From Thermoanaerobaculales bacterium (GTDB lineage Bacteria; Acidobacteriota; Thermoanaerobaculia; Thermoanaerobaculales; Sulfomarinibacteraceae): 58,947 bases of DNA. The stretch is taken from contig JARFRM010000299.1 in NCBI GenBank assembly GCA_029287235.1, forward strand, positions 1 to 58,947, read 5' to 3'. Position numbers and translations under genes: made by a program. Under the pieces are notes generated by a model that was not told where the DNA came from, did not search any database, and worked only from the letters and a program-made list of their open reading frames with translations. The stretch's first letter is position 1. Each line of letters opens with the position of its first letter. Positions 1 through 58,947 of this stretch are shown here, piece after piece.

Positions 1-748
1 CTTCCCGGTGGCGAGCGTAAACCGCCTCACGCTCGAGGATGGCGGTTCCATTTTCGCCACCAACCACCGTCTTGCAGTTCGGGCCCAGGAAGAAGTTGCC
101 CCAGGTTTCATCAATGTGGAGAGGTTTGATCCGATTGGCGACGCGGAGAATAAAGTCCAGATCCATGGCGAAGTGTTCGTTCTCGTCATACGGACCCACG
201 AGGTCGTGGAGCGAGCGATGGTAGAAATACGCCGATGGGTTGAGAGGAAATTTGACGAGCTCGATGCCGAGTAGAATCTGCCATGGCCTCATCCATCGCG
301 GCCGGTTGACAAACCAGACCTCCCCGCCCTCTCGACGAATATTGCAGTTTCCGACGACAAAGGCCGGTTCGGTCAGCTCGTCGAAGAGTTCCAGGACGCG
401 GACAAGCACCTTCGGTTCATAGACGTCATCGACGTTGAGAATGCCGATGACCGGTCCCCTGGCGAGCCGAACTCCCTTGTTGAGTGCGTCGGACTGCCCT
501 CGGTCCGGTTCGGAGATCACCCGCAGATGAGGCAACCCGCGGCTGAGCTCGTCAAGGACCTCGGCCGTACCGTCGGTGGACGCGGCATCCAGAACCAGGT
601 GTTCGACGCGATCACCCGCACCCTGTTCGACGACACTGCGAACGCATGTCTCGACAAACTCCCGGCCATTGAAGACCGGTGTGAGGACCGTCAGCCGCGG
701 TTCGGGTCCGCCTCGACCCTGGGAGTTGCCGTCGGAGAGGATGTTCAT
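1..748 (-). CDS. Glycosyltransferase family 2 (3' end cut by the window edge)
   Basis: Open frame from ATG at 748 to the window edge, so only about 249 N-terminal residues are seen. After a short leader comes the GT-A start LTVLTPVFNGREFVETCVRS, then LVLDAASTDGTAEVL (the usual D-x-S-x-DGT nucleotide-sugar motif), and ILNVDDVYEP, which carries the metal-binding DxD-type signature near residue 100. These show an inverting GT2 transferase that would add a sugar from a nucleotide donor at the cytoplasmic face of the membrane. It lies downstream of two O-antigen ligase-like genes on the same strand, so surface polysaccharide or protein glycosylation is the likely pathway. Donor and acceptor cannot be read from the sequence. 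Confidence 0.85.
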   Translation of the reverse strand, partial: MNILSDGNSQGRGGPEPRLTVLTPVFNGREFVETCVRSVVEQGAGDRVEHLVLDAASTDGTAEVLDELSRGLPHLRVISEPDRGQSDALNKGVRLARGPVIGILNVDDVYEPKVLVRVLELFDELTEPAFVVGNCNIRREGGEVWFVNRPRWMRPWQILLGIELVKFPLNPSAYFYHRSLHDLVGPYDENEHFAMDLDFILRVANRIKPLHIDETWGNFFLGPNCKTVVGGENGTAILEREAVYARHRE

Positions 749-844
749 AGTGATCTCACTGGCCGCACTTCCTCGATTTTTCGGATCGAGACTCAAGTAT
801 GCACTCTTGATCAGATCCGGTTGCCGTTGGGAGTCGAAATGGAG

Positions 845-2386
845 TCATGGTGAGACTTGAATCATCCTCACGCCGCGACCCGAGGACAACCACCTCGATG
901 CCTCGGTGGCGATATCGCCTTCGACTCCAAAATCGACGAATCCTCCGTTTCGATGAACCAGCAGCCTCCCACTGAGTCCTTCGCACCCGCGGACCCAGTC
1001 ATCAACGTGCTCGACATGGATCTCCTCATCGGCCACGACCCACTCGAAAAGGGCGGCCGCATCGATCAATCCATAGGGATCATCCTGGCGAACGAAGAAG
1101 AGCTTTGGATATCCCACCGTGGACCGGGCGATCTCCACCAGCGGCGTGGTCTGCTCATCACGAACCACCGCCACCGGTGCGCCCTCGAGCACGGACCCGC
1201 GCACGTCGAAGGCTTCGCTCAGTAATCTCTCATGCGCGCCCGCCATCATTCGATGGTCATCGAGATCGGCACGCACCGTGACGGACCCGATGACGATCAC
1301 CAGCCCCGCAGCCGCGGCACAACCTCCTCGAGTCGCGACCTGCCACCGCGGATACCTGACGCCGACACCGGTCATCCAAAGGGCCACCACGAGAACAAAA
1401 CCGGCATAGGGGATCGAGAGATACCTCTGCGGCATGTACGGCACAAGCATGGTCGGCACGCTCGGAACGACAAAGAGGACGATCGCGACCACGGTGCCGG
1501 GGATCCGCCACTTCACGCAGCCGACTACCAGCGCCATGAACATCACCGCTGCAACGACTCCTTTCCACGTCAGAGAAAGGCCGTCAGGAACCGACTCCTC
1601 GAGATAGAAGAACGCCGCCAGCTGACTGGGCACCTTCGCGGCGATATGGGGCCCGAGTTCAAAGTAGGACTTTGAGGTCGGGAAGGCAACGAAATAGAGC
1701 GTCAGGTAGAGGGCGACCGCAAATCCGACCAAGATCACCGGGGTGAGAATGGCGCGCCACGATCTCGAACGCTCGTACTCCAGAGCGGCAACCAGGGCCG
1801 GCGTCACCACCCAGGTTTCCTTGGCAGCGGCGGCGGCGAGCACCGCTGCGGCCGCCAAAACGATCCGGCTGCGGGACCACGATTCACCGTTGTGCGGCCA
1901 TGTCGCGATCAGAACCAGCCAGGACAGCAGGAGGAGAGGTTGGAATCGATAGGCCACGACAAAGGCCGATTCGTCGGTGAACGGAGATGTCAGCCAGACA
2001 GCACCCACCGCCGCGGCCGCAATCCAACCGAGACCCAGGCGTCGACCGGCGACGGCCAGGGCCAACGCGACAATCCCGTGGAGGGCCAGTGAGGTCGTTC
2101 GGTAGCCTCTCGCATCGTATCCACCCCACACGAGTCGATCGGTCACCAAGGTCCAGGTTGTCGACGGCCGATAGAAGGTGTCGAGATCTGCCAGCAGCAA
2201 CGCCGGTCGGTGAGCCGCAAGGTGGGCGTGCTGAATCCACTGATAGCTGTCTCCCGTCAGTGCGAAGGACAGCACGGGTCCGTAGAGGATCGCCACTGTT
2301 CCAGCGATGGTGATCGCGACCAGGATCATCGCAATCGCCCCACGCCTGCCCGGGGAAAAACCGGCAACACTCGTTGGTTCCGTCAC
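845..2386 (-). CDS. Multi-spanning GT-C-like membrane protein
   Basis: 513 residues starting at GTG, with no strong ribosome-binding site. Roughly ten hydrophobic segments spread over residues 18-390 are followed by a soluble tail of about 120 residues. An acidic first outer loop (LTGDSYQW) followed by FYRPSTTWTLVTDRLVWG resembles the loop of PMT/TMTC-type lipid-linked sugar transferases, where an acidic pair and an FRP-like motif precede the second helix. This suggests a polyprenyl-phosphate-sugar-dependent glycosyltransferase, but the match is by pattern only. It sits between a GT2 gene and two polymerase-like genes, 73 bases after the upstream one, consistent with one polysaccharide operon. 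A transporter or scaffold role is not excluded. Confidence 0.6.
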   Translation of the reverse strand: MTEPTSVAGFSPGRRGAIAMILVAITIAGTVAILYGPVLSFALTGDSYQWIQHAHLAAHRPALLLADLDTFYRPSTTWTLVTDRLVWGGYDARGYRTTSLALHGIVALALAVAGRRLGLGWIAAAAVGAVWLTSPFTDESAFVVAYRFQPLLLLSWLVLIATWPHNGESWSRSRIVLAAAAVLAAAAAKETWVVTPALVAALEYERSRSWRAILTPVILVGFAVALYLTLYFVAFPTSKSYFELGPHIAAKVPSQLAAFFYLEESVPDGLSLTWKGVVAAVMFMALVVGCVKWRIPGTVVAIVLFVVPSVPTMLVPYMPQRYLSIPYAGFVLVVALWMTGVGVRYPRWQVATRGGCAAAAGLVIVIGSVTVRADLDDHRMMAGAHERLLSEAFDVRGSVLEGAPVAVVRDEQTTPLVEIARSTVGYPKLFFVRQDDPYGLIDAAALFEWVVADEEIHVEHVDDWVRGCEGLSGRLLVHRNGGFVDFGVEGDIATEASRWLSSGRGVRMIQVSP

Positions 2387-2459
2387 CAGAACATTCTACG
2401 GGAGCGGGAGCACAACCCCTTCGTTGCCCGCATCGATCGCACTGCCCACCCGACGTCCC

Positions 2460-4271
2460 TCAGCCGCCACTCAGGTCACGTTCGAGTGATCGCATCTGGA
2501 GAGTCGGGACTGCAAGCAGCTCACGCTCGTAGTTCGTGAGACCAGGACTGCTGATGAGGCCTGCGCGTTCGGTGGCCTGGGCCAGCGCGGCGCGGGCAGC
2601 GCCCACACGGCCCCGTTCGAGCTCGAGACGGCCGAGCATCAGCCACCCGCGAACGGTGTTGGGTTCCTCGTCGAGCGCCCGTCGCACGAATCCTACGGCG
2701 TCGTGCTGGAACCCGAGAATCCGTTCGAGCCGGGCACGTTCCAGCCAGTGCCAAGGCAGATGCGGGTCGAGCTCGCAGGCACGCTCGAGGGCCTTCCTCG
2801 CCACCGCGGCGTCATGCTCGGTACCCCCGAGATCGGTCAGCACACGAAGGTGGACGCTCGCCAGATCGGCCCATCTCCGAGCCAGCCCAGGCTGAACGAC
2901 CGCCGCGTCTCTCGCCCAGTGGAGCGCTTCCACAGCCGTCTCCCAGGACCATGGATCGGGATCGGCCAAGAGATTCCGAACCCGCCTTGCCGCCGGTTCG
3001 GGGTACCAGGGCTCGAGTCGAAGCACCCGTTTCACCATGGCCGTCGTGGCCTCGCCGGAAGACGAAACCCACCTCGCCGAGGCCGGCGCCAGAAGACCCC
3101 ACGCGGTCAACCATGTCATCGCGAGCGCGGCGGCCACCCGATGGCTTCTTCGAGAGGTCTTCGAGGATCCTTCGACCCTCTCACGGCCCACCGCCTCCGA
3201 GCACCCGACAACCACCGCCCACCACCAAAGAACGGGTTCGACACCGAGGAAATCGTGGAAGAGTCCGAAGGTGATCATCGAGGCCAATCCAGCGATCAGG
3301 ACCTTTGATCCGAGAGCCCCGGATCTCCGCGCCGACCACCACCATGAACCCGCCGCCACGGCGGCAAGGACAAACCCGATGACACCGGCCTGCACGAGAA
3401 TAGCGAGCGGTGTCGATTCTGAGACACTGACGACAAATTGGTACCGACCCACCTGGTCTGGGTGGAGTATCCGCTCCGCTCCAGCCGCCTCGACGAGGCA
3501 CCCGGGACCCACCCCCGTCAGCGGCCGCGTCAGCCAGATCTTGATCACGGTCCACCAGATGGAGATCCGATGCCACGCGAGAAGATCCGGTTGGCTGATG
3601 AATCTCCACGCCAGAGCACCAACAGCCACAAGCACCCCTGCCGTCACCCCGGCCAATCGAACCCGTCCCCGCGGCAGCAACACTCCGATGGACACCACAA
3701 CCGCGAGCAGACCGGCTCGCGAGCCGGTCAGCACCACCGCCACCGATACGAGGAGAATCCACCATGGACGAAGTCGCTGCTGCCGATCGAGGACCAACAG
3801 ACCCAGCGGGAGGATGGGTGCAAGGTACGCCGCCGTCAGATTGGGATTCTCGAAGACGCCGCCGACACGGACACTCCCAGAAGTGATCGCGGTGACCAGC
3901 ACCGCACCTCCAACGATGACCGCACCCAGCACGAGAACACCGGCCGCCATGGCGACGGCCCGCTGAGCTCCCCGACGTGACACGATCCAGAGAGCCAGGG
4001 CGACGACCCACGCTGTGATGGTCTCCTTCGAGGCAAGGGGAGAGGCACCCACCCACACCGCCGAGATCGTTCCCCAGGCCACAAACCCAACGAGGAGCAG
4101 CTCGCTCCTCTCGAGTCCGCCATCCCAATTGACCGCGGCAACGAGCCACACCAACACCAGCAAGATACCGAGCAGACATCTCTGTACCGGCGAGAATCCC
4201 CCGCCGAGAGCTGCGGTCACGGTCACGAACACCGCCGTTGCGAGAGGCCCGGACTCAGCCCGGTGGACCAT
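2460..4271 (-). CDS. O-antigen ligase/polymerase-like protein with C-terminal TPR-like region
   Basis: 603 residues. Residues 1 to about 370 are hydrophobic with about ten predicted spans. The features FENPNLTAAYLAPILPLG, LTGSRAG and the outer loop after LTRPLTGVGPG are typical of the Wzy/WaaL (O-antigen ligase) family, which transfers or polymerises undecaprenyl-linked glycans on the periplasmic side. The last ~200 residues form amphipathic helical repeats (AVEALHWARDAAVVQPGLA, ALERACELDPHLPWHWLERA, VRGWLMLGRLELERGRVGAA), a TPR-like tail found in some members of this family. The start overlaps the end of the preceding paralogue by 17 bases, implying translational coupling. Ligase and polymerase cannot be told apart from sequence. 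Confidence 0.75.
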   Translation of the reverse strand: MVHRAESGPLATAVFVTVTAALGGGFSPVQRCLLGILLVLVWLVAAVNWDGGLERSELLLVGFVAWGTISAVWVGASPLASKETITAWVVALALWIVSRRGAQRAVAMAAGVLVLGAVIVGGAVLVTAITSGSVRVGGVFENPNLTAAYLAPILPLGLLVLDRQQRLRPWWILLVSVAVVLTGSRAGLLAVVVSIGVLLPRGRVRLAGVTAGVLVAVGALAWRFISQPDLLAWHRISIWWTVIKIWLTRPLTGVGPGCLVEAAGAERILHPDQVGRYQFVVSVSESTPLAILVQAGVIGFVLAAVAAGSWWWSARRSGALGSKVLIAGLASMITFGLFHDFLGVEPVLWWWAVVVGCSEAVGRERVEGSSKTSRRSHRVAAALAMTWLTAWGLLAPASARWVSSSGEATTAMVKRVLRLEPWYPEPAARRVRNLLADPDPWSWETAVEALHWARDAAVVQPGLARRWADLASVHLRVLTDLGGTEHDAAVARKALERACELDPHLPWHWLERARLERILGFQHDAVGFVRRALDEEPNTVRGWLMLGRLELERGRVGAARAALAQATERAGLISSPGLTNYERELLAVPTLQMRSLERDLSGG

Positions 4272-5970
4272 GAGCCCCCCGTTCGAGAGCCGTCAACAGA
4301 TCGGCCAATGCCGCCGTCCTTTGCGCATCCGGAGGCCCTTCCTCCTCGGCGGCCCAGAGCTCCGCCGCGGCCGCCGAAACATCGCCACGCGCCAAAGCGA
4401 CGTGAGCCCGCCTCTCGGCGAGAGCTGCGGACCGGGGACGCCACCAGCGATGGCGCGCGAGCTCATCCCAGGCCCGGTCGACCATCGAAGTATCCCCCAT
4501 GTCGAGGGCAGCCGAGGCAAGGAGAAACTGGGGTTCCACCCGCCACGGGGCCAGCCGGAGCGCGCGGAGTGCTCCATCAAAGCGAAGCTCGGCCTCCGGT
4601 TCGGTGGCGGCGGTTTCTTCAACCAGAACACTCGTGGCGTGCAAGGTGGTCCCGGCCACCGCAATCGACGCTGCGACGACGACGGCAAGCCGACCACGGA
4701 TCTGCCGGGAGGCAACCCTTGGCGACCCCCGACGCGCGATCCCCCAGCCCAGGAGCACCGCCCAGGGCAGCGCTACGCCGGAAACAAAGAACGAGAAGTC
4801 GAGCAGATTGTGCAGCGGCACGACGGCGAGCGCGGCGGCCAACGCGCGATCCCGCCGCCACAGCACCACGAGAAGACGCAGCAACCCAAGAGCGAGAGCC
4901 AAACAACCCGCGAGCCCTACCGGTCCCAGTTCGGCGAGAGCCTCCAGCGGGAGGTTGTGGGCGTGAGCCGGGCGGTTGCCGACCACGAGAGGGACCGCCT
5001 GGCTCGCCTGGGCGAAGCCCGACAGCCCGACGCCGCACACCGGCGACGCTTGTGACGACCACAGTCCCACCCGCCAGTTGTCGACTCTGAGAGCCACCGG
5101 TTCGAGTCGAGCCACGTCCGATCGGATCATGACCACCGAGACCAACATCACGACCAGGAGCCCGACCATGAAGAAGACATGCCGACGGTTGCTTCCCATC
5201 ACCACGGCGACAACCGCCAGCAACGCGAGCCCGATTCCGACCGGAGATCGTGTTGCGACCAACCCGGCCGCAGCGAGACCGACACCCAGCGTCGCGACCA
5301 TCCCCGTCGGTGTCGCGCTCATTCTGGTTACGAGGAGAGGCAACGCCGTTGCGAGCAGCACGGCGAGATGGCTCGGCAGCGGCAACGAGGCAAACGCCCG
5401 CCGGCCCGCAACCCGCTCCTCTGCGTAGGCCCTCGCGGCCTCCGGTAGGGCCTCGAGTCCGGGCAGGAGGACCTCGAGCCCGAAAACAGCCTGCGATATC
5501 CCCCATACTGAAAGCGCTGACAGACCGAAAGCGAGAATCATCGGAAAGCTCGCGGGTGCTCGCGACCTCGAGGCGAGCCAGACGAGGGCTGCAGCCGACA
5601 GGATCAGGCCGAGCTCTCCCACCGCGCGCGAGGGATCCCAGCCCGAGAACGCCGAACAGATGAGCAGGATGAGAACACAGCCGGCGATGCAGAGACCGCG
5701 GAGCCCGCCGAGCGAGCTTCGGCGCCATCCCCAGGTGATGAGGCCGAGCACGACAAGCGCAACCGGGATCGCAACGAGCGGTCGACCCTCGATGGGAAAC
5801 CAGGCCGTTCCCACGGCGGTGAGTAATAGCGCCCCCTGGGCGAACACATCCCGGCTGAACCACGGGGTCTCGGCGGGATCATCCGAACCCGACGCGGCGT
5901 TCAGGCGGTCCGATTCTCCGGGCTCTGCCTCTTCCGGAGAGCGTGTCTCTTCGGGCGTCGAGTATTCCAC
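4255..5970 (-). CDS. O-antigen ligase/polymerase-like protein with C-terminal helical repeats
   Basis: 571 residues from a GTG start. A 40-residue acidic cytoplasmic leader (EETRSPEEAEPGESD) precedes about eleven hydrophobic spans. Family signatures are LVATRSPVGIGLA (the SRxG-like site), a VGLSGF motif and the conserved RPAHAHNLPLEALAELG block of Wzy/WaaL proteins. The C-terminal ~140 residues are TPR-like (LRFDGALRALRLAPWRVEP, RRAHVALARGDVSAAAAELW). It is the upstream member of a tandem pair with the gene at 2460-4271, which it overlaps by 17 bases. The two may act on different glycans or at different steps. No clear Shine-Dalgarno sequence precedes the GTG, so the start is somewhat uncertain. 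Confidence 0.75.
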   Translation of the reverse strand: MEYSTPEETRSPEEAEPGESDRLNAASGSDDPAETPWFSRDVFAQGALLLTAVGTAWFPIEGRPLVAIPVALVVLGLITWGWRRSSLGGLRGLCIAGCVLILLICSAFSGWDPSRAVGELGLILSAAALVWLASRSRAPASFPMILAFGLSALSVWGISQAVFGLEVLLPGLEALPEAARAYAEERVAGRRAFASLPLPSHLAVLLATALPLLVTRMSATPTGMVATLGVGLAAAGLVATRSPVGIGLALLAVVAVVMGSNRRHVFFMVGLLVVMLVSVVMIRSDVARLEPVALRVDNWRVGLWSSQASPVCGVGLSGFAQASQAVPLVVGNRPAHAHNLPLEALAELGPVGLAGCLALALGLLRLLVVLWRRDRALAAALAVVPLHNLLDFSFFVSGVALPWAVLLGWGIARRGSPRVASRQIRGRLAVVVAASIAVAGTTLHATSVLVEETAATEPEAELRFDGALRALRLAPWRVEPQFLLASAALDMGDTSMVDRAWDELARHRWWRPRSAALAERRAHVALARGDVSAAAAELWAAEEEGPPDAQRTAALADLLTALERGAHGPPG

Positions 5971-6012
5971 TGGGAGAATATTACCCCGGACACTCGGACC
6001 GGGGCCAGGGAC

Positions 6013-6040
6013 AAAAAACGGGAGCGCCGAAGCGCTCCCG
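6013..6040 (-). terminator. Rho-independent terminator of the pilin gene
   Basis: On the minus strand a 9-bp G+C-rich stem (arms 6032-6040 and 6019-6027) closes a UUCG tetraloop (6028-6031) and is followed directly by six U residues (6013-6018). It lies 26 bases after the pilin stop codon, making the pilin gene a single-gene transcription unit separate from the polysaccharide genes downstream. Confidence 0.9.
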
Positions 6041-6065
6041 CAGATCTTCGATGATGAGTAAAAGG

Positions 6066-6542
6066 TCAGTCGGTCTGGACGCCTTCCGGATACGACATGA
6101 AGGTACCGTTTGAGTACACGATGTCGCAGTCCATGTCGGAAGTCGGTGCTCGGTTGTAGCCGGTGTTGTCGAGGCTGCCGAACTCAAAGACCTTGTCGCG
6201 CGCGCTCGAAGCGATCGAGTAGAACCGCGACTCGGACTGCACTTCGATACCCTGACGCCAACCATCGAGGTTCGGGGTCTTCTTGACGTAGATCGGCGAG
6301 ATCAACGCACTCCAGGTGGCATCGATCAACTCCTGGGTGTTGCCGGTGTTCGGGTAGAAGCTCCAGTCGACGGCATAGGCCTCGGCAGCGGTACCAACGG
6401 TCCGCATGTCGGCCATGGTCCGCTTCTGACGCGAACGGTTGATGGCGTTGAGCAGGTTCGGGATGGCGATAGCGGCAATGATACCGATAATCGCGACCAC
6501 GATCAGCAGCTCGATGAGAGTGAAACCTTTTTGTCTGCGCAT
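6066..6542 (-). CDS. Type IV pilin / GspG-like pseudopilin
   Basis: 158 residues. The N-terminus MRRQKGFTLIELLIVVAII is a class III signal: the prepilin peptidase would cut after Gly6, leaving an N-methylated Phe, and the conserved Glu5 of the mature protein is present. The rest is a small globular head with one Cys (DMDCDIVY). The motif TLIELLIVVAIIGIIAAIAI followed by SRQKRTMADMRTVGTA is closest to GspG/PilE-type subunits. It assembles in the inner membrane into a pilus or type II secretion pseudopilus; which one cannot be decided because no assembly genes are nearby. AGGAGG (6549-6554) lies 6 bases before the ATG. It has its own sigma-54 promoter and terminator. Confidence 0.88.
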   Translation of the reverse strand: MRRQKGFTLIELLIVVAIIGIIAAIAIPNLLNAINRSRQKRTMADMRTVGTAAEAYAVDWSFYPNTGNTQELIDATWSALISPIYVKKTPNLDGWRQGIEVQSESRFYSIASSARDKVFEFGSLDNTGYNRAPTSDMDCDIVYSNGTFMSYPEGVQTD

Positions 6543-6576
6543 TGCGATCCTCCTTTTTCAATCCACCAGTCGTTAA

Positions 6577-6592
6577 AGCAATGTCCATGCCA
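6577..6592 (-). promoter_or_regulatory. Sigma-54 (-24/-12) promoter of the pilin gene
   Basis: On the minus strand the sequence TGGCATGGACATTGCT fits the sigma-54 consensus TGGCAYR-N4-TTGCW at every specified position, with the GG and GC dinucleotides correctly spaced. Transcription would start near 6567, giving a leader of about 25 bases that contains the AGGAGG ribosome-binding site. Pilin genes in several phyla are driven by sigma-54 with a PilR-type activator (known for the family); an activator gene is not in this window. Confidence 0.75.
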
Positions 6593-6622
6593 GCTTTTCC
6601 GGCGGGGTTTCGACGAAAACAG

Positions 6623-6637
6623 TGACGCTCAGCGTCA
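6623..6637 (-). terminator. Weak hairpin after the ABC exporter operon
   Basis: A 6-bp perfect stem (6623-6628 with 6632-6637, loop of 3) lies about 30 bases beyond the stop of the Wzt-like gene. On the minus strand it is followed by CTGTTTTCG, a poor U-tract. It may be a weak terminator; the match is minimal. Confidence 0.3.
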
Positions 6638-6666
6638 TCGACGCCGGAGAGGGCTGCCGTCAAACG

Positions 6667-7905
6667 TCATTCAAAGAGCTCGCCATCCCATTCCCAGCGG
6701 TGAAAAGGAGCCCACACTCCGGGCCAGTCGACCGTGGAAGTGACCCGGAAGCGGACGGCATCGCACCAGTAGTCGTAGGCTGCCCCATCCTTGGCATGCA
6801 CCGCGACATCAACCAGGTAATCGCCGGGCGCCAGATCCAGCGCCGGGTAGGTGCAGCTGACCTCGCCCTCGCCCTCGATGGATTTTGGAACCAGACCATC
6901 GAGATCGGTGTTGTGGCCGGCCACCAACGTACCGTCGGCGCGGTGCCACGCAACGCCAACCACGAAATCCTCGATCCTGCGATGCGCACGGTACCGAATC
7001 CGCAGGCGGCACTCGGTGCCACCGGGCACGAGTCGGGTCGCCCCTGTCGTGGTGGTCAATTCAGCCGAGACGATCTCCACCTCGCCGCTGCCCCACCGTT
7101 GAACCTCGCCATCGATTCCACCCCGCGTGACCCCACCGACGGCGGGCTTCTCCGTTGCACCCGCAACATCGCTGCGATAACGGGCAACCACCGAGTCCAC
7201 GGTTCCTCGGGCTCGAATTCGACCCTTACCGAGATAGACGGCGCGGTCGGCGAAGGTCTCCACGAGATCGAGATCGTGCGAGACCAGCACCATGGTGACC
7301 CCGGCCTGGCGCATCTTCGCAAGCCGATCGAGGCAACGCCTGGTGAAGGCCTCGTCGCCCACCGACAGAACCTCGTCGATGAGCAGGACATCGGGATCCA
7401 CCGCCACCGCCACGGCAAACCCGAGACGGACGTACATCCCCGACGAGTAGGTCTTCACCGGCTGGTCGATGAAACCGCCGATCCCGGCAAAATCCAGGAT
7501 TTCCGGCAGCCGGGCCTCCACCTCCGATCGACTGAGTCCGAGCAACATCCCGTTGATGAGCACGTTCTCCCGACCGGTGATCTCGGGATGGAAACCGGCC
7601 CCGAGCTCGATCAGAGCCGTCACCCGACCTTCGACATCGACCATTCCCCGGGTGGGCCGCAGAATGCCTCCAGCGAGCTTGAGAAGAGTCGACTTGCCCG
7701 ACCCGTTGGGTCCGATGAGAGCGACCGCTTCCCCCGCTTCGATGGTGAGATCGATGCCGTCGAGGGCAACGTGCTCCTCCGCCTTTACTCTGCGGCGGCG
7801 CCACCAACTGCCGAGCACGGCGCCCTTGACCGACTCGTGCCGCACCCGGCTGCCGCGCCAGCGATAGACCTTCCGGACTCCCTCGAATCGAAGCCCGCCC
7901 TTCAC
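6667..7905 (-). CDS. ABC exporter ATPase with C-terminal carbohydrate-binding domain (Wzt/TagH type)
   Basis: 412 residues. The ATPase domain (about residues 1-250) has Walker A GPNGSGKST, signature YSSGMYVRLGFA, Walker B DVLLIDEVLSVGD and switch His VLVSHD. The YSSGM signature and VGDEAF are hallmarks of the polysaccharide-exporting KpsT/Wzt/TagH group. Residues ~270-412 form a beta-rich domain (CRLRIRYRAHRRIEDFVVGV) like the Wzt C-terminal domain, which recognises the glycan terminus before export. It would energise export of an undecaprenyl-PP-linked glycan together with the adjacent permease. The frame is open much further upstream, but GTG at 7905 forms a GTGA overlap with the permease stop and begins the family's normal N-terminus, so I use it. 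Confidence 0.88.
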   Translation of the reverse strand: MKGGLRFEGVRKVYRWRGSRVRHESVKGAVLGSWWRRRRVKAEEHVALDGIDLTIEAGEAVALIGPNGSGKSTLLKLAGGILRPTRGMVDVEGRVTALIELGAGFHPEITGRENVLINGMLLGLSRSEVEARLPEILDFAGIGGFIDQPVKTYSSGMYVRLGFAVAVAVDPDVLLIDEVLSVGDEAFTRRCLDRLAKMRQAGVTMVLVSHDLDLVETFADRAVYLGKGRIRARGTVDSVVARYRSDVAGATEKPAVGGVTRGGIDGEVQRWGSGEVEIVSAELTTTTGATRLVPGGTECRLRIRYRAHRRIEDFVVGVAWHRADGTLVAGHNTDLDGLVPKSIEGEGEVSCTYPALDLAPGDYLVDVAVHAKDGAAYDYWCDAVRFRVTSTVDWPGVWAPFHRWEWDGELFE

Positions 7906-8702
7906 ACCGACTCCACAAGGGTGTCGCGAAAGCGGACGAAGATCAACGCCCCGAGAATCCACCCCGCCAGCCCCACGGCGAGGGCGACCAGCCACAGGCG
8001 GATCCCCGGGATCGCGCCCGTGAAGACGACGCCTCGATAAACCTCCACGAGGCTGGCCAACGGGTTGAGCCGAAGAATCCGCTCGAGCCATGGTGGAGCA
8101 TCGAGCCCATCGAGGCTGTAGATGATGGGGGACGAAAAGAAGAGCAGGTTGAGCAGATGCCCCACCAGATCGCGAAGGTCGCGGAACTTCACCGACAGAG
8201 CCGAGATCCCGAGCGCGGCCCCCCCGGCAAGCAGCAGCCACGGTACCAGCGCCACCGGCAGGAGCCATACGGTCATGGGAAAGGGGTGCCAGCCGGCGAG
8301 GGCCGCCACCACTAGCGCGGCGAGCAGAACCGGCAACGCCAGGAGATGATGGACAAAATGGGACACGACGGTGACCGCCGGGAAGATCTCCGGCGGACAC
8401 ATCACCTTCGCCAGGAGTGGTCCGTTGTCGATGAGGGTGACCGAAGAATCGAGCACCGTGCCCGAGAAGAACAGCCACGGCAACAAGCCGCTGAACAAAA
8501 ACAAAGGATAAGGATCGCCACCGGGAAAGCGCGGGTGGAAGATATAGGTGAAGACCACCGCGTAGACAGCCAGAAGGAGCAGTGGGTTGAGCAGCGACCA
8601 GAGAAAACCGAGGACCGAGGCCCGGTACCGGGCGTTGAGTTCCCGGCGCACCAAAACCGCCACCAGCGCCCGCTGGCGCCAGAGTAGACGAACCAGGGTC
8701 AT
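7902..8702 (-). CDS. ABC-2 type polysaccharide export permease (Wzm/TagG type)
   Basis: 266 residues with six predicted membrane spans. The N-terminal cytoplasmic helix RRELNARYRASVLGFLWSLL, the conserved LNPLLLLAVYAVVF and the C-terminal NPLASLVEVYRGVVF are characteristic of the KpsM/Wzm/TagG family, the membrane channel that moves lipid-linked polysaccharide across the inner membrane. It is translationally coupled to its ATPase by a GTGA overlap. Its ribosome-binding site (GAGGG) lies inside the 3' arm of a hairpin spanning 8708-8730, which could couple its translation to the upstream binding-protein gene. Confidence 0.9.
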   Translation of the reverse strand: MTLVRLLWRQRALVAVLVRRELNARYRASVLGFLWSLLNPLLLLAVYAVVFTYIFHPRFPGGDPYPLFLFSGLLPWLFFSGTVLDSSVTLIDNGPLLAKVMCPPEIFPAVTVVSHFVHHLLALPVLLAALVVAALAGWHPFPMTVWLLPVALVPWLLLAGGAALGISALSVKFRDLRDLVGHLLNLLFFSSPIIYSLDGLDAPPWLERILRLNPLASLVEVYRGVVFTGAIPGIRLWLVALAVGLAGWILGALIFVRFRDTLVESV

Positions 8703-8707
8703 CGATC

Positions 8708-8730
8708 AGCCCTCACGTGTCATGAGGGCT
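8708..8730 (-). promoter_or_regulatory. Intercistronic hairpin covering the permease ribosome-binding site
   Basis: The minus strand reads AGCCCTCA, seven loop bases, TGAGGGCT: a perfect 8-bp stem that begins inside the stop codon of the upstream binding-protein gene and ends 5 bases before the permease ATG. The second arm contains the likely Shine-Dalgarno GAGGG. No U-tract follows, so it is not a terminator. A ribosome terminating on the upstream gene would open the stem, a plausible translational-coupling device (inference). Confidence 0.55.
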
Positions 8731-9916
8731 AGTTGCTCCCGGCTCCGGTGACGAGGAGGTCCTGGACCTCGCGGAGAATCCGTTCGCGCTCGGTCTTGAT
8801 ATAGCGCTGATAGCTCAGGACCTGTCCTTCATTGACGATGAACATCTTGGGGTAGTGCTTGACATCCCCATAGTCGTCGAAAAGGATCGGCCCGGTCACA
8901 CCCATGAGCTCGTTCATCCCAAAGTGGAAGGCCTTGCGGATCTCGTTGGTTCTGGGCGGATTGGCAATGGTCATCACCTGGATGGTCAGCCACATGGCGT
9001 CATAGCCGTGGGCCGCAAACACATCCGGCGCCTTGCCGAGCGCATCCATGTAGCGGTTGACGAACCCCAGGACCGGTTCCGTTTCCGAGGTTCGATCGAA
9101 GGGCGGCAGCGGGAAGAAGATCCCCTCGGCCATCGTGCCTGCCTCGTTGATGATTCTGTCGTTGAAGAACGCCGACGTGGTGACGATACGCCCGTCGAAG
9201 CCCTGCTCCCTGATATGGGTGATGACCTCGAGAATCTGCGGGGCGTATCCGATGATGTAGACCGCACCAACACCACTTCGGGGCACCGCCGCGTCGGATG
9301 CGGGCCGCCAGTCGCCGTCGGTCAGATCGACCCGGGCGACGATCTCACCGCCCAGCGCATCGACAAACTGATTTCTGAACTCCGGCTCGATCCCCGCAGC
9401 GTAGTCGCCGGCGCCCGAATAGACCACGATCCGCTCTTGGCCGAGCCTGTCGAACATGAACCGGGCCGCCGTGTGACCCTCGAGCTCATCGGACGGGAAG
9501 ATCCGAAAGAAAAGCGCCGACCTTTTGCTGATGCCGGGTGTCGAAGCCGTGGGCGACAGGCACACGACCTCGAGCTCGTCGAGGACTTCGACGAGCGCCT
9601 GAGCTTCGGTGCTCGTGGCGCCGCCGATCACCATCTTGATGCCGCGTTCCGACGCCAGCCGCCGCAGCTCGCTGACCGCGCGATCCGGATTCGATTCGGT
9701 GTCTATCCACACGACGTCAAAGCCTGGAGGAAGCTCCTCACGATCGCGGGCATCGCTGATGGCAAGCCGAACACCGCTTTCGATGGATTCGCCGTAGTTG
9801 CCCGCCTCGCCCGTCGTCGGCAGGAGGACCCCCACAACCGGCTTGCTTCCGCACCCGACCAACACCACAGAGAGCACGGCTATCGCTCCGATGGTCAGCC
9901 CGAATCGCCGGAACAT
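8729..9916 (-). CDS. Branched-chain amino acid-type ABC substrate-binding lipoprotein
   Basis: 395 residues from ATG 9916, preferred over an in-frame ATG 24 bases upstream because GGAGG lies 8 bases before it. A lipoprotein signal ends in the lipobox LVGC, then VVGVLLPTTGEAGNYGESIESGVRLAI, the type I periplasmic-binding fold of LivJ/AmiC-like receptors; AFFNDRIINEAGTMAEGIFF belongs to the second lobe. It would sit on the periplasmic face of a membrane and bind a small ligand such as an amino acid or amide. No Liv permease or ATPase genes are near; instead a polysaccharide exporter follows 26 bases after the stop. It may therefore serve a sensory role or a distant transporter. Confidence 0.8.
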   Translation of the reverse strand: MFRRFGLTIGAIAVLSVVLVGCGSKPVVGVLLPTTGEAGNYGESIESGVRLAISDARDREELPPGFDVVWIDTESNPDRAVSELRRLASERGIKMVIGGATSTEAQALVEVLDELEVVCLSPTASTPGISKRSALFFRIFPSDELEGHTAARFMFDRLGQERIVVYSGAGDYAAGIEPEFRNQFVDALGGEIVARVDLTDGDWRPASDAAVPRSGVGAVYIIGYAPQILEVITHIREQGFDGRIVTTSAFFNDRIINEAGTMAEGIFFPLPPFDRTSETEPVLGFVNRYMDALGKAPDVFAAHGYDAMWLTIQVMTIANPPRTNEIRKAFHFGMNELMGVTGPILFDDYGDVKHYPKMFIVNEGQVLSYQRYIKTERERILREVQDLLVTGAGSN

Positions 9917-10015
9917 GATGGCACCTCCAGTAGTCGGCATCAGGGTAACACAGACGCGGTTGAGTCCGACCCTTCAACGCATCGATGCTCGTCTTTTTCA
10001 ATTCATCTAAGGTGT

Positions 10016-10882
10016 TTACTTTTCTTTATTTATCTCATGATCGATCAGGGAATCGAACACCTCACGCCGACCGACTCCGAGCTTCTCGGCGACGGTCTTC
10101 AGCGCCTCCTTGCGGGCCAGACCGGTATCGACGGCCATGGCGTATGCCGCTCGGATGCGTTCTCGGTCCACCGACTGGCTCGTTCCGGTCTGCAACTCCG
10201 GGCCCACAACCAGAATGTACTCCCCACGTGGATTGTCGGCTTCCTCGCAACCGGCGAGGTCTCCGAGCGCTCCCGTCACGGCTCTCTCATGCATCTTGCT
10301 GAGCTCGGCCAGAAGGGTTGCCGGACGATCAGAGCCAAGACCGTTCGCCAGATCCTCCAACTCGAGCCTCAATCGGTGTGGCGAGAGGAGCACAACCAGT
10401 GTCCATGGCGCCTCGGCAAGCTCGGCGATCCGGCTCCGGCGCGCCCCCTTTCGTCCGGGAAGAAATCCCACCAGGGTCGCCGGCAAGGGTGGCTGACCCG
10501 AAGCCGCGAGGGCGGCGGCGAACGAGGACGGGCCCGGAACCGTAGCGACCGGCAGGCCTTCTTCACGGACCGCCCGCACCAAAATGAACCCGGGATCGGA
10601 AAGGACCGGTGTTCCCGCGTCGCTCATGAGAGCAACCGAGTCTCCTCGGCGGAGGGTGTCCATCACCAACGGCAGGCGATCCGCCTCGTTGTGCTCGTGA
10701 AAACTCTTCACTCTCCCCCCGGGGGCCACACCGATGTGGCTGAGGAGCTTGCGCGCCCGCCGCGTATCTTCGACGAGAATCAGCTCGACCTGACCGAGCA
10801 CTTGATGCGCCCTTGGTGCGAAATCGTCGAGGGTGCCGATCGGCGTGGCCACGATCCAGAGGGTTCCTATTGCGGGCGCCAC
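10016..10882 (-). CDS. rsmI: 16S rRNA (cytidine(1402)-2'-O)-methyltransferase RsmI
   Basis: 288 residues, normal for the family. It starts GTLWIVATPIGTLDDFAPRA, followed by LVEDTRRARKLLSHIGV, the SAM-binding SDAGTPVLSDPG and VPGPSSFAAALAASG, and VGFLPGRKGARRSRI, all diagnostic of the tetrapyrrole-methylase-fold RsmI. It methylates the ribose of C1402 in the 30S decoding centre. The C-terminal RKEALKTVAEKLGVGRREVF matches the helix-turn-helix-like tail of longer RsmI proteins. The start is GTG, only 17 bases from the divergent gene, so the promoters of the two must overlap or lie within the genes. Confidence 0.95.
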   Translation of the reverse strand: MAPAIGTLWIVATPIGTLDDFAPRAHQVLGQVELILVEDTRRARKLLSHIGVAPGGRVKSFHEHNEADRLPLVMDTLRRGDSVALMSDAGTPVLSDPGFILVRAVREEGLPVATVPGPSSFAAALAASGQPPLPATLVGFLPGRKGARRSRIAELAEAPWTLVVLLSPHRLRLELEDLANGLGSDRPATLLAELSKMHERAVTGALGDLAGCEEADNPRGEYILVVGPELQTGTSQSVDRERIRAAYAMAVDTGLARKEALKTVAEKLGVGRREVFDSLIDHEINKEK

Positions 10883-10899
10883 GTTGGTATGATATCAGG

Positions 10900-11544
10900 G
10901 TGAAACCCCGCGCCATCGTCTTCATCTTACTGATTTTCAGCCATTTGTCCGCCGCACAGAATCTCATCAGAGAACCCGTCGAGGAAGTCGTGGCGGTGGT
11001 CGATCGGACACCTCTGCTGCTCAGCGATGTTGATCTGGCCGAGCTTCTCGTCCTCATCGAACGGCCCTTCGGCGCCACCGACGCCGAGTATCGTTCCGCC
11101 CTCCTGGAGGCCCGGATTCAGCTCGAGGTTCAGTTCCGCGATCTCGAAGCATCGGGAGTGCTCTACCGACTCGACCTCGATGTGGTCGAGGTTCGTCGCA
11201 ACCTGCTGTCGGCTGCGGGCGATGCCGCGTCGCTCGCCGTCGAACTCGAGGCCAACGGTCTCGGCGAGGCCGACATCGACGAGCTCGCCCTCAGGGTGTG
11301 CGCCGCGAACGCCTATGCCGAGCAGCGGCTCCGACCCAGGATCAGTGTCAGCCTGCAGGAGATCGAAACCGCCTACCGGCGACTCGCCGTCGAGCTTGAG
11401 TCACAGGGCGAGAGCGCGCCGTCCCTGACCTCGGTCCACGACCAACTCCACCAGCTCATCGCCGAACGCAAGCTCAACGACGAGATCGAACGCTGGGTGG
11501 AGCGGGCGCTCGACGAGCGAGAGGTCACTCGCTTCGTCCGGTGA
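10900..11544 (+). CDS. Secreted SurA N-terminal-like protein (putative periplasmic chaperone)
   Basis: 214 residues from GTG 10900. I chose this start because it places a short signal peptide (KPRAIVFILLIFSHLSAAQ) at the N-terminus. The mature part begins IREPVEEVVAVVDRTPLLLSDVDLAELL, the pattern of SurA/PrsA N-terminal domains (EEVVAVVxxxPILxSDV), followed by helices to the end. No parvulin isomerase domain is present, so it resembles the chaperone part of SurA only. It would hold unfolded outer-membrane proteins in the periplasm. The end overlaps the convergent transglycosylase gene by 20 bases. Assignment rests on the N-terminal pattern. Confidence 0.6.
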   Translation: MKPRAIVFILLIFSHLSAAQNLIREPVEEVVAVVDRTPLLLSDVDLAELLVLIERPFGATDAEYRSALLEARIQLEVQFRDLEASGVLYRLDLDVVEVRRNLLSAAGDAASLAVELEANGLGEADIDELALRVCAANAYAEQRLRPRISVSLQEIETAYRRLAVELESQGESAPSLTSVHDQLHQLIAERKLNDEIERWVERALDEREVTRFVR

Positions 11545-13702
11545 TCGTTCCACCGGACGACTCCCCGTACAACTCGTCGTATGCCGCCGCCGCTCCCAGG
11601 ACTTTCTCGCTGTAGCCGCGGGTCACCGAAAAACTGACGTTGGCTATGAATCGCGCTTCCGTACACTCGTTGCCACACTGATCCAACCACAGCTTCGCCT
11701 GCGCCTCACCCGCGTTGTACGCCGCCACCGCCGCGGCTCGGTTGCCATCAAAGACCGTGAGCAGCCGTCCGAGTTCGGCGGCCCCCAGATCGAGGCTGAT
11801 GAACGGTTCGAAAAGATCCTCGGGGCTGATCTTCGGACGGTCGTTGGCGGCGCCGGTGGCGACAGCCGTGGCCGGCATCAGCTGCATGAGACCGCGGGCG
11901 CCCACCTTGGACACAACCATGGGGTCCCAACGCGATTCCTCTCGCGCCACACCTGCGAGCAGCGACCACGGAAGATCGTGCCGGGCGGCAGCCCGGCGGA
12001 CCGTCGACTCGTAGGGCAGCGGATAGAGGGAATGCAGCAGACTGACCGGTAGCCCCCGCGACGGGAGATACGGTGAAGCCTGCCGTTGCGCCGCATCAGC
12101 CACGCTGATGGCGAGCCTGGGCTGGCCGAACTCGAGCTCGGCTCGGGCAGTCCACCAGGTCGAACGGGCGTTGTTTCGGGGCATTCCGGAGGGATCCCAT
12201 CGGATGGCGGATGCACCCAGACCCATGCCCCAGAGGCGAGCAGCGAGACCCGGCTGAAAGGTAGGGAGCGCCGGTTCCCCCTCGAGACCGAACTCGGTGG
12301 CCGCAACGGCTCGGAGATCGACCATGCGTCGAGGGTCAGGTTCCAATTTCAACCATCGGGCCAGGGAGCGCTGGCGAGTCCTTCCGTCCGCGCCGTTCAA
12401 CCTGGCCGCTTCGTGACGGCGCCAGCTCTCGAGGCGCTCTGGCGGAAGCCCGATCATCAGCGATCGAGCCTGCTCGGCCCAGAACGTGTCGAGTCCTTCT
12501 GCGGCGGCGCCCAACAGATCGAGAGCAACCGACGACTCGCCGGAGACCATCGCCAGCTCGGCGGCGATTACGGCGGACGGACCACGCCACGGATCGCGGG
12601 TGATGCGAGCCAATCGGCGCCGTGCCGCGTCGGCGTCCCCGGCCCTGAGCTCGAACAGACCGAGCATGAGCTCGCCACGCGCCCGAGCCGACCGGCCCCG
12701 CACCCGGCTGATGCCCGCCTGGGCCAGATCGGGCTCGCCTCGGCGGAGCCGCAGCCGGGCGAGGAAGAGTCTCCGGTCGTCGGTTGTCCTCATCCGAATC
12801 GCCCTCTGCGCGGCCGCGACCGCCGCATCCAAGTCCCCGGCGAGCTCCTGGGTCCGGCCGAGATGGACCTCCAGTTCAGCTCGGCGTTCACCCACGGATG
12901 TTCTCGAGATCGCGGTGCGGTACCAGTCGGCGGCCGTCGCCCAGTCACCCCGGCGGAATGAACAGCGACCTCGAAGATAGGCGACTTCGCGCTGCGGGAC
13001 ATGGCTGTTCTTGACCCCGTCAAGAGCCTCGAGAATCGGCACCGCTCGTTCGTACAAGCCGTGTCGATAGAAGGTCCGGGCCACCCGCCACCGATCGACC
13101 GTACCGAGCTTCGCAGGGTCCCCGAGATCGTTGGCCGCCGCCAACGCCACAAGATCGGCAGTCGATGCGGCGAGCAAACGGCTCAGCCGGGATCGATCCG
13201 GTGGTTCGGCGCTCGTCGCCAGCGCGAGCTCGAGCTTCCGTCGCGTCGTTCGGCGCAGAGCCGGAATCAGGCGATCGAGGGCCGATCGCCGGGGACCGTC
13301 CACGCCGGTAGTCGTGACGCGTTCGACGATCTCGCCCGCAGCCGCTCGAAGCTGCCTCGAGGGCGCTTGTCGAAGAAGACCAAAGACCAGATCGAAGGCC
13401 CGGGCAGGGTCCTCGTCGATGATCAGCTCGGCGAGCTCCACCCTCGCCACGGCACCGACATCAACGGAATCCAACGCCCGCTCGAGAAAATGGGCCTGGG
13501 CCGTCGAATCCCCCGCGAGCCGCGCCGCGTGGGCGGCAACAAGCGCCTCCTCCGGCCGAAGCGGGAGTTGCTCCCTCCGCCTCGAGGCGACCTGCAGAAC
13601 CTGATCCCACTGACCGGCGCGCGCCAGGGCCGACAGACCCCCGGTCGCACCGCCGTCGGCGGCCGAAATTCCACTCAAGAACAGGAGAATCGATAGATAC
13701 AA
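11525..13702 (-). CDS. Soluble lytic murein transglycosylase (Slt-like, helical superhelix plus SLT domain)
   Basis: 725 residues with a short signal peptide (YLSILLFLSGISAA). Residues ~30-540 are TPR-like helices forming the doughnut-shaped U/L domains of Slt70. The catalytic domain (about 580-710) has the conserved REESRWDP with the catalytic Glu, then GARGLMQLMPATA and AVAAYNAGE. It cleaves the MurNAc-GlcNAc bond of peptidoglycan with anhydro-ring formation in the periplasm. The start is TTG: the only upstream in-frame ATG is followed at once by a stop. A single Cys pair (DQCGNECTEA) near the C-terminus could form a disulfide. The 3' end overlaps a convergent gene. Confidence 0.88.
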   Translation of the reverse strand: MYLSILLFLSGISAADGGATGGLSALARAGQWDQVLQVASRRREQLPLRPEEALVAAHAARLAGDSTAQAHFLERALDSVDVGAVARVELAELIIDEDPARAFDLVFGLLRQAPSRQLRAAAGEIVERVTTTGVDGPRRSALDRLIPALRRTTRRKLELALATSAEPPDRSRLSRLLAASTADLVALAAANDLGDPAKLGTVDRWRVARTFYRHGLYERAVPILEALDGVKNSHVPQREVAYLRGRCSFRRGDWATAADWYRTAISRTSVGERRAELEVHLGRTQELAGDLDAAVAAAQRAIRMRTTDDRRLFLARLRLRRGEPDLAQAGISRVRGRSARARGELMLGLFELRAGDADAARRRLARITRDPWRGPSAVIAAELAMVSGESSVALDLLGAAAEGLDTFWAEQARSLMIGLPPERLESWRRHEAARLNGADGRTRQRSLARWLKLEPDPRRMVDLRAVAATEFGLEGEPALPTFQPGLAARLWGMGLGASAIRWDPSGMPRNNARSTWWTARAELEFGQPRLAISVADAAQRQASPYLPSRGLPVSLLHSLYPLPYESTVRRAAARHDLPWSLLAGVAREESRWDPMVVSKVGARGLMQLMPATAVATGAANDRPKISPEDLFEPFISLDLGAAELGRLLTVFDGNRAAAVAAYNAGEAQAKLWLDQCGNECTEARFIANVSFSVTRGYSEKVLGAAAAYDELYGESSGGTITGRSE

Positions 13703-13760
13703 ATTCGGTCTCTTTCACATGGCGACGAGCGACCGGACTCGCGAGAGAGCTCCCTTGCCC

Positions 13761-13788
13761 TTGCTCCAACGCTCGTTCTATGGATAAT
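13761..13788 (+). promoter_or_regulatory. Candidate sigma-70 promoter for trxB
   Basis: TTGCTC (13761-13766) and GATAAT (13783-13788) are separated by 16 bases, placing a start near 13795 and a leader of about 58 bases before the trxB ATG. Each hexamer matches the consensus in four to five positions. No other strong candidate was seen in this 151-base divergent gap. Confidence 0.4.
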
Positions 13789-13853
13789 GCGTGGTTGCGG
13801 TGAGCATTCCCGCTTCCGCGATTTCGTCGGTCCAATCTCTCACGGAGGCCCAC

Positions 13854-14798
13854 ATGAATTCCGAACACGTCAAGGTTCTCATCGTCGGTTCCGGTCCCGC
13901 GGGTCTCACCGCCGCGCTCTACGCGGCCCGCGCCGACCTCGCGCCCCTGGTCATCGAGGGCATGCAACCGGGTGGGCAGCTCACCATCACCACCGAGGTG
14001 GAGAACTACCCGGGTTTCCCGGAAGGCATTCTCGGACCGGAGCTCATGGAGCGCACCAAGGCCCAGGTGGAACGCTTCGGCACCCGCTTCATCTTCGATC
14101 AGATCAGCGGGGTTGATCTCGAGAGCGACCCCTTCAGCGTCAGCACAGACTCCTCCGGCACGATCACCTGCGACGCCCTCATCATCGCGACCGGCGCTTC
14201 GGCCAGGCTTCTCGGTCTCGAATCCGAGTCCGAGCTCATGGGTTTCGGTGTTTCGGCCTGCGCGACCTGCGATGGTTTCTTCTTCCGTGACAAGGAGCTC
14301 GTCGTCGTCGGGGGCGGTGACACCGCCATGGAAGAGGCGCTCTTCCTCGCCAAGTTCGCCTCCAAGGTGACCGTTGTCCACCGCCGCGACGAACTCAGGG
14401 CCTCGAAGATCATGCAACAGCGCGCCATGGACAATCCTAAGGTCGAGTTCCAATGGAACGCGGTCGTCACCGAGATTCTCGGCTCGCAGGACGGGGGCGT
14501 CACAGGCGTCCTGTTACAAAACACCCAGACCGGAGAGATCCGCGAGTTCCCGACTCAAGGCGTCTTCATGGCCATCGGCCACCGGCCCAACACCGATGTC
14601 TTTGCCGGCGCCGTCGACATGGACTCAAACGGCTACATCACGACCGTCCCCGGAACTGCCAGGACCTCGATCGAGGGTGTGTGGGCGTGTGGCGACGTCC
14701 AGGACTCGGTCTACCGACAGGCGATCACCGCCGCCGGCACCGGCTGCATGGCCGCCATCGAGGCCGAGCGCTGGCTCGCCGAGAAGGGGGTCGAATAA
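13854..14798 (+). CDS. trxB: Thioredoxin-disulfide reductase
   Basis: 314 residues, typical length. The FAD motif is [20 protein letters not shown], the redox centre is [11 protein letters not shown] (CxxC), the NADPH motif is [17 protein letters not shown], and the C-terminal FAD motif [10 protein letters not shown] precedes the conserved [14 protein letters not shown]. It transfers electrons from NADPH through FAD and the CATC pair to thioredoxin in the cytoplasm. ATG 13854 is chosen over an upstream in-frame GTG because GGAGG precedes it and it gives the family's normal N-terminus. It heads a plus-strand group with erpA-like, def and a membrane protein gene. Confidence 0.95.
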
Positions 14799-14883
14799 CT
14801 CGCGGGCTTGCCACGTTCCCCTCTTGGGGATAGGCTCACTGACTGTGCCCGTCGCTTGATGAGCGGATTGACTGGAGGAACAG

Positions 14884-15219
14884 ATGATTTCGTTTTCTGA
14901 CACGGCCGTCGCCAAGGTCAAGGAGTTTGCGGCGCAGACACCCGAAGCCGAAGGCAAGAATCTCCGGATCTTCATCCAGGGCATCGGTTGCTCGGGCTTT
15001 GCCTACGGTTTCACATTCGACGAAGAACGCGACGGTGACACCCTGGTTGAGAACGGCGAACTCACCGTCCTGGTGGACCCGAACTCGGCACCCAATCTCT
15101 CGGGCGCCAAAGTCGACTTCATCGACGATCAGCGCGGTACCGGATTCATGGTCGACAATCCCAACCAACCCGCCGCCGACGCCTGCGGGACCGACGGCGG
15201 CTGCTCCGGCTGCGGGTAG
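14884..15219 (+). CDS. A-type iron-sulfur cluster carrier/insertion protein (ErpA/HesB family)
   Basis: 111 residues preceded by TGGAGGAA. The HesB-like domain is clear: ISFSDTAVAKVKEFAAQ at the N-terminus, LRIFIQGIGCSGFAYGFTFD with the first cluster Cys, VDFIDDQRGTGFMVDNPN, and a Cys-rich tail. A-type carriers bind a [2Fe-2S] or [4Fe-4S] cluster through one mid-protein Cys and two near the C-terminus, then pass it to target enzymes. Here the tail has three Cys (ACGTDGGCSGCG) instead of the usual CGCG, so the ligand set may differ. It lies 85 bases after trxB and 8 before def. Confidence 0.88.
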   Translation: MISFSDTAVAKVKEFAAQTPEAEGKNLRIFIQGIGCSGFAYGFTFDEERDGDTLVENGELTVLVDPNSAPNLSGAKVDFIDDQRGTGFMVDNPNQPAADACGTDGGCSGCG

Positions 15220-15227
15220 CAGCTCCC

Positions 15228-15782
15228 ATGACCGTCGAGGCCCAACGGCTCGAGGTCATCCGCCTGGGTCACCCGGCTCTGCGTTCCATCGCCGAGCCGG
15301 TTCCCGAGGCGTGGTTTTCGAGCGGTCGGCTCCATGAGTTCGGGCGCGGTCTCATTCGTTCGATGCTCGAGGAGGAGGGTGTCGGGCTCGCCGCACCCCA
15401 GGTCGCCGAGGAACTCCGTCTCTTCGCCTACTGGATCCCCGCCCACGATGACACGCCCGAAATCGAGCCCACCGTGGTGGTCAACCCAGAGATCCGCATT
15501 GTCGACCCGGAGCTCGAGGAGGGTTGGGAAGGCTGTTTGTCGATCCCAGGCCTGCGCGGCCTCGTACCCCGAGCCCGGAGAATCAAGCTCAAGGGCAGAA
15601 CAATGGATGGTTCCAGCCTGAGCCTGACCGCAAGCGGCTTCCACGCCCGGGTCATCCAACACGAGTTCGACCACCTCGACGGAGTCGTCTTCCTCGATCG
15701 CATGACCTCGGCCCAATCACTCGCGTTCGAGGAGGAATGGGATCGGTACATGGTCGACGATCCTGAGCCTGACGACGCCTGA
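15228..15782 (+). CDS. def: Peptide deformylase
   Basis: 184 residues. All three PDF motifs are present: GVGLAAPQV, EGCLSIPGLRG (metal-binding Cys) and HEFDHLDGVVF (two metal-binding His and catalytic Glu). It removes the N-formyl group from nascent proteins as they leave the ribosome. The N-terminus LEVIRLGHPALRSIAEPV is the usual one. Eight bases separate it from the Fe-S carrier gene and 10 from the following membrane-protein gene, so the four genes from trxB are probably co-transcribed. Confidence 0.95.
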   Translation: MTVEAQRLEVIRLGHPALRSIAEPVPEAWFSSGRLHEFGRGLIRSMLEEEGVGLAAPQVAEELRLFAYWIPAHDDTPEIEPTVVVNPEIRIVDPELEEGWEGCLSIPGLRGLVPRARRIKLKGRTMDGSSLSLTASGFHARVIQHEFDHLDGVVFLDRMTSAQSLAFEEEWDRYMVDDPEPDDA

Positions 15783-15792
15783 TGCCGAACCC

Positions 15793-17526
15793 ATGACGGC
15801 GTCAGCGCCAACGCCGCCCGCCGCCGTCTCCCCACCGGAACCGGAAGTGGGTTCTCGCATCGGTTTTCAGAGGACGATCCTGGTCACCGCGGTGCTCTTC
15901 GGTCTCGCAATCGGTGTCTTCGAAATCACCAACACCTCCATCGGCTGGCACCTCGCCAGTGGTCGGTGGATGCTCGAACATCGTGAGGTTCTCGACCACG
16001 ACGTCTTCAGTTTCACCTCGGGCGGGGCCGAGTGGATCGACCACGAGTGGCTGTTTCAGATCATCGTCGCCGTCCTTTTCGATCTCGGCGGCGCCCCGGC
16101 GCTGGTGATCATGCGGATGCTCATCGTGGCCGCCCTCATGCTGCTGCTCGTGCGGGTCGGTACCACCAGCGGGCTCGACCCTCCGGTCGCGCTTCTTCTC
16201 GCAGCCATCTGCGTCTTCGCCGCCCGACCACGATTCTTCCTCCGCCCCGAGCTCTTCACCCTGCTCCTGCTGCCGCTCGCCATGTGGCTCTTCGCTCGGC
16301 GCCGCCACACTCGCTGGTGGCCGCTCCCCCTCGCCCTGGTCATCGCTCTCGGCGTCAACCTTCACGGCGCGATTCTGGTGGCGCCGATTCTGATTGCGGT
16401 CTGGTTCGGCGGCGAGGTCCTCGAACAGGTGATCCAACGCAACATCAACCGTTCGGCATTCATCTCCGGCGCGATCGGGGTCGCCGCGGCGTTTCTCAGT
16501 CCCCTGCTCAACCCGCACGGCTGGTTGATCTGGACCGTGCCCTTTCGCCTTGCCGAAATGGTCCGGCAGCCCCACATCCCCAACCCGGAGTGGATCGCAC
16601 CCGGTCCCGCGGACGCCCCGACGCTCTATCTCGCGATGGCGTTCGCTGCGGTGGCACTGGTGCTCGGAAGCCGGTCCCCAAAAAACTGGCTCACCACCGC
16701 TGCGACAGCTGCTCTCGCACTCAAGCACATCCGCAACATCGGCCTCTTCTTCGTGCTTCTGCCGCAGTCGGTGGCCGCGGCGCTGGCTCGCTGGCCGATG
16801 CTGGCCCCGGGCCGGACCCTCAGCCCCGCTCGCGCCCGCGTCCGAATCGCGGTGTGCCTCGCCCTGGTTGCGGTACTCGGCGTCGTCGCCCTGGCACGTC
16901 CGTGGCCCCGCAACGGTTTCACCTTCGCCGAGCGGTGGTACCCGGACCGAGCCTGGCGATTCCTCGCCGAGAACGACCTCCTCGAAGGCCCGCTCTACAA
17001 CGATGTCCGTTTCGGCGGGTGGCTCATTCTGCACGGCTACCCCGAACGACAGGTCTTCCTCGACGACCGCAACGAGATTCACGAGCCGCTGCTACGGGAG
17101 ATCTGGGAGATCTTCGGCCGCAGCGATGTCGGCGGCTGGGAGGAGCTTCTCGATCGATGGCGGATCGACACCGTGCTCCTGCGCTATCACGAACCGATCA
17201 GAGTTACGACTCCTGATGGAGAGGACCTCGGACGCCGTGGTTTCTCCACCCTTTGGTTCCATTCGGAGCGTTGGGCAACGGTCTATTGGGACGATGTCGC
17301 CATGGCGCTCGTTCGACGGTCGTCGGTGCCGGAGGCTCTCCTCGCCGAGCGCGAGTATGTCCACCTCGACCCCGATGACCTCGAACATCTGGTCGGAACC
17401 CTTCGGGGAAATCCCGATCTCCGACCGATGATCGCGGCGGAGGTGCGACGGGCGCTGTCCGACGATCCACAATGCCGCCGGGCGCTCGATCTCGCGGCCT
17501 TTCTCGAGTCACTGGGGGGTGACTGA
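15793..17526 (+). CDS. Multi-spanning membrane protein, GT-C-like, with soluble C-terminal domain
   Basis: 577 residues. After a Pro-rich 25-residue leader come about eleven hydrophobic segments to residue ~370, then ~200 soluble residues. The first outer loop reads IGWHLASGRWMLEHREVLDH then DVFSFTSGGAEWIDHEWLFQ, a pattern found in a widespread uncharacterised family of GT-C-fold-like membrane proteins (D/N-x-x-WHLATGRW followed by WxDHEWL). A role as lipid-linked sugar transferase is possible but unproven. The soluble part (YPERQVFLDDRNEIHEP) recurs in that family. It ends 16 bases from a convergent gene with no terminator-like hairpin between them. Confidence 0.55.
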   Translation: MTASAPTPPAAVSPPEPEVGSRIGFQRTILVTAVLFGLAIGVFEITNTSIGWHLASGRWMLEHREVLDHDVFSFTSGGAEWIDHEWLFQIIVAVLFDLGGAPALVIMRMLIVAALMLLLVRVGTTSGLDPPVALLLAAICVFAARPRFFLRPELFTLLLLPLAMWLFARRRHTRWWPLPLALVIALGVNLHGAILVAPILIAVWFGGEVLEQVIQRNINRSAFISGAIGVAAAFLSPLLNPHGWLIWTVPFRLAEMVRQPHIPNPEWIAPGPADAPTLYLAMAFAAVALVLGSRSPKNWLTTAATAALALKHIRNIGLFFVLLPQSVAAALARWPMLAPGRTLSPARARVRIAVCLALVAVLGVVALARPWPRNGFTFAERWYPDRAWRFLAENDLLEGPLYNDVRFGGWLILHGYPERQVFLDDRNEIHEPLLREIWEIFGRSDVGGWEELLDRWRIDTVLLRYHEPIRVTTPDGEDLGRRGFSTLWFHSERWATVYWDDVAMALVRRSSVPEALLAEREYVHLDPDDLEHLVGTLRGNPDLRPMIAAEVRRALSDDPQCRRALDLAAFLESLGGD

Positions 17527-17542
17527 CCGGGAGCTGCGGCGT

Positions 17543-18400
17543 TCAGTCGAACCGGACGCTCTCGGTGGCCATGGCCGAACAGGCCTCGGGGAGAATCCGG
17601 TAGCTCTTGCCGAAGTAATCGATCGGCGCCTTTGCCAACCAACCGGCCTCGATGAGGGGCTCCCAGGTCTCGGGACATACTCCGTAGCGCGCCATCCAAT
17701 CGCCGAGAAGGGGGTTGAGCAGTTCCTCATCGCGGGACGCGACGAGGCGGTAGATCTGCTTTTCGCAGACTGCTCGGTCGTAGTCGGTCTTGGCCGTCTC
17801 CCGAACCTCGATCCAGTACGAAATCGCCTTGTCGAACGACCACTCCTCCTCATCCTCGCTCCACGCGGCGAGAAAACGTTTGAGCCGATGGGGAGAGCCC
17901 GGGATGGCGGCCGCGACCTTCAGATAGCGCAGGGCGTTGGCCATGTCACGGTAGCGGATGTACATGTCCCAGGCCGCCGCCTCGGCGATCTCGTGATTGG
18001 CGGGCATGTTGCGCAGGGCCTTGTCGAAGAGGCGAATGACGGCCTTTTTGTGGACATCTTCATCGGTGTTCGGCAGCTGAATGATCAACGCACCGACCCG
18101 GTAGGCGTCGTGGTAGAGCGGGTCGAGGTCGGTGATGAGATCGTAGATCGTCTCCAGGTAGAGAAAGCGATCGTTGATGCCGTACTGGGCGTAGTATTGA
18201 ATCGACCACAGGTAGAGAACATCGGCAACGAATCCGGCATTGCCGAGGCTCGTCAACCGGAGCATCTCCGCACTCGGCAGGTAGAGCAGCTTCCGACCCA
18301 ACGGATCCGGGCGCTCGACCCGTTGAAGCGCGCGTTCGGCCAGCACCGTTCCGGCGAGGAGAACGGCCACCACGAGCAACGCACCTGCGACACGCTTCAC
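17543..18400 (-). CDS. Membrane-anchored helical-repeat (TPR-like) protein coupled to an ABC-2 exporter
   Basis: 285 residues from GTG 18400, which overlaps the permease stop as GTGA; an ATG 30 bases upstream in frame is an alternative. One N-terminal membrane segment (VAGALLVVAVLLAGTVLAE) is followed by alpha-helical repeats: GFVADVLYLWSIQYYAQYG, LITDLDPLYHDAYRVGALII, ALRNMPANHEIAEAAAWDMY. The pattern matches an uncharacterised TPR-like family often seen beside ABC exporters. It probably sits outside the inner membrane and may assist the exporter. No catalytic motif is visible. The C-terminus has Cys residues (YDRAVCEKQIY, GVCPETW, EACSAMA) of unknown role. Confidence 0.6.
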   Translation of the reverse strand: MKRVAGALLVVAVLLAGTVLAERALQRVERPDPLGRKLLYLPSAEMLRLTSLGNAGFVADVLYLWSIQYYAQYGINDRFLYLETIYDLITDLDPLYHDAYRVGALIIQLPNTDEDVHKKAVIRLFDKALRNMPANHEIAEAAAWDMYIRYRDMANALRYLKVAAAIPGSPHRLKRFLAAWSEDEEEWSFDKAISYWIEVRETAKTDYDRAVCEKQIYRLVASRDEELLNPLLGDWMARYGVCPETWEPLIEAGWLAKAPIDYFGKSYRILPEACSAMATESVRFD

Positions 18401-19164
18401 TGCAGGTCTTTCCCTTCGAATCGCAGACATGCGAGAAAGAGAACCAACGCGGAGAAGACGAGGCCATAGACCACCGCGAGGCCGACCGCGGTGGCCGGTA
18501 TCGGCAGCTGGTGGACCACCTCGGTCTTGAAATTGAACCGTTCGAGATTGGGAACCACGTAGTAGAGGAGCGAAACCAGCGTTCGACCGACCGAACCCGG
18601 CAAGTGCCGGGTCAGCAGCCAAAGATCCTGCGAGACGTGACCGACCACGAAGACCGCGAGGGTCAAGACCGATCCCAAGATGGGTTTTGTCAGCACCGAA
18701 AAGAGCGTCGCGAAGGCAACCAGGACCGCCATTTCGACCCCGATCATCGAAGTCGCGAGAAAGAGCTTCGGATCGAAGCCGCCGCCGTACAGCCACACGA
18801 AGAGCACCAGCATCACGGTCATGAGGAAGAGGTTGGCCAATACGGTGCCGAGTAGGCCGAAGTACTTACCGAGCAGGAACTGCCAGCGCCTCACCGGTTT
18901 GGCGAGGATGTAGTAGACGGTCTTGCTTTCGATCTCACGACTGATCAGTAGGACGCTCATCATCACCGCGATGAGCATCAGGAAGAACTGGATTCCAGCA
19001 AGGCCCATGTCCCTGATGATCTTGTCCTGCTCACCGACGGTGAGGATGCCGAAGAGCTTCGTGCTCGCCAGGAGGGCAACCGAAAAACCGAGGAAGAGAT
19101 AGAGGATCTTGTCGCGCAGGGCCTCGCGGAAGGTGTTGGCGGCGATGATTCGGATGGCCGTCAT
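18397..19164 (-). CDS. ABC-2 type transporter permease
   Basis: 255 residues from ATG 19164, which forms an ATGA overlap with the ATPase stop. About six membrane segments are visible; the N-terminal TAIRIIAANTFREALRDKIL is the usual amphipathic start of NosY/GldF-type ABC-2 permeases, and LLISREIESKTVYYILAKPV is the conserved elbow/coupling region. It forms the membrane channel for the adjacent ATPase. The substrate is unknown; a role in envelope assembly is as likely as drug export. The next gene is coupled by a further GTGA overlap. Confidence 0.85.
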   Translation of the reverse strand: MTAIRIIAANTFREALRDKILYLFLGFSVALLASTKLFGILTVGEQDKIIRDMGLAGIQFFLMLIAVMMSVLLISREIESKTVYYILAKPVRRWQFLLGKYFGLLGTVLANLFLMTVMLVLFVWLYGGGFDPKLFLATSMIGVEMAVLVAFATLFSVLTKPILGSVLTLAVFVVGHVSQDLWLLTRHLPGSVGRTLVSLLYYVVPNLERFNFKTEVVHQLPIPATAVGLAVVYGLVFSALVLFLACLRFEGKDLQ

Positions 19165-20087
19165 GACGCCGCTCCTTCCTCGTACTGACGCATCAGAAGA
19201 TCCTCGAGGGTGCTTCGCACCGGTGTCAGACTGACCAGACGTGCACTCTGTCGGGCAAGCTCGCTGATCAGTGCGTCCCGCTCGCCGGCATCGACCCGTA
19301 CCCATGCGGCATCGCTTCCCATCTGGGCCGACACCAGTGGCGTCGTGATGACTCTCGGGTCGAGACCGGTGAAGGTGACCTCGTAGCGCTCGACCTCTCG
19401 GGCAAGGAGATCCCGAACCGCGCCGATCTCGCGGACCGAGCCGTCGATGACCGTGGCGACCCGATCGCAGACGGTCTCCACGTCCGGGATGATGTGGCTC
19501 GAAAAGAAGACCGTCACACCCCGTTCCTTCTGGGCGAGGATGATGTCTCGGACGTCGCGGCGGCCGATGGGATCCAATCCACTCATGGGTTCGTCGAGAA
19601 TGAGCAAAGCCGGTTCCCCCAACAGCGCCTGGGCGAGGGCGATCCGTTGCAACATCCCCTTGGAGAAAACACTCATCTTCTGGTCGGCTCTGGTGTCCAT
19701 GCCGACCCGGCGGAGAACCGCCGCCACCCGATCCTCGACTTCGGTGCCGTCGACCCCCAGGAGTTCGGCAGAAAACCGGAGATACTCGCGTCCTGTGAGA
19801 TGGTTGTAGAGATACGGGTTTTCCGCCATGAACCCGATCAACCGCTTGGCTTGGATGGAGTTGTGGGCATGACCTCCGATGGAGATCTCACCTCTGTCGA
19901 GGATGACCAGGCCGGTGATGGCCTTGATCGTCGTGGTTTTTCCGGCGCCGTTGGGACCGAGGAATCCAAAGATCTCCCCCCTTTCGACTTCGAGGCTGAG
20001 GCCCTTGAGGACCTCGACCGCCCGTTCGAAGAGGCCGGGGTGAAATGTCTTCCAGAGATTGTCGACCCGCAGCTGAACGTCGGACAT
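19161..20087 (-). CDS. ABC transporter ATP-binding protein
   Basis: 308 residues with GGAGG before the ATG. Walker A GPNGAGKTTT, Q-loop GFMAENPYLYNHLTGREYL, signature FSKGMLQRIALAQALLG, Walker B LLILDEPMSGLDP, D-loop and switch His FFSSHII are all present. The class is CcmA/NatA-like (ABC-2 exporters). Residues ~220-308 form an extra domain with DLLAREVERYEVTFTGLDPR, typical of the C-terminal extension in this group. It energises the permease encoded at once downstream. Divergent from divIVA across a 195-base gap. Confidence 0.92.
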   Translation of the reverse strand: MSDVQLRVDNLWKTFHPGLFERAVEVLKGLSLEVERGEIFGFLGPNGAGKTTTIKAITGLVILDRGEISIGGHAHNSIQAKRLIGFMAENPYLYNHLTGREYLRFSAELLGVDGTEVEDRVAAVLRRVGMDTRADQKMSVFSKGMLQRIALAQALLGEPALLILDEPMSGLDPIGRRDVRDIILAQKERGVTVFFSSHIIPDVETVCDRVATVIDGSVREIGAVRDLLAREVERYEVTFTGLDPRVITTPLVSAQMGSDAAWVRVDAGERDALISELARQSARLVSLTPVRSTLEDLLMRQYEEGAAS

Positions 20088-20282
20088 GAATCCTCCAGCA
20101 CGGCGGCCTCGCCAGGCGACGACCGCTCGCGAGGAGTATATCCGAGGGGGAAAGACTCCGATCGCAGAGACGGCCGCTTGATCGCGGGCTCAAGCAGCCC
20201 AAGAAGTTCGAGAACCGGAGCCCCATCACAGACATCGCACCGTTTCATGGCATACTGGATGATTGAAAAGGAGGCCTGCACC

Positions 20283-20810
20283 ATGTCCGAGCTCTCTCCG
20301 CTCGACATCCTCGGCAAGAAGTTCGTCATCAAGTTTCGTGGCTACCCCGCCAACGAGGTCCACGAGTACCTGACCGAGATCGCCGGCTCAATGGAGTCGT
20401 TGATGCGGGAGCGTGGCGAGCTCCGCCAACGAGTCCATCGGCTCGAAACCGAGCTCGCCTCCTTCCGCGAGCGCGAGGCCGCCCTTCACCAAGCACTGGT
20501 CGCCGCTCAACGGACGGCGGAGACGACCATGGAGACGGCCCGCGACGAAGGTCAGAAAATCATCGAGGACGGACACGGCCTCGCCGATCGTCTGGTCGAG
20601 GAAGCCAACGCGCGGGCCCGCAAGATCGACGGCGTGATCCAACAGCTTCGAGAGCGTCGCCGTGAAACCAGATCCGAGTTGATCCGCATGGTCGAGCTCC
20701 TCCAGGGCCTCATCGATGACGATCGCTCCCGCGAGCGGGACGAGCGGACGACTCCCCAGATCGCGGTCCTCTCACCCAAGGGGGAGAAAAGCGGGGAAAA
20801 ATCGGGATGA
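20283..20810 (+). CDS. DivIVA-family coiled-coil protein
   Basis: 175 residues; AGGAGG lies 7-8 bases before the ATG. SPLDILGKKFVIKFRGYPAN followed by EVHEYLTEIAGSMESL is the DivIVA N-terminal membrane-curvature-binding domain (LDI..k.F....rGYd..eVdeFL). The rest is a long coiled coil (ELRQRVHRLETELASFRERE onward to ~residue 150) with a charged tail. DivIVA-type proteins mark the poles or division site and recruit partners. It is coupled by an ATGA overlap to hutI, an unexpected partner. The open frame extends far upstream, but the family domain begins exactly at this ATG. Confidence 0.85.
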   Translation: MSELSPLDILGKKFVIKFRGYPANEVHEYLTEIAGSMESLMRERGELRQRVHRLETELASFREREAALHQALVAAQRTAETTMETARDEGQKIIEDGHGLADRLVEEANARARKIDGVIQQLRERRRETRSELIRMVELLQGLIDDDRSRERDERTTPQIAVLSPKGEKSGEKSG

Positions 20811-22066
20811 GCCTTCTCATCCGGGGTGCTCACCAGCTGGCCACACCCATCGGAGATTCGACGCGGCGAGGGGGTGATTTCGGCCGACTGGCGATTGCTC
20901 CTCGGGCCGTCATTCGCTGCGAGGGCACCGATGTGGTCTTTGTCGGTGACGCCGCCGAGCAGGAACTGAAGTTCCCGCCTCCACAGCAGATCCTCGATGC
21001 CGCCGGCGGTTGCGTCATCCCCGCCTTTGTCGATCCCCATACGCACCCGGTGTGGGCGGGCTCACGGGAGCAGGAGTTCAACCGCCGCCTCGCCGGCGAG
21101 TCCTACATGGAGATCGCGCGCTCGGGGGGCGGGATCAACGCTACCGTCCAGGCCACAAGGGCCGCGTCGTTCGAGACGCTCCTCGATGGAACCCTCACAC
21201 GCCTCGACACCTTCCTCGAACACGGAACCACGACCGTGGAGGCCAAGTCGGGCTATGGCCTGGATCTGGCCACCGAGGTCAAGATGCTCGAGGTCATCGC
21301 GGCGGCCCAACGCGCTCACCCCGTGGATCTCCACCCCACGTGTCTCGCCGCCCATGAGGTCCCCATCGAGCACCGCGATGATCCCGAGCGTTGGGTCAAC
21401 GCGCTGGTGGAAGAGATCCATCCCAGCATCGCCCGCCGCGGACTCGCCGAAGCGGTGGACGTGTTCTGCGAAGACGGTGTCTTCGATATCGAGCAGACCC
21501 GCCGCCTCCTGGCCGACGCCGAAGCGTTCGGCTGGAGAATCCACCTCCACGCCGACGAGCTGACACCTCTTGGAGGAACCGAGCTGGCGGTCGAGTTCAA
21601 GGCCCTGTCTGCCGACCACCTCATGTGCATCACCGATCGGGGAATCGCCGCCCTGGCTGAATCGGAGACCATCGGAGTTCTGCTTCCGGGGACCTCGTTC
21701 TTTCTTCGATCCGACTACGCGCCGGCCCGAAAAATGGTGGAGGCCGGTTGCGCCGTCGCCCTGGCCACCGACTGCAACCCTGGTTCCTCGCCCACCGAAT
21801 CCATGCCGACAATCCTCGCCCTTGCGACCCTCGAGATGGGTCTCACCATCGAGGAGGCGCTGACCGCCGCCACTCTCAACGCTGCAGCCGCCATCGGTCG
21901 GGCATCGGAGCTCGGATCCATCGAGGAGGGCAAGAGGGCGGATCTGGCGATCCTGAGCGGTGCGAGCTATCACCACCTGGTCTACCACTACGGCGTCAAC
22001 CCCATCCGCCACGTGGTCAAATCGGGCAAGGTCGTCGTGAAGGACGGGATTCGGGTGAGCCGTTAG
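20807..22066 (+). CDS. hutI: Imidazolonepropionase
   Basis: 419 residues. The amidohydrolase metal motif VDPHTHPVWAGSREQEF, conserved EAKSGYGLD, LAAHEVP, LHADEL and ALATDCNPGSS are diagnostic of HutI. It hydrolyses 4-imidazolone-5-propanoate to N-formimino-glutamate, step three of histidine breakdown, in the cytoplasm. No hutH, hutU or hutG is in the window; instead it is coupled (ATGA) to divIVA. The last codon and the stop (CGT TAG) are formed by the first unit of the heptamer array that begins at 22061, so the C-terminus may have been set by that element. Confidence 0.93.
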   Translation: MSLLIRGAHQLATPIGDSTRRGGDFGRLAIAPRAVIRCEGTDVVFVGDAAEQELKFPPPQQILDAAGGCVIPAFVDPHTHPVWAGSREQEFNRRLAGESYMEIARSGGGINATVQATRAASFETLLDGTLTRLDTFLEHGTTTVEAKSGYGLDLATEVKMLEVIAAAQRAHPVDLHPTCLAAHEVPIEHRDDPERWVNALVEEIHPSIARRGLAEAVDVFCEDGVFDIEQTRRLLADAEAFGWRIHLHADELTPLGGTELAVEFKALSADHLMCITDRGIAALAESETIGVLLPGTSFFLRSDYAPARKMVEAGCAVALATDCNPGSSPTESMPTILALATLEMGLTIEEALTAATLNAAAAIGRASELGSIEEGKRADLAILSGASYHHLVYHYGVNPIRHVVKSGKVVVKDGIRVSR

Positions 22067-22181
22067 CCGTTAGCCGTTAGCCGTTAGCCGTTAGCTGTTA
22101 GCCGTTAGGCTCATCACAAATCGTGCCCTTGGAGGCAACCCTGTGATGGAGCTAATGGCTAAACGCTAATAGCTAAAAGCT
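22061..22181. repeat. Inverted heptamer-array element 1 (TTAGC/GCTAA type)
   Basis: Left arm: seven tandem 7-mers CGTTAGC (22061-22109; one unit is TGTTAGC, the last ends GG). Loop 22110-22150 begins TCATCACA and ends TGTGATGGA, which are themselves nearly complementary. Right arm: GCTAATG, GCTAAAC, GCTAATA, GCTAAAA (22151-22178). The arms are reverse-complementary at the TTAGC/GCTAA core of every unit, so a long hairpin can form. Read on the minus strand it aligns with elements 2 and 3, so it is inserted in the opposite orientation. It fills the space between the convergent 3' ends of hutI and the YmdB-like gene. Confidence 0.85.
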
Positions 22182-22196
22182 TTGCGTCTTCGCGGT

Positions 22197-22991
22197 TTAA
22201 CTCACATCCACCTTGACCCTGCGGATCGCGGTGGCCCTGCCCGTGGTCTCATCCGCGTCAACGAGCGCGCCTCGGAGCTGGATGTCGCGTTTGGCCGGTT
22301 CGAAAGGCCTCGGTGTGTTGTAGAGGAATCGCTCGAGCACCTTGGCCGGCTTCATCCCGATGATGGACTCGTACGGCCCGGTCATACCCACATCGGTCTG
22401 AAACGCCGTCCCCTGAGGCAGGATCCGTTCGTCGGCGGTCGGGACATGGGTGTGGGTGCCGAGAACCGCGGTCGCTCGCCCGTCGAGGTACCAACCCATG
22501 GCCTGTTTCTCCGATGTCGCCTCGGCGTGCATGTCGACCAGAATGATCTTCGCTCCCGGATGAGCCGACGCGATCTCGTCGAGCACCGCATCGGCCTTCC
22601 GAAACGCGTTGTCGATGGGCGGCATCATGGCCTGGCCCTGGAGGTTGACCACCGCCACCGGCACGCCGGTGGCCGTTTCCTCGACGCACCACCCACGCCC
22701 CGGATTGCCCTCCGGATAGTTGGCGGGGCGCAGCAGGCTCGGGTGCGCATCCAAGAGCGGAACGCCCTCCTTTTTGTCCCAGACGTGGTTGCCCGTCGTC
22801 CAGACATCCACCGGAAAGCGCTCGAGTTCGGAGAGCACCGCGGCCGTGATACCGAACCCGCCGGCCGCGTTCTCCACGTTCGCGACCACAAAATCGACCT
22901 GCTCGCGATCGACCAGGGACTCGAGACCCCCGGCGACCGCCTTGCGACCGGCCGACCCCATGATGTCGCCGACAAAAAGAAGTCGGATCAC
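22197..22991 (-). CDS. Metallophosphoesterase of the YmdB family (TIGR00282)
   Basis: 264 residues from GTG 22991, giving the canonical start [18 protein letters not shown]; the GTG overlaps the rny stop (GTGA). The calcineurin-like metal motifs are [30 protein letters not shown] and [15 protein letters not shown], exactly those of YmdB, a 2',3'-cyclic nucleotide phosphodiesterase known to modulate RNase Y-linked processes in Bacillus. Coupling to rny fits that. No membrane segment. I give the family rather than a precise substrate because it has not been tested here. Confidence 0.92.
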
Positions 22992-24562
22992 CGAGCGTAC
23001 TCCACAGCGCGGGTTTCTCGGATGACCGTCACCTTGATCTGACCGGGATAGGTGAGCTCCGCCTCGACCTTCTTGGCGACATCGCGGGCGAGCCACACGG
23101 CCTTGTCGTCACCGATCTTCTCACTCTCGACGATGATCCGAAGTTCGCGACCGGCCTGGATGGCGTACGCCTTTTCGACGCCCTCGAAATCGGTGGCCAT
23201 GCCCTCGAGCTTTTCGAGGCGCTTGATGTAGTTCTCGAGGATTTCGCGTCGCGCGCCCGGACGGGCCGCCGACAGAGCGTCCGCCGCCGTCACCAGGACC
23301 GCCTCCACCGAGTGTGGATCGTAGTCGCCGTGATGACACTCCATGGCGTGGATCACCTCGTCGCTCTCACCGTACTTCCTGAGCATTTCTCGGCCGAGCT
23401 CGAGGTGGGTGCCGTCCATCTCGCGGTCCACCGCCTTGCCGATGTCGTGGACCAGACCGGCGCGCTTCGCGACCTCGGCATTGGCGCCGAGCTCCGCCGC
23501 CATATGGTTGGAGAGCCATGCCACTTCCATGGAGTGCTTGAGCGCGTTCTGGCCATAGGACGATCGGAACTGGAGGCGACCGATGAGCTTGTGAAGCTCG
23601 GGATGGATGTCGGGAATCCCGACTTCGAGCGCCGCGGCTTCACCATCGGCGAGGAGCTTCTCATCCATCTCCGCCTTGACCTTGCCCACCAACTCCTCGA
23701 TCCGTCCCGGGTGGATACGGCCGTCCTGGATCAGGCTTTCAAGGGCGCGTCTCGCAATCTCACGCCGCACCGGCTCGAAGCACGAGAGGATCACCGCCTC
23801 CGGAGTGTCATCGACGATGAGATCGACGCCGGTGGCCTGCTCGAAGGCGCGGATGTTGCGCCCCTCACGGCCGATGATCCGACCCTTCATCTCGTCCGAC
23901 GGCAGGTCGACCACCGAAACGGTGCTCTCGACCACATGCTCGGAGGCGATCCGCTGAATCGCCATGGAGATCACCCGACGGGCCCTCTCCTTGGCTTTCT
24001 CGGTATTTTCCTCCTCGATCTTTCGAACCAGATTCGCGGCGTCCATCCGCGCCTCGTTCTCCAGACTCCTCAGGAGCTCCTGCTTGGCCTGTTCGGTTGT
24101 CAGCCCGGCAATCTGTTCGAGCTTGACCCGCTCCTCGGCGAGGGCCGATTCCAATTCATCGCCACGCATACCGAGCATGGTTTCTTGACTGTGGAGTTCT
24201 TCTTCGAGCTTGGCCATCGCGCTCTCGCGTTCCGCGACCTGCTCCGACCGCTCGTCGATCTCGTTCTCCTTCTCCCGGAGGGTCTGTTCGAGTCCGACGA
24301 GTTCGAGCCGCTGTCCTCGGGTCTCCCGCTCGAACTCGGTCCGCGCCGCGAGCAGCCGCTCGCGGGCCACGATTTCCACGTCCTTTCGAAGACGCTCGCC
24401 ATCAATCTCGGCTCGTGCGATGACCCTCTTTGCCTGCTTCTCGGCATTGGCGACCAGTCTGAGTGCCGCGCTGCGCGAGCGGCGCCACAGCACCCAGACC
24501 AAAACCAATCCGAGGATCGCGACCAGCAGCACAACAAGGGCTGCGATCAACCGTAAGTCCAC
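22988..24562 (-). CDS. rny: Ribonuclease Y
   Basis: 524 residues, typical length. Layout: one N-terminal membrane helix (residues 5-26), a long coiled coil (~30-210), a KH domain ([21 protein letters not shown]) and an HD domain with [17 protein letters not shown], the metal-binding [12 protein letters not shown] and [11 protein letters not shown]. RNase Y is a membrane-tethered endonuclease that initiates mRNA decay. The start is GTG preceded by AGGGGGTGG. Upstream lie 6S RNA and zapA; downstream is the coupled ymdB-like gene, an order known in several Gram-negative phyla. Confidence 0.95.
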
Positions 24563-24631
24563 GATCCACCCCCTACTATGTCAAGGAGCGATCAGACCGA
24601 CCGGCATCAGGAGAAACGACTATGAAAGCTA

Positions 24632-24818
24632 AGGGGAGGCCCCCACTACGGCCGTGTGAGCAACCCTATTTGAACCTGCGCTACCACAGGTGGGCACCTG
24701 TCCCCCGCCTGTCTCCCGCCGTGGGGCAGGCATCGAAGCGAGAGAACCCGGCAACCCTTCAAATAGGTGTTGGTTCAACGATAGTTTCACTCATCACCAA
24801 CCGCGCAGGGACCTCCAA
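24632..24818 (-). ncRNA. ssrS: 6S RNA
   Basis: The 259-base gap between zapA and rny can fold, on the minus strand, into the 6S architecture. A 9-bp closing stem pairs 24808-24816 with 24635-24643. A large open bubble follows whose 5' strand contains GCGCGGTTGGTGA, resembling the conserved CGCGGUUGGUGA of enterobacterial 6S. A 10-bp stem then pairs 24758-24767 with 24665-24674 below an apical stem-loop. The length is about 187 bases, as expected. 6S RNA mimics an open promoter and sequesters the sigma-70 holoenzyme. The zapA-ssrS neighbourhood is conserved in Proteobacteria. Ends are estimated from the closing stem. Confidence 0.78.
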
Positions 24819-24821
24819 GTC

Positions 24822-25133
24822 CTAATTCTCAGCACCTGTAACATCAGGCCTCATGGCCTCTTCGACTTTCATGACGAGTCGCTCCGCTTGTTTCTCCAAA
24901 CGTTTCTGCCGGACGTCCTGATCCGTCTCACGCTCTAAAAAGAGCTCGTCAGCAATATTGAGTGCGGTCAAGACCGCGATCTTAACCGTGTCGACACTGG
25001 AGCTCCGATCGGCAACCTCACGCATCCGCGAGTCCACGAACCGGGCGATTTCCTGCAGCCGGGTCGCGTCTCCATCCGCACGAAGTCCGAGCCGTTGGCC
25101 GAAGATCTCGACTGTCGCTCGAACGGTTGCCAT
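24822..25133 (-). CDS. zapA: Cell division protein ZapA
   Basis: 103 residues. VRATVEIFGQRLGLRADGDA is the ZapA N-terminal domain, followed by RLQEIARFVDSRMREVADRS, DTVKIAVLTALNIADELFLE and a coiled-coil C-terminus. ZapA cross-links FtsZ protofilaments at mid-cell. GAAGGAGTG precedes the ATG. It is followed by 6S RNA and rny, with a ZapB-like coiled-coil gene about 1.8 kb upstream beyond a plus-strand membrane-protein gene. Confidence 0.9.
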   Translation of the reverse strand: MATVRATVEIFGQRLGLRADGDATRLQEIARFVDSRMREVADRSSSVDTVKIAVLTALNIADELFLERETDQDVRQKRLEKQAERLVMKVEEAMRPDVTGAEN

Positions 25134-25155
25134 TCGTCACTCCTTCCCATTGATG

Positions 25156-25183
25156 AGTATACAGTATCGAATCCGGGTCTCAC
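25156..25183 (-). promoter_or_regulatory. Candidate promoter of the zapA-6S-rny unit
   Basis: Minus strand: TATACT (25156-25161) as a -10, with GTGAGA (25178-25183) 16 bases upstream as a partial -35. The start would be near 25149, 16 bases before zapA. The -10 is good; the -35 matches only four positions. Confidence 0.35.
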
Positions 25184-25332
25184 CGCGATGAGCCCACACC
25201 TCCGACCGGGATTCTCAGCAAGGTCAGCGAAGGGATGGGCATCACCGGCTGCCGCAGAAGGCCGGCGAGGGGTGTGACCTCCGATCGATCATTGTCTCTG
25301 CCGACGCCACCGGTTATGGTCGTGTACAGCAG

Positions 25333-26943
25333 ATGGATGCACCGCCTCACCCACCGGGTTCTCGGCAACGGCGCAGCACGATCGTGGTCGTGATCGCGGT
25401 GGTGGGCCTCTATCTACTCCCTGCGGCCGGTCATCCTCCCGCCACCAACCCCAACGAGTTGGTCCGCATCGAGCTCGCCCTCGCCATGGCGACCTGGGCG
25501 ACCGTCGATCTCGACAGTCCGGCTCGGGTCTATGGCTATTCCGAGGACCTGGCACGCCGGGACGACCGCATGTTGGCGGACAAGGCGCCCGGCCTCTCGC
25601 TCGCCGCCGTACCTGTGGTGTGGCTCTCGGGATCCTTGCTGCCCTCCATCCCCGACTCCGATCTGCCGCGGTACTGGCCACTCCGCCACCTCCTGACCGG
25701 AGTACTCGTGGCCCTGGGCACTGCGCTGCTGTGCTTCTTCGTTGCCGCCGGAATCTCGGATCTTCGGGACAAGGGCTGGATCCCACTTGCCCTCATCGCC
25801 GCCCTCGGCACGCCCTTGTGGTCCTATGGGACGGTCTTCTTCGGTCACGCTCCCGCGGCGGCGCTCATCGCGGTCGCATGGGTCATCCTCCTGCAACCGG
25901 GCAACGCCCCGGGGGGAACGCGAACGGCTTTTCTGGGCGGGCTCTCGGCGGGGTTGGCCATCACCACCGAGTACCCCACCGCCCTGCTGGTCGCCATCGT
26001 CTTCGGCTCTCTGGTTTTTCGTCGCGTTCCCCCACGGCAGCTCGGATCCGCCTTTGCCGGTCTCGCGATCGGGCTGTTGCCGGTGCTGGTCTATCACCAG
26101 GTTGCCTTCGGCGCTCCTTGGCTGACCGGCTACGTGTTCAAGGCCGACCCCGGGTTCCAACAGATTCACGCCACCGGCTTGAGCGGGGTATCTCTGCCCA
26201 CCATCGAGGGTCTCTGGGGGGTGCTGTTCAGTTCCGCGCGTGGTCTTTTCTTTTTCTCGCCGGTGCTGCTCCTGACCCCCATCGGTCTGTGGCTCATGCA
26301 CCGACGACACCGGTGGAGAGACGTCGCACCCCTGACAGCCGCCATCGTCGTCTATGTCGCCTTCGCCGCCGGATTCGTCGACTGGCAGGCCGGCTGGTGC
26401 GCCGCCGCCCGCCACCTGGTCCCGATCGTCCCGCTGCTCGCCATCCCGACCATGATGGCCATGGCGGAAATGGCACGCCGAAGGTGGGGACTGCTCGTGT
26501 TGGCGGGACTTGTCGCGCTGTCCGCGGCACGCGGTTTTCTCACCTTGGTGGTCACGCCGTTCTTCCCACCCGAGTTCGACAATCCACTGGGGCAGGTGGT
26601 TCTGCCGAGTCTCCGAGACGGTGTCGCGGCGCCGAACATCGTCAGCTCCGGCATCGGGCTGCACGCCGGATTCGTCTGGGCGACTGCGGCCGCTCTGACG
26701 GCTGTCCTTCTGGTTTGGGGGCTCGGTCGCCTGGGGCGCGGATTCACACCCTGGATCTCGGTGGTGATGGCGCTCACGATCGCCGGGCAAGTGGCCTGGT
26801 GGGTGTGGCGCAGCCCACCGCCCGACCCACAACTCGAGAGGTACAGGGCTCAGCTGCTCGTCAACCTCGGCCATCGGGAAGCCGCGGCTCGGATCGATGC
26901 CACGCTTCGGTCTACGCCGCCTTCAGCTCGCGGGGACCGCTGA
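25333..26943 (+). CDS. Multi-spanning membrane protein, GT-C-like
   Basis: 536 residues with about eleven hydrophobic segments from residue 17 to ~490 and a short soluble tail (RYRAQLLVNLGHREAAARID). Features shared with a bacterial family of unproven mannosyltransferase-like proteins are NPNELVRIELALAMATWATV, a luminal region with ADKAPGLSLAAVPV, and GLAITTEYPTALLVAIVFG. The K-x-PG and TEYP motifs recur in that family. It could transfer sugars from a polyprenyl carrier, but no catalytic residue is certain. It has no same-strand neighbours and ends 5 bases from the convergent zapB-like gene. Confidence 0.55.
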   Translation: MDAPPHPPGSRQRRSTIVVVIAVVGLYLLPAAGHPPATNPNELVRIELALAMATWATVDLDSPARVYGYSEDLARRDDRMLADKAPGLSLAAVPVVWLSGSLLPSIPDSDLPRYWPLRHLLTGVLVALGTALLCFFVAAGISDLRDKGWIPLALIAALGTPLWSYGTVFFGHAPAAALIAVAWVILLQPGNAPGGTRTAFLGGLSAGLAITTEYPTALLVAIVFGSLVFRRVPPRQLGSAFAGLAIGLLPVLVYHQVAFGAPWLTGYVFKADPGFQQIHATGLSGVSLPTIEGLWGVLFSSARGLFFFSPVLLLTPIGLWLMHRRHRWRDVAPLTAAIVVYVAFAAGFVDWQAGWCAAARHLVPIVPLLAIPTMMAMAEMARRRWGLLVLAGLVALSAARGFLTLVVTPFFPPEFDNPLGQVVLPSLRDGVAAPNIVSSGIGLHAGFVWATAAALTAVLLVWGLGRLGRGFTPWISVVMALTIAGQVAWWVWRSPPPDPQLERYRAQLLVNLGHREAAARIDATLRSTPPSARGDR

Positions 26944-26948
26944 GGGAA

Positions 26949-27224
26949 TCAGTTTGCTGAGGTCCCCTTGGTAAGCACGCCGTCGATGAGACCGAGCACC
27001 TTTTCGAGACGGGCGGCGAGCTCGTCGCGCTGTTTCTCGAGCGAGGTCACTCGTTCGTCGGCTTCTGATTGGCCCGACAGCTGGGTTTTGAGCTCCGTGA
27101 TTTCGGTCTCGAGATCACCGACTCTGGCTTCGAGCTCGGCTGAGGTCGAAACGGCGGCGCTGTAGGCCTCGACGAGCTCTTCAATACGGGATTCCAGCTG
27201 TTTCAGGACCGATTCCATTGCCAT
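26949..27224 (-). CDS. ZapB-like coiled-coil cell division protein
   Basis: 91 residues from ATG 27224, chosen because GGGAG lies 6 bases upstream. Almost the whole protein is a heptad-repeat coiled coil: ESVLKQLESRIEELVEAYSA, LEARVGDLETEITELKTQLS, RVTSLEKQRDELAARLEKVL. Size and composition match ZapB, which bridges ZapA-FtsZ and the division apparatus, and the position between pheT and zapA is where zapB-like genes occur in related genomes. Coiled coils carry little family-specific signal, so the name is tentative. Confidence 0.6.
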   Translation of the reverse strand: MAMESVLKQLESRIEELVEAYSAAVSTSAELEARVGDLETEITELKTQLSGQSEADERVTSLEKQRDELAARLEKVLGLIDGVLTKGTSAN

Positions 27225-27246
27225 GGCAAACTCCCTTGGATATCCA

Positions 27247-29283
27247 TCACGCAAAGGTCACGCCGAGGCGCCGGCTCAGACCCTCGCGGAGCGCCTCCTG
27301 TTGGTCGTTGACCTCGTCTTGGGTCAGCGACCTGTCGGCGGCACGATACGTCAGTCTCAGCGTCGATCGGACGGCTCCCGATGGCAGCCCCTTGCCCGTA
27401 TAGCGCGTCTGGAGGTCGATGGCCTCCACCAGGTCACCGGCGAGCTCTCGAGCCACCGTGTGGAGATCGGCATAGCTCAGATCCGTAGGGTGTTCGACGG
27501 TCATGTCAGCCGTGACCGCGGGGGTGCGGGGCAGCTCGACAAATGACGGAAGCGGAATCTCCTCGGCCGCCGCCGCCAAATCGAGCTCGGCAACATAGAC
27601 GGGCGTCTTGATGTCCCACTTTTTGGCCATCGAGTGATCGACCAACCCGGCGCTACCGATGGTCTTTCCGTCATCGGTCTCGATCACAGCCGCCTGTGCC
27701 TCGTCGAGCCATGGACCGCCGCCACGCCGCCATCGATGGTTCGGGTACCCGAGCTCATCGGCAATGGCGTCGACCACACCTTTGAGATCGGCAAAATCCA
27801 CGGCCCGGTCCCGTCCGAGACGCGAACCCACCAGGGCGACCGCGAGACGTTCTCCCTCGGCGGGGGCTCCATCGGCGAACCAGAAGACCCGGCCCTGCTC
27901 GAAGACGGCCACGGTCCGCTCGCCCTGGTTGAGATTGTCGCGAACCGCCGACAAGAGACCGGGGAGCAGCGACCGCCGCATGGTGGCCTGGGTGCTCGCG
28001 AGGGGATTGTCCAGCTGCACCGCCTGACCCGGACACATGGGGAGACTCTCGACCGCGGCGTCGGAGTCGGGGTCGATGAAGGACCAGGTCATGATCTCGG
28101 CGAGTCCGACATTCACGGCCGCCGAGCGCGCTCGATCGACGAGCTCCCAGTTGGGGTTGCGCCGACCCGGGGCCGTCGCCAGGACCGGCAGCCGTGCCGG
28201 GATGGCGTCAAAGCCCACATGGCGGACGAACTCCTCGATGAGATCCGCCTCGCGCTCGAGATCGACCCGGTAGGAGGGCACACTGCAAATGATCGTGTCA
28301 CCATCCGTCCGCGGGTTGAGATCGAGGCCGTTGGCGATTTCGACCAGGCGGGCGAGGGGAATCTCGAGACCCATGAACGACGAGAGCTTGGACGCGGTGG
28401 TCGTCAACTCGTGAGGCTCCCACGGCCGGGGACGGACATCGATGCGTCCGGCACACACCGTTCCACCTGTGAACTCGGCGATGAGGGCGGCGGCGTAGTC
28501 GATGGCGAGAGGTGGCAGCTCGGGATCCGCGCCCCGCTCGAACCGGTGCGAGGCCTCGGTGTGCATCCCGAGCTTGCGCGCCGCACGACGAATACTCAGG
28601 GCGTCGAAGTTGGCGGCCTCGAGCAATACATCGACGGTGTCGTCCCCGATCTCGGAGTCGGCGCCACCCATGATCCCGGCGAGACCGACCACATCGTAGG
28701 CATCGGCAATGACGGGCATCCCGGGCTCGAGCTTGCGGGTCTCGCCGTCGAGGGTCACGAGACTCTCGCCGGCCACCGCCCGACGGGCGATGAGCCTGGC
28801 GCCGCCGACCTTGGCGAGATCATAGGCGTGAAGCGGCTGACCGAACTCGAGCAGAACATAGTTGGTGACATCGACGATGGCGCTGATGGGCCGCACGCCG
28901 GAGTTGGCGAGCCGCCGCTGCATCCACTCGGGCGAGCTTGCCGCAGCCACGCCGCGGATGACTCGGGCGCAGAAGCGGGTGCACATCGTCGGGTCGTCGA
29001 TCTCCACTGTGGCGAGATCGGACGACGGCTCATCGCTCTCGTCGAGCTCGAATTCAAACGGCTTGAGGGTCGCACCGGCGGCGAGCGCGGCTTCGCGGGC
29101 GAGACCGCGGTGATTCATGGCGTCGGGTCGGTTGGTCGTGACCTCGACATCCCAGATTTCGCCGCCGTCACCCTCCTCGCGCAGCTCCACGAGGAAGCCG
29201 CACGCCGTGAGCTTGTCGGTCATCTCATCGGCGCCGGGCGGGCTATCCAGGAGATCCATCAGCCAGGCTGCATCGAAGTTCAT
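27247..29283 (-). CDS. pheT: Phenylalanine-tRNA ligase beta subunit, lacking the OB-fold tRNA-binding domain
   Basis: 678 residues, about 115 shorter than the usual ~795. The N-terminal FDAAWLMDLLDSPPGADEMT and AACGF-like segment (LTACGFLVEL) run straight into the VTTNRPDAMNHRGLAREAAL region, so the EMAP/Trbp111-like OB domain normally at residues ~40-150 is absent. The B3/B4 editing domain (GVRPISAIVDVTNYVLLEFG), B5 domain (VPSYRVDLEREADLIEEFVR), catalytic-like core and C-terminal FDX-ACB anticodon-binding domain (LPRTPAVTADMTVEHPTDLS) remain. With PheS it charges tRNA-Phe. ATG 29283 overlaps the pheS stop (ATGA); longer open frame upstream lies within pheS. Confidence 0.93.
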   Translation of the reverse strand: MNFDAAWLMDLLDSPPGADEMTDKLTACGFLVELREEGDGGEIWDVEVTTNRPDAMNHRGLAREAALAAGATLKPFEFELDESDEPSSDLATVEIDDPTMCTRFCARVIRGVAAASSPEWMQRRLANSGVRPISAIVDVTNYVLLEFGQPLHAYDLAKVGGARLIARRAVAGESLVTLDGETRKLEPGMPVIADAYDVVGLAGIMGGADSEIGDDTVDVLLEAANFDALSIRRAARKLGMHTEASHRFERGADPELPPLAIDYAAALIAEFTGGTVCAGRIDVRPRPWEPHELTTTASKLSSFMGLEIPLARLVEIANGLDLNPRTDGDTIICSVPSYRVDLEREADLIEEFVRHVGFDAIPARLPVLATAPGRRNPNWELVDRARSAAVNVGLAEIMTWSFIDPDSDAAVESLPMCPGQAVQLDNPLASTQATMRRSLLPGLLSAVRDNLNQGERTVAVFEQGRVFWFADGAPAEGERLAVALVGSRLGRDRAVDFADLKGVVDAIADELGYPNHRWRRGGGPWLDEAQAAVIETDDGKTIGSAGLVDHSMAKKWDIKTPVYVAELDLAAAAEEIPLPSFVELPRTPAVTADMTVEHPTDLSYADLHTVARELAGDLVEAIDLQTRYTGKGLPSGAVRSTLRLTYRAADRSLTQDEVNDQQEALREGLSRRLGVTFA

Positions 29284-30299
29284 TCGAACTGCCTCGTCAA
29301 TCGTTGGTCGCCGGCAAAGAGCTGCCGAAGATCGGGAATTCCATACTGCAACATGGCCACCCGGTCGAGACCGAGGCCAAAGGCGAATCCCGTGTATCGT
29401 TCGGGGTCGATACCCACCGCCTCGAAGACCCGCGGGTCGACCATCCCGGAACCCAGGATCTCGATCCAGCCCGAACCCGAGCACACCCCGCAACCCTTCA
29501 TGTCACAGAAGATGCACGAGATGTCGACCTCGGCCGACGGCTCGGTGAAGGGGAAGTAGCCGGGCCGGAGACGGACCTGGACGTCGTCCGAAAAAAGGGC
29601 GTGGAGAAAGGTCTCCAGCGTCGCTTTGAGATTGCCGACGGTGATCCCCTCATCCACCACCAGCCCTTCGAGTTGGTGGAACATGGGCGAGTGCCTCAGA
29701 TCAGAGTCGCGGCGATAGACGCGCCCGGGGACCACGATCCTGATCGGCGGCTGTGTGCGCTCCATCACCCGCGCCTGGACCGGAGAGGTATGGGTTCGCA
29801 GGAGATTCGAGCCGACGTAGAAGGTGTCCTGGTCATCCCGCGCCGGGTGATCCGGCGGGATGTTGAGCGCCTCGAAGTTGTGCCAGTCATCCTCGATCTC
29901 GGGGCCGCTCTCGACGTCGTAGCCCATCCTGAGGAAGATCTCCTCGATGCGGCGCCGGACCAGGTGGACCGGGTGCTCGGCGCCCCGCGGTAGGGCCCTA
30001 CCGGGCAGGGTCACGTCGATCTGGCCGACCGAAGACGACCCCGCCGACGCGGCCGCCCGCTCCTTGGCCTGCTTGAGCCCGTCCTCGACGAATTTCTTCA
30101 GCTCGTTGAGAGCCTGGCCATAGTCGCGCTTGGCCTCGTTGGGCAATTCACGCAATGCGGCTGTCAGGTCCTGCAACAGACCCGATTTGCGGCCGGCATA
30201 GGCGACCCGGAGCGTTTCGACCGCATCCGGATCGCTCCCCGCGGCCGCCAAATCGGCGGCAAAGGACGCCCGCACCTTCTTCAGGCGCTCGAGCCCCAC
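29280..30299 (-). CDS. pheS: Phenylalanine-tRNA ligase alpha subunit
   Basis: 339 residues. An N-terminal coiled coil precedes the class II catalytic core: HPVHLVRRRIEEIFLRMGYD (motif 1), RVYRRDSDLRHSPMFHQLEG (motif 2) and GFAFGLGLDRVAMLQYG (motif 3). It activates Phe and transfers it to tRNA-Phe as an alpha2-beta2 enzyme. GTG 30299 is used as start: it is 7 bases after the L20 stop and preceded by GAGGG; the frame upstream runs inside rplT. A Cys-rich strip (CIFCDMKGCGVCSGSGW) near motif 3 is common in PheS. Confidence 0.95.
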   Translation of the reverse strand: MGLERLKKVRASFAADLAAAGSDPDAVETLRVAYAGRKSGLLQDLTAALRELPNEAKRDYGQALNELKKFVEDGLKQAKERAAASAGSSSVGQIDVTLPGRALPRGAEHPVHLVRRRIEEIFLRMGYDVESGPEIEDDWHNFEALNIPPDHPARDDQDTFYVGSNLLRTHTSPVQARVMERTQPPIRIVVPGRVYRRDSDLRHSPMFHQLEGLVVDEGITVGNLKATLETFLHALFSDDVQVRLRPGYFPFTEPSAEVDISCIFCDMKGCGVCSGSGWIEILGSGMVDPRVFEAVGIDPERYTGFAFGLGLDRVAMLQYGIPDLRQLFAGDQRLTRQFE

Positions 30300-30306
30300 G
30301 ACACCC

Positions 30307-30657
30307 TCAGCCCGTGCTCTTGGCCAGCTCGACCAGTTCGGTGAAGGCCTTGGGATCACGGACGGCGATGTCGGCCAGGACCTTACGATCGAGTTCGCAG
30401 CCGGCGTTCTTCAGCCCGTTGATGAAGACCGAGTAGGTGGTTCCGTTGAGCCGCGCCGCGGCGTTGATTCGGGTGATCCAGAGGCTGCGGAATTGCCGCT
30501 TGCGCTGCTTGCGGTCGCGGTAGGCATACTGCAGCGACTTCTCGACCTGGATCTTGGCGGTCCGGTGGAGGCGCGACTTGCCTCCCCAGTAGCCTTCGGC
30601 GAGATTGAGAATCTTCTTTCGGCGATCCTTGCGATTGGACGATCGTTTGACGCGCAT
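30307..30657 (-). CDS. rplT: 50S ribosomal protein L20
   Basis: 116 residues: [20 protein letters not shown] at the N-terminus, then [20 protein letters not shown] and [20 protein letters not shown], all diagnostic of L20. It is an early 23S rRNA-binding assembly protein. It follows rpmI after 10 bases and precedes pheS by 7. In enterobacteria L20 represses the infC-rpmI-rplT mRNA; infC is missing here, so any such control would act on different leader RNA. Confidence 0.97.
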
Positions 30658-30667
30658 TTCAACCTCC

Positions 30668-30868
30668 TCACTTCATCCCGATGAGCATCTCTTTGAGCAC
30701 CTTGGCGTCCGCCTTCGAGACCATGATGGCCTTGCGAAGATTCCGTTTCCGCTTGGTGCTCTTCTTTGTCAGGATGTGAGACGTGTAGGCCTTGTGGCGC
30801 TTGAGACCGCCGTTCGCGGTGCGTTTGATCCGCTTGGCCGCCCCACGGTGGGTCTTCATCTTGGGCAT
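30668..30868 (-). CDS. rpmI: 50S ribosomal protein L35
   Basis: 66 residues, very basic: [40 protein letters not shown]. Family length and sequence are standard. It sits 29 bases after thrS, where infC would normally be, so the thrS-infC-rpmI-rplT order is broken by the absence of infC. A GGAGG-like sequence (AAAGAGGGAGGC on the minus strand) precedes the ATG. Confidence 0.96.
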
Positions 30869-30897
30869 GTTTGCCTCCCTCTTTCTTTGGCCCGCTC

Positions 30898-32841
30898 TTA
30901 CGCTTCACGTGAGCGGGTGGATACGGCGTCGACGACTCTCTCGATGACCGCGTCAAGGGAGTGGACCCCCTCGTCGCGCCGGTGACGGAGCCGCAACGAA
31001 ACAGTTTTCTCGTCTGCCTCCCGCTGGCCAACGACCAGCAGGTATGGAACTTTCATGGTCTCGCCATCACGGATCTTGTAACCAAGCTTCTCCGACCGCC
31101 GATCCACATCGGCGCGGAGTCCGTGCTCGCGCAGGGTCCCGACCACCTGCTCGGCATACTCCATGACCGCGTCGGTGATGGGCAGGACCCGCACCTGCTC
31201 GGGCGCCAGCCACGGCGGCAGATCGCCGGCGAAGTGCTCGAGCATCACCCCATAGAAACGCTCCAGGGAGCCGAGGATGGCGCGGTGAATCATCACCGGT
31301 TGGTTTGCGGATCCCTCGGCGTCGATGTAGCCCAGATCGAATCGATCGGGCATCTGAAAGTCGAGTTGGATGGTGGCCAGCTGCCAGGCGCGGCCGAGGG
31401 CGTCGGCGACATCGAAGTCGATCTTGGGCCCGTAGAAGGCGCCCTCTCCCTCTTTGACGGTGTAGGTCACATCGTCTCGATCTTCGAGGCACCGCGCGAG
31501 GACCGCTTCAGCGTGCTCCCAGACCTTGGGATCGCCGATGGCCTTCTCCGGCCTGGTGGAGAGAAAGACCCTGACATCGGAGAACCCGAAGATGTCGTAG
31601 ATCTCGAAGATGAACTCGAAGAGGGCTTCGATCTCCGGCCCGATCTGCTCCGGGGTACAGAAGATGTGGGCGTCGTCCTGGCTGAAGGTGCGAACCCGGG
31701 TCAGACCCGTCACCACCCCCGAGCGCTCGTAGCGGTGGAGCCGGCCGAAGTCGGCGATCCGCCGCGGCAGCTCGCGGTAGGAGTGGGCGCGGGATCCATA
31801 GATCAGGCAGTGCGACGGGCAGTTCATGGGTTTGACGCTCGATGAACGATCCTCGACCTCGTCGAAGGCATCGGCGAAGAACATGTCGTCGCGATAGTTG
31901 TCGTAGTGGCCCGAGCGCTTCCACAGCTCGACATCGAAGATCTGAGGCGTGATGACCTCTTCGTAGCCGTACTGACGGTACTTCTCGCGCATGAGCTCGA
32001 GCAGGGCGTTGTAGACGATGGCGCCGCGAGGGTGGAAGAACGGGCTCGCCGGGGCCTCGGAGTGAAAGCTGAAGAGATCGAGCTCACGCCCGAGCTTGCG
32101 GTGGTCACGGCGCTTGAGCTCCTCGATCCGTTCAAAGTAGGCGTTGAGCTCTTTTTTCGAGCCGAACGCGGTGCCGTAGAGCCGCTGGAGCATCTCGTTG
32201 CGCTCATCGCCCTTGAAGTAGGCGCCGGAGGACTCGAGGAGCCGCACCGCACCGATCTGACCGGTCCGCTGGAGATGGGGGCCGCGACAGAGATCGACGA
32301 AATCACCGTGCCGGTAGAGGGTGATCGCTTCGCCCTCGGGGATGTCCTCGAGGCGGATGAGCTTGATGTCCTCACCGCGACCTGTCATGACCACGCGGAC
32401 CTCGTCGCGGCCGACCTCGGTGCGCTCGAAGGGAAGATCCTCGGCGATGATCTCGCGCATCTTGGTCTCGATGCGCTCGAAGTCTTCGGGTTTGAAGGGC
32501 CGCGGGAAGCGGAAGTCGTACTGGTACTTCTCCGAGTGATCCTGGCGGCCGGCATCGATGGGAGTGCCCGGCCACAGCCGTTTGACGGCGTCCGCCATGA
32601 CGTGCTCGGCGGAGTGGCGGATGACATCGCCCGCCTCGGTGTCCTTGACCGTCACGATCCTCAGCGTCGCATCCTCGGTGAGCCGGGTGCGCAGATCCAC
32701 CAGCTCACCGTCGACCTCCCCGGCCACGGTGTCCTTTGCCAACCGCGGGCCGATGGCGGCGGCCACATCGAGGACCGTTGAGCCCGAGGGAAGATCCCTC
32801 GCGCTGCCGTCCGGCAGGGTGATTCGGATTGTCTCGGCCAT
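30898..32841 (-). CDS. thrS: Threonine-tRNA ligase
   Basis: 647 residues. An N-terminal TGS domain ([20 protein letters not shown]), an editing domain with [19 protein letters not shown] and [20 protein letters not shown], then the class II core with the zinc Cys in [18 protein letters not shown], motif 2 [20 protein letters not shown], and motif 3 [17 protein letters not shown], and a C-terminal anticodon-binding domain. It charges tRNA-Thr and edits Ser-tRNA-Thr. ATG 32841 preceded by GGAG is used rather than the frame's upstream Met, which lies in the tRNA-Val terminator region. It leads the ribosomal protein-pheST group. Confidence 0.96.
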
Positions 32842-32879
32842 GGGGCACTCCGTTTGTTTCTCAATCGCGCCAAAAACAC

Positions 32880-32898
32880 AAAAACCCGACCACGGGTT
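32880..32898 (-). terminator. Intrinsic terminator after the tRNA-Val pair
   Basis: Minus strand: AACCCG, loop TGGT, CGGGTT (stem 32883-32888 with 32893-32898), then a U-rich run (TTTGTGTTTTT). It lies 26 bases after the tRNA-Val(CAC) gene and about 40 bases before thrS. Confidence 0.7.
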
Positions 32899-32924
32899 GG
32901 GATCGGGTATCACTGTTCCATCAA

Positions 32925-33001
32925 TGGTAGGCGCGCGCGGACTCGAACCGCGGGCCTCATCCGTGTGAGGGATGCGCTCTAACCAACTGAGCTACGCGCC
33001 T
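32925..33001 (-). tRNA. tRNA-Val (anticodon CAC)
   Basis: On the minus strand a full cloverleaf: acceptor AGGCGCG/CGCGCCT, D arm GCTCAGTTGGTTAGAGC, anticodon stem CATCC/GGATG with loop CTCACAC (anticodon CAC, reading GUG), T arm CGCGG-TTCGAGT-CCGCG, discriminator A and an encoded CCA. 77 bases with CCA. It follows the tRNA-Val(GAC) gene by 16 bases. Confidence 0.97.
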
Positions 33002-33017
33002 CCACGGAACAGAAAAA

Positions 33018-33094
<77 letters not shown>

Positions 33095-33475
33095 ATCAGG
33101 CTACTGACAGGTGGTCCCGTGGACACTTGAAACCTGTCTTCGTCCTTAACTTTTAAAGATCAACCTCCGGAAACCCGGAAGGAACGGGATCTTAGCAACC
33201 GGGCGGGTGGCTGTCAACGGGAACACCTCCACCACACCGGGCGCGTGTTCCGGCGGGACTTTCCGCTCTCGACAAGAGCCAAACCGGAGCGGGATTGGAT
33301 CGACCTCGAGCCCGGCGCACCCACGGTCGGATCACAATTTCGAGCCGAGCGCCCGGAACAGCCTCGCGGCCAACGTGTCGACCTGCCCACCGCGAAGACA
33401 GCGCCAGTAATCCGGGCCTTGTCGAGTCGAGCGGCTGAAGCGACCGGCTGTATCAAGGGTCGGACGATCGGCAGT
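33095..33475. other. Non-coding gap upstream of the tRNA-Val pair and the sulfatase-like gene
   Basis: 381 bases between the tRNA-Val(GAC) gene and the sulfatase-like start. It holds the tRNA promoter (33189-33217) and its ~87-base leader on the minus strand. The remainder (about 33220-33475) is G+C-rich; an in-frame extension of the downstream gene through it has no signal-peptide or domain character, and I recognise no promoter for the plus-strand gene. Confidence 0.6.
33189..33217 (-). promoter_or_regulatory. Sigma-70 promoter of the tRNA-Val operon
   Basis: Minus strand: perfect -35 TTGACA (33212-33217), 17-base spacer, -10 TAAGAT (33189-33194). Transcription would start near 33182, leaving a leader of about 87 bases before tRNA-Val(GAC). 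The strength fits a stable-RNA operon. Confidence 0.75.
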
Positions 33476-35875
33476 ATGATGGCGGACGTGCGACGCGCTC
33501 TTCTTCTTGTCTGTTTGTGTTGCCTGGGTGTGACGGCGTGTGGTCGACCCCCGGTCAGCGTACTCTTGGTGACTTTTGACACGACCCGTTGGGATCACGT
33601 CGGCTACAGCTCGGGTCGCCACGGGCTGACCCCGACCCTCGATGCGCTCGCCGAACGCGGCACCTGGTTCGAAACCACCACCGCGAGTGCTCCGATCACC
33701 CTCCCGTCACACGCAACCATCCTGACCGGGCTCGAGCCCTATCGGCACGGAGTCCGGAACAACGGCACCTACAATCTTTCAGAGAGTGTGACGACCCTCG
33801 CCGAGTGCCTGACGGATCGAGGTTATCGGACCCATGCCGTGGTGTCGGCGTTCGTCCTCGACAGCCGTTTCGGGCTCGATCAAGGATTCGCGGGGTATGA
33901 CGACGATCTCACCGGGGCTCCCAAGGAAAGCGCCTTCAGCTCGCGTGAGATCACGGCGGAGCGAACCGCCGCCAAGACCCTCCGCTGGCTCCGGGAATCT
34001 GAAGGAAGGACCGAGCCGTTCTTCCTGTGGGTCCATTTTTTCGACCCGCATGCCGGTTACGAACCGCCGCCCGAGTACCTCGCGAGGGTTCCGGATGACC
34101 CCTACACGGCCGAAATCGTCTACGCCGACGCCATGCTCGGTCGCGTGATCGCCGAACTCGAGCGCCAGCGGATCTCGGAAGACACGCTCGTGGTCTTTCT
34201 CTCCGATCACGGTGAAAGCCTGGGCGAACACGGCGAGCGGACCCACGGGATCTTCATCTACGACGCCACCATTCGAGTGCCTCTTCTGCTCGCCGGACCG
34301 GGCGTGACGCCGGGTCTTCGCGTGGGCACCCTCGCCCGGTCGGTCGATGTCATGCCGACCATTCTCGACCTGATCGACGCACCCATCCCGACGGGTCTCG
34401 ATGGGAGGAGCTTGCGTTCCGCGATGGCCGGCGACGGGGTGGCGCCCGCCGCCTACGTGGAATCCCTCATGCCGCGACTGAACTACGGATGGTCCGAGCT
34501 TCGCGGTCTGCGGACCGAGACAATCAAGACGATCCTCGCACCCGCCCCAGAGGTCTTCGATCTCGTTGCCGACCCTGACGAACTCACAAACCTCGTCGGT
34601 GCCACCAATGGTCCGTCAGCCGAGGCCCGAGCACTGCTCGGTGAACTCCGAGGTCTGGAGACGACAGATCCCTTTTCGCTCGGGGGCCACGTCGAAGCCG
34701 ACATCGAGGACGAGACCCGCGATGCCCTGGAGGCCCTTGGCTACACCAGAGCCGATGGAGTGATCGGAACGCCGGGAACTGCGGATCCCAAGGATCGCAT
34801 CGCCGAGTTCGAAACCCTCGGCAGGGCCCGGGAGCTCATCGACGACAACTCTTTGGTGGAGGCAAGAACAATCCTCATCGAATTGATCTCGAGCTCGCCC
34901 GCCAACATGGACGCAATGCTGGCGCTGGCACACGTCCATGTCGAGCTCGGGGAACCGGCGGAAGCACTTTCGATCTACGAGCGGGCCCTGAAGGTCAATC
35001 CGAATCACCGTCATATTGTGGGCGGGATGGTGCCCCTCCTGATCGATCGGGGTGAGATCGACCGCGCGGAACGACTCCTCCTCGAGACTCTTGTGGCCAT
35101 TCCGGATTCCCTCAGCCTTCAAATCGCCCTCGGCCGCCTGTACCAGGATTCCGGCAGGATGGACCGGGCCGAATCAAGCTATCGGAAAGCCCTTGCAACC
35201 GATCCGTCGGCAGCCGAGGCGGTCCTGGGGCTTGCGGGATGCCTGGAGCAGCGAGGAGCGCACGAGGCCGCCGCCGAGATCCTGACCCGGGCCTACGAGA
35301 ACAACCAACCGGACCCCGAGATTGTCGAGCGCCTTGCCCGACTGAGCAACAGCCGAGGCGAAAACGAGAGATCCATCGAGCTGTATCGACAGCTTGTCCT
35401 CCTCGAACCCGACAATCCTTCGGCCTGGAACAACCTGGCGGCTCTGCTCGCAGGTCTGCATCGCTATCCGGAAGCCGCCGAGGCGGCGCAGCGGGCATAT
35501 GAGCTCGATCGGGTGACGCCTGAGATTCGAGCCAACCTCGGGATGATGCTGATATTGGCCGGCCGGTTCCAAGAGGGACTGGATCATCTCGAAGTCGTTC
35601 TGCCTCAGATGCCCGATGACACCTTCGGCGCCAGCGTCCGGGCACAAGCTCTGGAAGACCTGGGTCGCACCGACCAGGCTCTCACCGCCTGGAAGGAGAT
35701 CGCCACCCGCGATCCCGGCGCCGGGATCCATGTGGCCCGACTCGAGCTCGAGCGCCAGGACGAAGACGCCGCCCGCAAAGCTCTCACGGAGGCGATCAAC
35801 CGGGGGGGGGATGCGATCCGCACACGTGCCGGTCGCTACCCCGAACTGGAGGAGCTCGTGTCGGAGATTCCCTGA
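33476..35875 (+). CDS. Sulfatase-like (alkaline phosphatase superfamily) lipoprotein with C-terminal TPR array
   Basis: 799 residues from ATG 33476 (a GTG 12 bases later is possible). Signal peptide RRALLLVCLCCLGVTAC ends in a lipobox. Residues ~25-430 form a sulfatase-fold domain: LLVTFDTTRWDHVG (metal Asp pair), SAPITLPSHATILTG (nucleophile region), FLWVHFFDPHAGYEPP and VFLSDHGESLGEHG (metal Asp/His). The nucleophile position is Thr, not the Cys of CxPSR in true sulfatases, so it more likely acts as a phosphoethanolamine/phosphoglycerol-type transferase or phosphodiesterase. Residues ~500-790 hold about seven TPRs (YERALKVNPNHRHIVGGMVP, YRQLVLLEPDNPSAWNNLAA). It is probably anchored in an envelope membrane. 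Confidence 0.8.
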   Translation: MMADVRRALLLVCLCCLGVTACGRPPVSVLLVTFDTTRWDHVGYSSGRHGLTPTLDALAERGTWFETTTASAPITLPSHATILTGLEPYRHGVRNNGTYNLSESVTTLAECLTDRGYRTHAVVSAFVLDSRFGLDQGFAGYDDDLTGAPKESAFSSREITAERTAAKTLRWLRESEGRTEPFFLWVHFFDPHAGYEPPPEYLARVPDDPYTAEIVYADAMLGRVIAELERQRISEDTLVVFLSDHGESLGEHGERTHGIFIYDATIRVPLLLAGPGVTPGLRVGTLARSVDVMPTILDLIDAPIPTGLDGRSLRSAMAGDGVAPAAYVESLMPRLNYGWSELRGLRTETIKTILAPAPEVFDLVADPDELTNLVGATNGPSAEARALLGELRGLETTDPFSLGGHVEADIEDETRDALEALGYTRADGVIGTPGTADPKDRIAEFETLGRARELIDDNSLVEARTILIELISSSPANMDAMLALAHVHVELGEPAEALSIYERALKVNPNHRHIVGGMVPLLIDRGEIDRAERLLLETLVAIPDSLSLQIALGRLYQDSGRMDRAESSYRKALATDPSAAEAVLGLAGCLEQRGAHEAAAEILTRAYENNQPDPEIVERLARLSNSRGENERSIELYRQLVLLEPDNPSAWNNLAALLAGLHRYPEAAEAAQRAYELDRVTPEIRANLGMMLILAGRFQEGLDHLEVVLPQMPDDTFGASVRAQALEDLGRTDQALTAWKEIATRDPGAGIHVARLELERQDEDAARKALTEAINRGGDAIRTRAGRYPELEELVSEIP

Positions 35876-35938
35876 ATCGGCGAGGGACCGAAGGGGTAGA
35901 ATCCTCCATCGAACCGAATTTTCCGCCGGGAGGGCGAC

Positions 35939-36211
35939 ATGGATCAGAACCCTGTGGTGATCACGACGGTACAGGGCGAGCTTGAGGAGCAGCAGCTTCG
36001 GGTCTTTCTCGAGGCCAACGGGATCCCCACCGTGGTTCGGGGGGAGGCGCTTCGAAAGACCCATGCCTTCATCCTCGACGGGCTCGGCGCGGTGGAGATC
36101 ATGGTGGCGCCCGAACACGAGGCCGCGGCGCGCGATCTCTTGGCCAAGGTCGAGTCCGGCGAGCTCGAGCTCGCGAGCGAGGTCCTGCCGTCGGATTCAA
36201 TTGGCGATTGA
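35939..36211 (+). CDS. DUF2007-family protein
   Basis: 90 residues preceded by GGGAGG. VVITTVQGELEEQQLRVFLE and ANGIPTVVRG followed by EIMVAPEHEAAARDLLAKVE match DUF2007 (putative signal-transducing protein, ferredoxin-like fold), a small cytoplasmic family of unknown function. It is 63 bases after the sulfatase-like gene and may be co-transcribed. Element 2 of the heptamer family follows 43 bases after its stop. Confidence 0.75.
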   Translation: MDQNPVVITTVQGELEEQQLRVFLEANGIPTVVRGEALRKTHAFILDGLGAVEIMVAPEHEAAARDLLAKVESGELELASEVLPSDSIGD

Positions 36212-36254
36212 CGACGCGGGAATGCTCGAAGGAAACCGGAGAAACAGCGTAAGT

Positions 36255-36362
36255 TTTTAGCTACTAGCCTTTAGCTCTCAGCTTCATCGCACATGCTTGG
36301 GAGTGCGACGCGGATTCCTCCGATGGAGCTAACAGCTAACGGCTAACGGCTAACGGCTGAGC
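36255..36362. repeat. Inverted heptamer-array element 2 (TTAGC/GCTAA type)
   Basis: Left arm: TTTTAGC, TACTAGC, CTTTAGC, TCTCAGC (36255-36282). Loop 36283-36327 begins TTCATCGCA and ends CCGATGGA. Right arm: GCTAACA then three GCTAACG and a degenerate GCTGAGC (36328-36362). The left arm is degenerate and the right arm homogeneous, exactly as in element 1 read in reverse. It lies between the convergent 3' ends of the DUF2007 gene and aspS. Confidence 0.82.
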
Positions 36363-36364
36363 CT

Positions 36365-36507
36365 CCTGCAAAAATCCTGGATCGCGGATTGTAGCGCCCA
36401 TCTCCAGATCGGAGTCGATCGCTTCGATGCCTGCCAGGACGCCCATCTGGAGTTGGGCGGTACAATCCGCCTCGGTACCGGATGGCCGAATGGTCGAATT
36501 TTGCAGG
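36365..36507. repeat. Long imperfect hairpin between element 2 and aspS
   Basis: Two 26-base arms (36384-36409 and 36445-36470) are reverse-complementary at 24 of 26 positions around a 35-base loop. A second, outer pair CCTGCAAAA (36365-36373) and TTTTGCAGG (36499-36507) encloses them. It sits immediately after heptamer element 2 and 16 bases from the aspS stop. No U-tract follows either arm. I recognise no family; it could be a structured RNA, a processing site or a miniature inverted-repeat element. Confidence 0.75.
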
Positions 36508-36522
36508 CGGCTCGGCTGACAG

Positions 36523-38268
36523 CTACCGTGTCTTGAGCCCCAACTCATCGAGCTGCCGCTCATCGACCCCCGACGGCGCCTCGGTCATCAGACACGAAGC
36601 CGATGTTGTCTTGGGGAAGGCAATGACGTCGCGGATGGAGTCCCGTCCCGCCAAGAGCATGATCATCCGATCGATCCCGAGCGCGATCCCGCCGTGCGGC
36701 GGCACCCCGTAGCGGAAGGCCTCGAGCAGGAAGCCGAATCGCTCCCGCGCCTCCTCCTCGGTGATCCCGAGAGCCGTGAACATCTGCTGTTGGACCGTGG
36801 CGTTGTTGATCCTGATCGACCCGCCTCCGAGCTCGACGCCATCCATCACGACGTCGTAGGCCCGGGCTCGCACCGCTCCGGGATCGCTCGCAAGCAGTCC
36901 GAGATCCTCGGGCAGCGGAGAGGTGAAGGGGTGGTGCATGGCGAAGAACCGATCCGCATCCTCGTCCCACTCGAGGAGAGGAAAATCGGTCACCCAGAGA
37001 AAATCGTGCCGACCCTCGGGGATGAGATCCCGCTCAGCTGCGAGATGGAGCCGTAGGGCCCCGAGGGCCGCGAACACGACCTTCGCGACCCCACCCACCA
37101 CCACGAGGAGGTCCTCCTCGGCGGCGCCCGCGGATTCGAGGAAACGCAGCACCCCATCCTCACCCAGGGCCTTCTTGGCCGGCGACGCGACGCCGTCGGA
37201 GGTTCGTTTGAACCACAGGACCCCGGGCACCCCGTAGGGTTTGACGAAGTCCGACAGGGCGTCGAGCTGCTTGCGTGACAGCGATGCACCACCGGGAACG
37301 ACAATGCCCTTGACCCGTCCTTCGGCGGCCGCGCTCTCGAGTACCCTGAAGCCGCAGCCCTTAGAGAAAGGCGCCATTTCGATGAGCTCGAGGCCGAAGC
37401 GGGTGTCCGGCCGGTCAGACCCGAAACGCTCCATGGCGTCGGCATAGGCCAGCCGTGGATAGGTCGCCGGAGGCTCGATGCCGACGACCGGGAAGATCCG
37501 CTCGAAGAGACCCTCCACCAGAGCATAGATGTCATCCTCGGTGATGAAGGACGCCTCGACATCGATCTGTGAGAACTCCGGTTGGCGATCGGCGCGGAGG
37601 TCCTCGTCGCGGAAGCAGCGTGCGATCTGGACATAGCGTCCGACCCCGGCCACCTGGAGCAGCTGTTTGAAGAGCTGAGGCGACTGCGGCAGCGCATAGA
37701 AGCTGCCCCGGTGAATCCGTGACGGGACGAGAAAATCGCGCGCACCCTCCGGGGTCGACCGGGTCAGGATCGGTGTCTCCACCTCGAGAAAATCCATCTC
37801 GTCGAAGTAGCGGCGGGCATCGGCGACGACCCGGTGGCGCAGCACCAGATTCGCCATCATCTCCGGCCTTCGGAGATCGAGGTAGCGGTACTTGAGGCGA
37901 AGCTCCTCCGAGGCGTTGGCCTCATCCTCGACGACAAAGGGCGGCGTCTCCGACTCGGTGAGGAGCTCGAGCATCACTACCGTGACCTCGACCTCGCCGC
38001 TGGCGAGATCGGCGTTGGTCTGACCCTCGGCGCGCGCCCGCACCTCGCCGACCACCCGGATCACATCCTCGCCCGAGAGCCTCTCGCCCTCAACCACCAT
38101 CTCGTCCTCGAAGACGAGCTGGATCAGACCGCTGCGGTCCCGGAGGTCGACAAAGACCAGGCCACCGAGATCACGGCGCCGACGCACCCACCCGACGAGC
38201 TCAACCGTGTCGCCGATCTCTTCCACACCGAGGCTCGCACACCATGGTCGATCCCACGCACTCGTCAT
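36523..38268 (-). CDS. aspS: Aspartate-tRNA ligase (bacterial type)
   Basis: 581 residues. An N-terminal OB anticodon-binding domain ([20 protein letters not shown]) is followed by the class II core with motif 1 [34 protein letters not shown], motif 2 [20 protein letters not shown] and motif 3 [16 protein letters not shown]; between motifs 2 and 3 lies the bacterial GAD insertion (~residues 290-420). It charges tRNA-Asp; whether it also mischarges tRNA-Asn cannot be told. It is 27 bases after hisS and probably co-transcribed with it. Confidence 0.96.
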
Positions 38269-38295
38269 CTGTGACTCCGTTTCCGTCGCAATAGA

Positions 38296-39561
38296 CTACT
38301 CTTCAACTCGAAGCAGCTCGACCACTCGTCCGACGACACGGTCAAGGGCCGCCTTCTCCTGCTCGCCCCGGCGAAGATCGCGGATGAGGGCGGCTCCTTC
38401 GGCAAGCTCCTGCTCACCGAGGATCACGGCGACGCTGGAGTTCATCTTCCCCGACCACTTGAGACCGGCCTTGAGCGACCGACCGGTGACCTCGGTGTGG
38501 ACCGTCGCCCCGGCACGCACGAGATCTCGTGCGAGGGCCGTTGCCGGGGCCACACTCCCATCCCCCAGCGGCAGCACGGTGACCACCCGCTCATCGAAGG
38601 CTCGGTCCTTGAAGCTCTGAGGAAGGACCTCGATGAGCCTGTCTTCGCCAATCGCGAAGCCGACTCCGGGAACCGCCGCGCCCCCGAGATCTGAGATCAA
38701 TCGATCGTAGCGACCACCACCACAGATCACCGTGTCCTCACCGAGCTCGGGGGAGATGACCTCGAAGACGGTTCTCAGATAGTAGTCGAGACCGCGGACC
38801 AGCCGCGGCGCCCGACGAACCGGGATCGACACCGCGTCCAGGGCGTCCTCGACAGCGGCGACGTGATGCCTCGCGTCCTCGCTCACAACGTCCGCCACCG
38901 GGGTCGTCTCTGCAACCAGCTCCCGGCAGCGCGGGACCTTGCAGTCGAGGATCCGAAGTGGATTCTCATCCCACCGGCGCTGGCAGTCGCCACAGAGTTC
39001 CTCGCGATGCGGCGTCAGCTCGGTCTTGAGCCCCGCAATGAATCGTTCGCGATCCTCGGGGTCGCCGAGGTTGTTGAGCACGATGATGAGATTGTCGAAG
39101 CCGAGCTCGGCGAGAAACGTGTGCAGCGCGACGATGACCTCGACATCGGCCGCCGGGGTCGCGGCACCGAGAACCTCGATGCCGATCTGGGAGAACTGGC
39201 GGTAGCGGCCTCGCTGCATCCTCTCGTAACGGAACATCGGCCCGAAGTAGCTCAACCGCAGGGGTTGGGGTCGCTGACCGAGGCCGTTCTCGATGAAAGC
39301 TCTCGCCACACTTGCCGTTCCCTCGGGCCGCAGGGTCAACGATCGGCCCTTGCGGTCGGCAAACGTGTACATCTCCTTGGACACGATATCGGTGCCCTCG
39401 CCAACCGTGCGCACGAAGAGCTCGGTGGGTTCGAGCAAAGGCAGCCGGATTTCGGAGTATCCGAAGCCCTCGAAGACGCGTAACGCCGTGCGCTCGACCT
39501 CGTTCCACAACCGCGTCTCGGGCGGCAGGATGTCGCGGGTTCCCTTGACCTTGCGGATCAT
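38296..39561 (-). CDS. hisS: Histidine-tRNA ligase
   Basis: 421 residues. IRKVKGTRDILPPETRLWNE is the canonical start; motif 2 region LSYFGPMFRYERMQRGRYRQ, histidine-specific motifs RRAPRLVRGLDYYLRTVFEV and CGGGRYDRLISDLGG, and a C-terminal anticodon-binding domain follow. A four-Cys cluster (LCGDCQRRWDENPLRILDCK then VPRCREL) is the zinc-ribbon-like insertion common in bacterial HisRS. The ATG overlaps the stop of the upstream carbonic anhydrase-like gene by 4 bases (ATGA), and aspS follows. Confidence 0.96.
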   Translation of the reverse strand: MIRKVKGTRDILPPETRLWNEVERTALRVFEGFGYSEIRLPLLEPTELFVRTVGEGTDIVSKEMYTFADRKGRSLTLRPEGTASVARAFIENGLGQRPQPLRLSYFGPMFRYERMQRGRYRQFSQIGIEVLGAATPAADVEVIVALHTFLAELGFDNLIIVLNNLGDPEDRERFIAGLKTELTPHREELCGDCQRRWDENPLRILDCKVPRCRELVAETTPVADVVSEDARHHVAAVEDALDAVSIPVRRAPRLVRGLDYYLRTVFEVISPELGEDTVICGGGRYDRLISDLGGAAVPGVGFAIGEDRLIEVLPQSFKDRAFDERVVTVLPLGDGSVAPATALARDLVRAGATVHTEVTGRSLKAGLKWSGKMNSSVAVILGEQELAEGAALIRDLRRGEQEKAALDRVVGRVVELLRVEE

Positions 39562-40115
39562 GAATCGTCCTCTTCCTCCGACCCGAACTGCGGCCTCCCG
39601 AGGCCCTGCTCGAGATAGGTGTTCTTGTAATTGACGTAGTTCGTCGCCGTCCCGCGTGCGCGATCGGCCTCGGCATCGGTGAGAGGCCGCTTGACCACCG
39701 CCGGCACTCCGGCAACCAGACTGCGCGGCGGCACCTTGAAGCCCTCGCGAACCACCGCTCCGGCGGCCACCAGCGAGCCCTCACCGATGACGGCGTTGTT
39801 GAGCACCATCGCTCCCATCCCGATCAGGCTGCCAGCACCGATCGTACAGCCGTGGAGCATAGCACCGTGACCGACGCTCACCTCCTCTTCGAGAAGGGTT
39901 GGATAGAGCCCTCGTTCCACGTGCACGATCACGCCGTCCTGGAGATTCGATCGCGCACCGATTCGAATCCAGTGGATATCGCCGCGGATCACCACGTTGT
40001 ACCAGACCGAAACGTCGTCTCCGAGCCAGACCTCTCCGACCACCACCGCATTGTCGGCAAGAAAGACTCGGCGACCGAAAATCGGGGTCAATCCGGAGAC
40101 GGTTTGAATCGACAT
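39558..40115 (-). CDS. Gamma-carbonic anhydrase-like left-handed beta-helix protein
   Basis: 185 residues from ATG 40115, chosen because GGAGG lies 6 bases upstream. The hexapeptide repeats of a left-handed beta-helix run from VFLADNAVVVGEVWLGDDVS to VIGEGSLVAAGAVV. Three His in the spacing of the gamma-carbonic anhydrase zinc site are present (GVIVHVERG, VSVGHGAMLHGCTIG), with the conserved Arg/Asp pair in VVIRGDIHWIRIG. It may hydrate CO2 or act as a YrdA/PaaY-like protein. It heads the hisS-aspS unit by ATGA coupling. Confidence 0.85.
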   Translation of the reverse strand: MSIQTVSGLTPIFGRRVFLADNAVVVGEVWLGDDVSVWYNVVIRGDIHWIRIGARSNLQDGVIVHVERGLYPTLLEEEVSVGHGAMLHGCTIGAGSLIGMGAMVLNNAVIGEGSLVAAGAVVREGFKVPPRSLVAGVPAVVKRPLTDAEADRARGTATNYVNYKNTYLEQGLGRPQFGSEEEDDS

Positions 40116-40475
40116 TGAGGTCCTCCACACGCCGTCCCAACGGGCGGTGCTCAGGGCGGAGTGGGCACGCTACCACAGGGTCGTTGAACGCAGCAACGTC
40201 GCCCATCAGATCTTCGAACGCAAAATACCGGAAATGTTCGGCTTGTGGATCTCAGACCCGAATCGACGGGAGGCAACAGTCGAAAACTCAACGAGATAGG
40301 TGTAAATATCTATAATTAAACAACTTAAGTCTGGAAGGCAAATTCAACAAAGAAACGCCGAAGTGCTTGTGTTTACATTGGCTTAACCGATTTTCCACAG
40401 GGTTTTCCACAGGGTTTTCCACAGAGGTGTACGAGAGGCGAAAGGACCCCGCGAACGGCGGTTCAGGGGTCTCGA
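40116..40475. other. Non-coding gap, A+T-rich, with DnaA-box-like cluster
   Basis: 360 bases between the carbonic anhydrase-like start and the tsaC stop. Its central part (about 40295-40390) is conspicuously A+T-rich for this genome, including the stretch TAAATATCTATAATTAAAC. It contains the tandem TTTTCCACA cluster (40391-40423) and a further box-like TGTGGATCT (40244-40252). Short open frames crossing the cluster encode only the repeat (VENPVEN / STGFSTGF) and are not credible genes. Confidence 0.7.
40391..40423 (+). repeat. Three tandem DnaA-box-like 9-mers (TTTTCCACA)
   Basis: TTTTCCACA occurs at 40391-40399, 40403-40411 and 40415-40423, exactly 12 bases apart, each followed by GGG or GAG. 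It differs from the DnaA box TTATCCACA at one position and lies beside an A+T-rich stretch. Regular boxes beside A+T-rich DNA are the design of bacterial origins and DnaA-regulated sites (known). Whether this is an origin, a DnaA-titration site or a regulatory site is open. Confidence 0.65.
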
Positions 40476-41108
40476 TCAGCCCTCTTGGAGGACCCACTTT
40501 TCGAGATCCAGGGGCTCGTCCCAGACCACCGGACCGGACCGGATCTCGTGCGCCTCCTCCGAGCTCAAATCGAGGAGCGTGCTGACGGCTCCCCCGGCCA
40601 ATATCCCTCCGTCGAGCACGAGATCGGGGACCCCGCGCAACGACCCGAGCGCGCCCTCCACCGATGGTGAGGGCGGCTCACCGTGTCCGTTGGCCGATGT
40701 CGCGGTGAGAGGACCAACCCGATAGAGGAGCGCCCGCAACCGGTCCGAATCGGGGATCCGGACCGCGAGGGTGTCGGTCGACGACGCGGCCACAGCCGTT
40801 CTACACGGTGCCACGACGGTCAGGGCGGCCGGCCACACCCGGGCCAGCTTGACCCGATGCATCGGGTGAACATCCACCAGCGAATCCACCTGCTCCCAGT
40901 CGGAACACACGACCGGGAGGGCCTGGCCGCCGGGCCGTCCCTTGAGCGAATAAACAACGGCAACCGCATCCGGCTGCCGCGGATCAACGCCCAATCCGTA
41001 GTGGCTTTCGGTGGGAATGAGAATCACCCCACCCGCAGCCACGACCTCGGCCGCCGCGCCGAGGGCGCGTTTGATGTCTTCCGATCCAACAAAAGGCAGA
41101 CGCGTCAT
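40476..41108 (-). CDS. tsaC: L-threonylcarbamoyladenylate synthase (TsaC/Sua5/YrdC family)
   Basis: 210 residues. VVAAGGVILIPTESHYGLGV is the YrdC nucleotide-binding start, followed by VVYSLKGRPGGQALPVVCSD, ARVWPAALTVV and GPLTATSANGHGEPPS, all conserved in TsaC. It makes threonylcarbamoyl-AMP from Thr, bicarbonate and ATP for the t6A modification of tRNAs reading ANN codons. The typical KxR...KR site reads LKGRPGGQ. The ATG overlaps the recN stop (ATGA). Confidence 0.9.
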   Translation of the reverse strand: MTRLPFVGSEDIKRALGAAAEVVAAGGVILIPTESHYGLGVDPRQPDAVAVVYSLKGRPGGQALPVVCSDWEQVDSLVDVHPMHRVKLARVWPAALTVVAPCRTAVAASSTDTLAVRIPDSDRLRALLYRVGPLTATSANGHGEPPSPSVEGALGSLRGVPDLVLDGGILAGGAVSTLLDLSSEEAHEIRSGPVVWDEPLDLEKWVLQEG

Positions 41109-42808
41109 GAGCCACCAAGAAGGGTCCGCGCGTGGGCTCGCGCCGATTGGCCGATTTCGTCCCCGGCCAACATCCGCGCCAGCTCGATCTCGCGGTCCTC
41201 ACCCTCGAGCTCGAGAACCTGCGTCACGGCCCGATCATCGACCTGAACCTTGTCGATCTTGAAATGGGTGTCTGCCGCGGCCGCGACCTGGGGCAGGTGG
41301 GTGACGGTGAGGACCTGATCGGTAGCGGCGAGATCGGCAAGAAGGGCCGCCAGGGCCGCCGCCGTCGCTCCACCGAGACCCGAGTCGACCTCGTCGAAGA
41401 GCAGGGTCACGGCGCCACCCGGGCGTGCCGAGCGAAGGACGGTTCGAATCGCGAGGTGGATCCTCGAGAGCTCACCCCCCGAGGCGATCCGCGCCATCGG
41501 TCGCGGCTCCTCGCCGGGGTTGGCGGCGATCAGAAGCTCGCACTCCTCGACCCCATCCGCGTCGAAGGCGACTCTCTCACCGTTTCGCACCAGCGGACTC
41601 CGGTCATCAATCCGGGGCTGCCACCGGAACTCCAAACGGGTTCCCGCCATGTTGAGCCGGACGAGCACATCCTCCACCGCGCGAGCGAGCTTGGCTCCAG
41701 CCCGGTGTCGAGCCGTATCGAGTCGCTGGCCGGCCTCGGCAAAATCCTCGAGGGCGGCGGCCTCCACGCCAGCGGCGGCCTCGAGCCGGTCTTCGACCTC
41801 CTCGAGCCGGTCCTTCTCGGCGACCAACGCCTCTCGATGCTCGAAGACCTTGTCCAGGGGCTCACCGTACTTGAGCATCAGTTTCTCGAGGTTGTGCAAC
41901 CGGCTTTCAACGTCGTCAAGCTCGCCCGGATCACCGTCCATGTCAGCCGTCAATGCGCGCACCTCGCGGACCAACTCCTCGACGTGGATCCGCGCCTCCG
42001 CCAGGGTGGCGTTGCCCTCGGCCAACGGAAGACCGTGCGCCACCATCTCTTCCACGTCACGTTCGGCGCGGGCGATGCGATCGACAACCGAAGACTCGTC
42101 GTCACCGAGGCTGCCGAGGATCGATCCCGAGAGCTCGCGCAGCCGCGCCGCGTTGCGCAACACATCCCGGCGGGCGGTCAACTTTTCGTGCTCACCTTCT
42201 ACAGGATCGACCGAATCGATCTCGGCGAGTTGAAAGGTGATGGTGTCGAGCCGATCACGACGGTTGGCGCGGGCGATCTCGAGGGAGGCCCGATGGTCTG
42301 CCGCCTGCCGCCACTCGGCAAAGCTCTCGCCGACCTCGGTGAGCAATCCACCATGATCGCCGGCATGATCCACCAGCCGCCGCTGGACCTCGGCATTCGC
42401 CAGACCGTGCTGTTCGTGTTGGCCGTGGATGGAGAGCAGGAGCGGTGCGATCCTTTGCAGGGTGGCGACGGTGACCGCATCGTCATTGATCCAGCACCGC
42501 CCGCGACCCTCGGCCGAGAGCTCACGCCGAATGACCAGCTCATCCCCATCGGCGAGGCCGACTTCTTCGAGGATCCCCGCGAGACCCGACCCCGGGTCCA
42601 CGCGGAACCAACCCTCGACCTTGAGGTGGTCGTCTCCCGTTCGAACGAGCTCCGAGGATGCACGTCGCCCGGCCAGCAGCTCCAGCGAGGAGACCAGGAG
42701 GGACTTACCGGCCCCGGTTTCCCCGGTGAGGGCGACGAATCCCGGCGCCAATTCGACCTCGACGGCATCGATGATGCCGAGCCCGCGAACCAGAAGACGC
42801 TCGAGCAT
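41105..42808 (-). CDS. recN: DNA repair protein RecN
   Basis: 567 residues. SMC-like layout: N-terminal ATPase half MLERLLVRGLGIIDAVEVEL with Walker A GETGAGKSLLVSSL; a long coiled coil (~170-370); C-terminal half with signature ASGGELSRIHLAIR and Walker B VTLLFDEVDSGLGG; then VLTVTHLPQVAAAADTH. RecN acts early at double-strand breaks. ATG 42808 begins the canonical N-terminus; the longer open frame upstream overlaps the divergent cupin gene. No LexA-box-like site was recognised in the 88-base divergent gap. Confidence 0.95.
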   Translation of the reverse strand: MLERLLVRGLGIIDAVEVELAPGFVALTGETGAGKSLLVSSLELLAGRRASSELVRTGDDHLKVEGWFRVDPGSGLAGILEEVGLADGDELVIRRELSAEGRGRCWINDDAVTVATLQRIAPLLLSIHGQHEQHGLANAEVQRRLVDHAGDHGGLLTEVGESFAEWRQAADHRASLEIARANRRDRLDTITFQLAEIDSVDPVEGEHEKLTARRDVLRNAARLRELSGSILGSLGDDESSVVDRIARAERDVEEMVAHGLPLAEGNATLAEARIHVEELVREVRALTADMDGDPGELDDVESRLHNLEKLMLKYGEPLDKVFEHREALVAEKDRLEEVEDRLEAAAGVEAAALEDFAEAGQRLDTARHRAGAKLARAVEDVLVRLNMAGTRLEFRWQPRIDDRSPLVRNGERVAFDADGVEECELLIAANPGEEPRPMARIASGGELSRIHLAIRTVLRSARPGGAVTLLFDEVDSGLGGATAAALAALLADLAATDQVLTVTHLPQVAAAADTHFKIDKVQVDDRAVTQVLELEGEDREIELARMLAGDEIGQSARAHARTLLGGS

Positions 42809-42896
42809 GGGGCCGCATCCTACCACTCTTCGAGTACACTGGTTCCCGACCTTTATCCGAGAATCATCGCTGAGGCCAACGAAAGGAAATCTCGTG

Positions 42897-43289
42897 ATGA
42901 GCCATCCATCCTCTCCCGTTGTACGGAACATCGACACGGTCGAGGCCCAGGTTGTGGAGCGCACACGAGGCGCCGCAATCCAGATCCTCATCGGGCCCAC
43001 AGACGGCGCCCATAACTTCATCACTCGACGATTCACCCTGGCGCCGGGGGGCCGTATTCCCAGCCACCGTCACACCACCATCGAGCACGAGCAGTTCATC
43101 CTGGCCGGAGCCATGGTGATCGGCCTCGACAACCGTGAGGTCGCAGTGGCCGAGGGCGATTCGGTCTTTATCCCCGCCGGGGTGGCGCACTGGTACGAGA
43201 ATCGAACGGACGAACCCGTGGCCTTTCTCTGCATGGTTCCCCACACCGCCGAGTACCAGACAGAGTGGTTGGAGGGGCCGGCGGAGTAG
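42897..43289 (+). CDS. Small cupin-domain protein
   Basis: 130 residues from ATG 42897, preceded by AAGGAAA. A single cupin_2 barrel: motif 1 IPSHRHTTIEHEQFILAGAM (metal-binding His and Glu residues) and motif 2 GDSVFIPAGVAHWYENRTDE (third His). Such proteins bind a divalent metal and often a small ligand, acting as isomerases, dioxygenases or sensors; the substrate is not predictable. It is alone on the plus strand between recN (divergent) and coaE (convergent). Heptamer element 3 begins 6 bases after its stop. Confidence 0.8.
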   Translation: MSHPSSPVVRNIDTVEAQVVERTRGAAIQILIGPTDGAHNFITRRFTLAPGGRIPSHRHTTIEHEQFILAGAMVIGLDNREVAVAEGDSVFIPAGVAHWYENRTDEPVAFLCMVPHTAEYQTEWLEGPAE

Positions 43290-43294
43290 AGGAA

Positions 43295-43432
43295 AGCTCT
43301 TAGCTCTTACCTCTTAGCTCTTACCTCTTGGCTCTTAGCTCTTAGCTCTTAGCTCTTAGGTTCATCACAGATCATCCCGGAGAAGTCACCTCTGCGATGG
43401 AGCTAACGGCTGATTGCTAACGGCCAGCAGCT
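43295..43432. repeat. Inverted heptamer-array element 3 (TTAGC/GCTAA type)
   Basis: Left arm: nine tandem 7-mers of the type AGCTCTT (variants ACCTCTT twice, GGCTCTT once), 43295-43357, equivalent to TTAGCTC in another phase. Loop from 43358 to 43401 contains TTCATCACAG and ends CTGCGATGGA. Right arm: GCTAACG, GCTGATT, GCTAACG, GCCAGCA (43402-43429). It occupies almost the whole space between the convergent cupin gene and coaE, and is co-oriented with element 2. Confidence 0.85.
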
Positions 43433-43436
43433 TGCC

Positions 43437-44048
43437 TCAGCGCTGCGTGCAGAGCGAGAGGATCTCCCGCCAGGCGCGTTCAACCTCGGCATCGAGTTCG
43501 TCGCGGGTCCCCGAATTGTCGATCGCGACCTGTGCCAGAGCACGCTTTTCATTCACGGGCATCTGGGCTGTCAGCAGTCCCCGGGCCCGGTCAGCGGGCA
43601 CGCCCCGGGCTACCGCCCGCTCGAGCTGCTGATCGGCATCGCACCACACGACCGCAAGCAGATCGTAGTTCCGCCACGAACCGGTCTCGACGAGCAACGC
43701 CGCCTCGACCACCGCCACCGCTCGAGGACCCAGGGTGGCCAGCCACTCTTCGACGGCGCTGCGAACGAGAGGATGGATAGCGCCCTCCAGCCTGGCTCGC
43801 GAAGCTGGATCGCCCAGGACGAGCTCTGCCAACAGCGCACGATCGACCCCACCCTCGGGATCGAGGACCCCATCGCCGAAGAGATAGGCGACATCCATTG
43901 CCCCGGCCCCCCCCGGCGCATAGAGATCATGGACATGGTCGTCGCAATCGAAAACGACCGCACCCAGTCCTTCGAGGATCCCCGCCACCGTCGACTTGCC
44001 CGATGCCAGACCGCCGGTGAGGCCGACCGTGCAGGGCCTCGAGCTCAA
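43437..44048 (-). CDS. coaE: Dephospho-CoA kinase
   Basis: 203 residues. P-loop VGLTGGLASGKSTVAGILEG, the CoA-binding DCDDHVHDLYAPGGAG, LEGAIHPLVRSAVEEW, VVEAALLVETG and VVWCDADQQLERAVARG are the CoaE landmarks. It phosphorylates dephospho-CoA in the last step of CoA synthesis. The start is TTG 44048, which forms a TTGA overlap with the folD stop; no alternative start lies near. It ends the ubiE-folD-coaE operon, 5 bases from heptamer element 3. Confidence 0.93.
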   Translation of the reverse strand: MSSRPCTVGLTGGLASGKSTVAGILEGLGAVVFDCDDHVHDLYAPGGAGAMDVAYLFGDGVLDPEGGVDRALLAELVLGDPASRARLEGAIHPLVRSAVEEWLATLGPRAVAVVEAALLVETGSWRNYDLLAVVWCDADQQLERAVARGVPADRARGLLTAQMPVNEKRALAQVAIDNSGTRDELDAEVERAWREILSLCTQR

Positions 44049-44977
44049 GAGGGGCGGCCTCGCCGGAGCTTCGCCGCACGGGCGGTATTGGCCATGAGCA
44101 TGGCGATGGTCAGCGGACCGACACCCCCCGGAACCGGGGTGATCCGGCCGGCGATGGGCGCCACCCGGGTGGTGTCGACATCGCCGCAGAGCACCGCGCC
44201 GCGTTTGTCGAAGGCCGCCATCTTCTTTTCGTTGCCGGGATAAAGATGCTCAACCACATCGCGGTCGGTGACCCGGTGCATCCCGACATCGACCACGACG
44301 GCGCCGGGGGAAACGAACTCAGCGCCGATGAGCGCCCGCTGACCGACGGCGGCGATGAGAATCTCCGCCTCGCGGGTCACGGACGCCAGATCTCTCGTCC
44401 TCGAGTGACACAGAGTGACCGTTGCATGGGCGTGCAGGAGCAGCATGGCCATGGGCTTGCCGACGATGTCCGATCGACCCACCACCACCGCCCGGCGGCC
44501 CTTGAGATCGATACCCTCGCGCCGCAGAAGCTCCATGACACCGGCGGGTGTGCAGGGCACGAGGAGCGGCCGGCCCTGCTGCAGCCGTCCGACATTGATG
44601 GGGTGGAACCCATCGACATCCTTCGCCGGGTCGATGCGATCGAGGATCGTCGAGCTGTCGACGCCTCGGGGAAGCGGCAGCTGAACCAGGATGCCGTCGA
44701 CTTCGTCGTCGGTGTTGAGCCGGTCGATGAGCGCCCCGAGCTCGGCCTGCCCGGTGTCGGCGGGCAGGATGTGGGTCTCGGAACGCATCCCGAGCTCCGC
44801 AGAGGTCTTGGCCTTCGAACGGACATAGACCTGGGATGCGGGATCGTCCCCGACGAGCACCACGTCGAGGCGGGGTCGGATGCCGATGTCGGAAAGCTCG
44901 CGAACTTCATCCGCGACCTCGGCCCGGATCTCGCTTGCCACCTTGGTACCGTTCAGAAGCTTGTTCTCGTCGATCAC
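44045..44977 (-). CDS. folD: Bifunctional methylenetetrahydrofolate dehydrogenase/cyclohydrolase
   Basis: 310 residues from GTG 44977, overlapping the ubiE stop (GTGA). RPRLDVVLVGDDPASQVYVR and SKAKTSAELGM contain the catalytic Lys; DGILVQLPLPRGVDSSTILD, PCTPAGVMELLRREGIDLKG and VVVGRSDIVGKPMAMLLLHA form the folate and NADP sites; TPVPGGVGPLTIAMLMANT is the C-terminal signature. It interconverts 5,10-methylene- and 10-formyl-tetrahydrofolate. Confidence 0.95.
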   Translation of the reverse strand: MIDENKLLNGTKVASEIRAEVADEVRELSDIGIRPRLDVVLVGDDPASQVYVRSKAKTSAELGMRSETHILPADTGQAELGALIDRLNTDDEVDGILVQLPLPRGVDSSTILDRIDPAKDVDGFHPINVGRLQQGRPLLVPCTPAGVMELLRREGIDLKGRRAVVVGRSDIVGKPMAMLLLHAHATVTLCHSRTRDLASVTREAEILIAAVGQRALIGAEFVSPGAVVVDVGMHRVTDRDVVEHLYPGNEKKMAAFDKRGAVLCGDVDTTRVAPIAGRITPVPGGVGPLTIAMLMANTARAAKLRRGRPS

Positions 44978-45693
44978 GCGGTCTCCCTCCGGCTTCTCGG
45001 CCGGACTCCTTGATAGAGGGTACACACACCTCCGGTGAGGGGCTTGGCGGTGACCTCCACGAGGCCCAGATCACCGAGGATCCGGCACATGGTATCGGCA
45101 TCGGCAAAGGCGCCCACCGATGCCGGCAGATAACGGTAGGCTTCAGGGTCGCCGGAAACGACCCGTCCGATCCGGGGCGGGATCGTGCGGACCCACCACC
45201 CGAGGAAGGGCCCGAAGAGACCTCGGGCGTGGGAGAACTCGAGCACGAGCAGGGTTCCACCCCGCCTCAGAACCCGGATCAGTTCGCCCAGTCCTTGCTC
45301 GAGGTCCTCGAAGTTCCGCACTCCGAAAGCCACGGTCACCACATCGACGCTGGCATCCGCCATGGGCAAAGCCAGGGCGTCGGCAACACTGAATTGGATC
45401 GGGCAGCCCCGTTCGGACGCCTTGGCGCGAGCCAACGACAGCATGGGCAGGCTGAAATCCGCACCGATGACAATCGGCCCGGGCTCGAGTCCGAGGGCGA
45501 TGTCGCCGGTTCCCGAACAGACATCGAGCACCCGTTCGGGCTCCACCGCCGCCACCCGAAGCGCCACCAGCCGGCGCCACCGAACGTCCTGACCGAGCGA
45601 GAGAACCCGGTTGAGGAGATCGTACCGGTGGGCAATGCGTCCGAACATCCGTTGGATCTCGGACGACCGCTTTTCGAGAAGTTCCCGGCGCAC
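44974..45693 (-). CDS. ubiE: Quinone-biosynthesis C-methyltransferase (UbiE/MenG)
   Basis: 239 residues from GTG. IQRMFGRIAHRYDLLNRVLS is the UbiE start, VLDVCSGTGDIALGLEPG the SAM-binding motif, VADALALPMADASVDVVTVA and FGVRNFEDLEQGLGELIRVL the conserved core, RYLPASV the C-terminal motif. It C-methylates demethylmenaquinone (or the ubiquinone precursor); no other quinone gene is nearby to decide which. First of ubiE-folD-coaE. Heptamer element 4 starts about 54 bases upstream of its start, so that element may contain or adjoin the operon promoter. Confidence 0.9.
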   Translation of the reverse strand: MRRELLEKRSSEIQRMFGRIAHRYDLLNRVLSLGQDVRWRRLVALRVAAVEPERVLDVCSGTGDIALGLEPGPIVIGADFSLPMLSLARAKASERGCPIQFSVADALALPMADASVDVVTVAFGVRNFEDLEQGLGELIRVLRRGGTLLVLEFSHARGLFGPFLGWWVRTIPPRIGRVVSGDPEAYRYLPASVGAFADADTMCRILGDLGLVEVTAKPLTGGVCTLYQGVRPRSRRETA

Positions 45694-45746
45694 GGCGCAG
45701 AGCCTAACACGAGGGAGGGGATCTCGAAACGTCCGGGAAGTGGCCT

Positions 45747-45947
45747 GTGAGTCGTGAGTCGTGAGTCGTGAGTCGTCTCATCGACACTGAGAGTATTTCC
45801 GGGCTTCGGTCTTTCGGTGGTCACGGCGATCCATTCGACGACCGAACAAGCACAGCTATTCGTCGGTTCCTACCTGCGACTCACAGCTTCCGACTTACAA
45901 CGTTCGACACACGATTCACGACCTGCGACTTGCGACTCACGACTCAC
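45747..45947. repeat. Inverted heptamer-array element 4 (GTGAGTC/GACTCAC type)
   Basis: Left arm: four perfect GTGAGTC units (45747-45774). Loop about 45775-45877. Right arm: ten consecutive 7-base registers from 45878 to 45947: GACTCAC, AGCTTCC, GACTTAC, AACGTTC, GACACAC, GATTCAC, GACCTGC, GACTTGC and two GACTCAC. The arms are reverse-complementary. The architecture and 7-base period match elements 1-3, but the unit is unrelated and the loop lacks the TCATCACA edge. It lies between ubiE (start) and rdgB (end), both on the minus strand. Confidence 0.8.
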
Positions 45948-45980
45948 AAACCACCCATCTCGATCGTGTCGCCCACCCTC

Positions 45981-46532
45981 TCAGGTGCGCAAAGCGTCTC
46001 TCAACGCCACAAATGCCTTCCTACGATGCGACATGGCGTTCTTCTCGTCGTCGTCCATCTCACCATAGGTCCGCCCGTCACCGTCGTCGGGGATGAAGGC
46101 AACATCCCAACCGAATCCGCCATCGCCCCTGGGTTCCGGGGCGATGGTACCGAAGACGGCTCCCTCGCCGATGACGGTCTGAGTTCCATCCGCCGCACAC
46201 GCCACGCATCGCGCCACCGCCCTCGGATCATCGAAGGCGTGGGCGATTCGACAAATGCCACTTGCGCCGACGGTGATGAGCAGCCATCGGATCAGCGGCC
46301 CCGGGAATCCTCCCAGACCGACGAGTTCGAGACCGGTGTCCTCCACGAGCACGGGGGCTTCGATGAGTTCGAACCCCGCGGCCGCCTTGCTGCGCACCAC
46401 CTCGTGGAGGTCGAGCGATTGTGGCTCGACGAGGTCGAGGGCGCGGTGACGGAGAGCAAAGCCGAGAACGGCCTCGGCCTCCCGTCGCTTGCCCTCGTTG
46501 GAGGTGACGAAGACGAGGTCATCGAGGTTCAC
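45981..46532 (-). CDS. rdgB: XTP/dITP diphosphatase (RdgB/HAM1 family)
   Basis: 183 residues from GTG 46532, chosen because AAGGG lies 6 bases upstream and it gives the family start NLDDLVFVTSNEGKRREAEA; the frame is open further upstream. Other landmarks are LVEDTGLELVGLGGFPGPLI, VIGEGAVFGTIAPEPRGDGG, FGWDVAFIPDDGDGRTYGEM and KNAMSHRRKAFVAL. It hydrolyses non-canonical purine NTPs to protect DNA. It overlaps the adenylate cyclase gene by 14 bases. FPGPLIRWLL in place of the usual FPGxYS/ARYA places it with a less typical HAM1 subgroup. Confidence 0.88.
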   Translation of the reverse strand: MNLDDLVFVTSNEGKRREAEAVLGFALRHRALDLVEPQSLDLHEVVRSKAAAGFELIEAPVLVEDTGLELVGLGGFPGPLIRWLLITVGASGICRIAHAFDDPRAVARCVACAADGTQTVIGEGAVFGTIAPEPRGDGGFGWDVAFIPDDGDGRTYGEMDDDEKNAMSHRRKAFVALRDALRT

Positions 46533-48117
46533 GGGAATCCCTTGCTCCTTCAACCGGATCACCGTCACAGATTCTGAAAGTTCCGATCTTGCGGCTGAGT
46601 CCCTTGAGGAGAATCTCACCCAGCGGTTCGACTGCAAACAAGTGCTTCACAGCATCGTGTGTGGTTTCTCCGATGACGATGGAACCCGGAGTCGCGACAA
46701 ACTCCTCGAGTCGTGCGGCGATGTTGACGGTGTTGCCGAGAACCGTGTAGTCGACGCGTCTCGCCGAACCGATGTCCCCGACCACCACCGGACCGGAATG
46801 GATGGCCACCCGGATTTCGATGGGATCCGCATCCTCGGCCAGTCGATCCCGATTCCACGCCTCCAGCGACCGGGTGATGGCGAGGGCGGCCCGAACCGCC
46901 CGCTCGGCGTGATCCTCCTGTGGAAGCGGGGCACCGAAAAACGCCATGACCGCGTCACCGATGAACTTGTCGAGGGTTCCGCCGAACTCGAAAATGGCGT
47001 CGGCGGCAAGGGAGAAGAACTGGTTGAGAAAGGCCGCCACCTCTTCCGGCGGCCGACTCTCACAGCGTGCCGTGAACCCGACGATATCGGCAAACATGAT
47101 GGAGGTCTCGCGCAGGGTCACCGATGGTTCCTCGTGCTCGGAACCTCCCAGGACCGCCTCGATGACCGCGGGAGAGTGGTAGCGCTCGAGCCGGTCCCTT
47201 GCGGCTCGTTCAGCCTGGATCCGTTCGTTGAGCCGGGCCCGTTCAATGCCCACCGCCGCATAGTTGGCGAGGGCAGTCAACAGATCGAGGTCGGCGGTCG
47301 AAAACGACCCGACGTGCAGGGGCGAGTCGACATAGATCACACCGATGACCCGCTCCCGCAGCCACAAGGGCGCGCACATGGCGGAGCGTATCTGGTGGAT
47401 TCGGATGCTGCGTCCCGACTCGAAGCGCTGGTCGGCCTGGGCGTCGTGGGTGAGGATCGCGACCTTCTGCCGAGTCACCATGTCGAGAATGGTCCTCGAG
47501 ATCGGAACCTCGGGATCGCCATGGGTCGACTCGCGGGTTCGAAAGCGCTCGAGCTGTGGGTCGCCCTGGTCATCCAGGAGGACGATGAACCCTCGATCGA
47601 CGAGCAGCCGATCGAAGACCACATCCATGACCTGTTCCAGGACCGGTTCGAGATCACCAACCTCGATCAGGGTCTTGCCGATCTGCGCCAGCGCCTCGAA
47701 GACCCGTTCACGACCACCTAGATCGGCGGAAAGCACGGTCGCTGAACGGCCCTCCAGTCCATAGTCTTCGTTGAACTCGGACAGGGGTCTGAGGTAGGTC
47801 GCCGACGAGAGGCCGGACTCGGTGTTCGTGGAGTCTTCCGCGAGGAGGTTGAAGCTGCCGACGGTCAATCGATCACCCGCGGCCAGCGGCGCAGACGCCA
47901 CCATTGTTTCGTTGATCTTGACACCGTTGGTCGAGTCCAGATCGGTGACTCGGGCAACACCATCCTCGACCTCGATCCGGGCGTGATAACGCGAGACCGA
48001 GAAGTCACGCAGCACGACGTCGTTGTCGCTCGACCGCCCAAAGGTCAGGGTTCCCCGAATCGGGATCCGATGGCTGCCTTCGGCGTCTTCATAGATCAGC
48101 TCGAGCATTGCAGTCAT
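46519..48117 (-). CDS. FHA-GAF-class III adenylate cyclase
   Basis: 532 residues from ATG 48117 with GGAG 7 bases before it. FHA domain (~residues 5-95): LTFGRSSDNDVVL, SVSRYHARI and TDLDSTNGVKIN bind phospho-Thr. GAF domain (~130-305): GDLEPVLEQVMDVVFDRLLV, CAPLWLRERVIGVIYVDSPL, with a helical linker. Cyclase domain (~330-510): metal Asp residues in IMFADIVGFTARCE and DKFIGDAVMAFFG, and VDYTVLGNTVNIAARLEEF. Lys in LDKFIGD and Asp in VDYTVLG are the adenine-selecting residues, so cAMP is predicted. It links a phosphopeptide or ligand signal to cAMP in the cytoplasm. Confidence 0.92.
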   Translation of the reverse strand: MTAMLELIYEDAEGSHRIPIRGTLTFGRSSDNDVVLRDFSVSRYHARIEVEDGVARVTDLDSTNGVKINETMVASAPLAAGDRLTVGSFNLLAEDSTNTESGLSSATYLRPLSEFNEDYGLEGRSATVLSADLGGRERVFEALAQIGKTLIEVGDLEPVLEQVMDVVFDRLLVDRGFIVLLDDQGDPQLERFRTRESTHGDPEVPISRTILDMVTRQKVAILTHDAQADQRFESGRSIRIHQIRSAMCAPLWLRERVIGVIYVDSPLHVGSFSTADLDLLTALANYAAVGIERARLNERIQAERAARDRLERYHSPAVIEAVLGGSEHEEPSVTLRETSIMFADIVGFTARCESRPPEEVAAFLNQFFSLAADAIFEFGGTLDKFIGDAVMAFFGAPLPQEDHAERAVRAALAITRSLEAWNRDRLAEDADPIEIRVAIHSGPVVVGDIGSARRVDYTVLGNTVNIAARLEEFVATPGSIVIGETTHDAVKHLFAVEPLGEILLKGLSRKIGTFRICDGDPVEGARDSREPR

Positions 48118-48170
48118 TGTACTGCTCCAGCTTCGAGCCTGCACATCTCAAGCGGTCCGGTGGTACCGGA

Positions 48171-49232
48171 TCAGGGTCGCGATGGGCGCTTCGGATCTCT
48201 TCGATTGAGGACATGGGAGGGGAGCAAGCGGTACCATAGTATGAGCTCGTCCCGTGCCTCGATCTGCGGCTGCGCCTCGGCTTGAAGTGACGACAGTTGC
48301 GACCATCGCCCACCAAGATTGTAGAGCTGCCGTGCGGCCATCATGTGCCACGCCACGGCACCATGCTTCAGCACCTGCAACCATACGTCATAGGAACTCG
48401 GCGCCAGGGGCTGGACATCGCTGACACCCATTTCCTTCAAGGAGCTCGAGAGAATCATGTCCGGGTCGGTCGTGCATCGGACATCGATCCAGTAGTCGAC
48501 AAAGGTATCTGCAGCCGCCAGGGCATCGTCCATTTCCTTGCTGCCCCATCCCGCTTGGGGGCTGTTCGGTTTGGTGAAGAACTTCCGCAGCGTGACCGCC
48601 TCGAGCAGTCGCATGAGACTGATCTTTGTTCTTTTTCTCACGGCGTGGCGGTAGGCCGTGGCCAGATACGAGACGTCATCAAAGACCAGGATCTTCTCCA
48701 CAGCACGAAAACAGATGCCCTGCGACCGACTGAGAATAATGCCTCGCCATCCGGGCATCGACGCACCCTCGCTCATCAACGCCCCCTGCAACCAGAACTC
48801 CACCAAAGGCCTCTCACGAAGGGTTCTCGCCACCAGGTCCATTTCCCGGGCGAGCAACTCGGCATCGGCGAGTTCGACACCACCCGTGACATCGGGAAGC
48901 GCGTCGCCGAGGAGATCCCGGTAGCCGTAGGCCGCCGCCATACGCATCCGACCATCGGCCGAGGTGACGGCCTCGCGGTAGAGCGGCAGCAGGATCGGAT
49001 CGTGGGATGCGGACGCCCCCAGCAAAATCGCCATCTTCTCTCGATGCTTGAGGTCTCCGGACTGCCAACGACCGACGATCTGCGATGAACCCGGCCACTT
49101 TTCCATGGCGCGGCGCTGGAGACTGGCCTTGGCCCGGGCTTCAAAATAGGAACCGGGGAAGTACGACACCTCCGGCGCCGCAAAACTGGAGGCACCCAGG
49201 ATCACCGCCGCGATGGACATGCTCAAGCTCAT
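48171..49232 (-). CDS. Secreted protein of unknown function with helical repeats
   Basis: 353 residues. A short N-terminal hydrophobic segment (SLSMSIAAVILGASSFAAPE) looks like a signal peptide with cleavage near AxA. The mature part is mostly helical; LKHREKMAILLGASASHDPI followed by LLPLYREAVTSADGRMRMAA resembles HEAT/PBS-lyase-type repeats. There is one Cys-Thr-Thr stretch (VRCTTDPDM) and no catalytic motif. I do not recognise a family. It lies 53 bases upstream of the adenylate cyclase gene on the same strand and may share its transcript. Confidence 0.6.
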   Translation of the reverse strand: MSLSMSIAAVILGASSFAAPEVSYFPGSYFEARAKASLQRRAMEKWPGSSQIVGRWQSGDLKHREKMAILLGASASHDPILLPLYREAVTSADGRMRMAAAYGYRDLLGDALPDVTGGVELADAELLAREMDLVARTLRERPLVEFWLQGALMSEGASMPGWRGIILSRSQGICFRAVEKILVFDDVSYLATAYRHAVRKRTKISLMRLLEAVTLRKFFTKPNSPQAGWGSKEMDDALAAADTFVDYWIDVRCTTDPDMILSSSLKEMGVSDVQPLAPSSYDVWLQVLKHGAVAWHMMAARQLYNLGGRWSQLSSLQAEAQPQIEARDELILWYRLLPSHVLNRRDPKRPSRP

Positions 49233-49419
49233 GGTCTGTCACCGCCTCCAGCCGGCATATTTCTCCAACGAATCTAGTACGACCGGGGATTCTCGGCACC
49301 CGGCGGCCTTTCTTCGTTTCCAGATCTTTACATACGGTGACCGAGACGAAGAAACAACGGCCGCGAAACGCCGGCGGCGATGAATGCGGGGCTGACCTCG
49401 ATGTGCGAGGATATCTGGG

Positions 49420-50211
49420 ATGGTTGTCCGCACCAAGCTCACCGTGGCCTATCTCGGCGGCGGATTCTCAGGCTGGCAACGCCAGCTTCGGGTTCGAACC
49501 GTTCAGGGAGAGCTGGAGAGATCCCTCGCGAGACTCACCGGCGTTGAGCGCATCGTCGTGGTGGGAGCCGGCCGAACCGACACCGGGGTCCACGCCGTGG
49601 CTCAGGCCGCCCACGCCGATCTCCCGGAGGGAATTCCAACGAGCGCACTGCCGCAACTCATCAACACCCGGCTCGGGCCTGATCTCAGGGTGCGCTCGGC
49701 GACAAAGGTGAGAACCGACTTTCACGCCCAAAAGGATGCTCTCGGCAAACACTATGCCTATCGAATCAGGTGGCGTGACCCTGATCTCCCCTGGATCGGT
49801 CTCCGCTGTGCCGTCCTACCCCGCGTCAGCGCGCCCAAAGCCTTGGAAGAAGCGTGCCGTCACCTGCCCGGACGACGGGACTGGTCGCCATTCACCGTCC
49901 CCGAGGTCGCCCGTCGCGGAGCGATCCGCACCCTCTACCGTGCCGACTGGGTGTGGCGGCCGACCGGACTCGACCTGCACGTCGTAGGGGAGGGCTTCCT
50001 GCGCTATCAGGTCCGGCGGATGGTCGGCGCACTTCTCGAGGTCGGGCGCCGCCGAATGACCACCGCGGAGTTCCTCGATCTGCTCGAAACTCCATCGGCC
50101 GGTGCATCGGTGCCGACCGCGCCGGCCCGGGGCCTCAGCCTCGAACGCGTCTACTATCGCGCCTCACCCAGGCTTTCCCCGGCCGCTGAAGCGGGTCCTT
50201 CGCTGTGGTAG
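49420..50211 (+). CDS. truA: tRNA pseudouridine(38-40) synthase
   Basis: 263 residues. KLTVAYLGGGFSGWQRQLRV and RTVQGELERSLARLTGVERI lead to GAGRTDTGVHAVAQAAHADL with the catalytic Asp; KHYAYRIRW, DWSPFT and FLRYQVRRMVGALLEVGRRR are conserved. It isomerises uridines 38-40 in the anticodon arm of many tRNAs. It starts a run of plus-strand genes and its end overlaps or abuts uppS. The 187-base gap before it is divergent from the secreted-protein gene. Confidence 0.95.
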   Translation: MVVRTKLTVAYLGGGFSGWQRQLRVRTVQGELERSLARLTGVERIVVVGAGRTDTGVHAVAQAAHADLPEGIPTSALPQLINTRLGPDLRVRSATKVRTDFHAQKDALGKHYAYRIRWRDPDLPWIGLRCAVLPRVSAPKALEEACRHLPGRRDWSPFTVPEVARRGAIRTLYRADWVWRPTGLDLHVVGEGFLRYQVRRMVGALLEVGRRRMTTAEFLDLLETPSAGASVPTAPARGLSLERVYYRASPRLSPAAEAGPSLW

Positions 50212-50234
50212 ACTGCCGCTCCCACGAGGACGAC

Positions 50235-51050
50235 GTGAAGGTATCGCTCGATGAAATTGCTGAGCCGGGCACCAGTGCCCGCGTCGTGCTCGAACAGCTC
50301 GAGCCGAACCGGCTTCCTGTTCACGTCGCCATCATCATGGACGGCAACGGACGCTGGGCCACCGCCCGCAGACTTCCCAGGGTCGAAGGTCACCGCGCCG
50401 GCATCCGGGCGGTTCGGCAGACCATCGAGACCGCCGCTCGCCTCGGCATTGACGTGTTGACCCTTTATGCGTTCTCAACCGAGAACTGGAAACGCCCTCG
50501 GCATGAGGTCCTGACGCTCATGGGTCTGCTCAAGGAGTACATCAACCGTGAGCTCAAGACCTTTCTCAAGCACGATCTCCGTTTCCGACCCATCGGCCGG
50601 ATCGATCAGCTCGACGGATCCGTCAGACGCGAACTCGCCCGGGCGGTCGACGCCACCTCCTCGTGCCGAGGATCGCTGATTCAGATCGCCCTCAACTACT
50701 CCGGTCGACAGGAACTCACCGATGTCATGCGTTCGGTTGCCCGAGAAGCCGCGGCCGGTCGGCTGCAGGCAAACGACCTCGACGAGAATTGGATCGAGGA
50801 GCATCTCACGACCCGCGGCCAACCGGATCCCGATCTCCTGATTCGGACCTCCGGCGAGCAACGGATTTCGAACTTCCTCCTGTGGCAGCTCGCCTACTCC
50901 GAGATCTACTTCGCACCCGCTCTGTGGCCCGACTTCGACCAGGAGGAGTTCCTCAAGGCTCTCCTTGCATATCAGCAGCGCGAGCGCAGGTTTGGTGGAC
51001 TGCCGCAGGTCGAGAACGTCTTCATCCCCCCCGAGGATCAGCATGGGTAA
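50235..51050 (+). CDS. uppS: Undecaprenyl diphosphate synthase
   Basis: 271 residues from GTG 50235, preceded by ACGAGG; an in-frame ATG at 50205, within truA, is an alternative. VHVAIIMDGNGRWATARRLP with the catalytic Asp, EGHRAGIRAVRQTIETAARL, LTLYAFSTENWKRP, and PDLLIRTSGEQRISNFLLWQ with the metal-binding Asp and Arg pair are diagnostic. It builds C55 undecaprenyl-PP, the lipid carrier for peptidoglycan and surface glycans, from FPP and IPP. Operon uppS-cdsA-dxr-rseP, as in many bacteria. Confidence 0.95.
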   Translation: MKVSLDEIAEPGTSARVVLEQLEPNRLPVHVAIIMDGNGRWATARRLPRVEGHRAGIRAVRQTIETAARLGIDVLTLYAFSTENWKRPRHEVLTLMGLLKEYINRELKTFLKHDLRFRPIGRIDQLDGSVRRELARAVDATSSCRGSLIQIALNYSGRQELTDVMRSVAREAAAGRLQANDLDENWIEEHLTTRGQPDPDLLIRTSGEQRISNFLLWQLAYSEIYFAPALWPDFDQEEFLKALLAYQQRERRFGGLPQVENVFIPPEDQHG

Positions 51051-51855
51051 GCGTGAGGCCTTCGCGATCGTCGCGATTCCGCTCCTCGTAGCCGCCGTCA
51101 TCTGGCTGCCTCCAGAGGCCTTCCTCGGCCTGCTAGGGATCGTCCTGGCGCTCGCCGCCGATGAGTTCTTGGCCATGGCGAGGGGCTCCGGTGTCGCCGC
51201 CGGACGGTTCTTCCCGTTGGTGATGCTCGGGGTCGTCCTGGTCGGCTCGTGGGTCTGGGGAGCCACCGGGATGGCCGTGGCGGCCCTGGCCGTGGTCCTC
51301 GTTCTACCGACGGCGCAACTCGCGCATCCTCGGGCCCCTGACGGTGGCCTCACGGGTACCGCTGTGACATGCCTTGCGGTGCTTTACGTCGGCCTCTGCG
51401 GCGCCTGCCTCGGCTGGCTCCGCATGCTTCCCGATGGCGATCTCGGGATCCGCCTGTTGTTTTTCTTTCTCGCCACCATCTGGGTCGGGGACTCCGGGGC
51501 ATACTATGTGGGCTCGCACTTCGGCCGCCACCGCATGTCGCCGCGGATCAGCCCGAACAAGACCTGGGAAGGCCTGGCCGGAGGCGTCACCGCGACCTTC
51601 GCCGCGACAGCGGTGGCGAAGTTGGTCCTCACCCTGCCCTGGTCCTGGGGCCACATGGCCGCCCTTGCCGCAATCCTCGCGGTAGCGGCACCCGTCGGCG
51701 ACCTCGTCGAGTCCCAGTTCAAACGCGACACCAAGGTCAAGGACTCGTCAACCCTGATTCCTGGTCACGGCGGTTTCCTCGACCGAACCGACAGCCTGCT
51801 CTACGCCGCCCCACCGGTCCTCGGCTATCTGCTGGCAGCCGGTCTCCTGGGATGA
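51043..51855 (+). CDS. cdsA: Phosphatidate cytidylyltransferase
   Basis: 270 residues from ATG 51043, overlapping the uppS end by 8 bases. About eight membrane spans. The CDP-OH-type signature is SFKRDTKVKDSST-like here: SQFKRDTKVKDSSTLIPGHG followed by GFLDRTDSLL; RISPNKTWEGLAGGVTATFA and VGDSGAYYVG are conserved. It makes CDP-diacylglycerol from phosphatidate and CTP in the inner membrane for all phospholipids. ATGA overlap with dxr. Confidence 0.95.
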   Translation: MGKREAFAIVAIPLLVAAVIWLPPEAFLGLLGIVLALAADEFLAMARGSGVAAGRFFPLVMLGVVLVGSWVWGATGMAVAALAVVLVLPTAQLAHPRAPDGGLTGTAVTCLAVLYVGLCGACLGWLRMLPDGDLGIRLLFFFLATIWVGDSGAYYVGSHFGRHRMSPRISPNKTWEGLAGGVTATFAATAVAKLVLTLPWSWGHMAALAAILAVAAPVGDLVESQFKRDTKVKDSSTLIPGHGGFLDRTDSLLYAAPPVLGYLLAAGLLG

Positions 51856-53033
51856 AACGGCTTGCGGTCCTAGGCTCCACCGGATCCATCGGAACCTCAA
51901 CCCTCGATCTTGTTCGGACCCATCCTGATCGGTTCCGAGTGGTCGCATTGGCGGCGGGCGGCAATCTCGATCTGCTTGGTCGGCAGATCGACGAGCACCG
52001 GCCGGCAATGGTCTCCGTCACCGCAGACGGCGACGCCGAGCTTCTCGCGGCCGAGTTTCCCGAGATCGAGATCGCTGCCGGCCCCGACGGACTCGAACGG
52101 GTCGCCACCCACGAGATGGCGGAGATGGTGGTCACGGCACTGGTCGGCGCGGCGGGGCTCCCACCGACCATGGCGGCCATCGGCGCCCGCAAGGACATCG
52201 CGTTGGCCAACAAGGAGACCCTGGTTATCGCCGGCGATCTCGTGATGGCCGCGGCGGCGACTGCGGGAGTCCGACTGCTGCCGGTGGACAGCGAACACGC
52301 CGCTCTCCACCAGCTCCTCGGCGGCCGGCCGGGCGCGGCAGTGGCCCGTCTTATTCTCACCGCTTCAGGAGGTCCTTTCCGTTCCTGGAAGAGATCACGC
52401 ATGGAGCGGGCCACGGTCGACGAGGCCCTCGACCACCCCACCTGGCGTATGGGACCCAAGATCTCGGTCGACTCGGCAACCATGATGAACAAGGGCCTCG
52501 AGATCATCGAAGCCCATCACCTCTTCGCCATGCCCGAGGATCGAATCGACGTGGTCATCCACCCTCAAAGCCTGGTCCACTCCCTGGTCGCCCACACCGA
52601 CGGAACCCTCATCGCCCAGCTCTCGGTCAACGACATGCGTCTGCCGATTCTGTACGCGCTCGGCTGGCCGGATCGTCTGGATCCGCCCGTGGAGACCCTC
52701 GATCTTGCCGCCGTCGGTCGACTCGACTTCTCACCGCCGGACCCTGACCGCTTCCCCGCGCTCGATCTCGCCCGCGCCGCACTCCGGGCGGGCGGTGAGA
52801 TGCCGGCGGTCCTCAACGCCGCCAACGAGGTGGCCGTCGCGACATTTCTCCGCGGGCACTGTCCTTTCGGTCGAATCGCGGCTACCATCGACGCGGTCAT
52901 GAACACTTGGAGCAACCGCAACCATCCCCTCGTTTCGATCGAGCAGGCCATGGCCACCGATGCCGAGGCTCGTCGCATGGCCATCACAGCGCTGGGAAAT
53001 ACCACGACCCTGTCTCGGGTTCCGAGTAGCTGA
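51852..53033 (+). CDS. dxr: 1-deoxy-D-xylulose 5-phosphate reductoisomerase
   Basis: 393 residues. NADPH-binding LAVLGSTGSIGTSTLDLVRT, then ANKETLVIAGDLVM, PVDSEHAALHQLLGG with metal-binding Asp/Glu, LTASGGPFRSW, KISVDSATMMNKGLEIIEAH and VHPQS-like VIHPQSLVHSLV. It makes MEP, the first committed step of non-mevalonate isoprenoid synthesis and the supply route for UppS. The start overlaps the cdsA stop (ATGA); the frame upstream lies in cdsA. Confidence 0.96.
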   Translation: MKRLAVLGSTGSIGTSTLDLVRTHPDRFRVVALAAGGNLDLLGRQIDEHRPAMVSVTADGDAELLAAEFPEIEIAAGPDGLERVATHEMAEMVVTALVGAAGLPPTMAAIGARKDIALANKETLVIAGDLVMAAAATAGVRLLPVDSEHAALHQLLGGRPGAAVARLILTASGGPFRSWKRSRMERATVDEALDHPTWRMGPKISVDSATMMNKGLEIIEAHHLFAMPEDRIDVVIHPQSLVHSLVAHTDGTLIAQLSVNDMRLPILYALGWPDRLDPPVETLDLAAVGRLDFSPPDPDRFPALDLARAALRAGGEMPAVLNAANEVAVATFLRGHCPFGRIAATIDAVMNTWSNRNHPLVSIEQAMATDAEARRMAITALGNTTTLSRVPSS

Positions 53034-54364
53034 TGTTGTTAAGTGTGCTTGCATTCATCGTCGTCATCGGCGTCCTCGTCGTCATTCACGAGGCGGGTCA
53101 CTTCGGGATGGCCCGTTTTCTCGATGCACCGGTCGAGGTCTTTTCGGTGGGTTTCGGCCGTCGCCTCTGGGGATTGGAACGCGGGGGCACCGATTATCGG
53201 ATCTCTCTTGTCCCCCTCGGAGGTTATGTCCGGATCCCGGGCCTCGGCCCCGACGAGTCGGATGTCGTCGGCGACGGCGCCGAGGAGATCGATCTGCTTC
53301 CGCGGTGGAAACGGGCACTGATCCTCTTTGCGGGCCCCGTCACCAACATCATTGCGGCAGTCTTCTTCATCGGAATCGCCTACATGATGGGGGTCGAAAC
53401 CCCGGCCTTCCGGACCCAACCGCCGGTGGTGGGCTGGATCGACCCGGGATCGCCGGCCGCCGATGTGGACCTCTTTGTCGGCGATCTCATCGTCGCCGTG
53501 GACGGCACCGAGGTCACCATGTGGTCCGAGCTCGAAACCTCTATCGTCACATCCGCCGAGAACGCCGTCGTTCTCGATGTGGAACGCCTCGGGCAACGTC
53601 ATCAGGTGACGATGACCCCCGAATCGGTCACCCGTTACGGGTTCGGCTACTCGGGCATTCAACCTCCGGTGGATCCGGTGCTGGTCCAGGTTCCCGCCGG
53701 CAGCGCGGCGCGGGCCGCGGGGCTTCTCCCGGGCGATCGAGTCCTCGCGGTCGATGATGTGCCGGTGGGGCAGTTCTACGATCTCATCCGACTCATCTCA
53801 CCGCGGCCCGGCGAGGAGATCACATTGCGTGTGCTGCGCGACGGCGACGAGCTCGAGATCGTGGTGGTTCCGCGAGATGTCGGTGGAGAAGGCAAGATCG
53901 GCGTTCCGTTGATCCCTCCGTCGAAGATCGAACACCTCGGCCCTATCGCCGCGTTTTCCAAAGCCACCGGGGATTGTCGGCGCATGACCATCGAGACCTT
54001 TCGGATCATCGGCCGGCTGCTGACCCGAAAAACCTCCATCAAACAGGTCTCGGGCCCCATCGGTATCGCCCAGATCTCGGGCGAAGCGGCGCGCAGCGGG
54101 CTCGACTCGCTGATCTGGTTCATGGGCCTGATCTCGCTTCAGCTGGGAATTTTCAACCTCCTGCCCATCCCCATTCTCGATGGCGGACATCTGACCATCA
54201 TTGCGTTCGAATCGGCCATCAGGCGCGATCTCTCTCTCAAGGTGAAGGAGCGGATCCTGGAGATCGGGTTTTACGCCCTGATCCTTCTCATGGTCGTGGT
54301 GCTCTTCAACGACATCGTCAAGATCCTGCCCAACAGCATCTACAACTTCTTCTTCTCGAGCTGA
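53033..54364 (+). CDS. rseP: Site-2 zinc metalloprotease RseP with two PDZ domains
   Basis: 443 residues. HEAGH at residues 19-23 within the first membrane span gives the zinc site; NLLPIPILDGGH near residue 380 supplies the third ligand Asp. PDZ domains lie at about 125-205 (GWIDPGSPAADVDLFVGDLI) and 215-285 (VPAGSAARAAGLLPGDRVLA). Four spans are visible. It cleaves anti-sigma factors and leftover signal peptides inside the inner membrane. The ATG shares one base with the dxr stop (TGATG). Confidence 0.95.
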   Translation: MLLSVLAFIVVIGVLVVIHEAGHFGMARFLDAPVEVFSVGFGRRLWGLERGGTDYRISLVPLGGYVRIPGLGPDESDVVGDGAEEIDLLPRWKRALILFAGPVTNIIAAVFFIGIAYMMGVETPAFRTQPPVVGWIDPGSPAADVDLFVGDLIVAVDGTEVTMWSELETSIVTSAENAVVLDVERLGQRHQVTMTPESVTRYGFGYSGIQPPVDPVLVQVPAGSAARAAGLLPGDRVLAVDDVPVGQFYDLIRLISPRPGEEITLRVLRDGDELEIVVVPRDVGGEGKIGVPLIPPSKIEHLGPIAAFSKATGDCRRMTIETFRIIGRLLTRKTSIKQVSGPIGIAQISGEAARSGLDSLIWFMGLISLQLGIFNLLPIPILDGGHLTIIAFESAIRRDLSLKVKERILEIGFYALILLMVVVLFNDIVKILPNSIYNFFFSS

Positions 54365-54419
54365 AGCCGGGTCGCGGGTCGGCGAGCGGGACTGTTCATT
54401 CGTGCTAAAGTGCGCTGAG

Positions 54420-55121
54420 ATGGCGGCTCGATTGCTTGCTTTGACGGTTTTTCTCCCCGTAGCCGGAGTCGTTTTCTGGTTTGCGTTGGTCTACACCGTG
54501 CACCGGGGAGCCATGGCGGTTCCCGATCTCCGTGGCTCGACGGTCGAACAGGCCCGTGCCGTGGTCCATGACCTCGGAATGGAGATCGAGATCGAGGAAA
54601 CGGGGGTCTTTTCGGCGTCGATTCGACCGGGTGCGGTGGCGGTTCAACGCCCACACTCAGGTTTTCAGGTGAAGGTCGGCGCCACGGTCACGGTCCGTTT
54701 GAGCCTCGGCAACGAGCGCGTCGCGGTGCCTGACATCCGCGGTGAGTCCTTGCAGAGTGCACTCCGCGGACTCGAAGGTCTCAACCTGCCCATCGGCACG
54801 CGAGTCGGAGTCGACGGTCATGCCGGACCCGATCAGGTCATCGCCACCGGTCCGCCGATGGCCACCGAGGTACCTCCCGGCACCGAGATCGATCTCCTCG
54901 TCAACATGACACCCCGCGAGGAGCTCTGGGTGATGCCATCTCTGATGTCGCGGAATGTCGGTCTGATACGCCGGTTCTGCGGCGCCCACGGACTCAGGCT
55001 TGGTCAGGTCCACGAGGTTTCCTATCCCGGGCTCGCTTCGGGGATGGTGCTCCGCCAGTACCCGGCCGCAGGCTCCCCGCTGTCACGGTCCGACATCATC
55101 TCGGTGTGGGTCAGCCGATGA
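54420..55121 (+). CDS. Membrane-anchored PASTA-repeat protein
   Basis: 233 residues from ATG 54420 (an in-frame GTG lies 18 bases upstream). One N-terminal membrane segment (RLLALTVFLPVAGVVFWFAL) is followed by three PASTA domains: MAVPDLRGSTVEQARAVVHD; VAVPDIRGESLQSALRGLEG; and WVMPSLMSRNVGLIRRFCGA with its partner VLRQYPAAGSPLSRSDI. PASTA repeats bind peptidoglycan or muropeptides and usually belong to Ser/Thr kinases or penicillin-binding proteins; here no kinase or transpeptidase domain is attached. It could localise to the cell wall or present a signal. ATGA overlap with rpe. Confidence 0.85.
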   Translation: MAARLLALTVFLPVAGVVFWFALVYTVHRGAMAVPDLRGSTVEQARAVVHDLGMEIEIEETGVFSASIRPGAVAVQRPHSGFQVKVGATVTVRLSLGNERVAVPDIRGESLQSALRGLEGLNLPIGTRVGVDGHAGPDQVIATGPPMATEVPPGTEIDLLVNMTPREELWVMPSLMSRNVGLIRRFCGAHGLRLGQVHEVSYPGLASGMVLRQYPAAGSPLSRSDIISVWVSR

Positions 55122-55783
55122 ACCCCCGCATCGCCCCGTCCCTCCTGTCGGCCGATTTCTCCCGACTGGCCACCGAGATCGCCGAGGTCGAGGCCGCCGG
55201 CGCCGATCTGCTCCACCTCGATCTCATGGATGGCCATTTCGTCCCGAACCTCACCTTCGGTCCACCCGTGGTCGCGGCGCTGGCCCGGGTCGCCACCATC
55301 CCCCTGGACGCTCACCTCATGGTGACCGATCCCGACGCCCTGATCCCGGAGCTGGCGGCCGTCGGTGTTTCTCGAACAGCTGTCCATGTTGAAACCTGCC
55401 GTCATCTTCACCGCACCCTGGCGGGAATCCGTGAGACCGGGATGGAAGCCGGAGTCGCCGTCAATCCGGCTTCCTCCCTGACCTTGCTCGACGAGGTGCT
55501 CGGTGACATCGACTTCGTCCTCATCATGTCGGTGAATCCAGGTTTCGGCGGGCAGGCATTCATTCAGTCGAGTCTGGCGAAGATCAGTCGCTTGCGGCAG
55601 CTCCTCGGTGACCGAGATGTGGACATTTCGGTGGATGGGGGTGTCGATGCCGGGACCGCAGGACCATTGACGGCCGCCGGGGCGACGACGCTCATCGCCG
55701 GATCGGCGGTCTTCGGAGCCCACGACCGCGCCCGGGCTCTCGCATTGCTCCGAGAGGCCGCGCTACGAGGAAACGACCCATGA
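55118..55783 (+). CDS. rpe: Ribulose-phosphate 3-epimerase
   Basis: 221 residues from ATG 55118. RIAPSLLSADFSRLATEIAE, LHLDLMDGHFVPNLTFGPPV with metal ligands, DAHLMVTDPD, VAVNPASSLTLLDEVLGDID, IMSVNPGFGGQAFIQSSLAK and ISVDGGVDAGTAG are the RPE landmarks. It interconverts ribulose 5-phosphate and xylulose 5-phosphate in the pentose phosphate pathway. Joined by ATGA overlaps to both the PASTA gene and bamD. Confidence 0.96.
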   Translation: MNPRIAPSLLSADFSRLATEIAEVEAAGADLLHLDLMDGHFVPNLTFGPPVVAALARVATIPLDAHLMVTDPDALIPELAAVGVSRTAVHVETCRHLHRTLAGIRETGMEAGVAVNPASSLTLLDEVLGDIDFVLIMSVNPGFGGQAFIQSSLAKISRLRQLLGDRDVDISVDGGVDAGTAGPLTAAGATTLIAGSAVFGAHDRARALALLREAALRGNDP

Positions 55784-56517
55784 AACGATTTCTCGCTTTA
55801 CTGCTTGTCTTGATGCCGGTGTTCTTCGCCGTCTCCTGCTCTTCGAAGGGATTGAAGGAGGAGAAGCTCCTGGAGGAGCTGTCGAATTTGGACAAGGACA
55901 CGATATTCGAACGCGCTGAAGGCCTCTACGAGGCCAAGAAATACACCGAAGCGAGGCAGCTCTTCTCCTTCGTCTACGACTCGTTCCCCAACGATCCTCT
56001 CGGTCACAAGGCGGCCCTTAGGGTCGCTGACACATACGCGGTTAAAACCGATGTGACGAACCTCACAGAAGCCCGGCTTCGCTACCGAGATTTTGCCAAT
56101 CGGTATCCAAATGACCCCGACAGAGACTATGCATTGCTCATGGTCGGTCATACCTTCAGCGCCCGTAAACTCAGGCCGGACCGTGACTTGAGTCCAATTC
56201 ATGAGGCCCTCGGCGCGTATCAGCAACTGGCCAACCTCTATCCCAACTCGCGCTACGCCTCGGAGGCCCAGGATCGGATGGGGGGTCTCGAGGAATTGCT
56301 CGCAGAACACGAGTGGCTTGTGGCGACGTATTACTTCCGGAATAAGCGGTGGGTTGGAGCGAAGTGGCGCCTCGAATATATCCAGGAAAACTACCCTGGT
56401 TACACGAAAATCGGGCAAGTGAACGATCGGATTTCAGCCATCCAAACGAAGCTGGACGAGGCCGAAGCGAGATACAAAAAACTCATCGAAGAGCGAACAA
56501 AGAAGATCGAAGATTGA
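55780..56517 (+). CDS. bamD: Outer membrane assembly lipoprotein BamD
   Basis: 245 residues. Signal peptide KRFLALLLVLMPVFFAVSC ends in the lipobox AVSC. TPR-like repeats follow: RAEGLYEAKKYTEARQLFSF, VYDSFPNDPLGHKAALRVAD, YRDFANRYPNDPDRDYALLM, AYQQLANLYPNSRYASEAQD and YFRNKRWVGAKWRLEYIQEN, the spacing of BamD. It is the essential partner of BamA for inserting beta-barrel proteins into the outer membrane. Base composition in its second half is less G+C-rich than its neighbours'. Confidence 0.88.
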   Translation: MKRFLALLLVLMPVFFAVSCSSKGLKEEKLLEELSNLDKDTIFERAEGLYEAKKYTEARQLFSFVYDSFPNDPLGHKAALRVADTYAVKTDVTNLTEARLRYRDFANRYPNDPDRDYALLMVGHTFSARKLRPDRDLSPIHEALGAYQQLANLYPNSRYASEAQDRMGGLEELLAEHEWLVATYYFRNKRWVGAKWRLEYIQENYPGYTKIGQVNDRISAIQTKLDEAEARYKKLIEERTKKIED

Positions 56518-56575
56518 CGACCGTTACGCATTCGGTTACTCTCGTAGTGTGTTTTCTGGCGCTGGGAGAGTACCC

Positions 56576-57703
56576 ATGAAAACGAAAATCCCGGTTATGT
56601 TCGTCGCGCTTTTGCTGCCCGCGATCGTGTTCAGCCAATCTGTCGCGCCACCGCCGCAGCCACTTCATTTTGTAGATGGTCACTGGACCCCCTACGATCC
56701 ACCGTCGGAGTTCCCTGAGGGATCCACCGTGCATCGTGTGGTTCCGGGCGACACGCTCTGGGATCTCGCCAACACCTATCTTGGCGATCCCTACCTGTGG
56801 CCACAGATTTGGGAGCGCAATCCATACATCAAGGACTCCCACTGGATCTATCCAGGTGATCCCATCGCCATCGACGTGGCGGTGCAGGAACCGCCGACCG
56901 ATTTCGAGGAGGTCGATTCCGACGAAACTATGACCTCCGAGTACGGCGAATCCGACGGGTTCGGCGATCCCGCCATCGACGAAGGCGAGCCTCGCCCCCT
57001 CGGCAGTTCCGCGGATGTCTACTGTTTTGCCGATCTCGTGCCGGACGGCTCGATCTATCCCTTCACGATCATGTCGGCCGAACGGATCGAGTTTCAGGAC
57101 TCGTTCTCCGAGGGTGACATCGTCTACATCGACGGCGGCGTCGAGCAGGGTGTGGCCGCCGGTGACCGGTTCTTTGTATTGAATCGGATTCGTCCTCTCC
57201 ATCGCCTCGTCGATGATCCCTCCATCAGCCAGGTCTACACCAGCGAAAAGCTCGGCATCGTCTACAGCAAGATCGGCCAGATCAAGGTTCTGTGCGCCCA
57301 GGAGAACAGCTCCATCGCCGAGATCACCTACGCCTGCGATCCCATCGACGTCGGCAATGTCCTCCAGCCGTTCCGACCGATTCCGGTCCCGCTCGTCATC
57401 GACCCCGATCCGACCGACCGTTGTGATGTCCCGAATGGCAACCCCATCGGACGGATCATCTACACCCGGGACGACCAGATCGAGATCGGCGGGGGCTGGC
57501 TGGTCTTCATCGATCTCGGCGCCGCCGAAGGCCTCTACCCGGGCCAGTTCGCCACCATCTACAGGGACAACCCGGTCAAAGGAATGCCTCGGTTGGTTCT
57601 CGGGGAGCTGGGACTTCTCACCGTGGAGGAGAACTACTCAACCGCCATCCTGACGAGGGGTTGGGCATCGGTCTATATCGGGGACATGGTCGAGATCAAG
57701 TAG
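56576..57703 (+). CDS. Secreted LysM-domain protein
   Basis: 375 residues from ATG 56576 (GGGAGAG 6 bases before). A signal peptide (KIPVMFVALLLPAIVFSQ) and a LysM domain (~residues 50-100: HRVVPGDTLWDLANTYLGDP then YLWPQIWERNPYIKDSHWIY) that binds peptidoglycan; the remaining ~270 residues are beta-rich with repeated GDxxYIDGG- and IDLGAAEGLYPGQFATIYRD-like units. The Leu-Trp-rich LysM form (LWPQIWERNPYI) is common in Gram-negative secreted proteins of this size. Function of the C-terminal part is unknown. It follows bamD by 58 bases. Confidence 0.8.
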   Translation: MKTKIPVMFVALLLPAIVFSQSVAPPPQPLHFVDGHWTPYDPPSEFPEGSTVHRVVPGDTLWDLANTYLGDPYLWPQIWERNPYIKDSHWIYPGDPIAIDVAVQEPPTDFEEVDSDETMTSEYGESDGFGDPAIDEGEPRPLGSSADVYCFADLVPDGSIYPFTIMSAERIEFQDSFSEGDIVYIDGGVEQGVAAGDRFFVLNRIRPLHRLVDDPSISQVYTSEKLGIVYSKIGQIKVLCAQENSSIAEITYACDPIDVGNVLQPFRPIPVPLVIDPDPTDRCDVPNGNPIGRIIYTRDDQIEIGGGWLVFIDLGAAEGLYPGQFATIYRDNPVKGMPRLVLGELGLLTVEENYSTAILTRGWASVYIGDMVEIK

Positions 57704-57724
57704 CGATCGGTCGACGGGGTCTCG

Positions 57725-57812
57725 ACGCTCTCCCGAGCGGGGGAGCGCAGCGTCCGGTGGTGCTCTCCATCGGCAGTCGCCGGTCTACGGGCCGCTTCAG
57801 AAATCTCTGAAG
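57725..57812. repeat. Two small hairpins between the LysM gene and tadA
   Basis: CTTCAGA (57795-57801), loop AATC, TCTGAAG (57806-57812) is a perfect 7-bp stem. Shortly before it, CGCTCTCCC and GGGGGAGCG (about 57739-57760) form a 9-bp stem with one G-T pair around GAGC. Neither has a U-tract, so they are weak terminator candidates at best. Confidence 0.35.
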
Positions 57813-57867
57813 TCGGGATCGTGAGCACCTCACCGTGGCTGCCCTCGACCAGTGCTATGCTCGACGG

Positions 57868-58338
57868 GTGCTTCCCGACTGGGTCTTTGACGAAGATGAT
57901 CGCCGCTGGATGGAAATTGCTCTGGCCGAGGCCGAAGCCGCCGCGGACCGGGGTGAGATTCCCGTCGGCGCCGTGGTCGTCGGCAACGGCGCAATCATCG
58001 GCAGAGCGGGCAATCGACGTCGCGAACTCGTCGACCCGACGGCGCACGCCGAGGTGCTCGCCATCCGCCAAGCGGCGGCGACCACCGGCGATTTCCGTCT
58101 CAACGGTTGCACGCTTTACGTGACCCTCGAACCTTGCCCCATGTGCATTGCGACGTGCCGTCAATCACGCCTGGATCTGGTGATCTGGGGCGCCGACGAT
58201 CCCAAGGCGGGCGCCTGTGGATCGGTGGTCGACCTGGCCGAAGACCGCCGGCTCGGACCACCCCTCGCTCACCGTGGCGGTCTCGAGGCCCCGGCCAGTC
58301 GGCAGCTCCTGAAACTCTTCTTCGCCGAGCGAAGATAG
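57868..58338 (+). CDS. tadA: tRNA-specific adenosine deaminase TadA
   Basis: 156 residues from GTG 57868, a provisional start (GTG 57835 and ATG 57910 are in frame). RWMEIALAEAEAAADRGEIP, AVVVGNGAIIGRAGNRRREL, the zinc and catalytic motif PTAHAEVLAIRQA (H-A-E), and TLEPCPMCIATCRQSRLDLV (PCxxC) define the family; WGADDPKAGACGSVVDL is TadA-specific. It deaminates A34 of tRNA-Arg(ACG) to inosine. Two tRNA-Ser genes and SRP RNA follow on the same strand, but they have their own promoter. Confidence 0.93.
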   Translation: MLPDWVFDEDDRRWMEIALAEAEAAADRGEIPVGAVVVGNGAIIGRAGNRRRELVDPTAHAEVLAIRQAAATTGDFRLNGCTLYVTLEPCPMCIATCRQSRLDLVIWGADDPKAGACGSVVDLAEDRRLGPPLAHRGGLEAPASRQLLKLFFAERR

Positions 58339-58410
58339 GAAGCATCATCCTGCGCTTCTCGCCAGTTTCGAAGTGCAGACGAGGGAGGTACCGGACTTCG
58401 TCGATCGCAG

Positions 58411-58440
58411 TGGACAGCCGGTGAGAAGTGCGGGTACAAT
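58411..58440 (+). promoter_or_regulatory. Sigma-70 promoter of the tRNA-Ser-SRP RNA unit
   Basis: TGGACA (58411-58416), an 18-base spacer and TACAAT (58435-58440): five of six matches in each hexamer. The start would lie near 58447, eight bases before tRNA-Ser(CGA). Confidence 0.75.
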
Positions 58441-58454
58441 GCCGATCCCCGTGT

Positions 58455-58544
58455 GGAGAGGTGCCGGAGTGGTCGAACGGGGCGGTCTCGAAAACCGTTG
58501 ACCCTTCACGGGGTCCAAGGGTTCGAATCCCTTCCTCTCCGCCA
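58455..58544 (+). tRNA. tRNA-Ser (anticodon CGA)
   Basis: 90 bases with a class II long variable arm. Acceptor GGAGAGG/CCTCTCC, anticodon stem GCGGT/ACCGT with loop CTCGAAA (anticodon CGA, reading UCG), T arm AAGGG-TTCGAAT-CCCTT, discriminator G and encoded CCA, as expected for serine. Confidence 0.97.
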
Positions 58545-58564
58545 TGATCGGAAAATTCATTCTT

Positions 58565-58654
<90 letters not shown>

Positions 58655-58667
58655 TTGGGTCGCAGCC

Positions 58668-58796
58668 GGGAGCCCACCATGGAGCCCGGGCCCTGTGCGT
58701 CGTCGCCCTCCGAACCGTGTCAGGCCCGGAAGGGAGCAGCACTAAGGAGGATTCCGGCGAGTGCCGCAGGTCGCCTGGGTTCCATGGTGGGCTCCC
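58668..58796 (+). ncRNA. ffs: Signal recognition particle RNA (bacterial, 4.5S-like)
   Basis: Terminal arms 58668-58683 and 58781-58796 pair perfectly over 16 bp. The apical domain (58717-58747) contains the universal SRP core: GTCAGGCCCGGAAGGGAGCA then GCACTAAGG, with the GGAA tetraloop and the Ffh-binding symmetric and asymmetric loops. About 129 bases, somewhat longer than the E. coli 114-base form. It scaffolds Ffh for co-translational membrane targeting. It starts 13 bases after tRNA-Ser(GGA), so it is probably processed from the same transcript. Confidence 0.93.
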
Positions 58797-58801
58797 ACTC
58801 G

Positions 58802-58846
58802 AATCTGAGGGCCGCTTTCGCCAGCGGCGAAATCGGCCCTCAGATT
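58802..58846 (+). terminator. Very stable hairpin after SRP RNA (likely terminator or processing signal)
   Basis: A 13-bp perfect stem (58802-58814 with 58834-58846) continues after one C/T mismatch into a 7-bp stem TTTCGCC/GGCGAAA closed by AGC. It begins 5 bases after the SRP RNA end. The downstream AGATTTC is a poor U-tract, so termination may be less efficient or rho-assisted. Confidence 0.6.
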
Positions 58847-58947
58847 AGATTTCAGAGCAAACTCAGGTTCATTTTCGCAGCTTCATCCGCTCCGTTCGGT
58901 CGTGTGCCGGTGGGACGAGGGCCATCAAGGAGAGCCTCGATAATCTC
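58847..58947. other. Window end, no feature seen
   Basis: About 100 bases after the SRP RNA hairpin with no convincing coding start, RNA or repeat. In many genomes dnaX lies near ffs, but nothing here supports that. Confidence 0.4.

Follow-up and report, generated by a model that had tools for sequence, protein, structure and literature searches.

The STRR sequences of cyanobacteria are described as tandem heptanucleotide repeats rather than as paired inverted ends that bound an insertion, and IS200/IS605 elements insert exactly beside a short target without duplicating it. REPs are small palindromes with the tag GTAG or CGTC (PMC3733652, accessible parts). In Xanthomonas, inverted pairs of GGGAATC heptamers occur in many copies, with no general association with transposable elements according to the accessible parts of PMC4692102, and inverted heptamers of Geobacter metallireducens are the class 3 'regulator sites' in the accessible parts of PMC2700814. 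Both resemble the elements studied here in having inverted tandem heptamers around a loop, in many copies; they differ in that those parts of PMC4692102 and PMC2700814 describe no tie to a four-helix gene. For the rRNA intervening sequences (IVSs), function and origin were still unclear more than 25 years after their discovery, and in the 23S IVS of Coxiella three tandem heptamers lie directly 5' of the S23p gene, their number differing by strain (PMC4990558, 2016, accessible parts). Paired inverted heptamer arrays, which the first-pass annotation of our sequence had called unfamiliar, are thus already in print, whereas a link of such pairs to a PF05635/TIGR02436 gene was not found in the literature searched.

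The window, a 58,947-nucleotide stretch of DNA from a Thermoanaerobaculales bacterium, contains three intergenic elements (22061..22181, 36255..36362 and 43295..43432) in which inverted heptamer arms enclose a loop (Table 1). All six arms and the loops are visible in the sequence, and the loop edges CATCRCA and GATGG, read directly, are common to the three elements (CATCACA...TGTGATGGAG in element 1, CATCGCA...TCCGATGGAG in element 2 and CATCACA...TGCGATGGAG in element 3), so the shared plan noticed at first pass is real. The loop edge is a feature of the window's genus; the arms read in other phyla have different inner edges. With both loops read in the same direction, elements 1 and 3 are identical at 27/38 loop positions, versus 11/38 when one is reversed, and the claim that copies occur in both orientations therefore does not rest on element 1. 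When the copies were folded as RNA, elements 1 and 2 fell far below their shuffles (z -5.4 and -4.6; 0/200 shuffles as good), while element 3 was not exceptional (z -1.3; 23/200 as good). Both edges are exact in 5 of 11 elements; in these five, the R of CATCRCA and the Y of TGYGATG occur as A/C twice and as G/T, G/C and A/T once each, combining freely and giving no sign of covariation.

Table 1 Features of the three elements, a fourth heptamer pair and the flanking genes in the window.
Feature	Position	Strand	Basis or remark
Gene left of element 1	20807..22066	+	stop codon inside the first heptamers; presumably imidazolonepropionase
Element 1, left arm, array of GTTAGCC heptamers	22058..22108	.	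sequence and Tandem Repeats Finder
Element 1, loop, CATCACA ... TGTGATGG	22111..22149	.	
Element 1, right arm, array of GCTAANN heptamers that ends in AGCTTT	22150..22184	.	sequence and Tandem Repeats Finder
Gene right of element 1, convergent	22197..23096	-	presumably YmdB-type phosphoesterase
Short gene left of element 2	35939..36211	+	
Element 2, left heptamer array, degenerate	36255..36283	.	by eye
Element 2, loop, CATCGCA ... CGATGG	36284..36326	.	
Element 2, right arm, array of GCTAACG heptamers	36327..36362	.	sequence and Tandem Repeats Finder
Gene right of element 2, convergent	36523..38268	-	presumably aspartyl-tRNA synthetase
Open frame left of element 3	42429..43289	+	last part presumably a small cupin gene
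Element 3, left arm, array of AGCTCTT heptamers	43295..43360	.	sequence and Tandem Repeats Finder
Element 3, loop, CATCACA ... TGCGATGG	43361..43400	.	
Element 3, right heptamer array, degenerate	43401..43432	.	by eye
Gene right of element 3, convergent	43437..44048	-	presumably dephospho-CoA kinase
Fourth inverted pair of heptamer arrays, left arm, units GTGAGTC	45747..45776	.	different loop edges; scanner, Tandem Repeats Finder
Fourth inverted pair of heptamer arrays, right arm, units resembling CGACTCA	45887..45954	.	scanner

A pattern search of the window's own genome matched 14 times in the forward direction and 11 times in reverse, versus 0 and 2 times for the control. These represent 15 distinct places, namely elements 1 and 3 and 13 further places (element 2 does not fit the pattern), one of which holds a PF05635/TIGR02436 gene between the same arms and edges. 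Paired inverted period-7 arrays were found 14, 26 and 20 times at three scanner settings, versus 0, 2 and 0 times in shuffled sequence, in a sample made up of the window and 20 stretches chosen for their elements; in 20 stretches picked by contig number only (209 kb), four places carry such pairs. At the setting for which pairs were listed, the scanner accepts the fourth pair of the window but rejects elements 1-3 because of the degeneracy of their arms; the settings were relaxed once after these arms had been missed, the gene test described below used the relaxed settings, and elements 1-3 fail even at these. In the stretches from the own genome, pairs of period 6 (25, 137 and 21 at three settings) are at least as numerous as those of period 7, and PF05635 genes in these stretches adjoin hexamer-like repeats. 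No target motif was seen by eye beside the elements of the genus. A mirror order of units in the paired arms was likewise not seen: the best registers spread from -4 to +3 units, with 23/65 at the two central ones, which lends no support to template switching of a kind that would keep the arms mirror images.

PF05635/TIGR02436 is a four-helix-bundle protein, of the family of the 23S rRNA intervening sequence, and it was this family that emerged from the proposed search for a protein matching the element, linked by its position beside the arms. The window copies contain no PF05635 gene, and three other copies in the same genome carry one between their arms: C63 (TTAGC arms, edges TCCATCACA...TTTGCGATGA, 132.8 bits), C131 (CAGTTGA arms, edges CATCGCA...TGCAATGG, 141.4 bits) and C227 (ATGATGA arms, 63 bits; curated cut-off for all, 33.8). 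Each of these arm types is also found without the gene in that genome. The genome has 15 PF05635 matches, 12 of which were read, 9 being without a period-7 pair; at C233, one of these nine, a single period-7 arm stands beside a contig end. The same heptamer and the same edges suggest a common descent of the window copies and C63. One protein search returned 3150 relatives of the 'four helix bundle protein', and 2gsc (XCC0516) is a solved structure of a four-helix protein of Xanthomonas campestris.

The tie between gene and arms extends over many phyla. Among the best 80 of 564 confirmed PF05635 genes, 44 are enclosed by inverted arrays, in every case of period 7, compared with 4/2612 control windows for period 7 and 13/2612 for any period from 5 to 11, these windows overlapping one another. 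No other period passes in this set at the setting adopted; a laxer one adds a single case of period 8. In the window's own phylum, 22/40 genes have period-7 arms and 30/40 arms of any period from 5 to 11, versus 2/183 and 3/183 of the closer control windows; these 40 genes are the first listed outside the own genome rather than a random sample, some share a genome or look like near-copies (L308, L312), and L302 has masked bases. The period-7 test was thus not passed by 36 of the best 80 of 564 genes and by 18/40 of the own phylum. The arm before the gene holds AG in 41/44 cases among the best 80 of 564 and in 18/22 of the own-phylum set. Arms also surround 13/23 PF05635 genes on viral contigs, near-duplicates included, and the gene at 4/6 plasmid loci read. 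Sixteen carrier genomes hold 1-13 gene copies each with widely different scores, which gives no sign of a recent burst of the gene-bearing form.

Comparison of orthologous loci revealed differences in both presence and array length. Elements 1 and 2 are absent from both same-genus genomes (G001 and G002), and the site of element 1 in G001 holds another inverted array. The site of element 3 is empty in G002, where no arms are present, and decayed in G001, and that of the fourth pair is empty in G002. The left array of element 3 is seven units (49 bp) longer than in G001, an exact whole-unit difference between two species that supports the slippage proposed at first pass.

The clean insertions are cyanobacterial and come from plasmids rather than from the window's genus. 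A 428-bp insert consisting of the four-helix gene and its arms is present or absent in plasmid regions that are otherwise 97.6% identical, and a gene-less 181-bp copy occurs, whole or partial, at 98 places in 43 plasmid records. At three clean empty sites the gene-less copy has inserted directly 5' of ATAA, with 0 bp of target duplication and no loss; two of the three show that the final G is part of the element. ATAA stands to the right of 11/18 gene-less copies read (background, 0.4%), and gene-less copies have landed inside rarA and inside a four-helix gene. Unlike the gene-less insertions, two gene-bearing ones show short overlaps (5 bp in one and 3 bp in the other) and another is not clean; a candidate fourth empty site (N. 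sphaeroides, L386 versus L393) is too diverged to read. Arms and centre are missing together from the empty plasmid sites and arrive together. With the further genomic copies and the absences at the same sites in relatives, these sites support the earlier view of a dispersed, mobile repeat.

Compared with the described systems, gene-bearing copies resemble the 23S rRNA IVS in that a PF05635/S23p gene lies in the stem of terminal inverted repeats. They differ in that IVSs sit in 23S rRNA helices and are excised by RNase III, whereas the elements here are intergenic, the window copies lying between convergent protein genes, and the window copies lack the gene that IVSs carry. Rfam detected no rRNA in window positions 20000-47000, four short 23S motifs had 0 matches in 341 sequences, and no 23S rRNA turned up beside the PF05635 genes. 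Like MITEs, the window copies are short, gene-less, bounded by terminal inverted repeats and dispersed in many copies; in contrast to MITEs, their ends are heptamer arrays of variable length, no parent transposase was seen inside the elements read, and the fixed-length target duplication of MITEs was not found in the three gene-less (0 bp) or two gene-bearing (5 and 3 bp) plasmid insertions. The same ends recur in the four-helix gene element. The STRRs share the tandem 7-mers, whereas the present arms are inverted around an inserted unit. In cyanobacteria the gene-less copies went in precisely next to a short target that was not duplicated, a behaviour resembling that of IS200/IS605, and REP/RAYT systems likewise form dispersed hairpins between genes. 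The own genome has 17 Y1_Tnp matches; 0/5 of the loci read have inverted heptamer arms flanking the Y1 gene, and one has a single heptamer array. Another difference from REP/RAYT is the lack of any Y1_Tnp match in 5 of the 16 carrier genomes.

On the grounds of the gene tie, the gain and loss in relatives and the clean empty sites on plasmids, the window elements are most likely, with a probability of roughly 0.6, gene-less (MITE-like) members of a mobile family that carries the PF05635/TIGR02436 gene and is mobilised in trans, probably by a HUH Y1-type transposase. Gene-bearing copies encode the four-helix-bundle protein between the same kind of arms, and this protein may bind the hairpin. 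Gene-less copies would move as hairpins, with a trans-acting enzyme that is probably a single-strand transposase inserting them beside a short target; a HUH/Y1-type enzyme fits the cyanobacterial insertions best and is the predicted candidate. Four of the 16 carrier genomes have no match to RVT_1 and three (G060, G064 and G071) have none to either RVT_1 or Y1_Tnp, so that in these three the enzyme may be of a third kind or the copies may be relics.

Other readings account for parts of these data. The arrays could be older host hairpins, with only the CATCRCA...TGYGATGG centre mobile and entering hairpin tips, which rRNA intervening sequences replace in a similar way, a reading favoured by the same edges within different arrays (TTAGC, CAGTTGA, ATGATGA and 9-mers), by a nested case at C25:66494 and by the different array at the element 1 site in G001; however, the empty plasmid sites lack arms and centre alike, the empty element 3 site of G002 has no arms, and arms occur without these edges in other phyla, which makes such a two-step origin unlikely. 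We give marginally less weight still to a retro-type mobility in which a resident reverse transcriptase would copy the element RNA, with an Avd-like four-helix protein as cofactor, and the resulting DNA would be inserted. Of five proteins scanned, two gave matches to DGR Avd (NF033474, E 9e-8 and 5e-11) and to bAvd (PF22296) that stay below the curated cut-offs, the accessible parts of PMC10053308 suggest that Avd and PF05635 are structurally homologous, and the own genome has three RVT_1 matches in two places, but 6/19 genomes searched, including G001 and G002, have no RVT_1 match.

Selection on elements 1-3 as immobile host hairpins, serving as terminators or regulator-binding sites between convergent genes, would agree with the strong folds of two of the three, with the regulator-site class of the Geobacter heptamers (PMC2700814, accessible parts) and with gene context. 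Of 29 elements assembled by hand from the own genome, 27 had both neighbours called; a rough caller places 13 of these between convergent genes, a number that two hand corrections raise to 15, versus 51/280 gene pairs. Elements 1-3, however, contain no terminator-like site (GC stem, short loop and T run; 0 at each) and no Rfam family, occupancy of the sites varies between species, and gene-less copies have interrupted genes, so we consider this improbable. That ordinary simple-sequence repeats lie by chance in inverted pairs is very hard to credit: heptamers are over-represented in many bacterial genomes (PMC4692102, accessible parts) and the arrays change by whole units, yet shuffled sequence gives few or no inverted pairs and the tie to one gene family is strong and period-specific.

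Returning to the mobile family with the four-helix gene, we infer that the 23S rRNA intervening sequences may be its rRNA-resident branch. More broadly, and at somewhat less than even odds, the heptamer hairpins of many phyla could be remains or satellites of one ancient transposon class with seven-base-array ends, no transposase of its own and an Avd-like protein as its sole gene, the 23S IVSs being copies that landed in rRNA. If true, a genome-wide mobile family that has its gene and arms in common with the IVSs would make their function and origin directly testable, and the harmless cyanobacterial plasmids with known empty sites would provide a test ground for both. Such a family may also account for part of the heptanucleotide repeat excess of bacterial genomes, and the 'four helix bundle protein' would gain a role to test.

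The plan that the first-pass annotation described for elements 1-3 was borne out: heptamers with a TTAGC core run in tandem, CATCRCA and GATGG edge a loop of ~40 bases, and a GCTAA array follows in inverted orientation. Each of the three elements is flanked by convergent genes. Further copies, as expected of a dispersed family, were found in the genome to which the window belongs (hereafter the host genome; 5.07 Mb in 336 contigs), where the arm plus GATGG-edge pattern had 14 matches in forward and 11 in reverse orientation, against 0 and 2 in the control. By our count these represent 15 places, of which 13 lie beyond the window. The edge pair alone gave 13 and 10 matches (control, 0 and 0). 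In 20 host-genome stretches picked by contig number (209 kb), period-7 inverted pairs were present at 4 places with 4 different heptamers, corresponding to ~19 per Mb.

Features of the window and related loci
Feature	Location	Arms or motif	Remarks
Element 1	window 22061-22181	TTAGC / GCTAA	
Element 2	window 36255-36362	TTAGC / GCTAA	
Imperfect hairpin	window 36364-36515	GCGGATTGTAGCGCCC...GGGCGGTACAATCCGC	second, different hairpin adjoining element 2; absent in G001 and G002
Element 3	window 43295-43432	TTAGC / GCTAA	
Pair 4 (fourth inverted heptamer pair)	window 45744-45954	GTGAGTC / GACTCAC	~100 bases between arms, without CATCRCA edges
12-mer array	window 40391-40424	TTTTCCACAGGG	perfect, 2.8 copies
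6S RNA and two tRNA genes	window 24636-24814 and 32928-33094		all minus strand (Rfam)
Four-helix gene locus	contig C63	TTAGC	loop edges same as window elements
Four-helix gene locus	contig C131	CAGTTGA	edges CATCGCA...TGCAATGG
Four-helix gene locus	contig C227	ATGATGA	
Single heptamer array	host-genome locus L186, 2030-2071	GTTGACA	~1.4 kb from Y1 gene; one of five host-genome Y1 loci read
Clean site of 181-bp element	four-helix gene		
Clean site of 181-bp element	beside ParM/StbA gene		
Clean site of 181-bp element	rarA		

The proposal that the repeat is mobile agreed with orthologous loci in two genomes of the same genus (G001 and G002; 70-91% identical to the window across aligned stretches). 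Elements 1 and 2 are missing in both, and element 3 is decayed but present in G001 and missing in G002. At the site of element 1, G001 (L143, G001:C260) carries another inverted array, of GCAAAG type; beside element 1, the host genome keeps a right part, CTTTGCGTCTTCGCGGTT, similar to this array. Pair 4 is missing in G002, and G001 has instead a pair of 9-mer type around a CATCGCA...GATGG centre. Element 3 in G001 is shorter by exactly 49 bp, or seven units, so that arms vary in length by whole units, as the suggested slippage predicts. The units of the two arms are not in mirror order, and the template switching suggested alongside slippage is not supported in a form that would keep the arms mirrored. 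Together, these observations fit slippage in each arm separately. Edge pairs are also numerous in the two other genomes of the genus (8+7 and 8+5 matches) and are present in 18 of 56 more distant genomes searched; arms were not seen at six edge-pair loci read in the latter.

A search for a protein matching the element led to a gene of the 23S rRNA intervening-sequence (S23p) family (PF05635/TIGR02436; the four-helix gene), with 15 PF05635 matches in the host genome. At 3 of the 12 loci whose surroundings were read (C63, C131 and C227), the gene lies between inverted heptamer arrays, and all three proteins are TIGR02436 four-helix-bundle proteins; a profile of such proteins matched the solved structures 2gsc (XCC0516) and 2rld. 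Each of the three arm types is found gene-less too in the host genome. Elements 1-3 are likely gene-less copies of a mobile family with the four-helix gene in its full copies. Among the remaining nine loci, one has a heptamer array on the sole side present in its contig, and the other eight show either different repeats or no repeats. A PF05635 subclade (C203, C74, C228, C322, C177 and C300), with MNNQEVIM-like starts in most members, lacks heptamer pairs; hexamer-like repeats adjoin several of its genes, and in some cases TGCGATG and a palindrome of GGGCGGGCTTCCAGCCTGCC type come next.

GTDB species genomes were scanned with an alignment of 17 four-helix proteins, and the best 80 of 564 confirmed loci were analyzed with one fixed scanner counting arrays at ≤400 bp from the gene on each side. 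Record titles assign these loci to Planctomycetota, Bacteroidota, Chloroflexota, Acidobacteriota, Cyanobacteriota, Fibrobacterota and further groups. Inverted arrays on both sides were found in 44 of these best 80 loci, all with period 7, and none of the 80 genes lies between such arrays of periods 5, 6 or 8-13; control windows in the same loci gave period 7 in 4/2612 and any period of 5-11 in 13/2612. When only the weaker arm was considered, 7 or 14 was the best period in 68 of the 80, with none in 10. Though the heptamer varies between loci, AG occurs within the arm preceding the gene in 41 of the 44. Gene-less inverted heptamer pairs also occur near the 80 genes (21 in 584 kb of flanks, several with a common arm; shuffles, 0). 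Among 139 genomes of the phylum to which the host genome belongs, a family search found the gene in 70. Of the gene places found beyond the host genome, the first 40 showed period 7 in 22, period 8 in 6 and any period of 5-11 in 30 (control windows, period 7 in 2/183 and any period in 3/183). One gene each in this second set (L301-L340) has period 6 and period 9. The scanner was also passed by 13 of 23 four-helix genes on viral contigs, near-duplicates counted, and by 4 of 6 plasmid loci.

The gene is also found on plasmids of cyanobacteria, 37 plasmid records being matched, mostly from Nostocales. The gene and TCAGAAT arms occur together in Scytonema NIES-4073 and on plasmid C of Trichormus variabilis, with nothing there in the Nostoc linckia and Tolypothrix plasmids, which are 97.6-97.7% identical over the shared 83%; gene and arms form an insert of 428 bp, and GTAAT is a 5-bp overlap. 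The same kind of difference was seen at two more gene-bearing sites on plasmids within Nostoc strains C052 and ATCC 53789, one with borders that are not clean and the other with a 3-bp overlap. Moreover, a gene-less 181-bp heptamer element interrupts a four-helix gene in plasmid pNPM1, and BLAST located it, whole or partial, at 98 places across 43 plasmid records; most of the element is present in 28 of these records. At the three sites with clean empty partners, this element, TTGAAGAAG...CTGTTTG, is inserted directly before ATAA with no duplication and no loss. ATAA directly follows the right end in 11 of the 18 copies with both ends read, two of the 11 looking like one site on two plasmids; in the other seven, it is one base off in two, the proper right end is missing in three, and the sequence differs in two. 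Four-helix genes also lie within CRISPR operons. In Picosynechococcus PCC 7003 (L364), one separates cas10 from the Cmr3 gene, a position without a gene in PCC 7002; in Anabaena sp. 90 (L367), one is flanked by cas6 and cas4.

In Coxiella, the intervening sequence of the rRNA carries an S23p gene and a terminal stem, and the gene is preceded by three tandem GACAGAT heptamers, whose number differs among strains (PMC4990558). Also described are 70-75 inverted pairs of GGGAATC arrays in Xanthomonas (PMC4692102), inverted heptamers of Geobacter classed as regulator sites (PMC2700814), and TAACTGA direct repeats in Beggiatoaceae (PMC4679880). A literature search, with subscription papers mostly outside its reach, found no link of inverted heptamers to the four-helix gene.

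Single-strand HUH (IS200/IS605-like) transposition involves hairpin ends and exact insertion at a short fixed sequence, with no duplication expected. The insertion mode of the hairpin-ended unit matches what would be expected for such transposition, by which the unit may be moved, entering exactly next to a short fixed sequence. The host genome has 17 Y1 matches. Counting against an HUH enzyme, 5 of 16 carrier genomes have no Y1 match, and RVT_1 as well as Y1 is missing from three carriers. HUH/Y1 as the candidate enzyme is therefore held loosely, and the identity of the family firmly.
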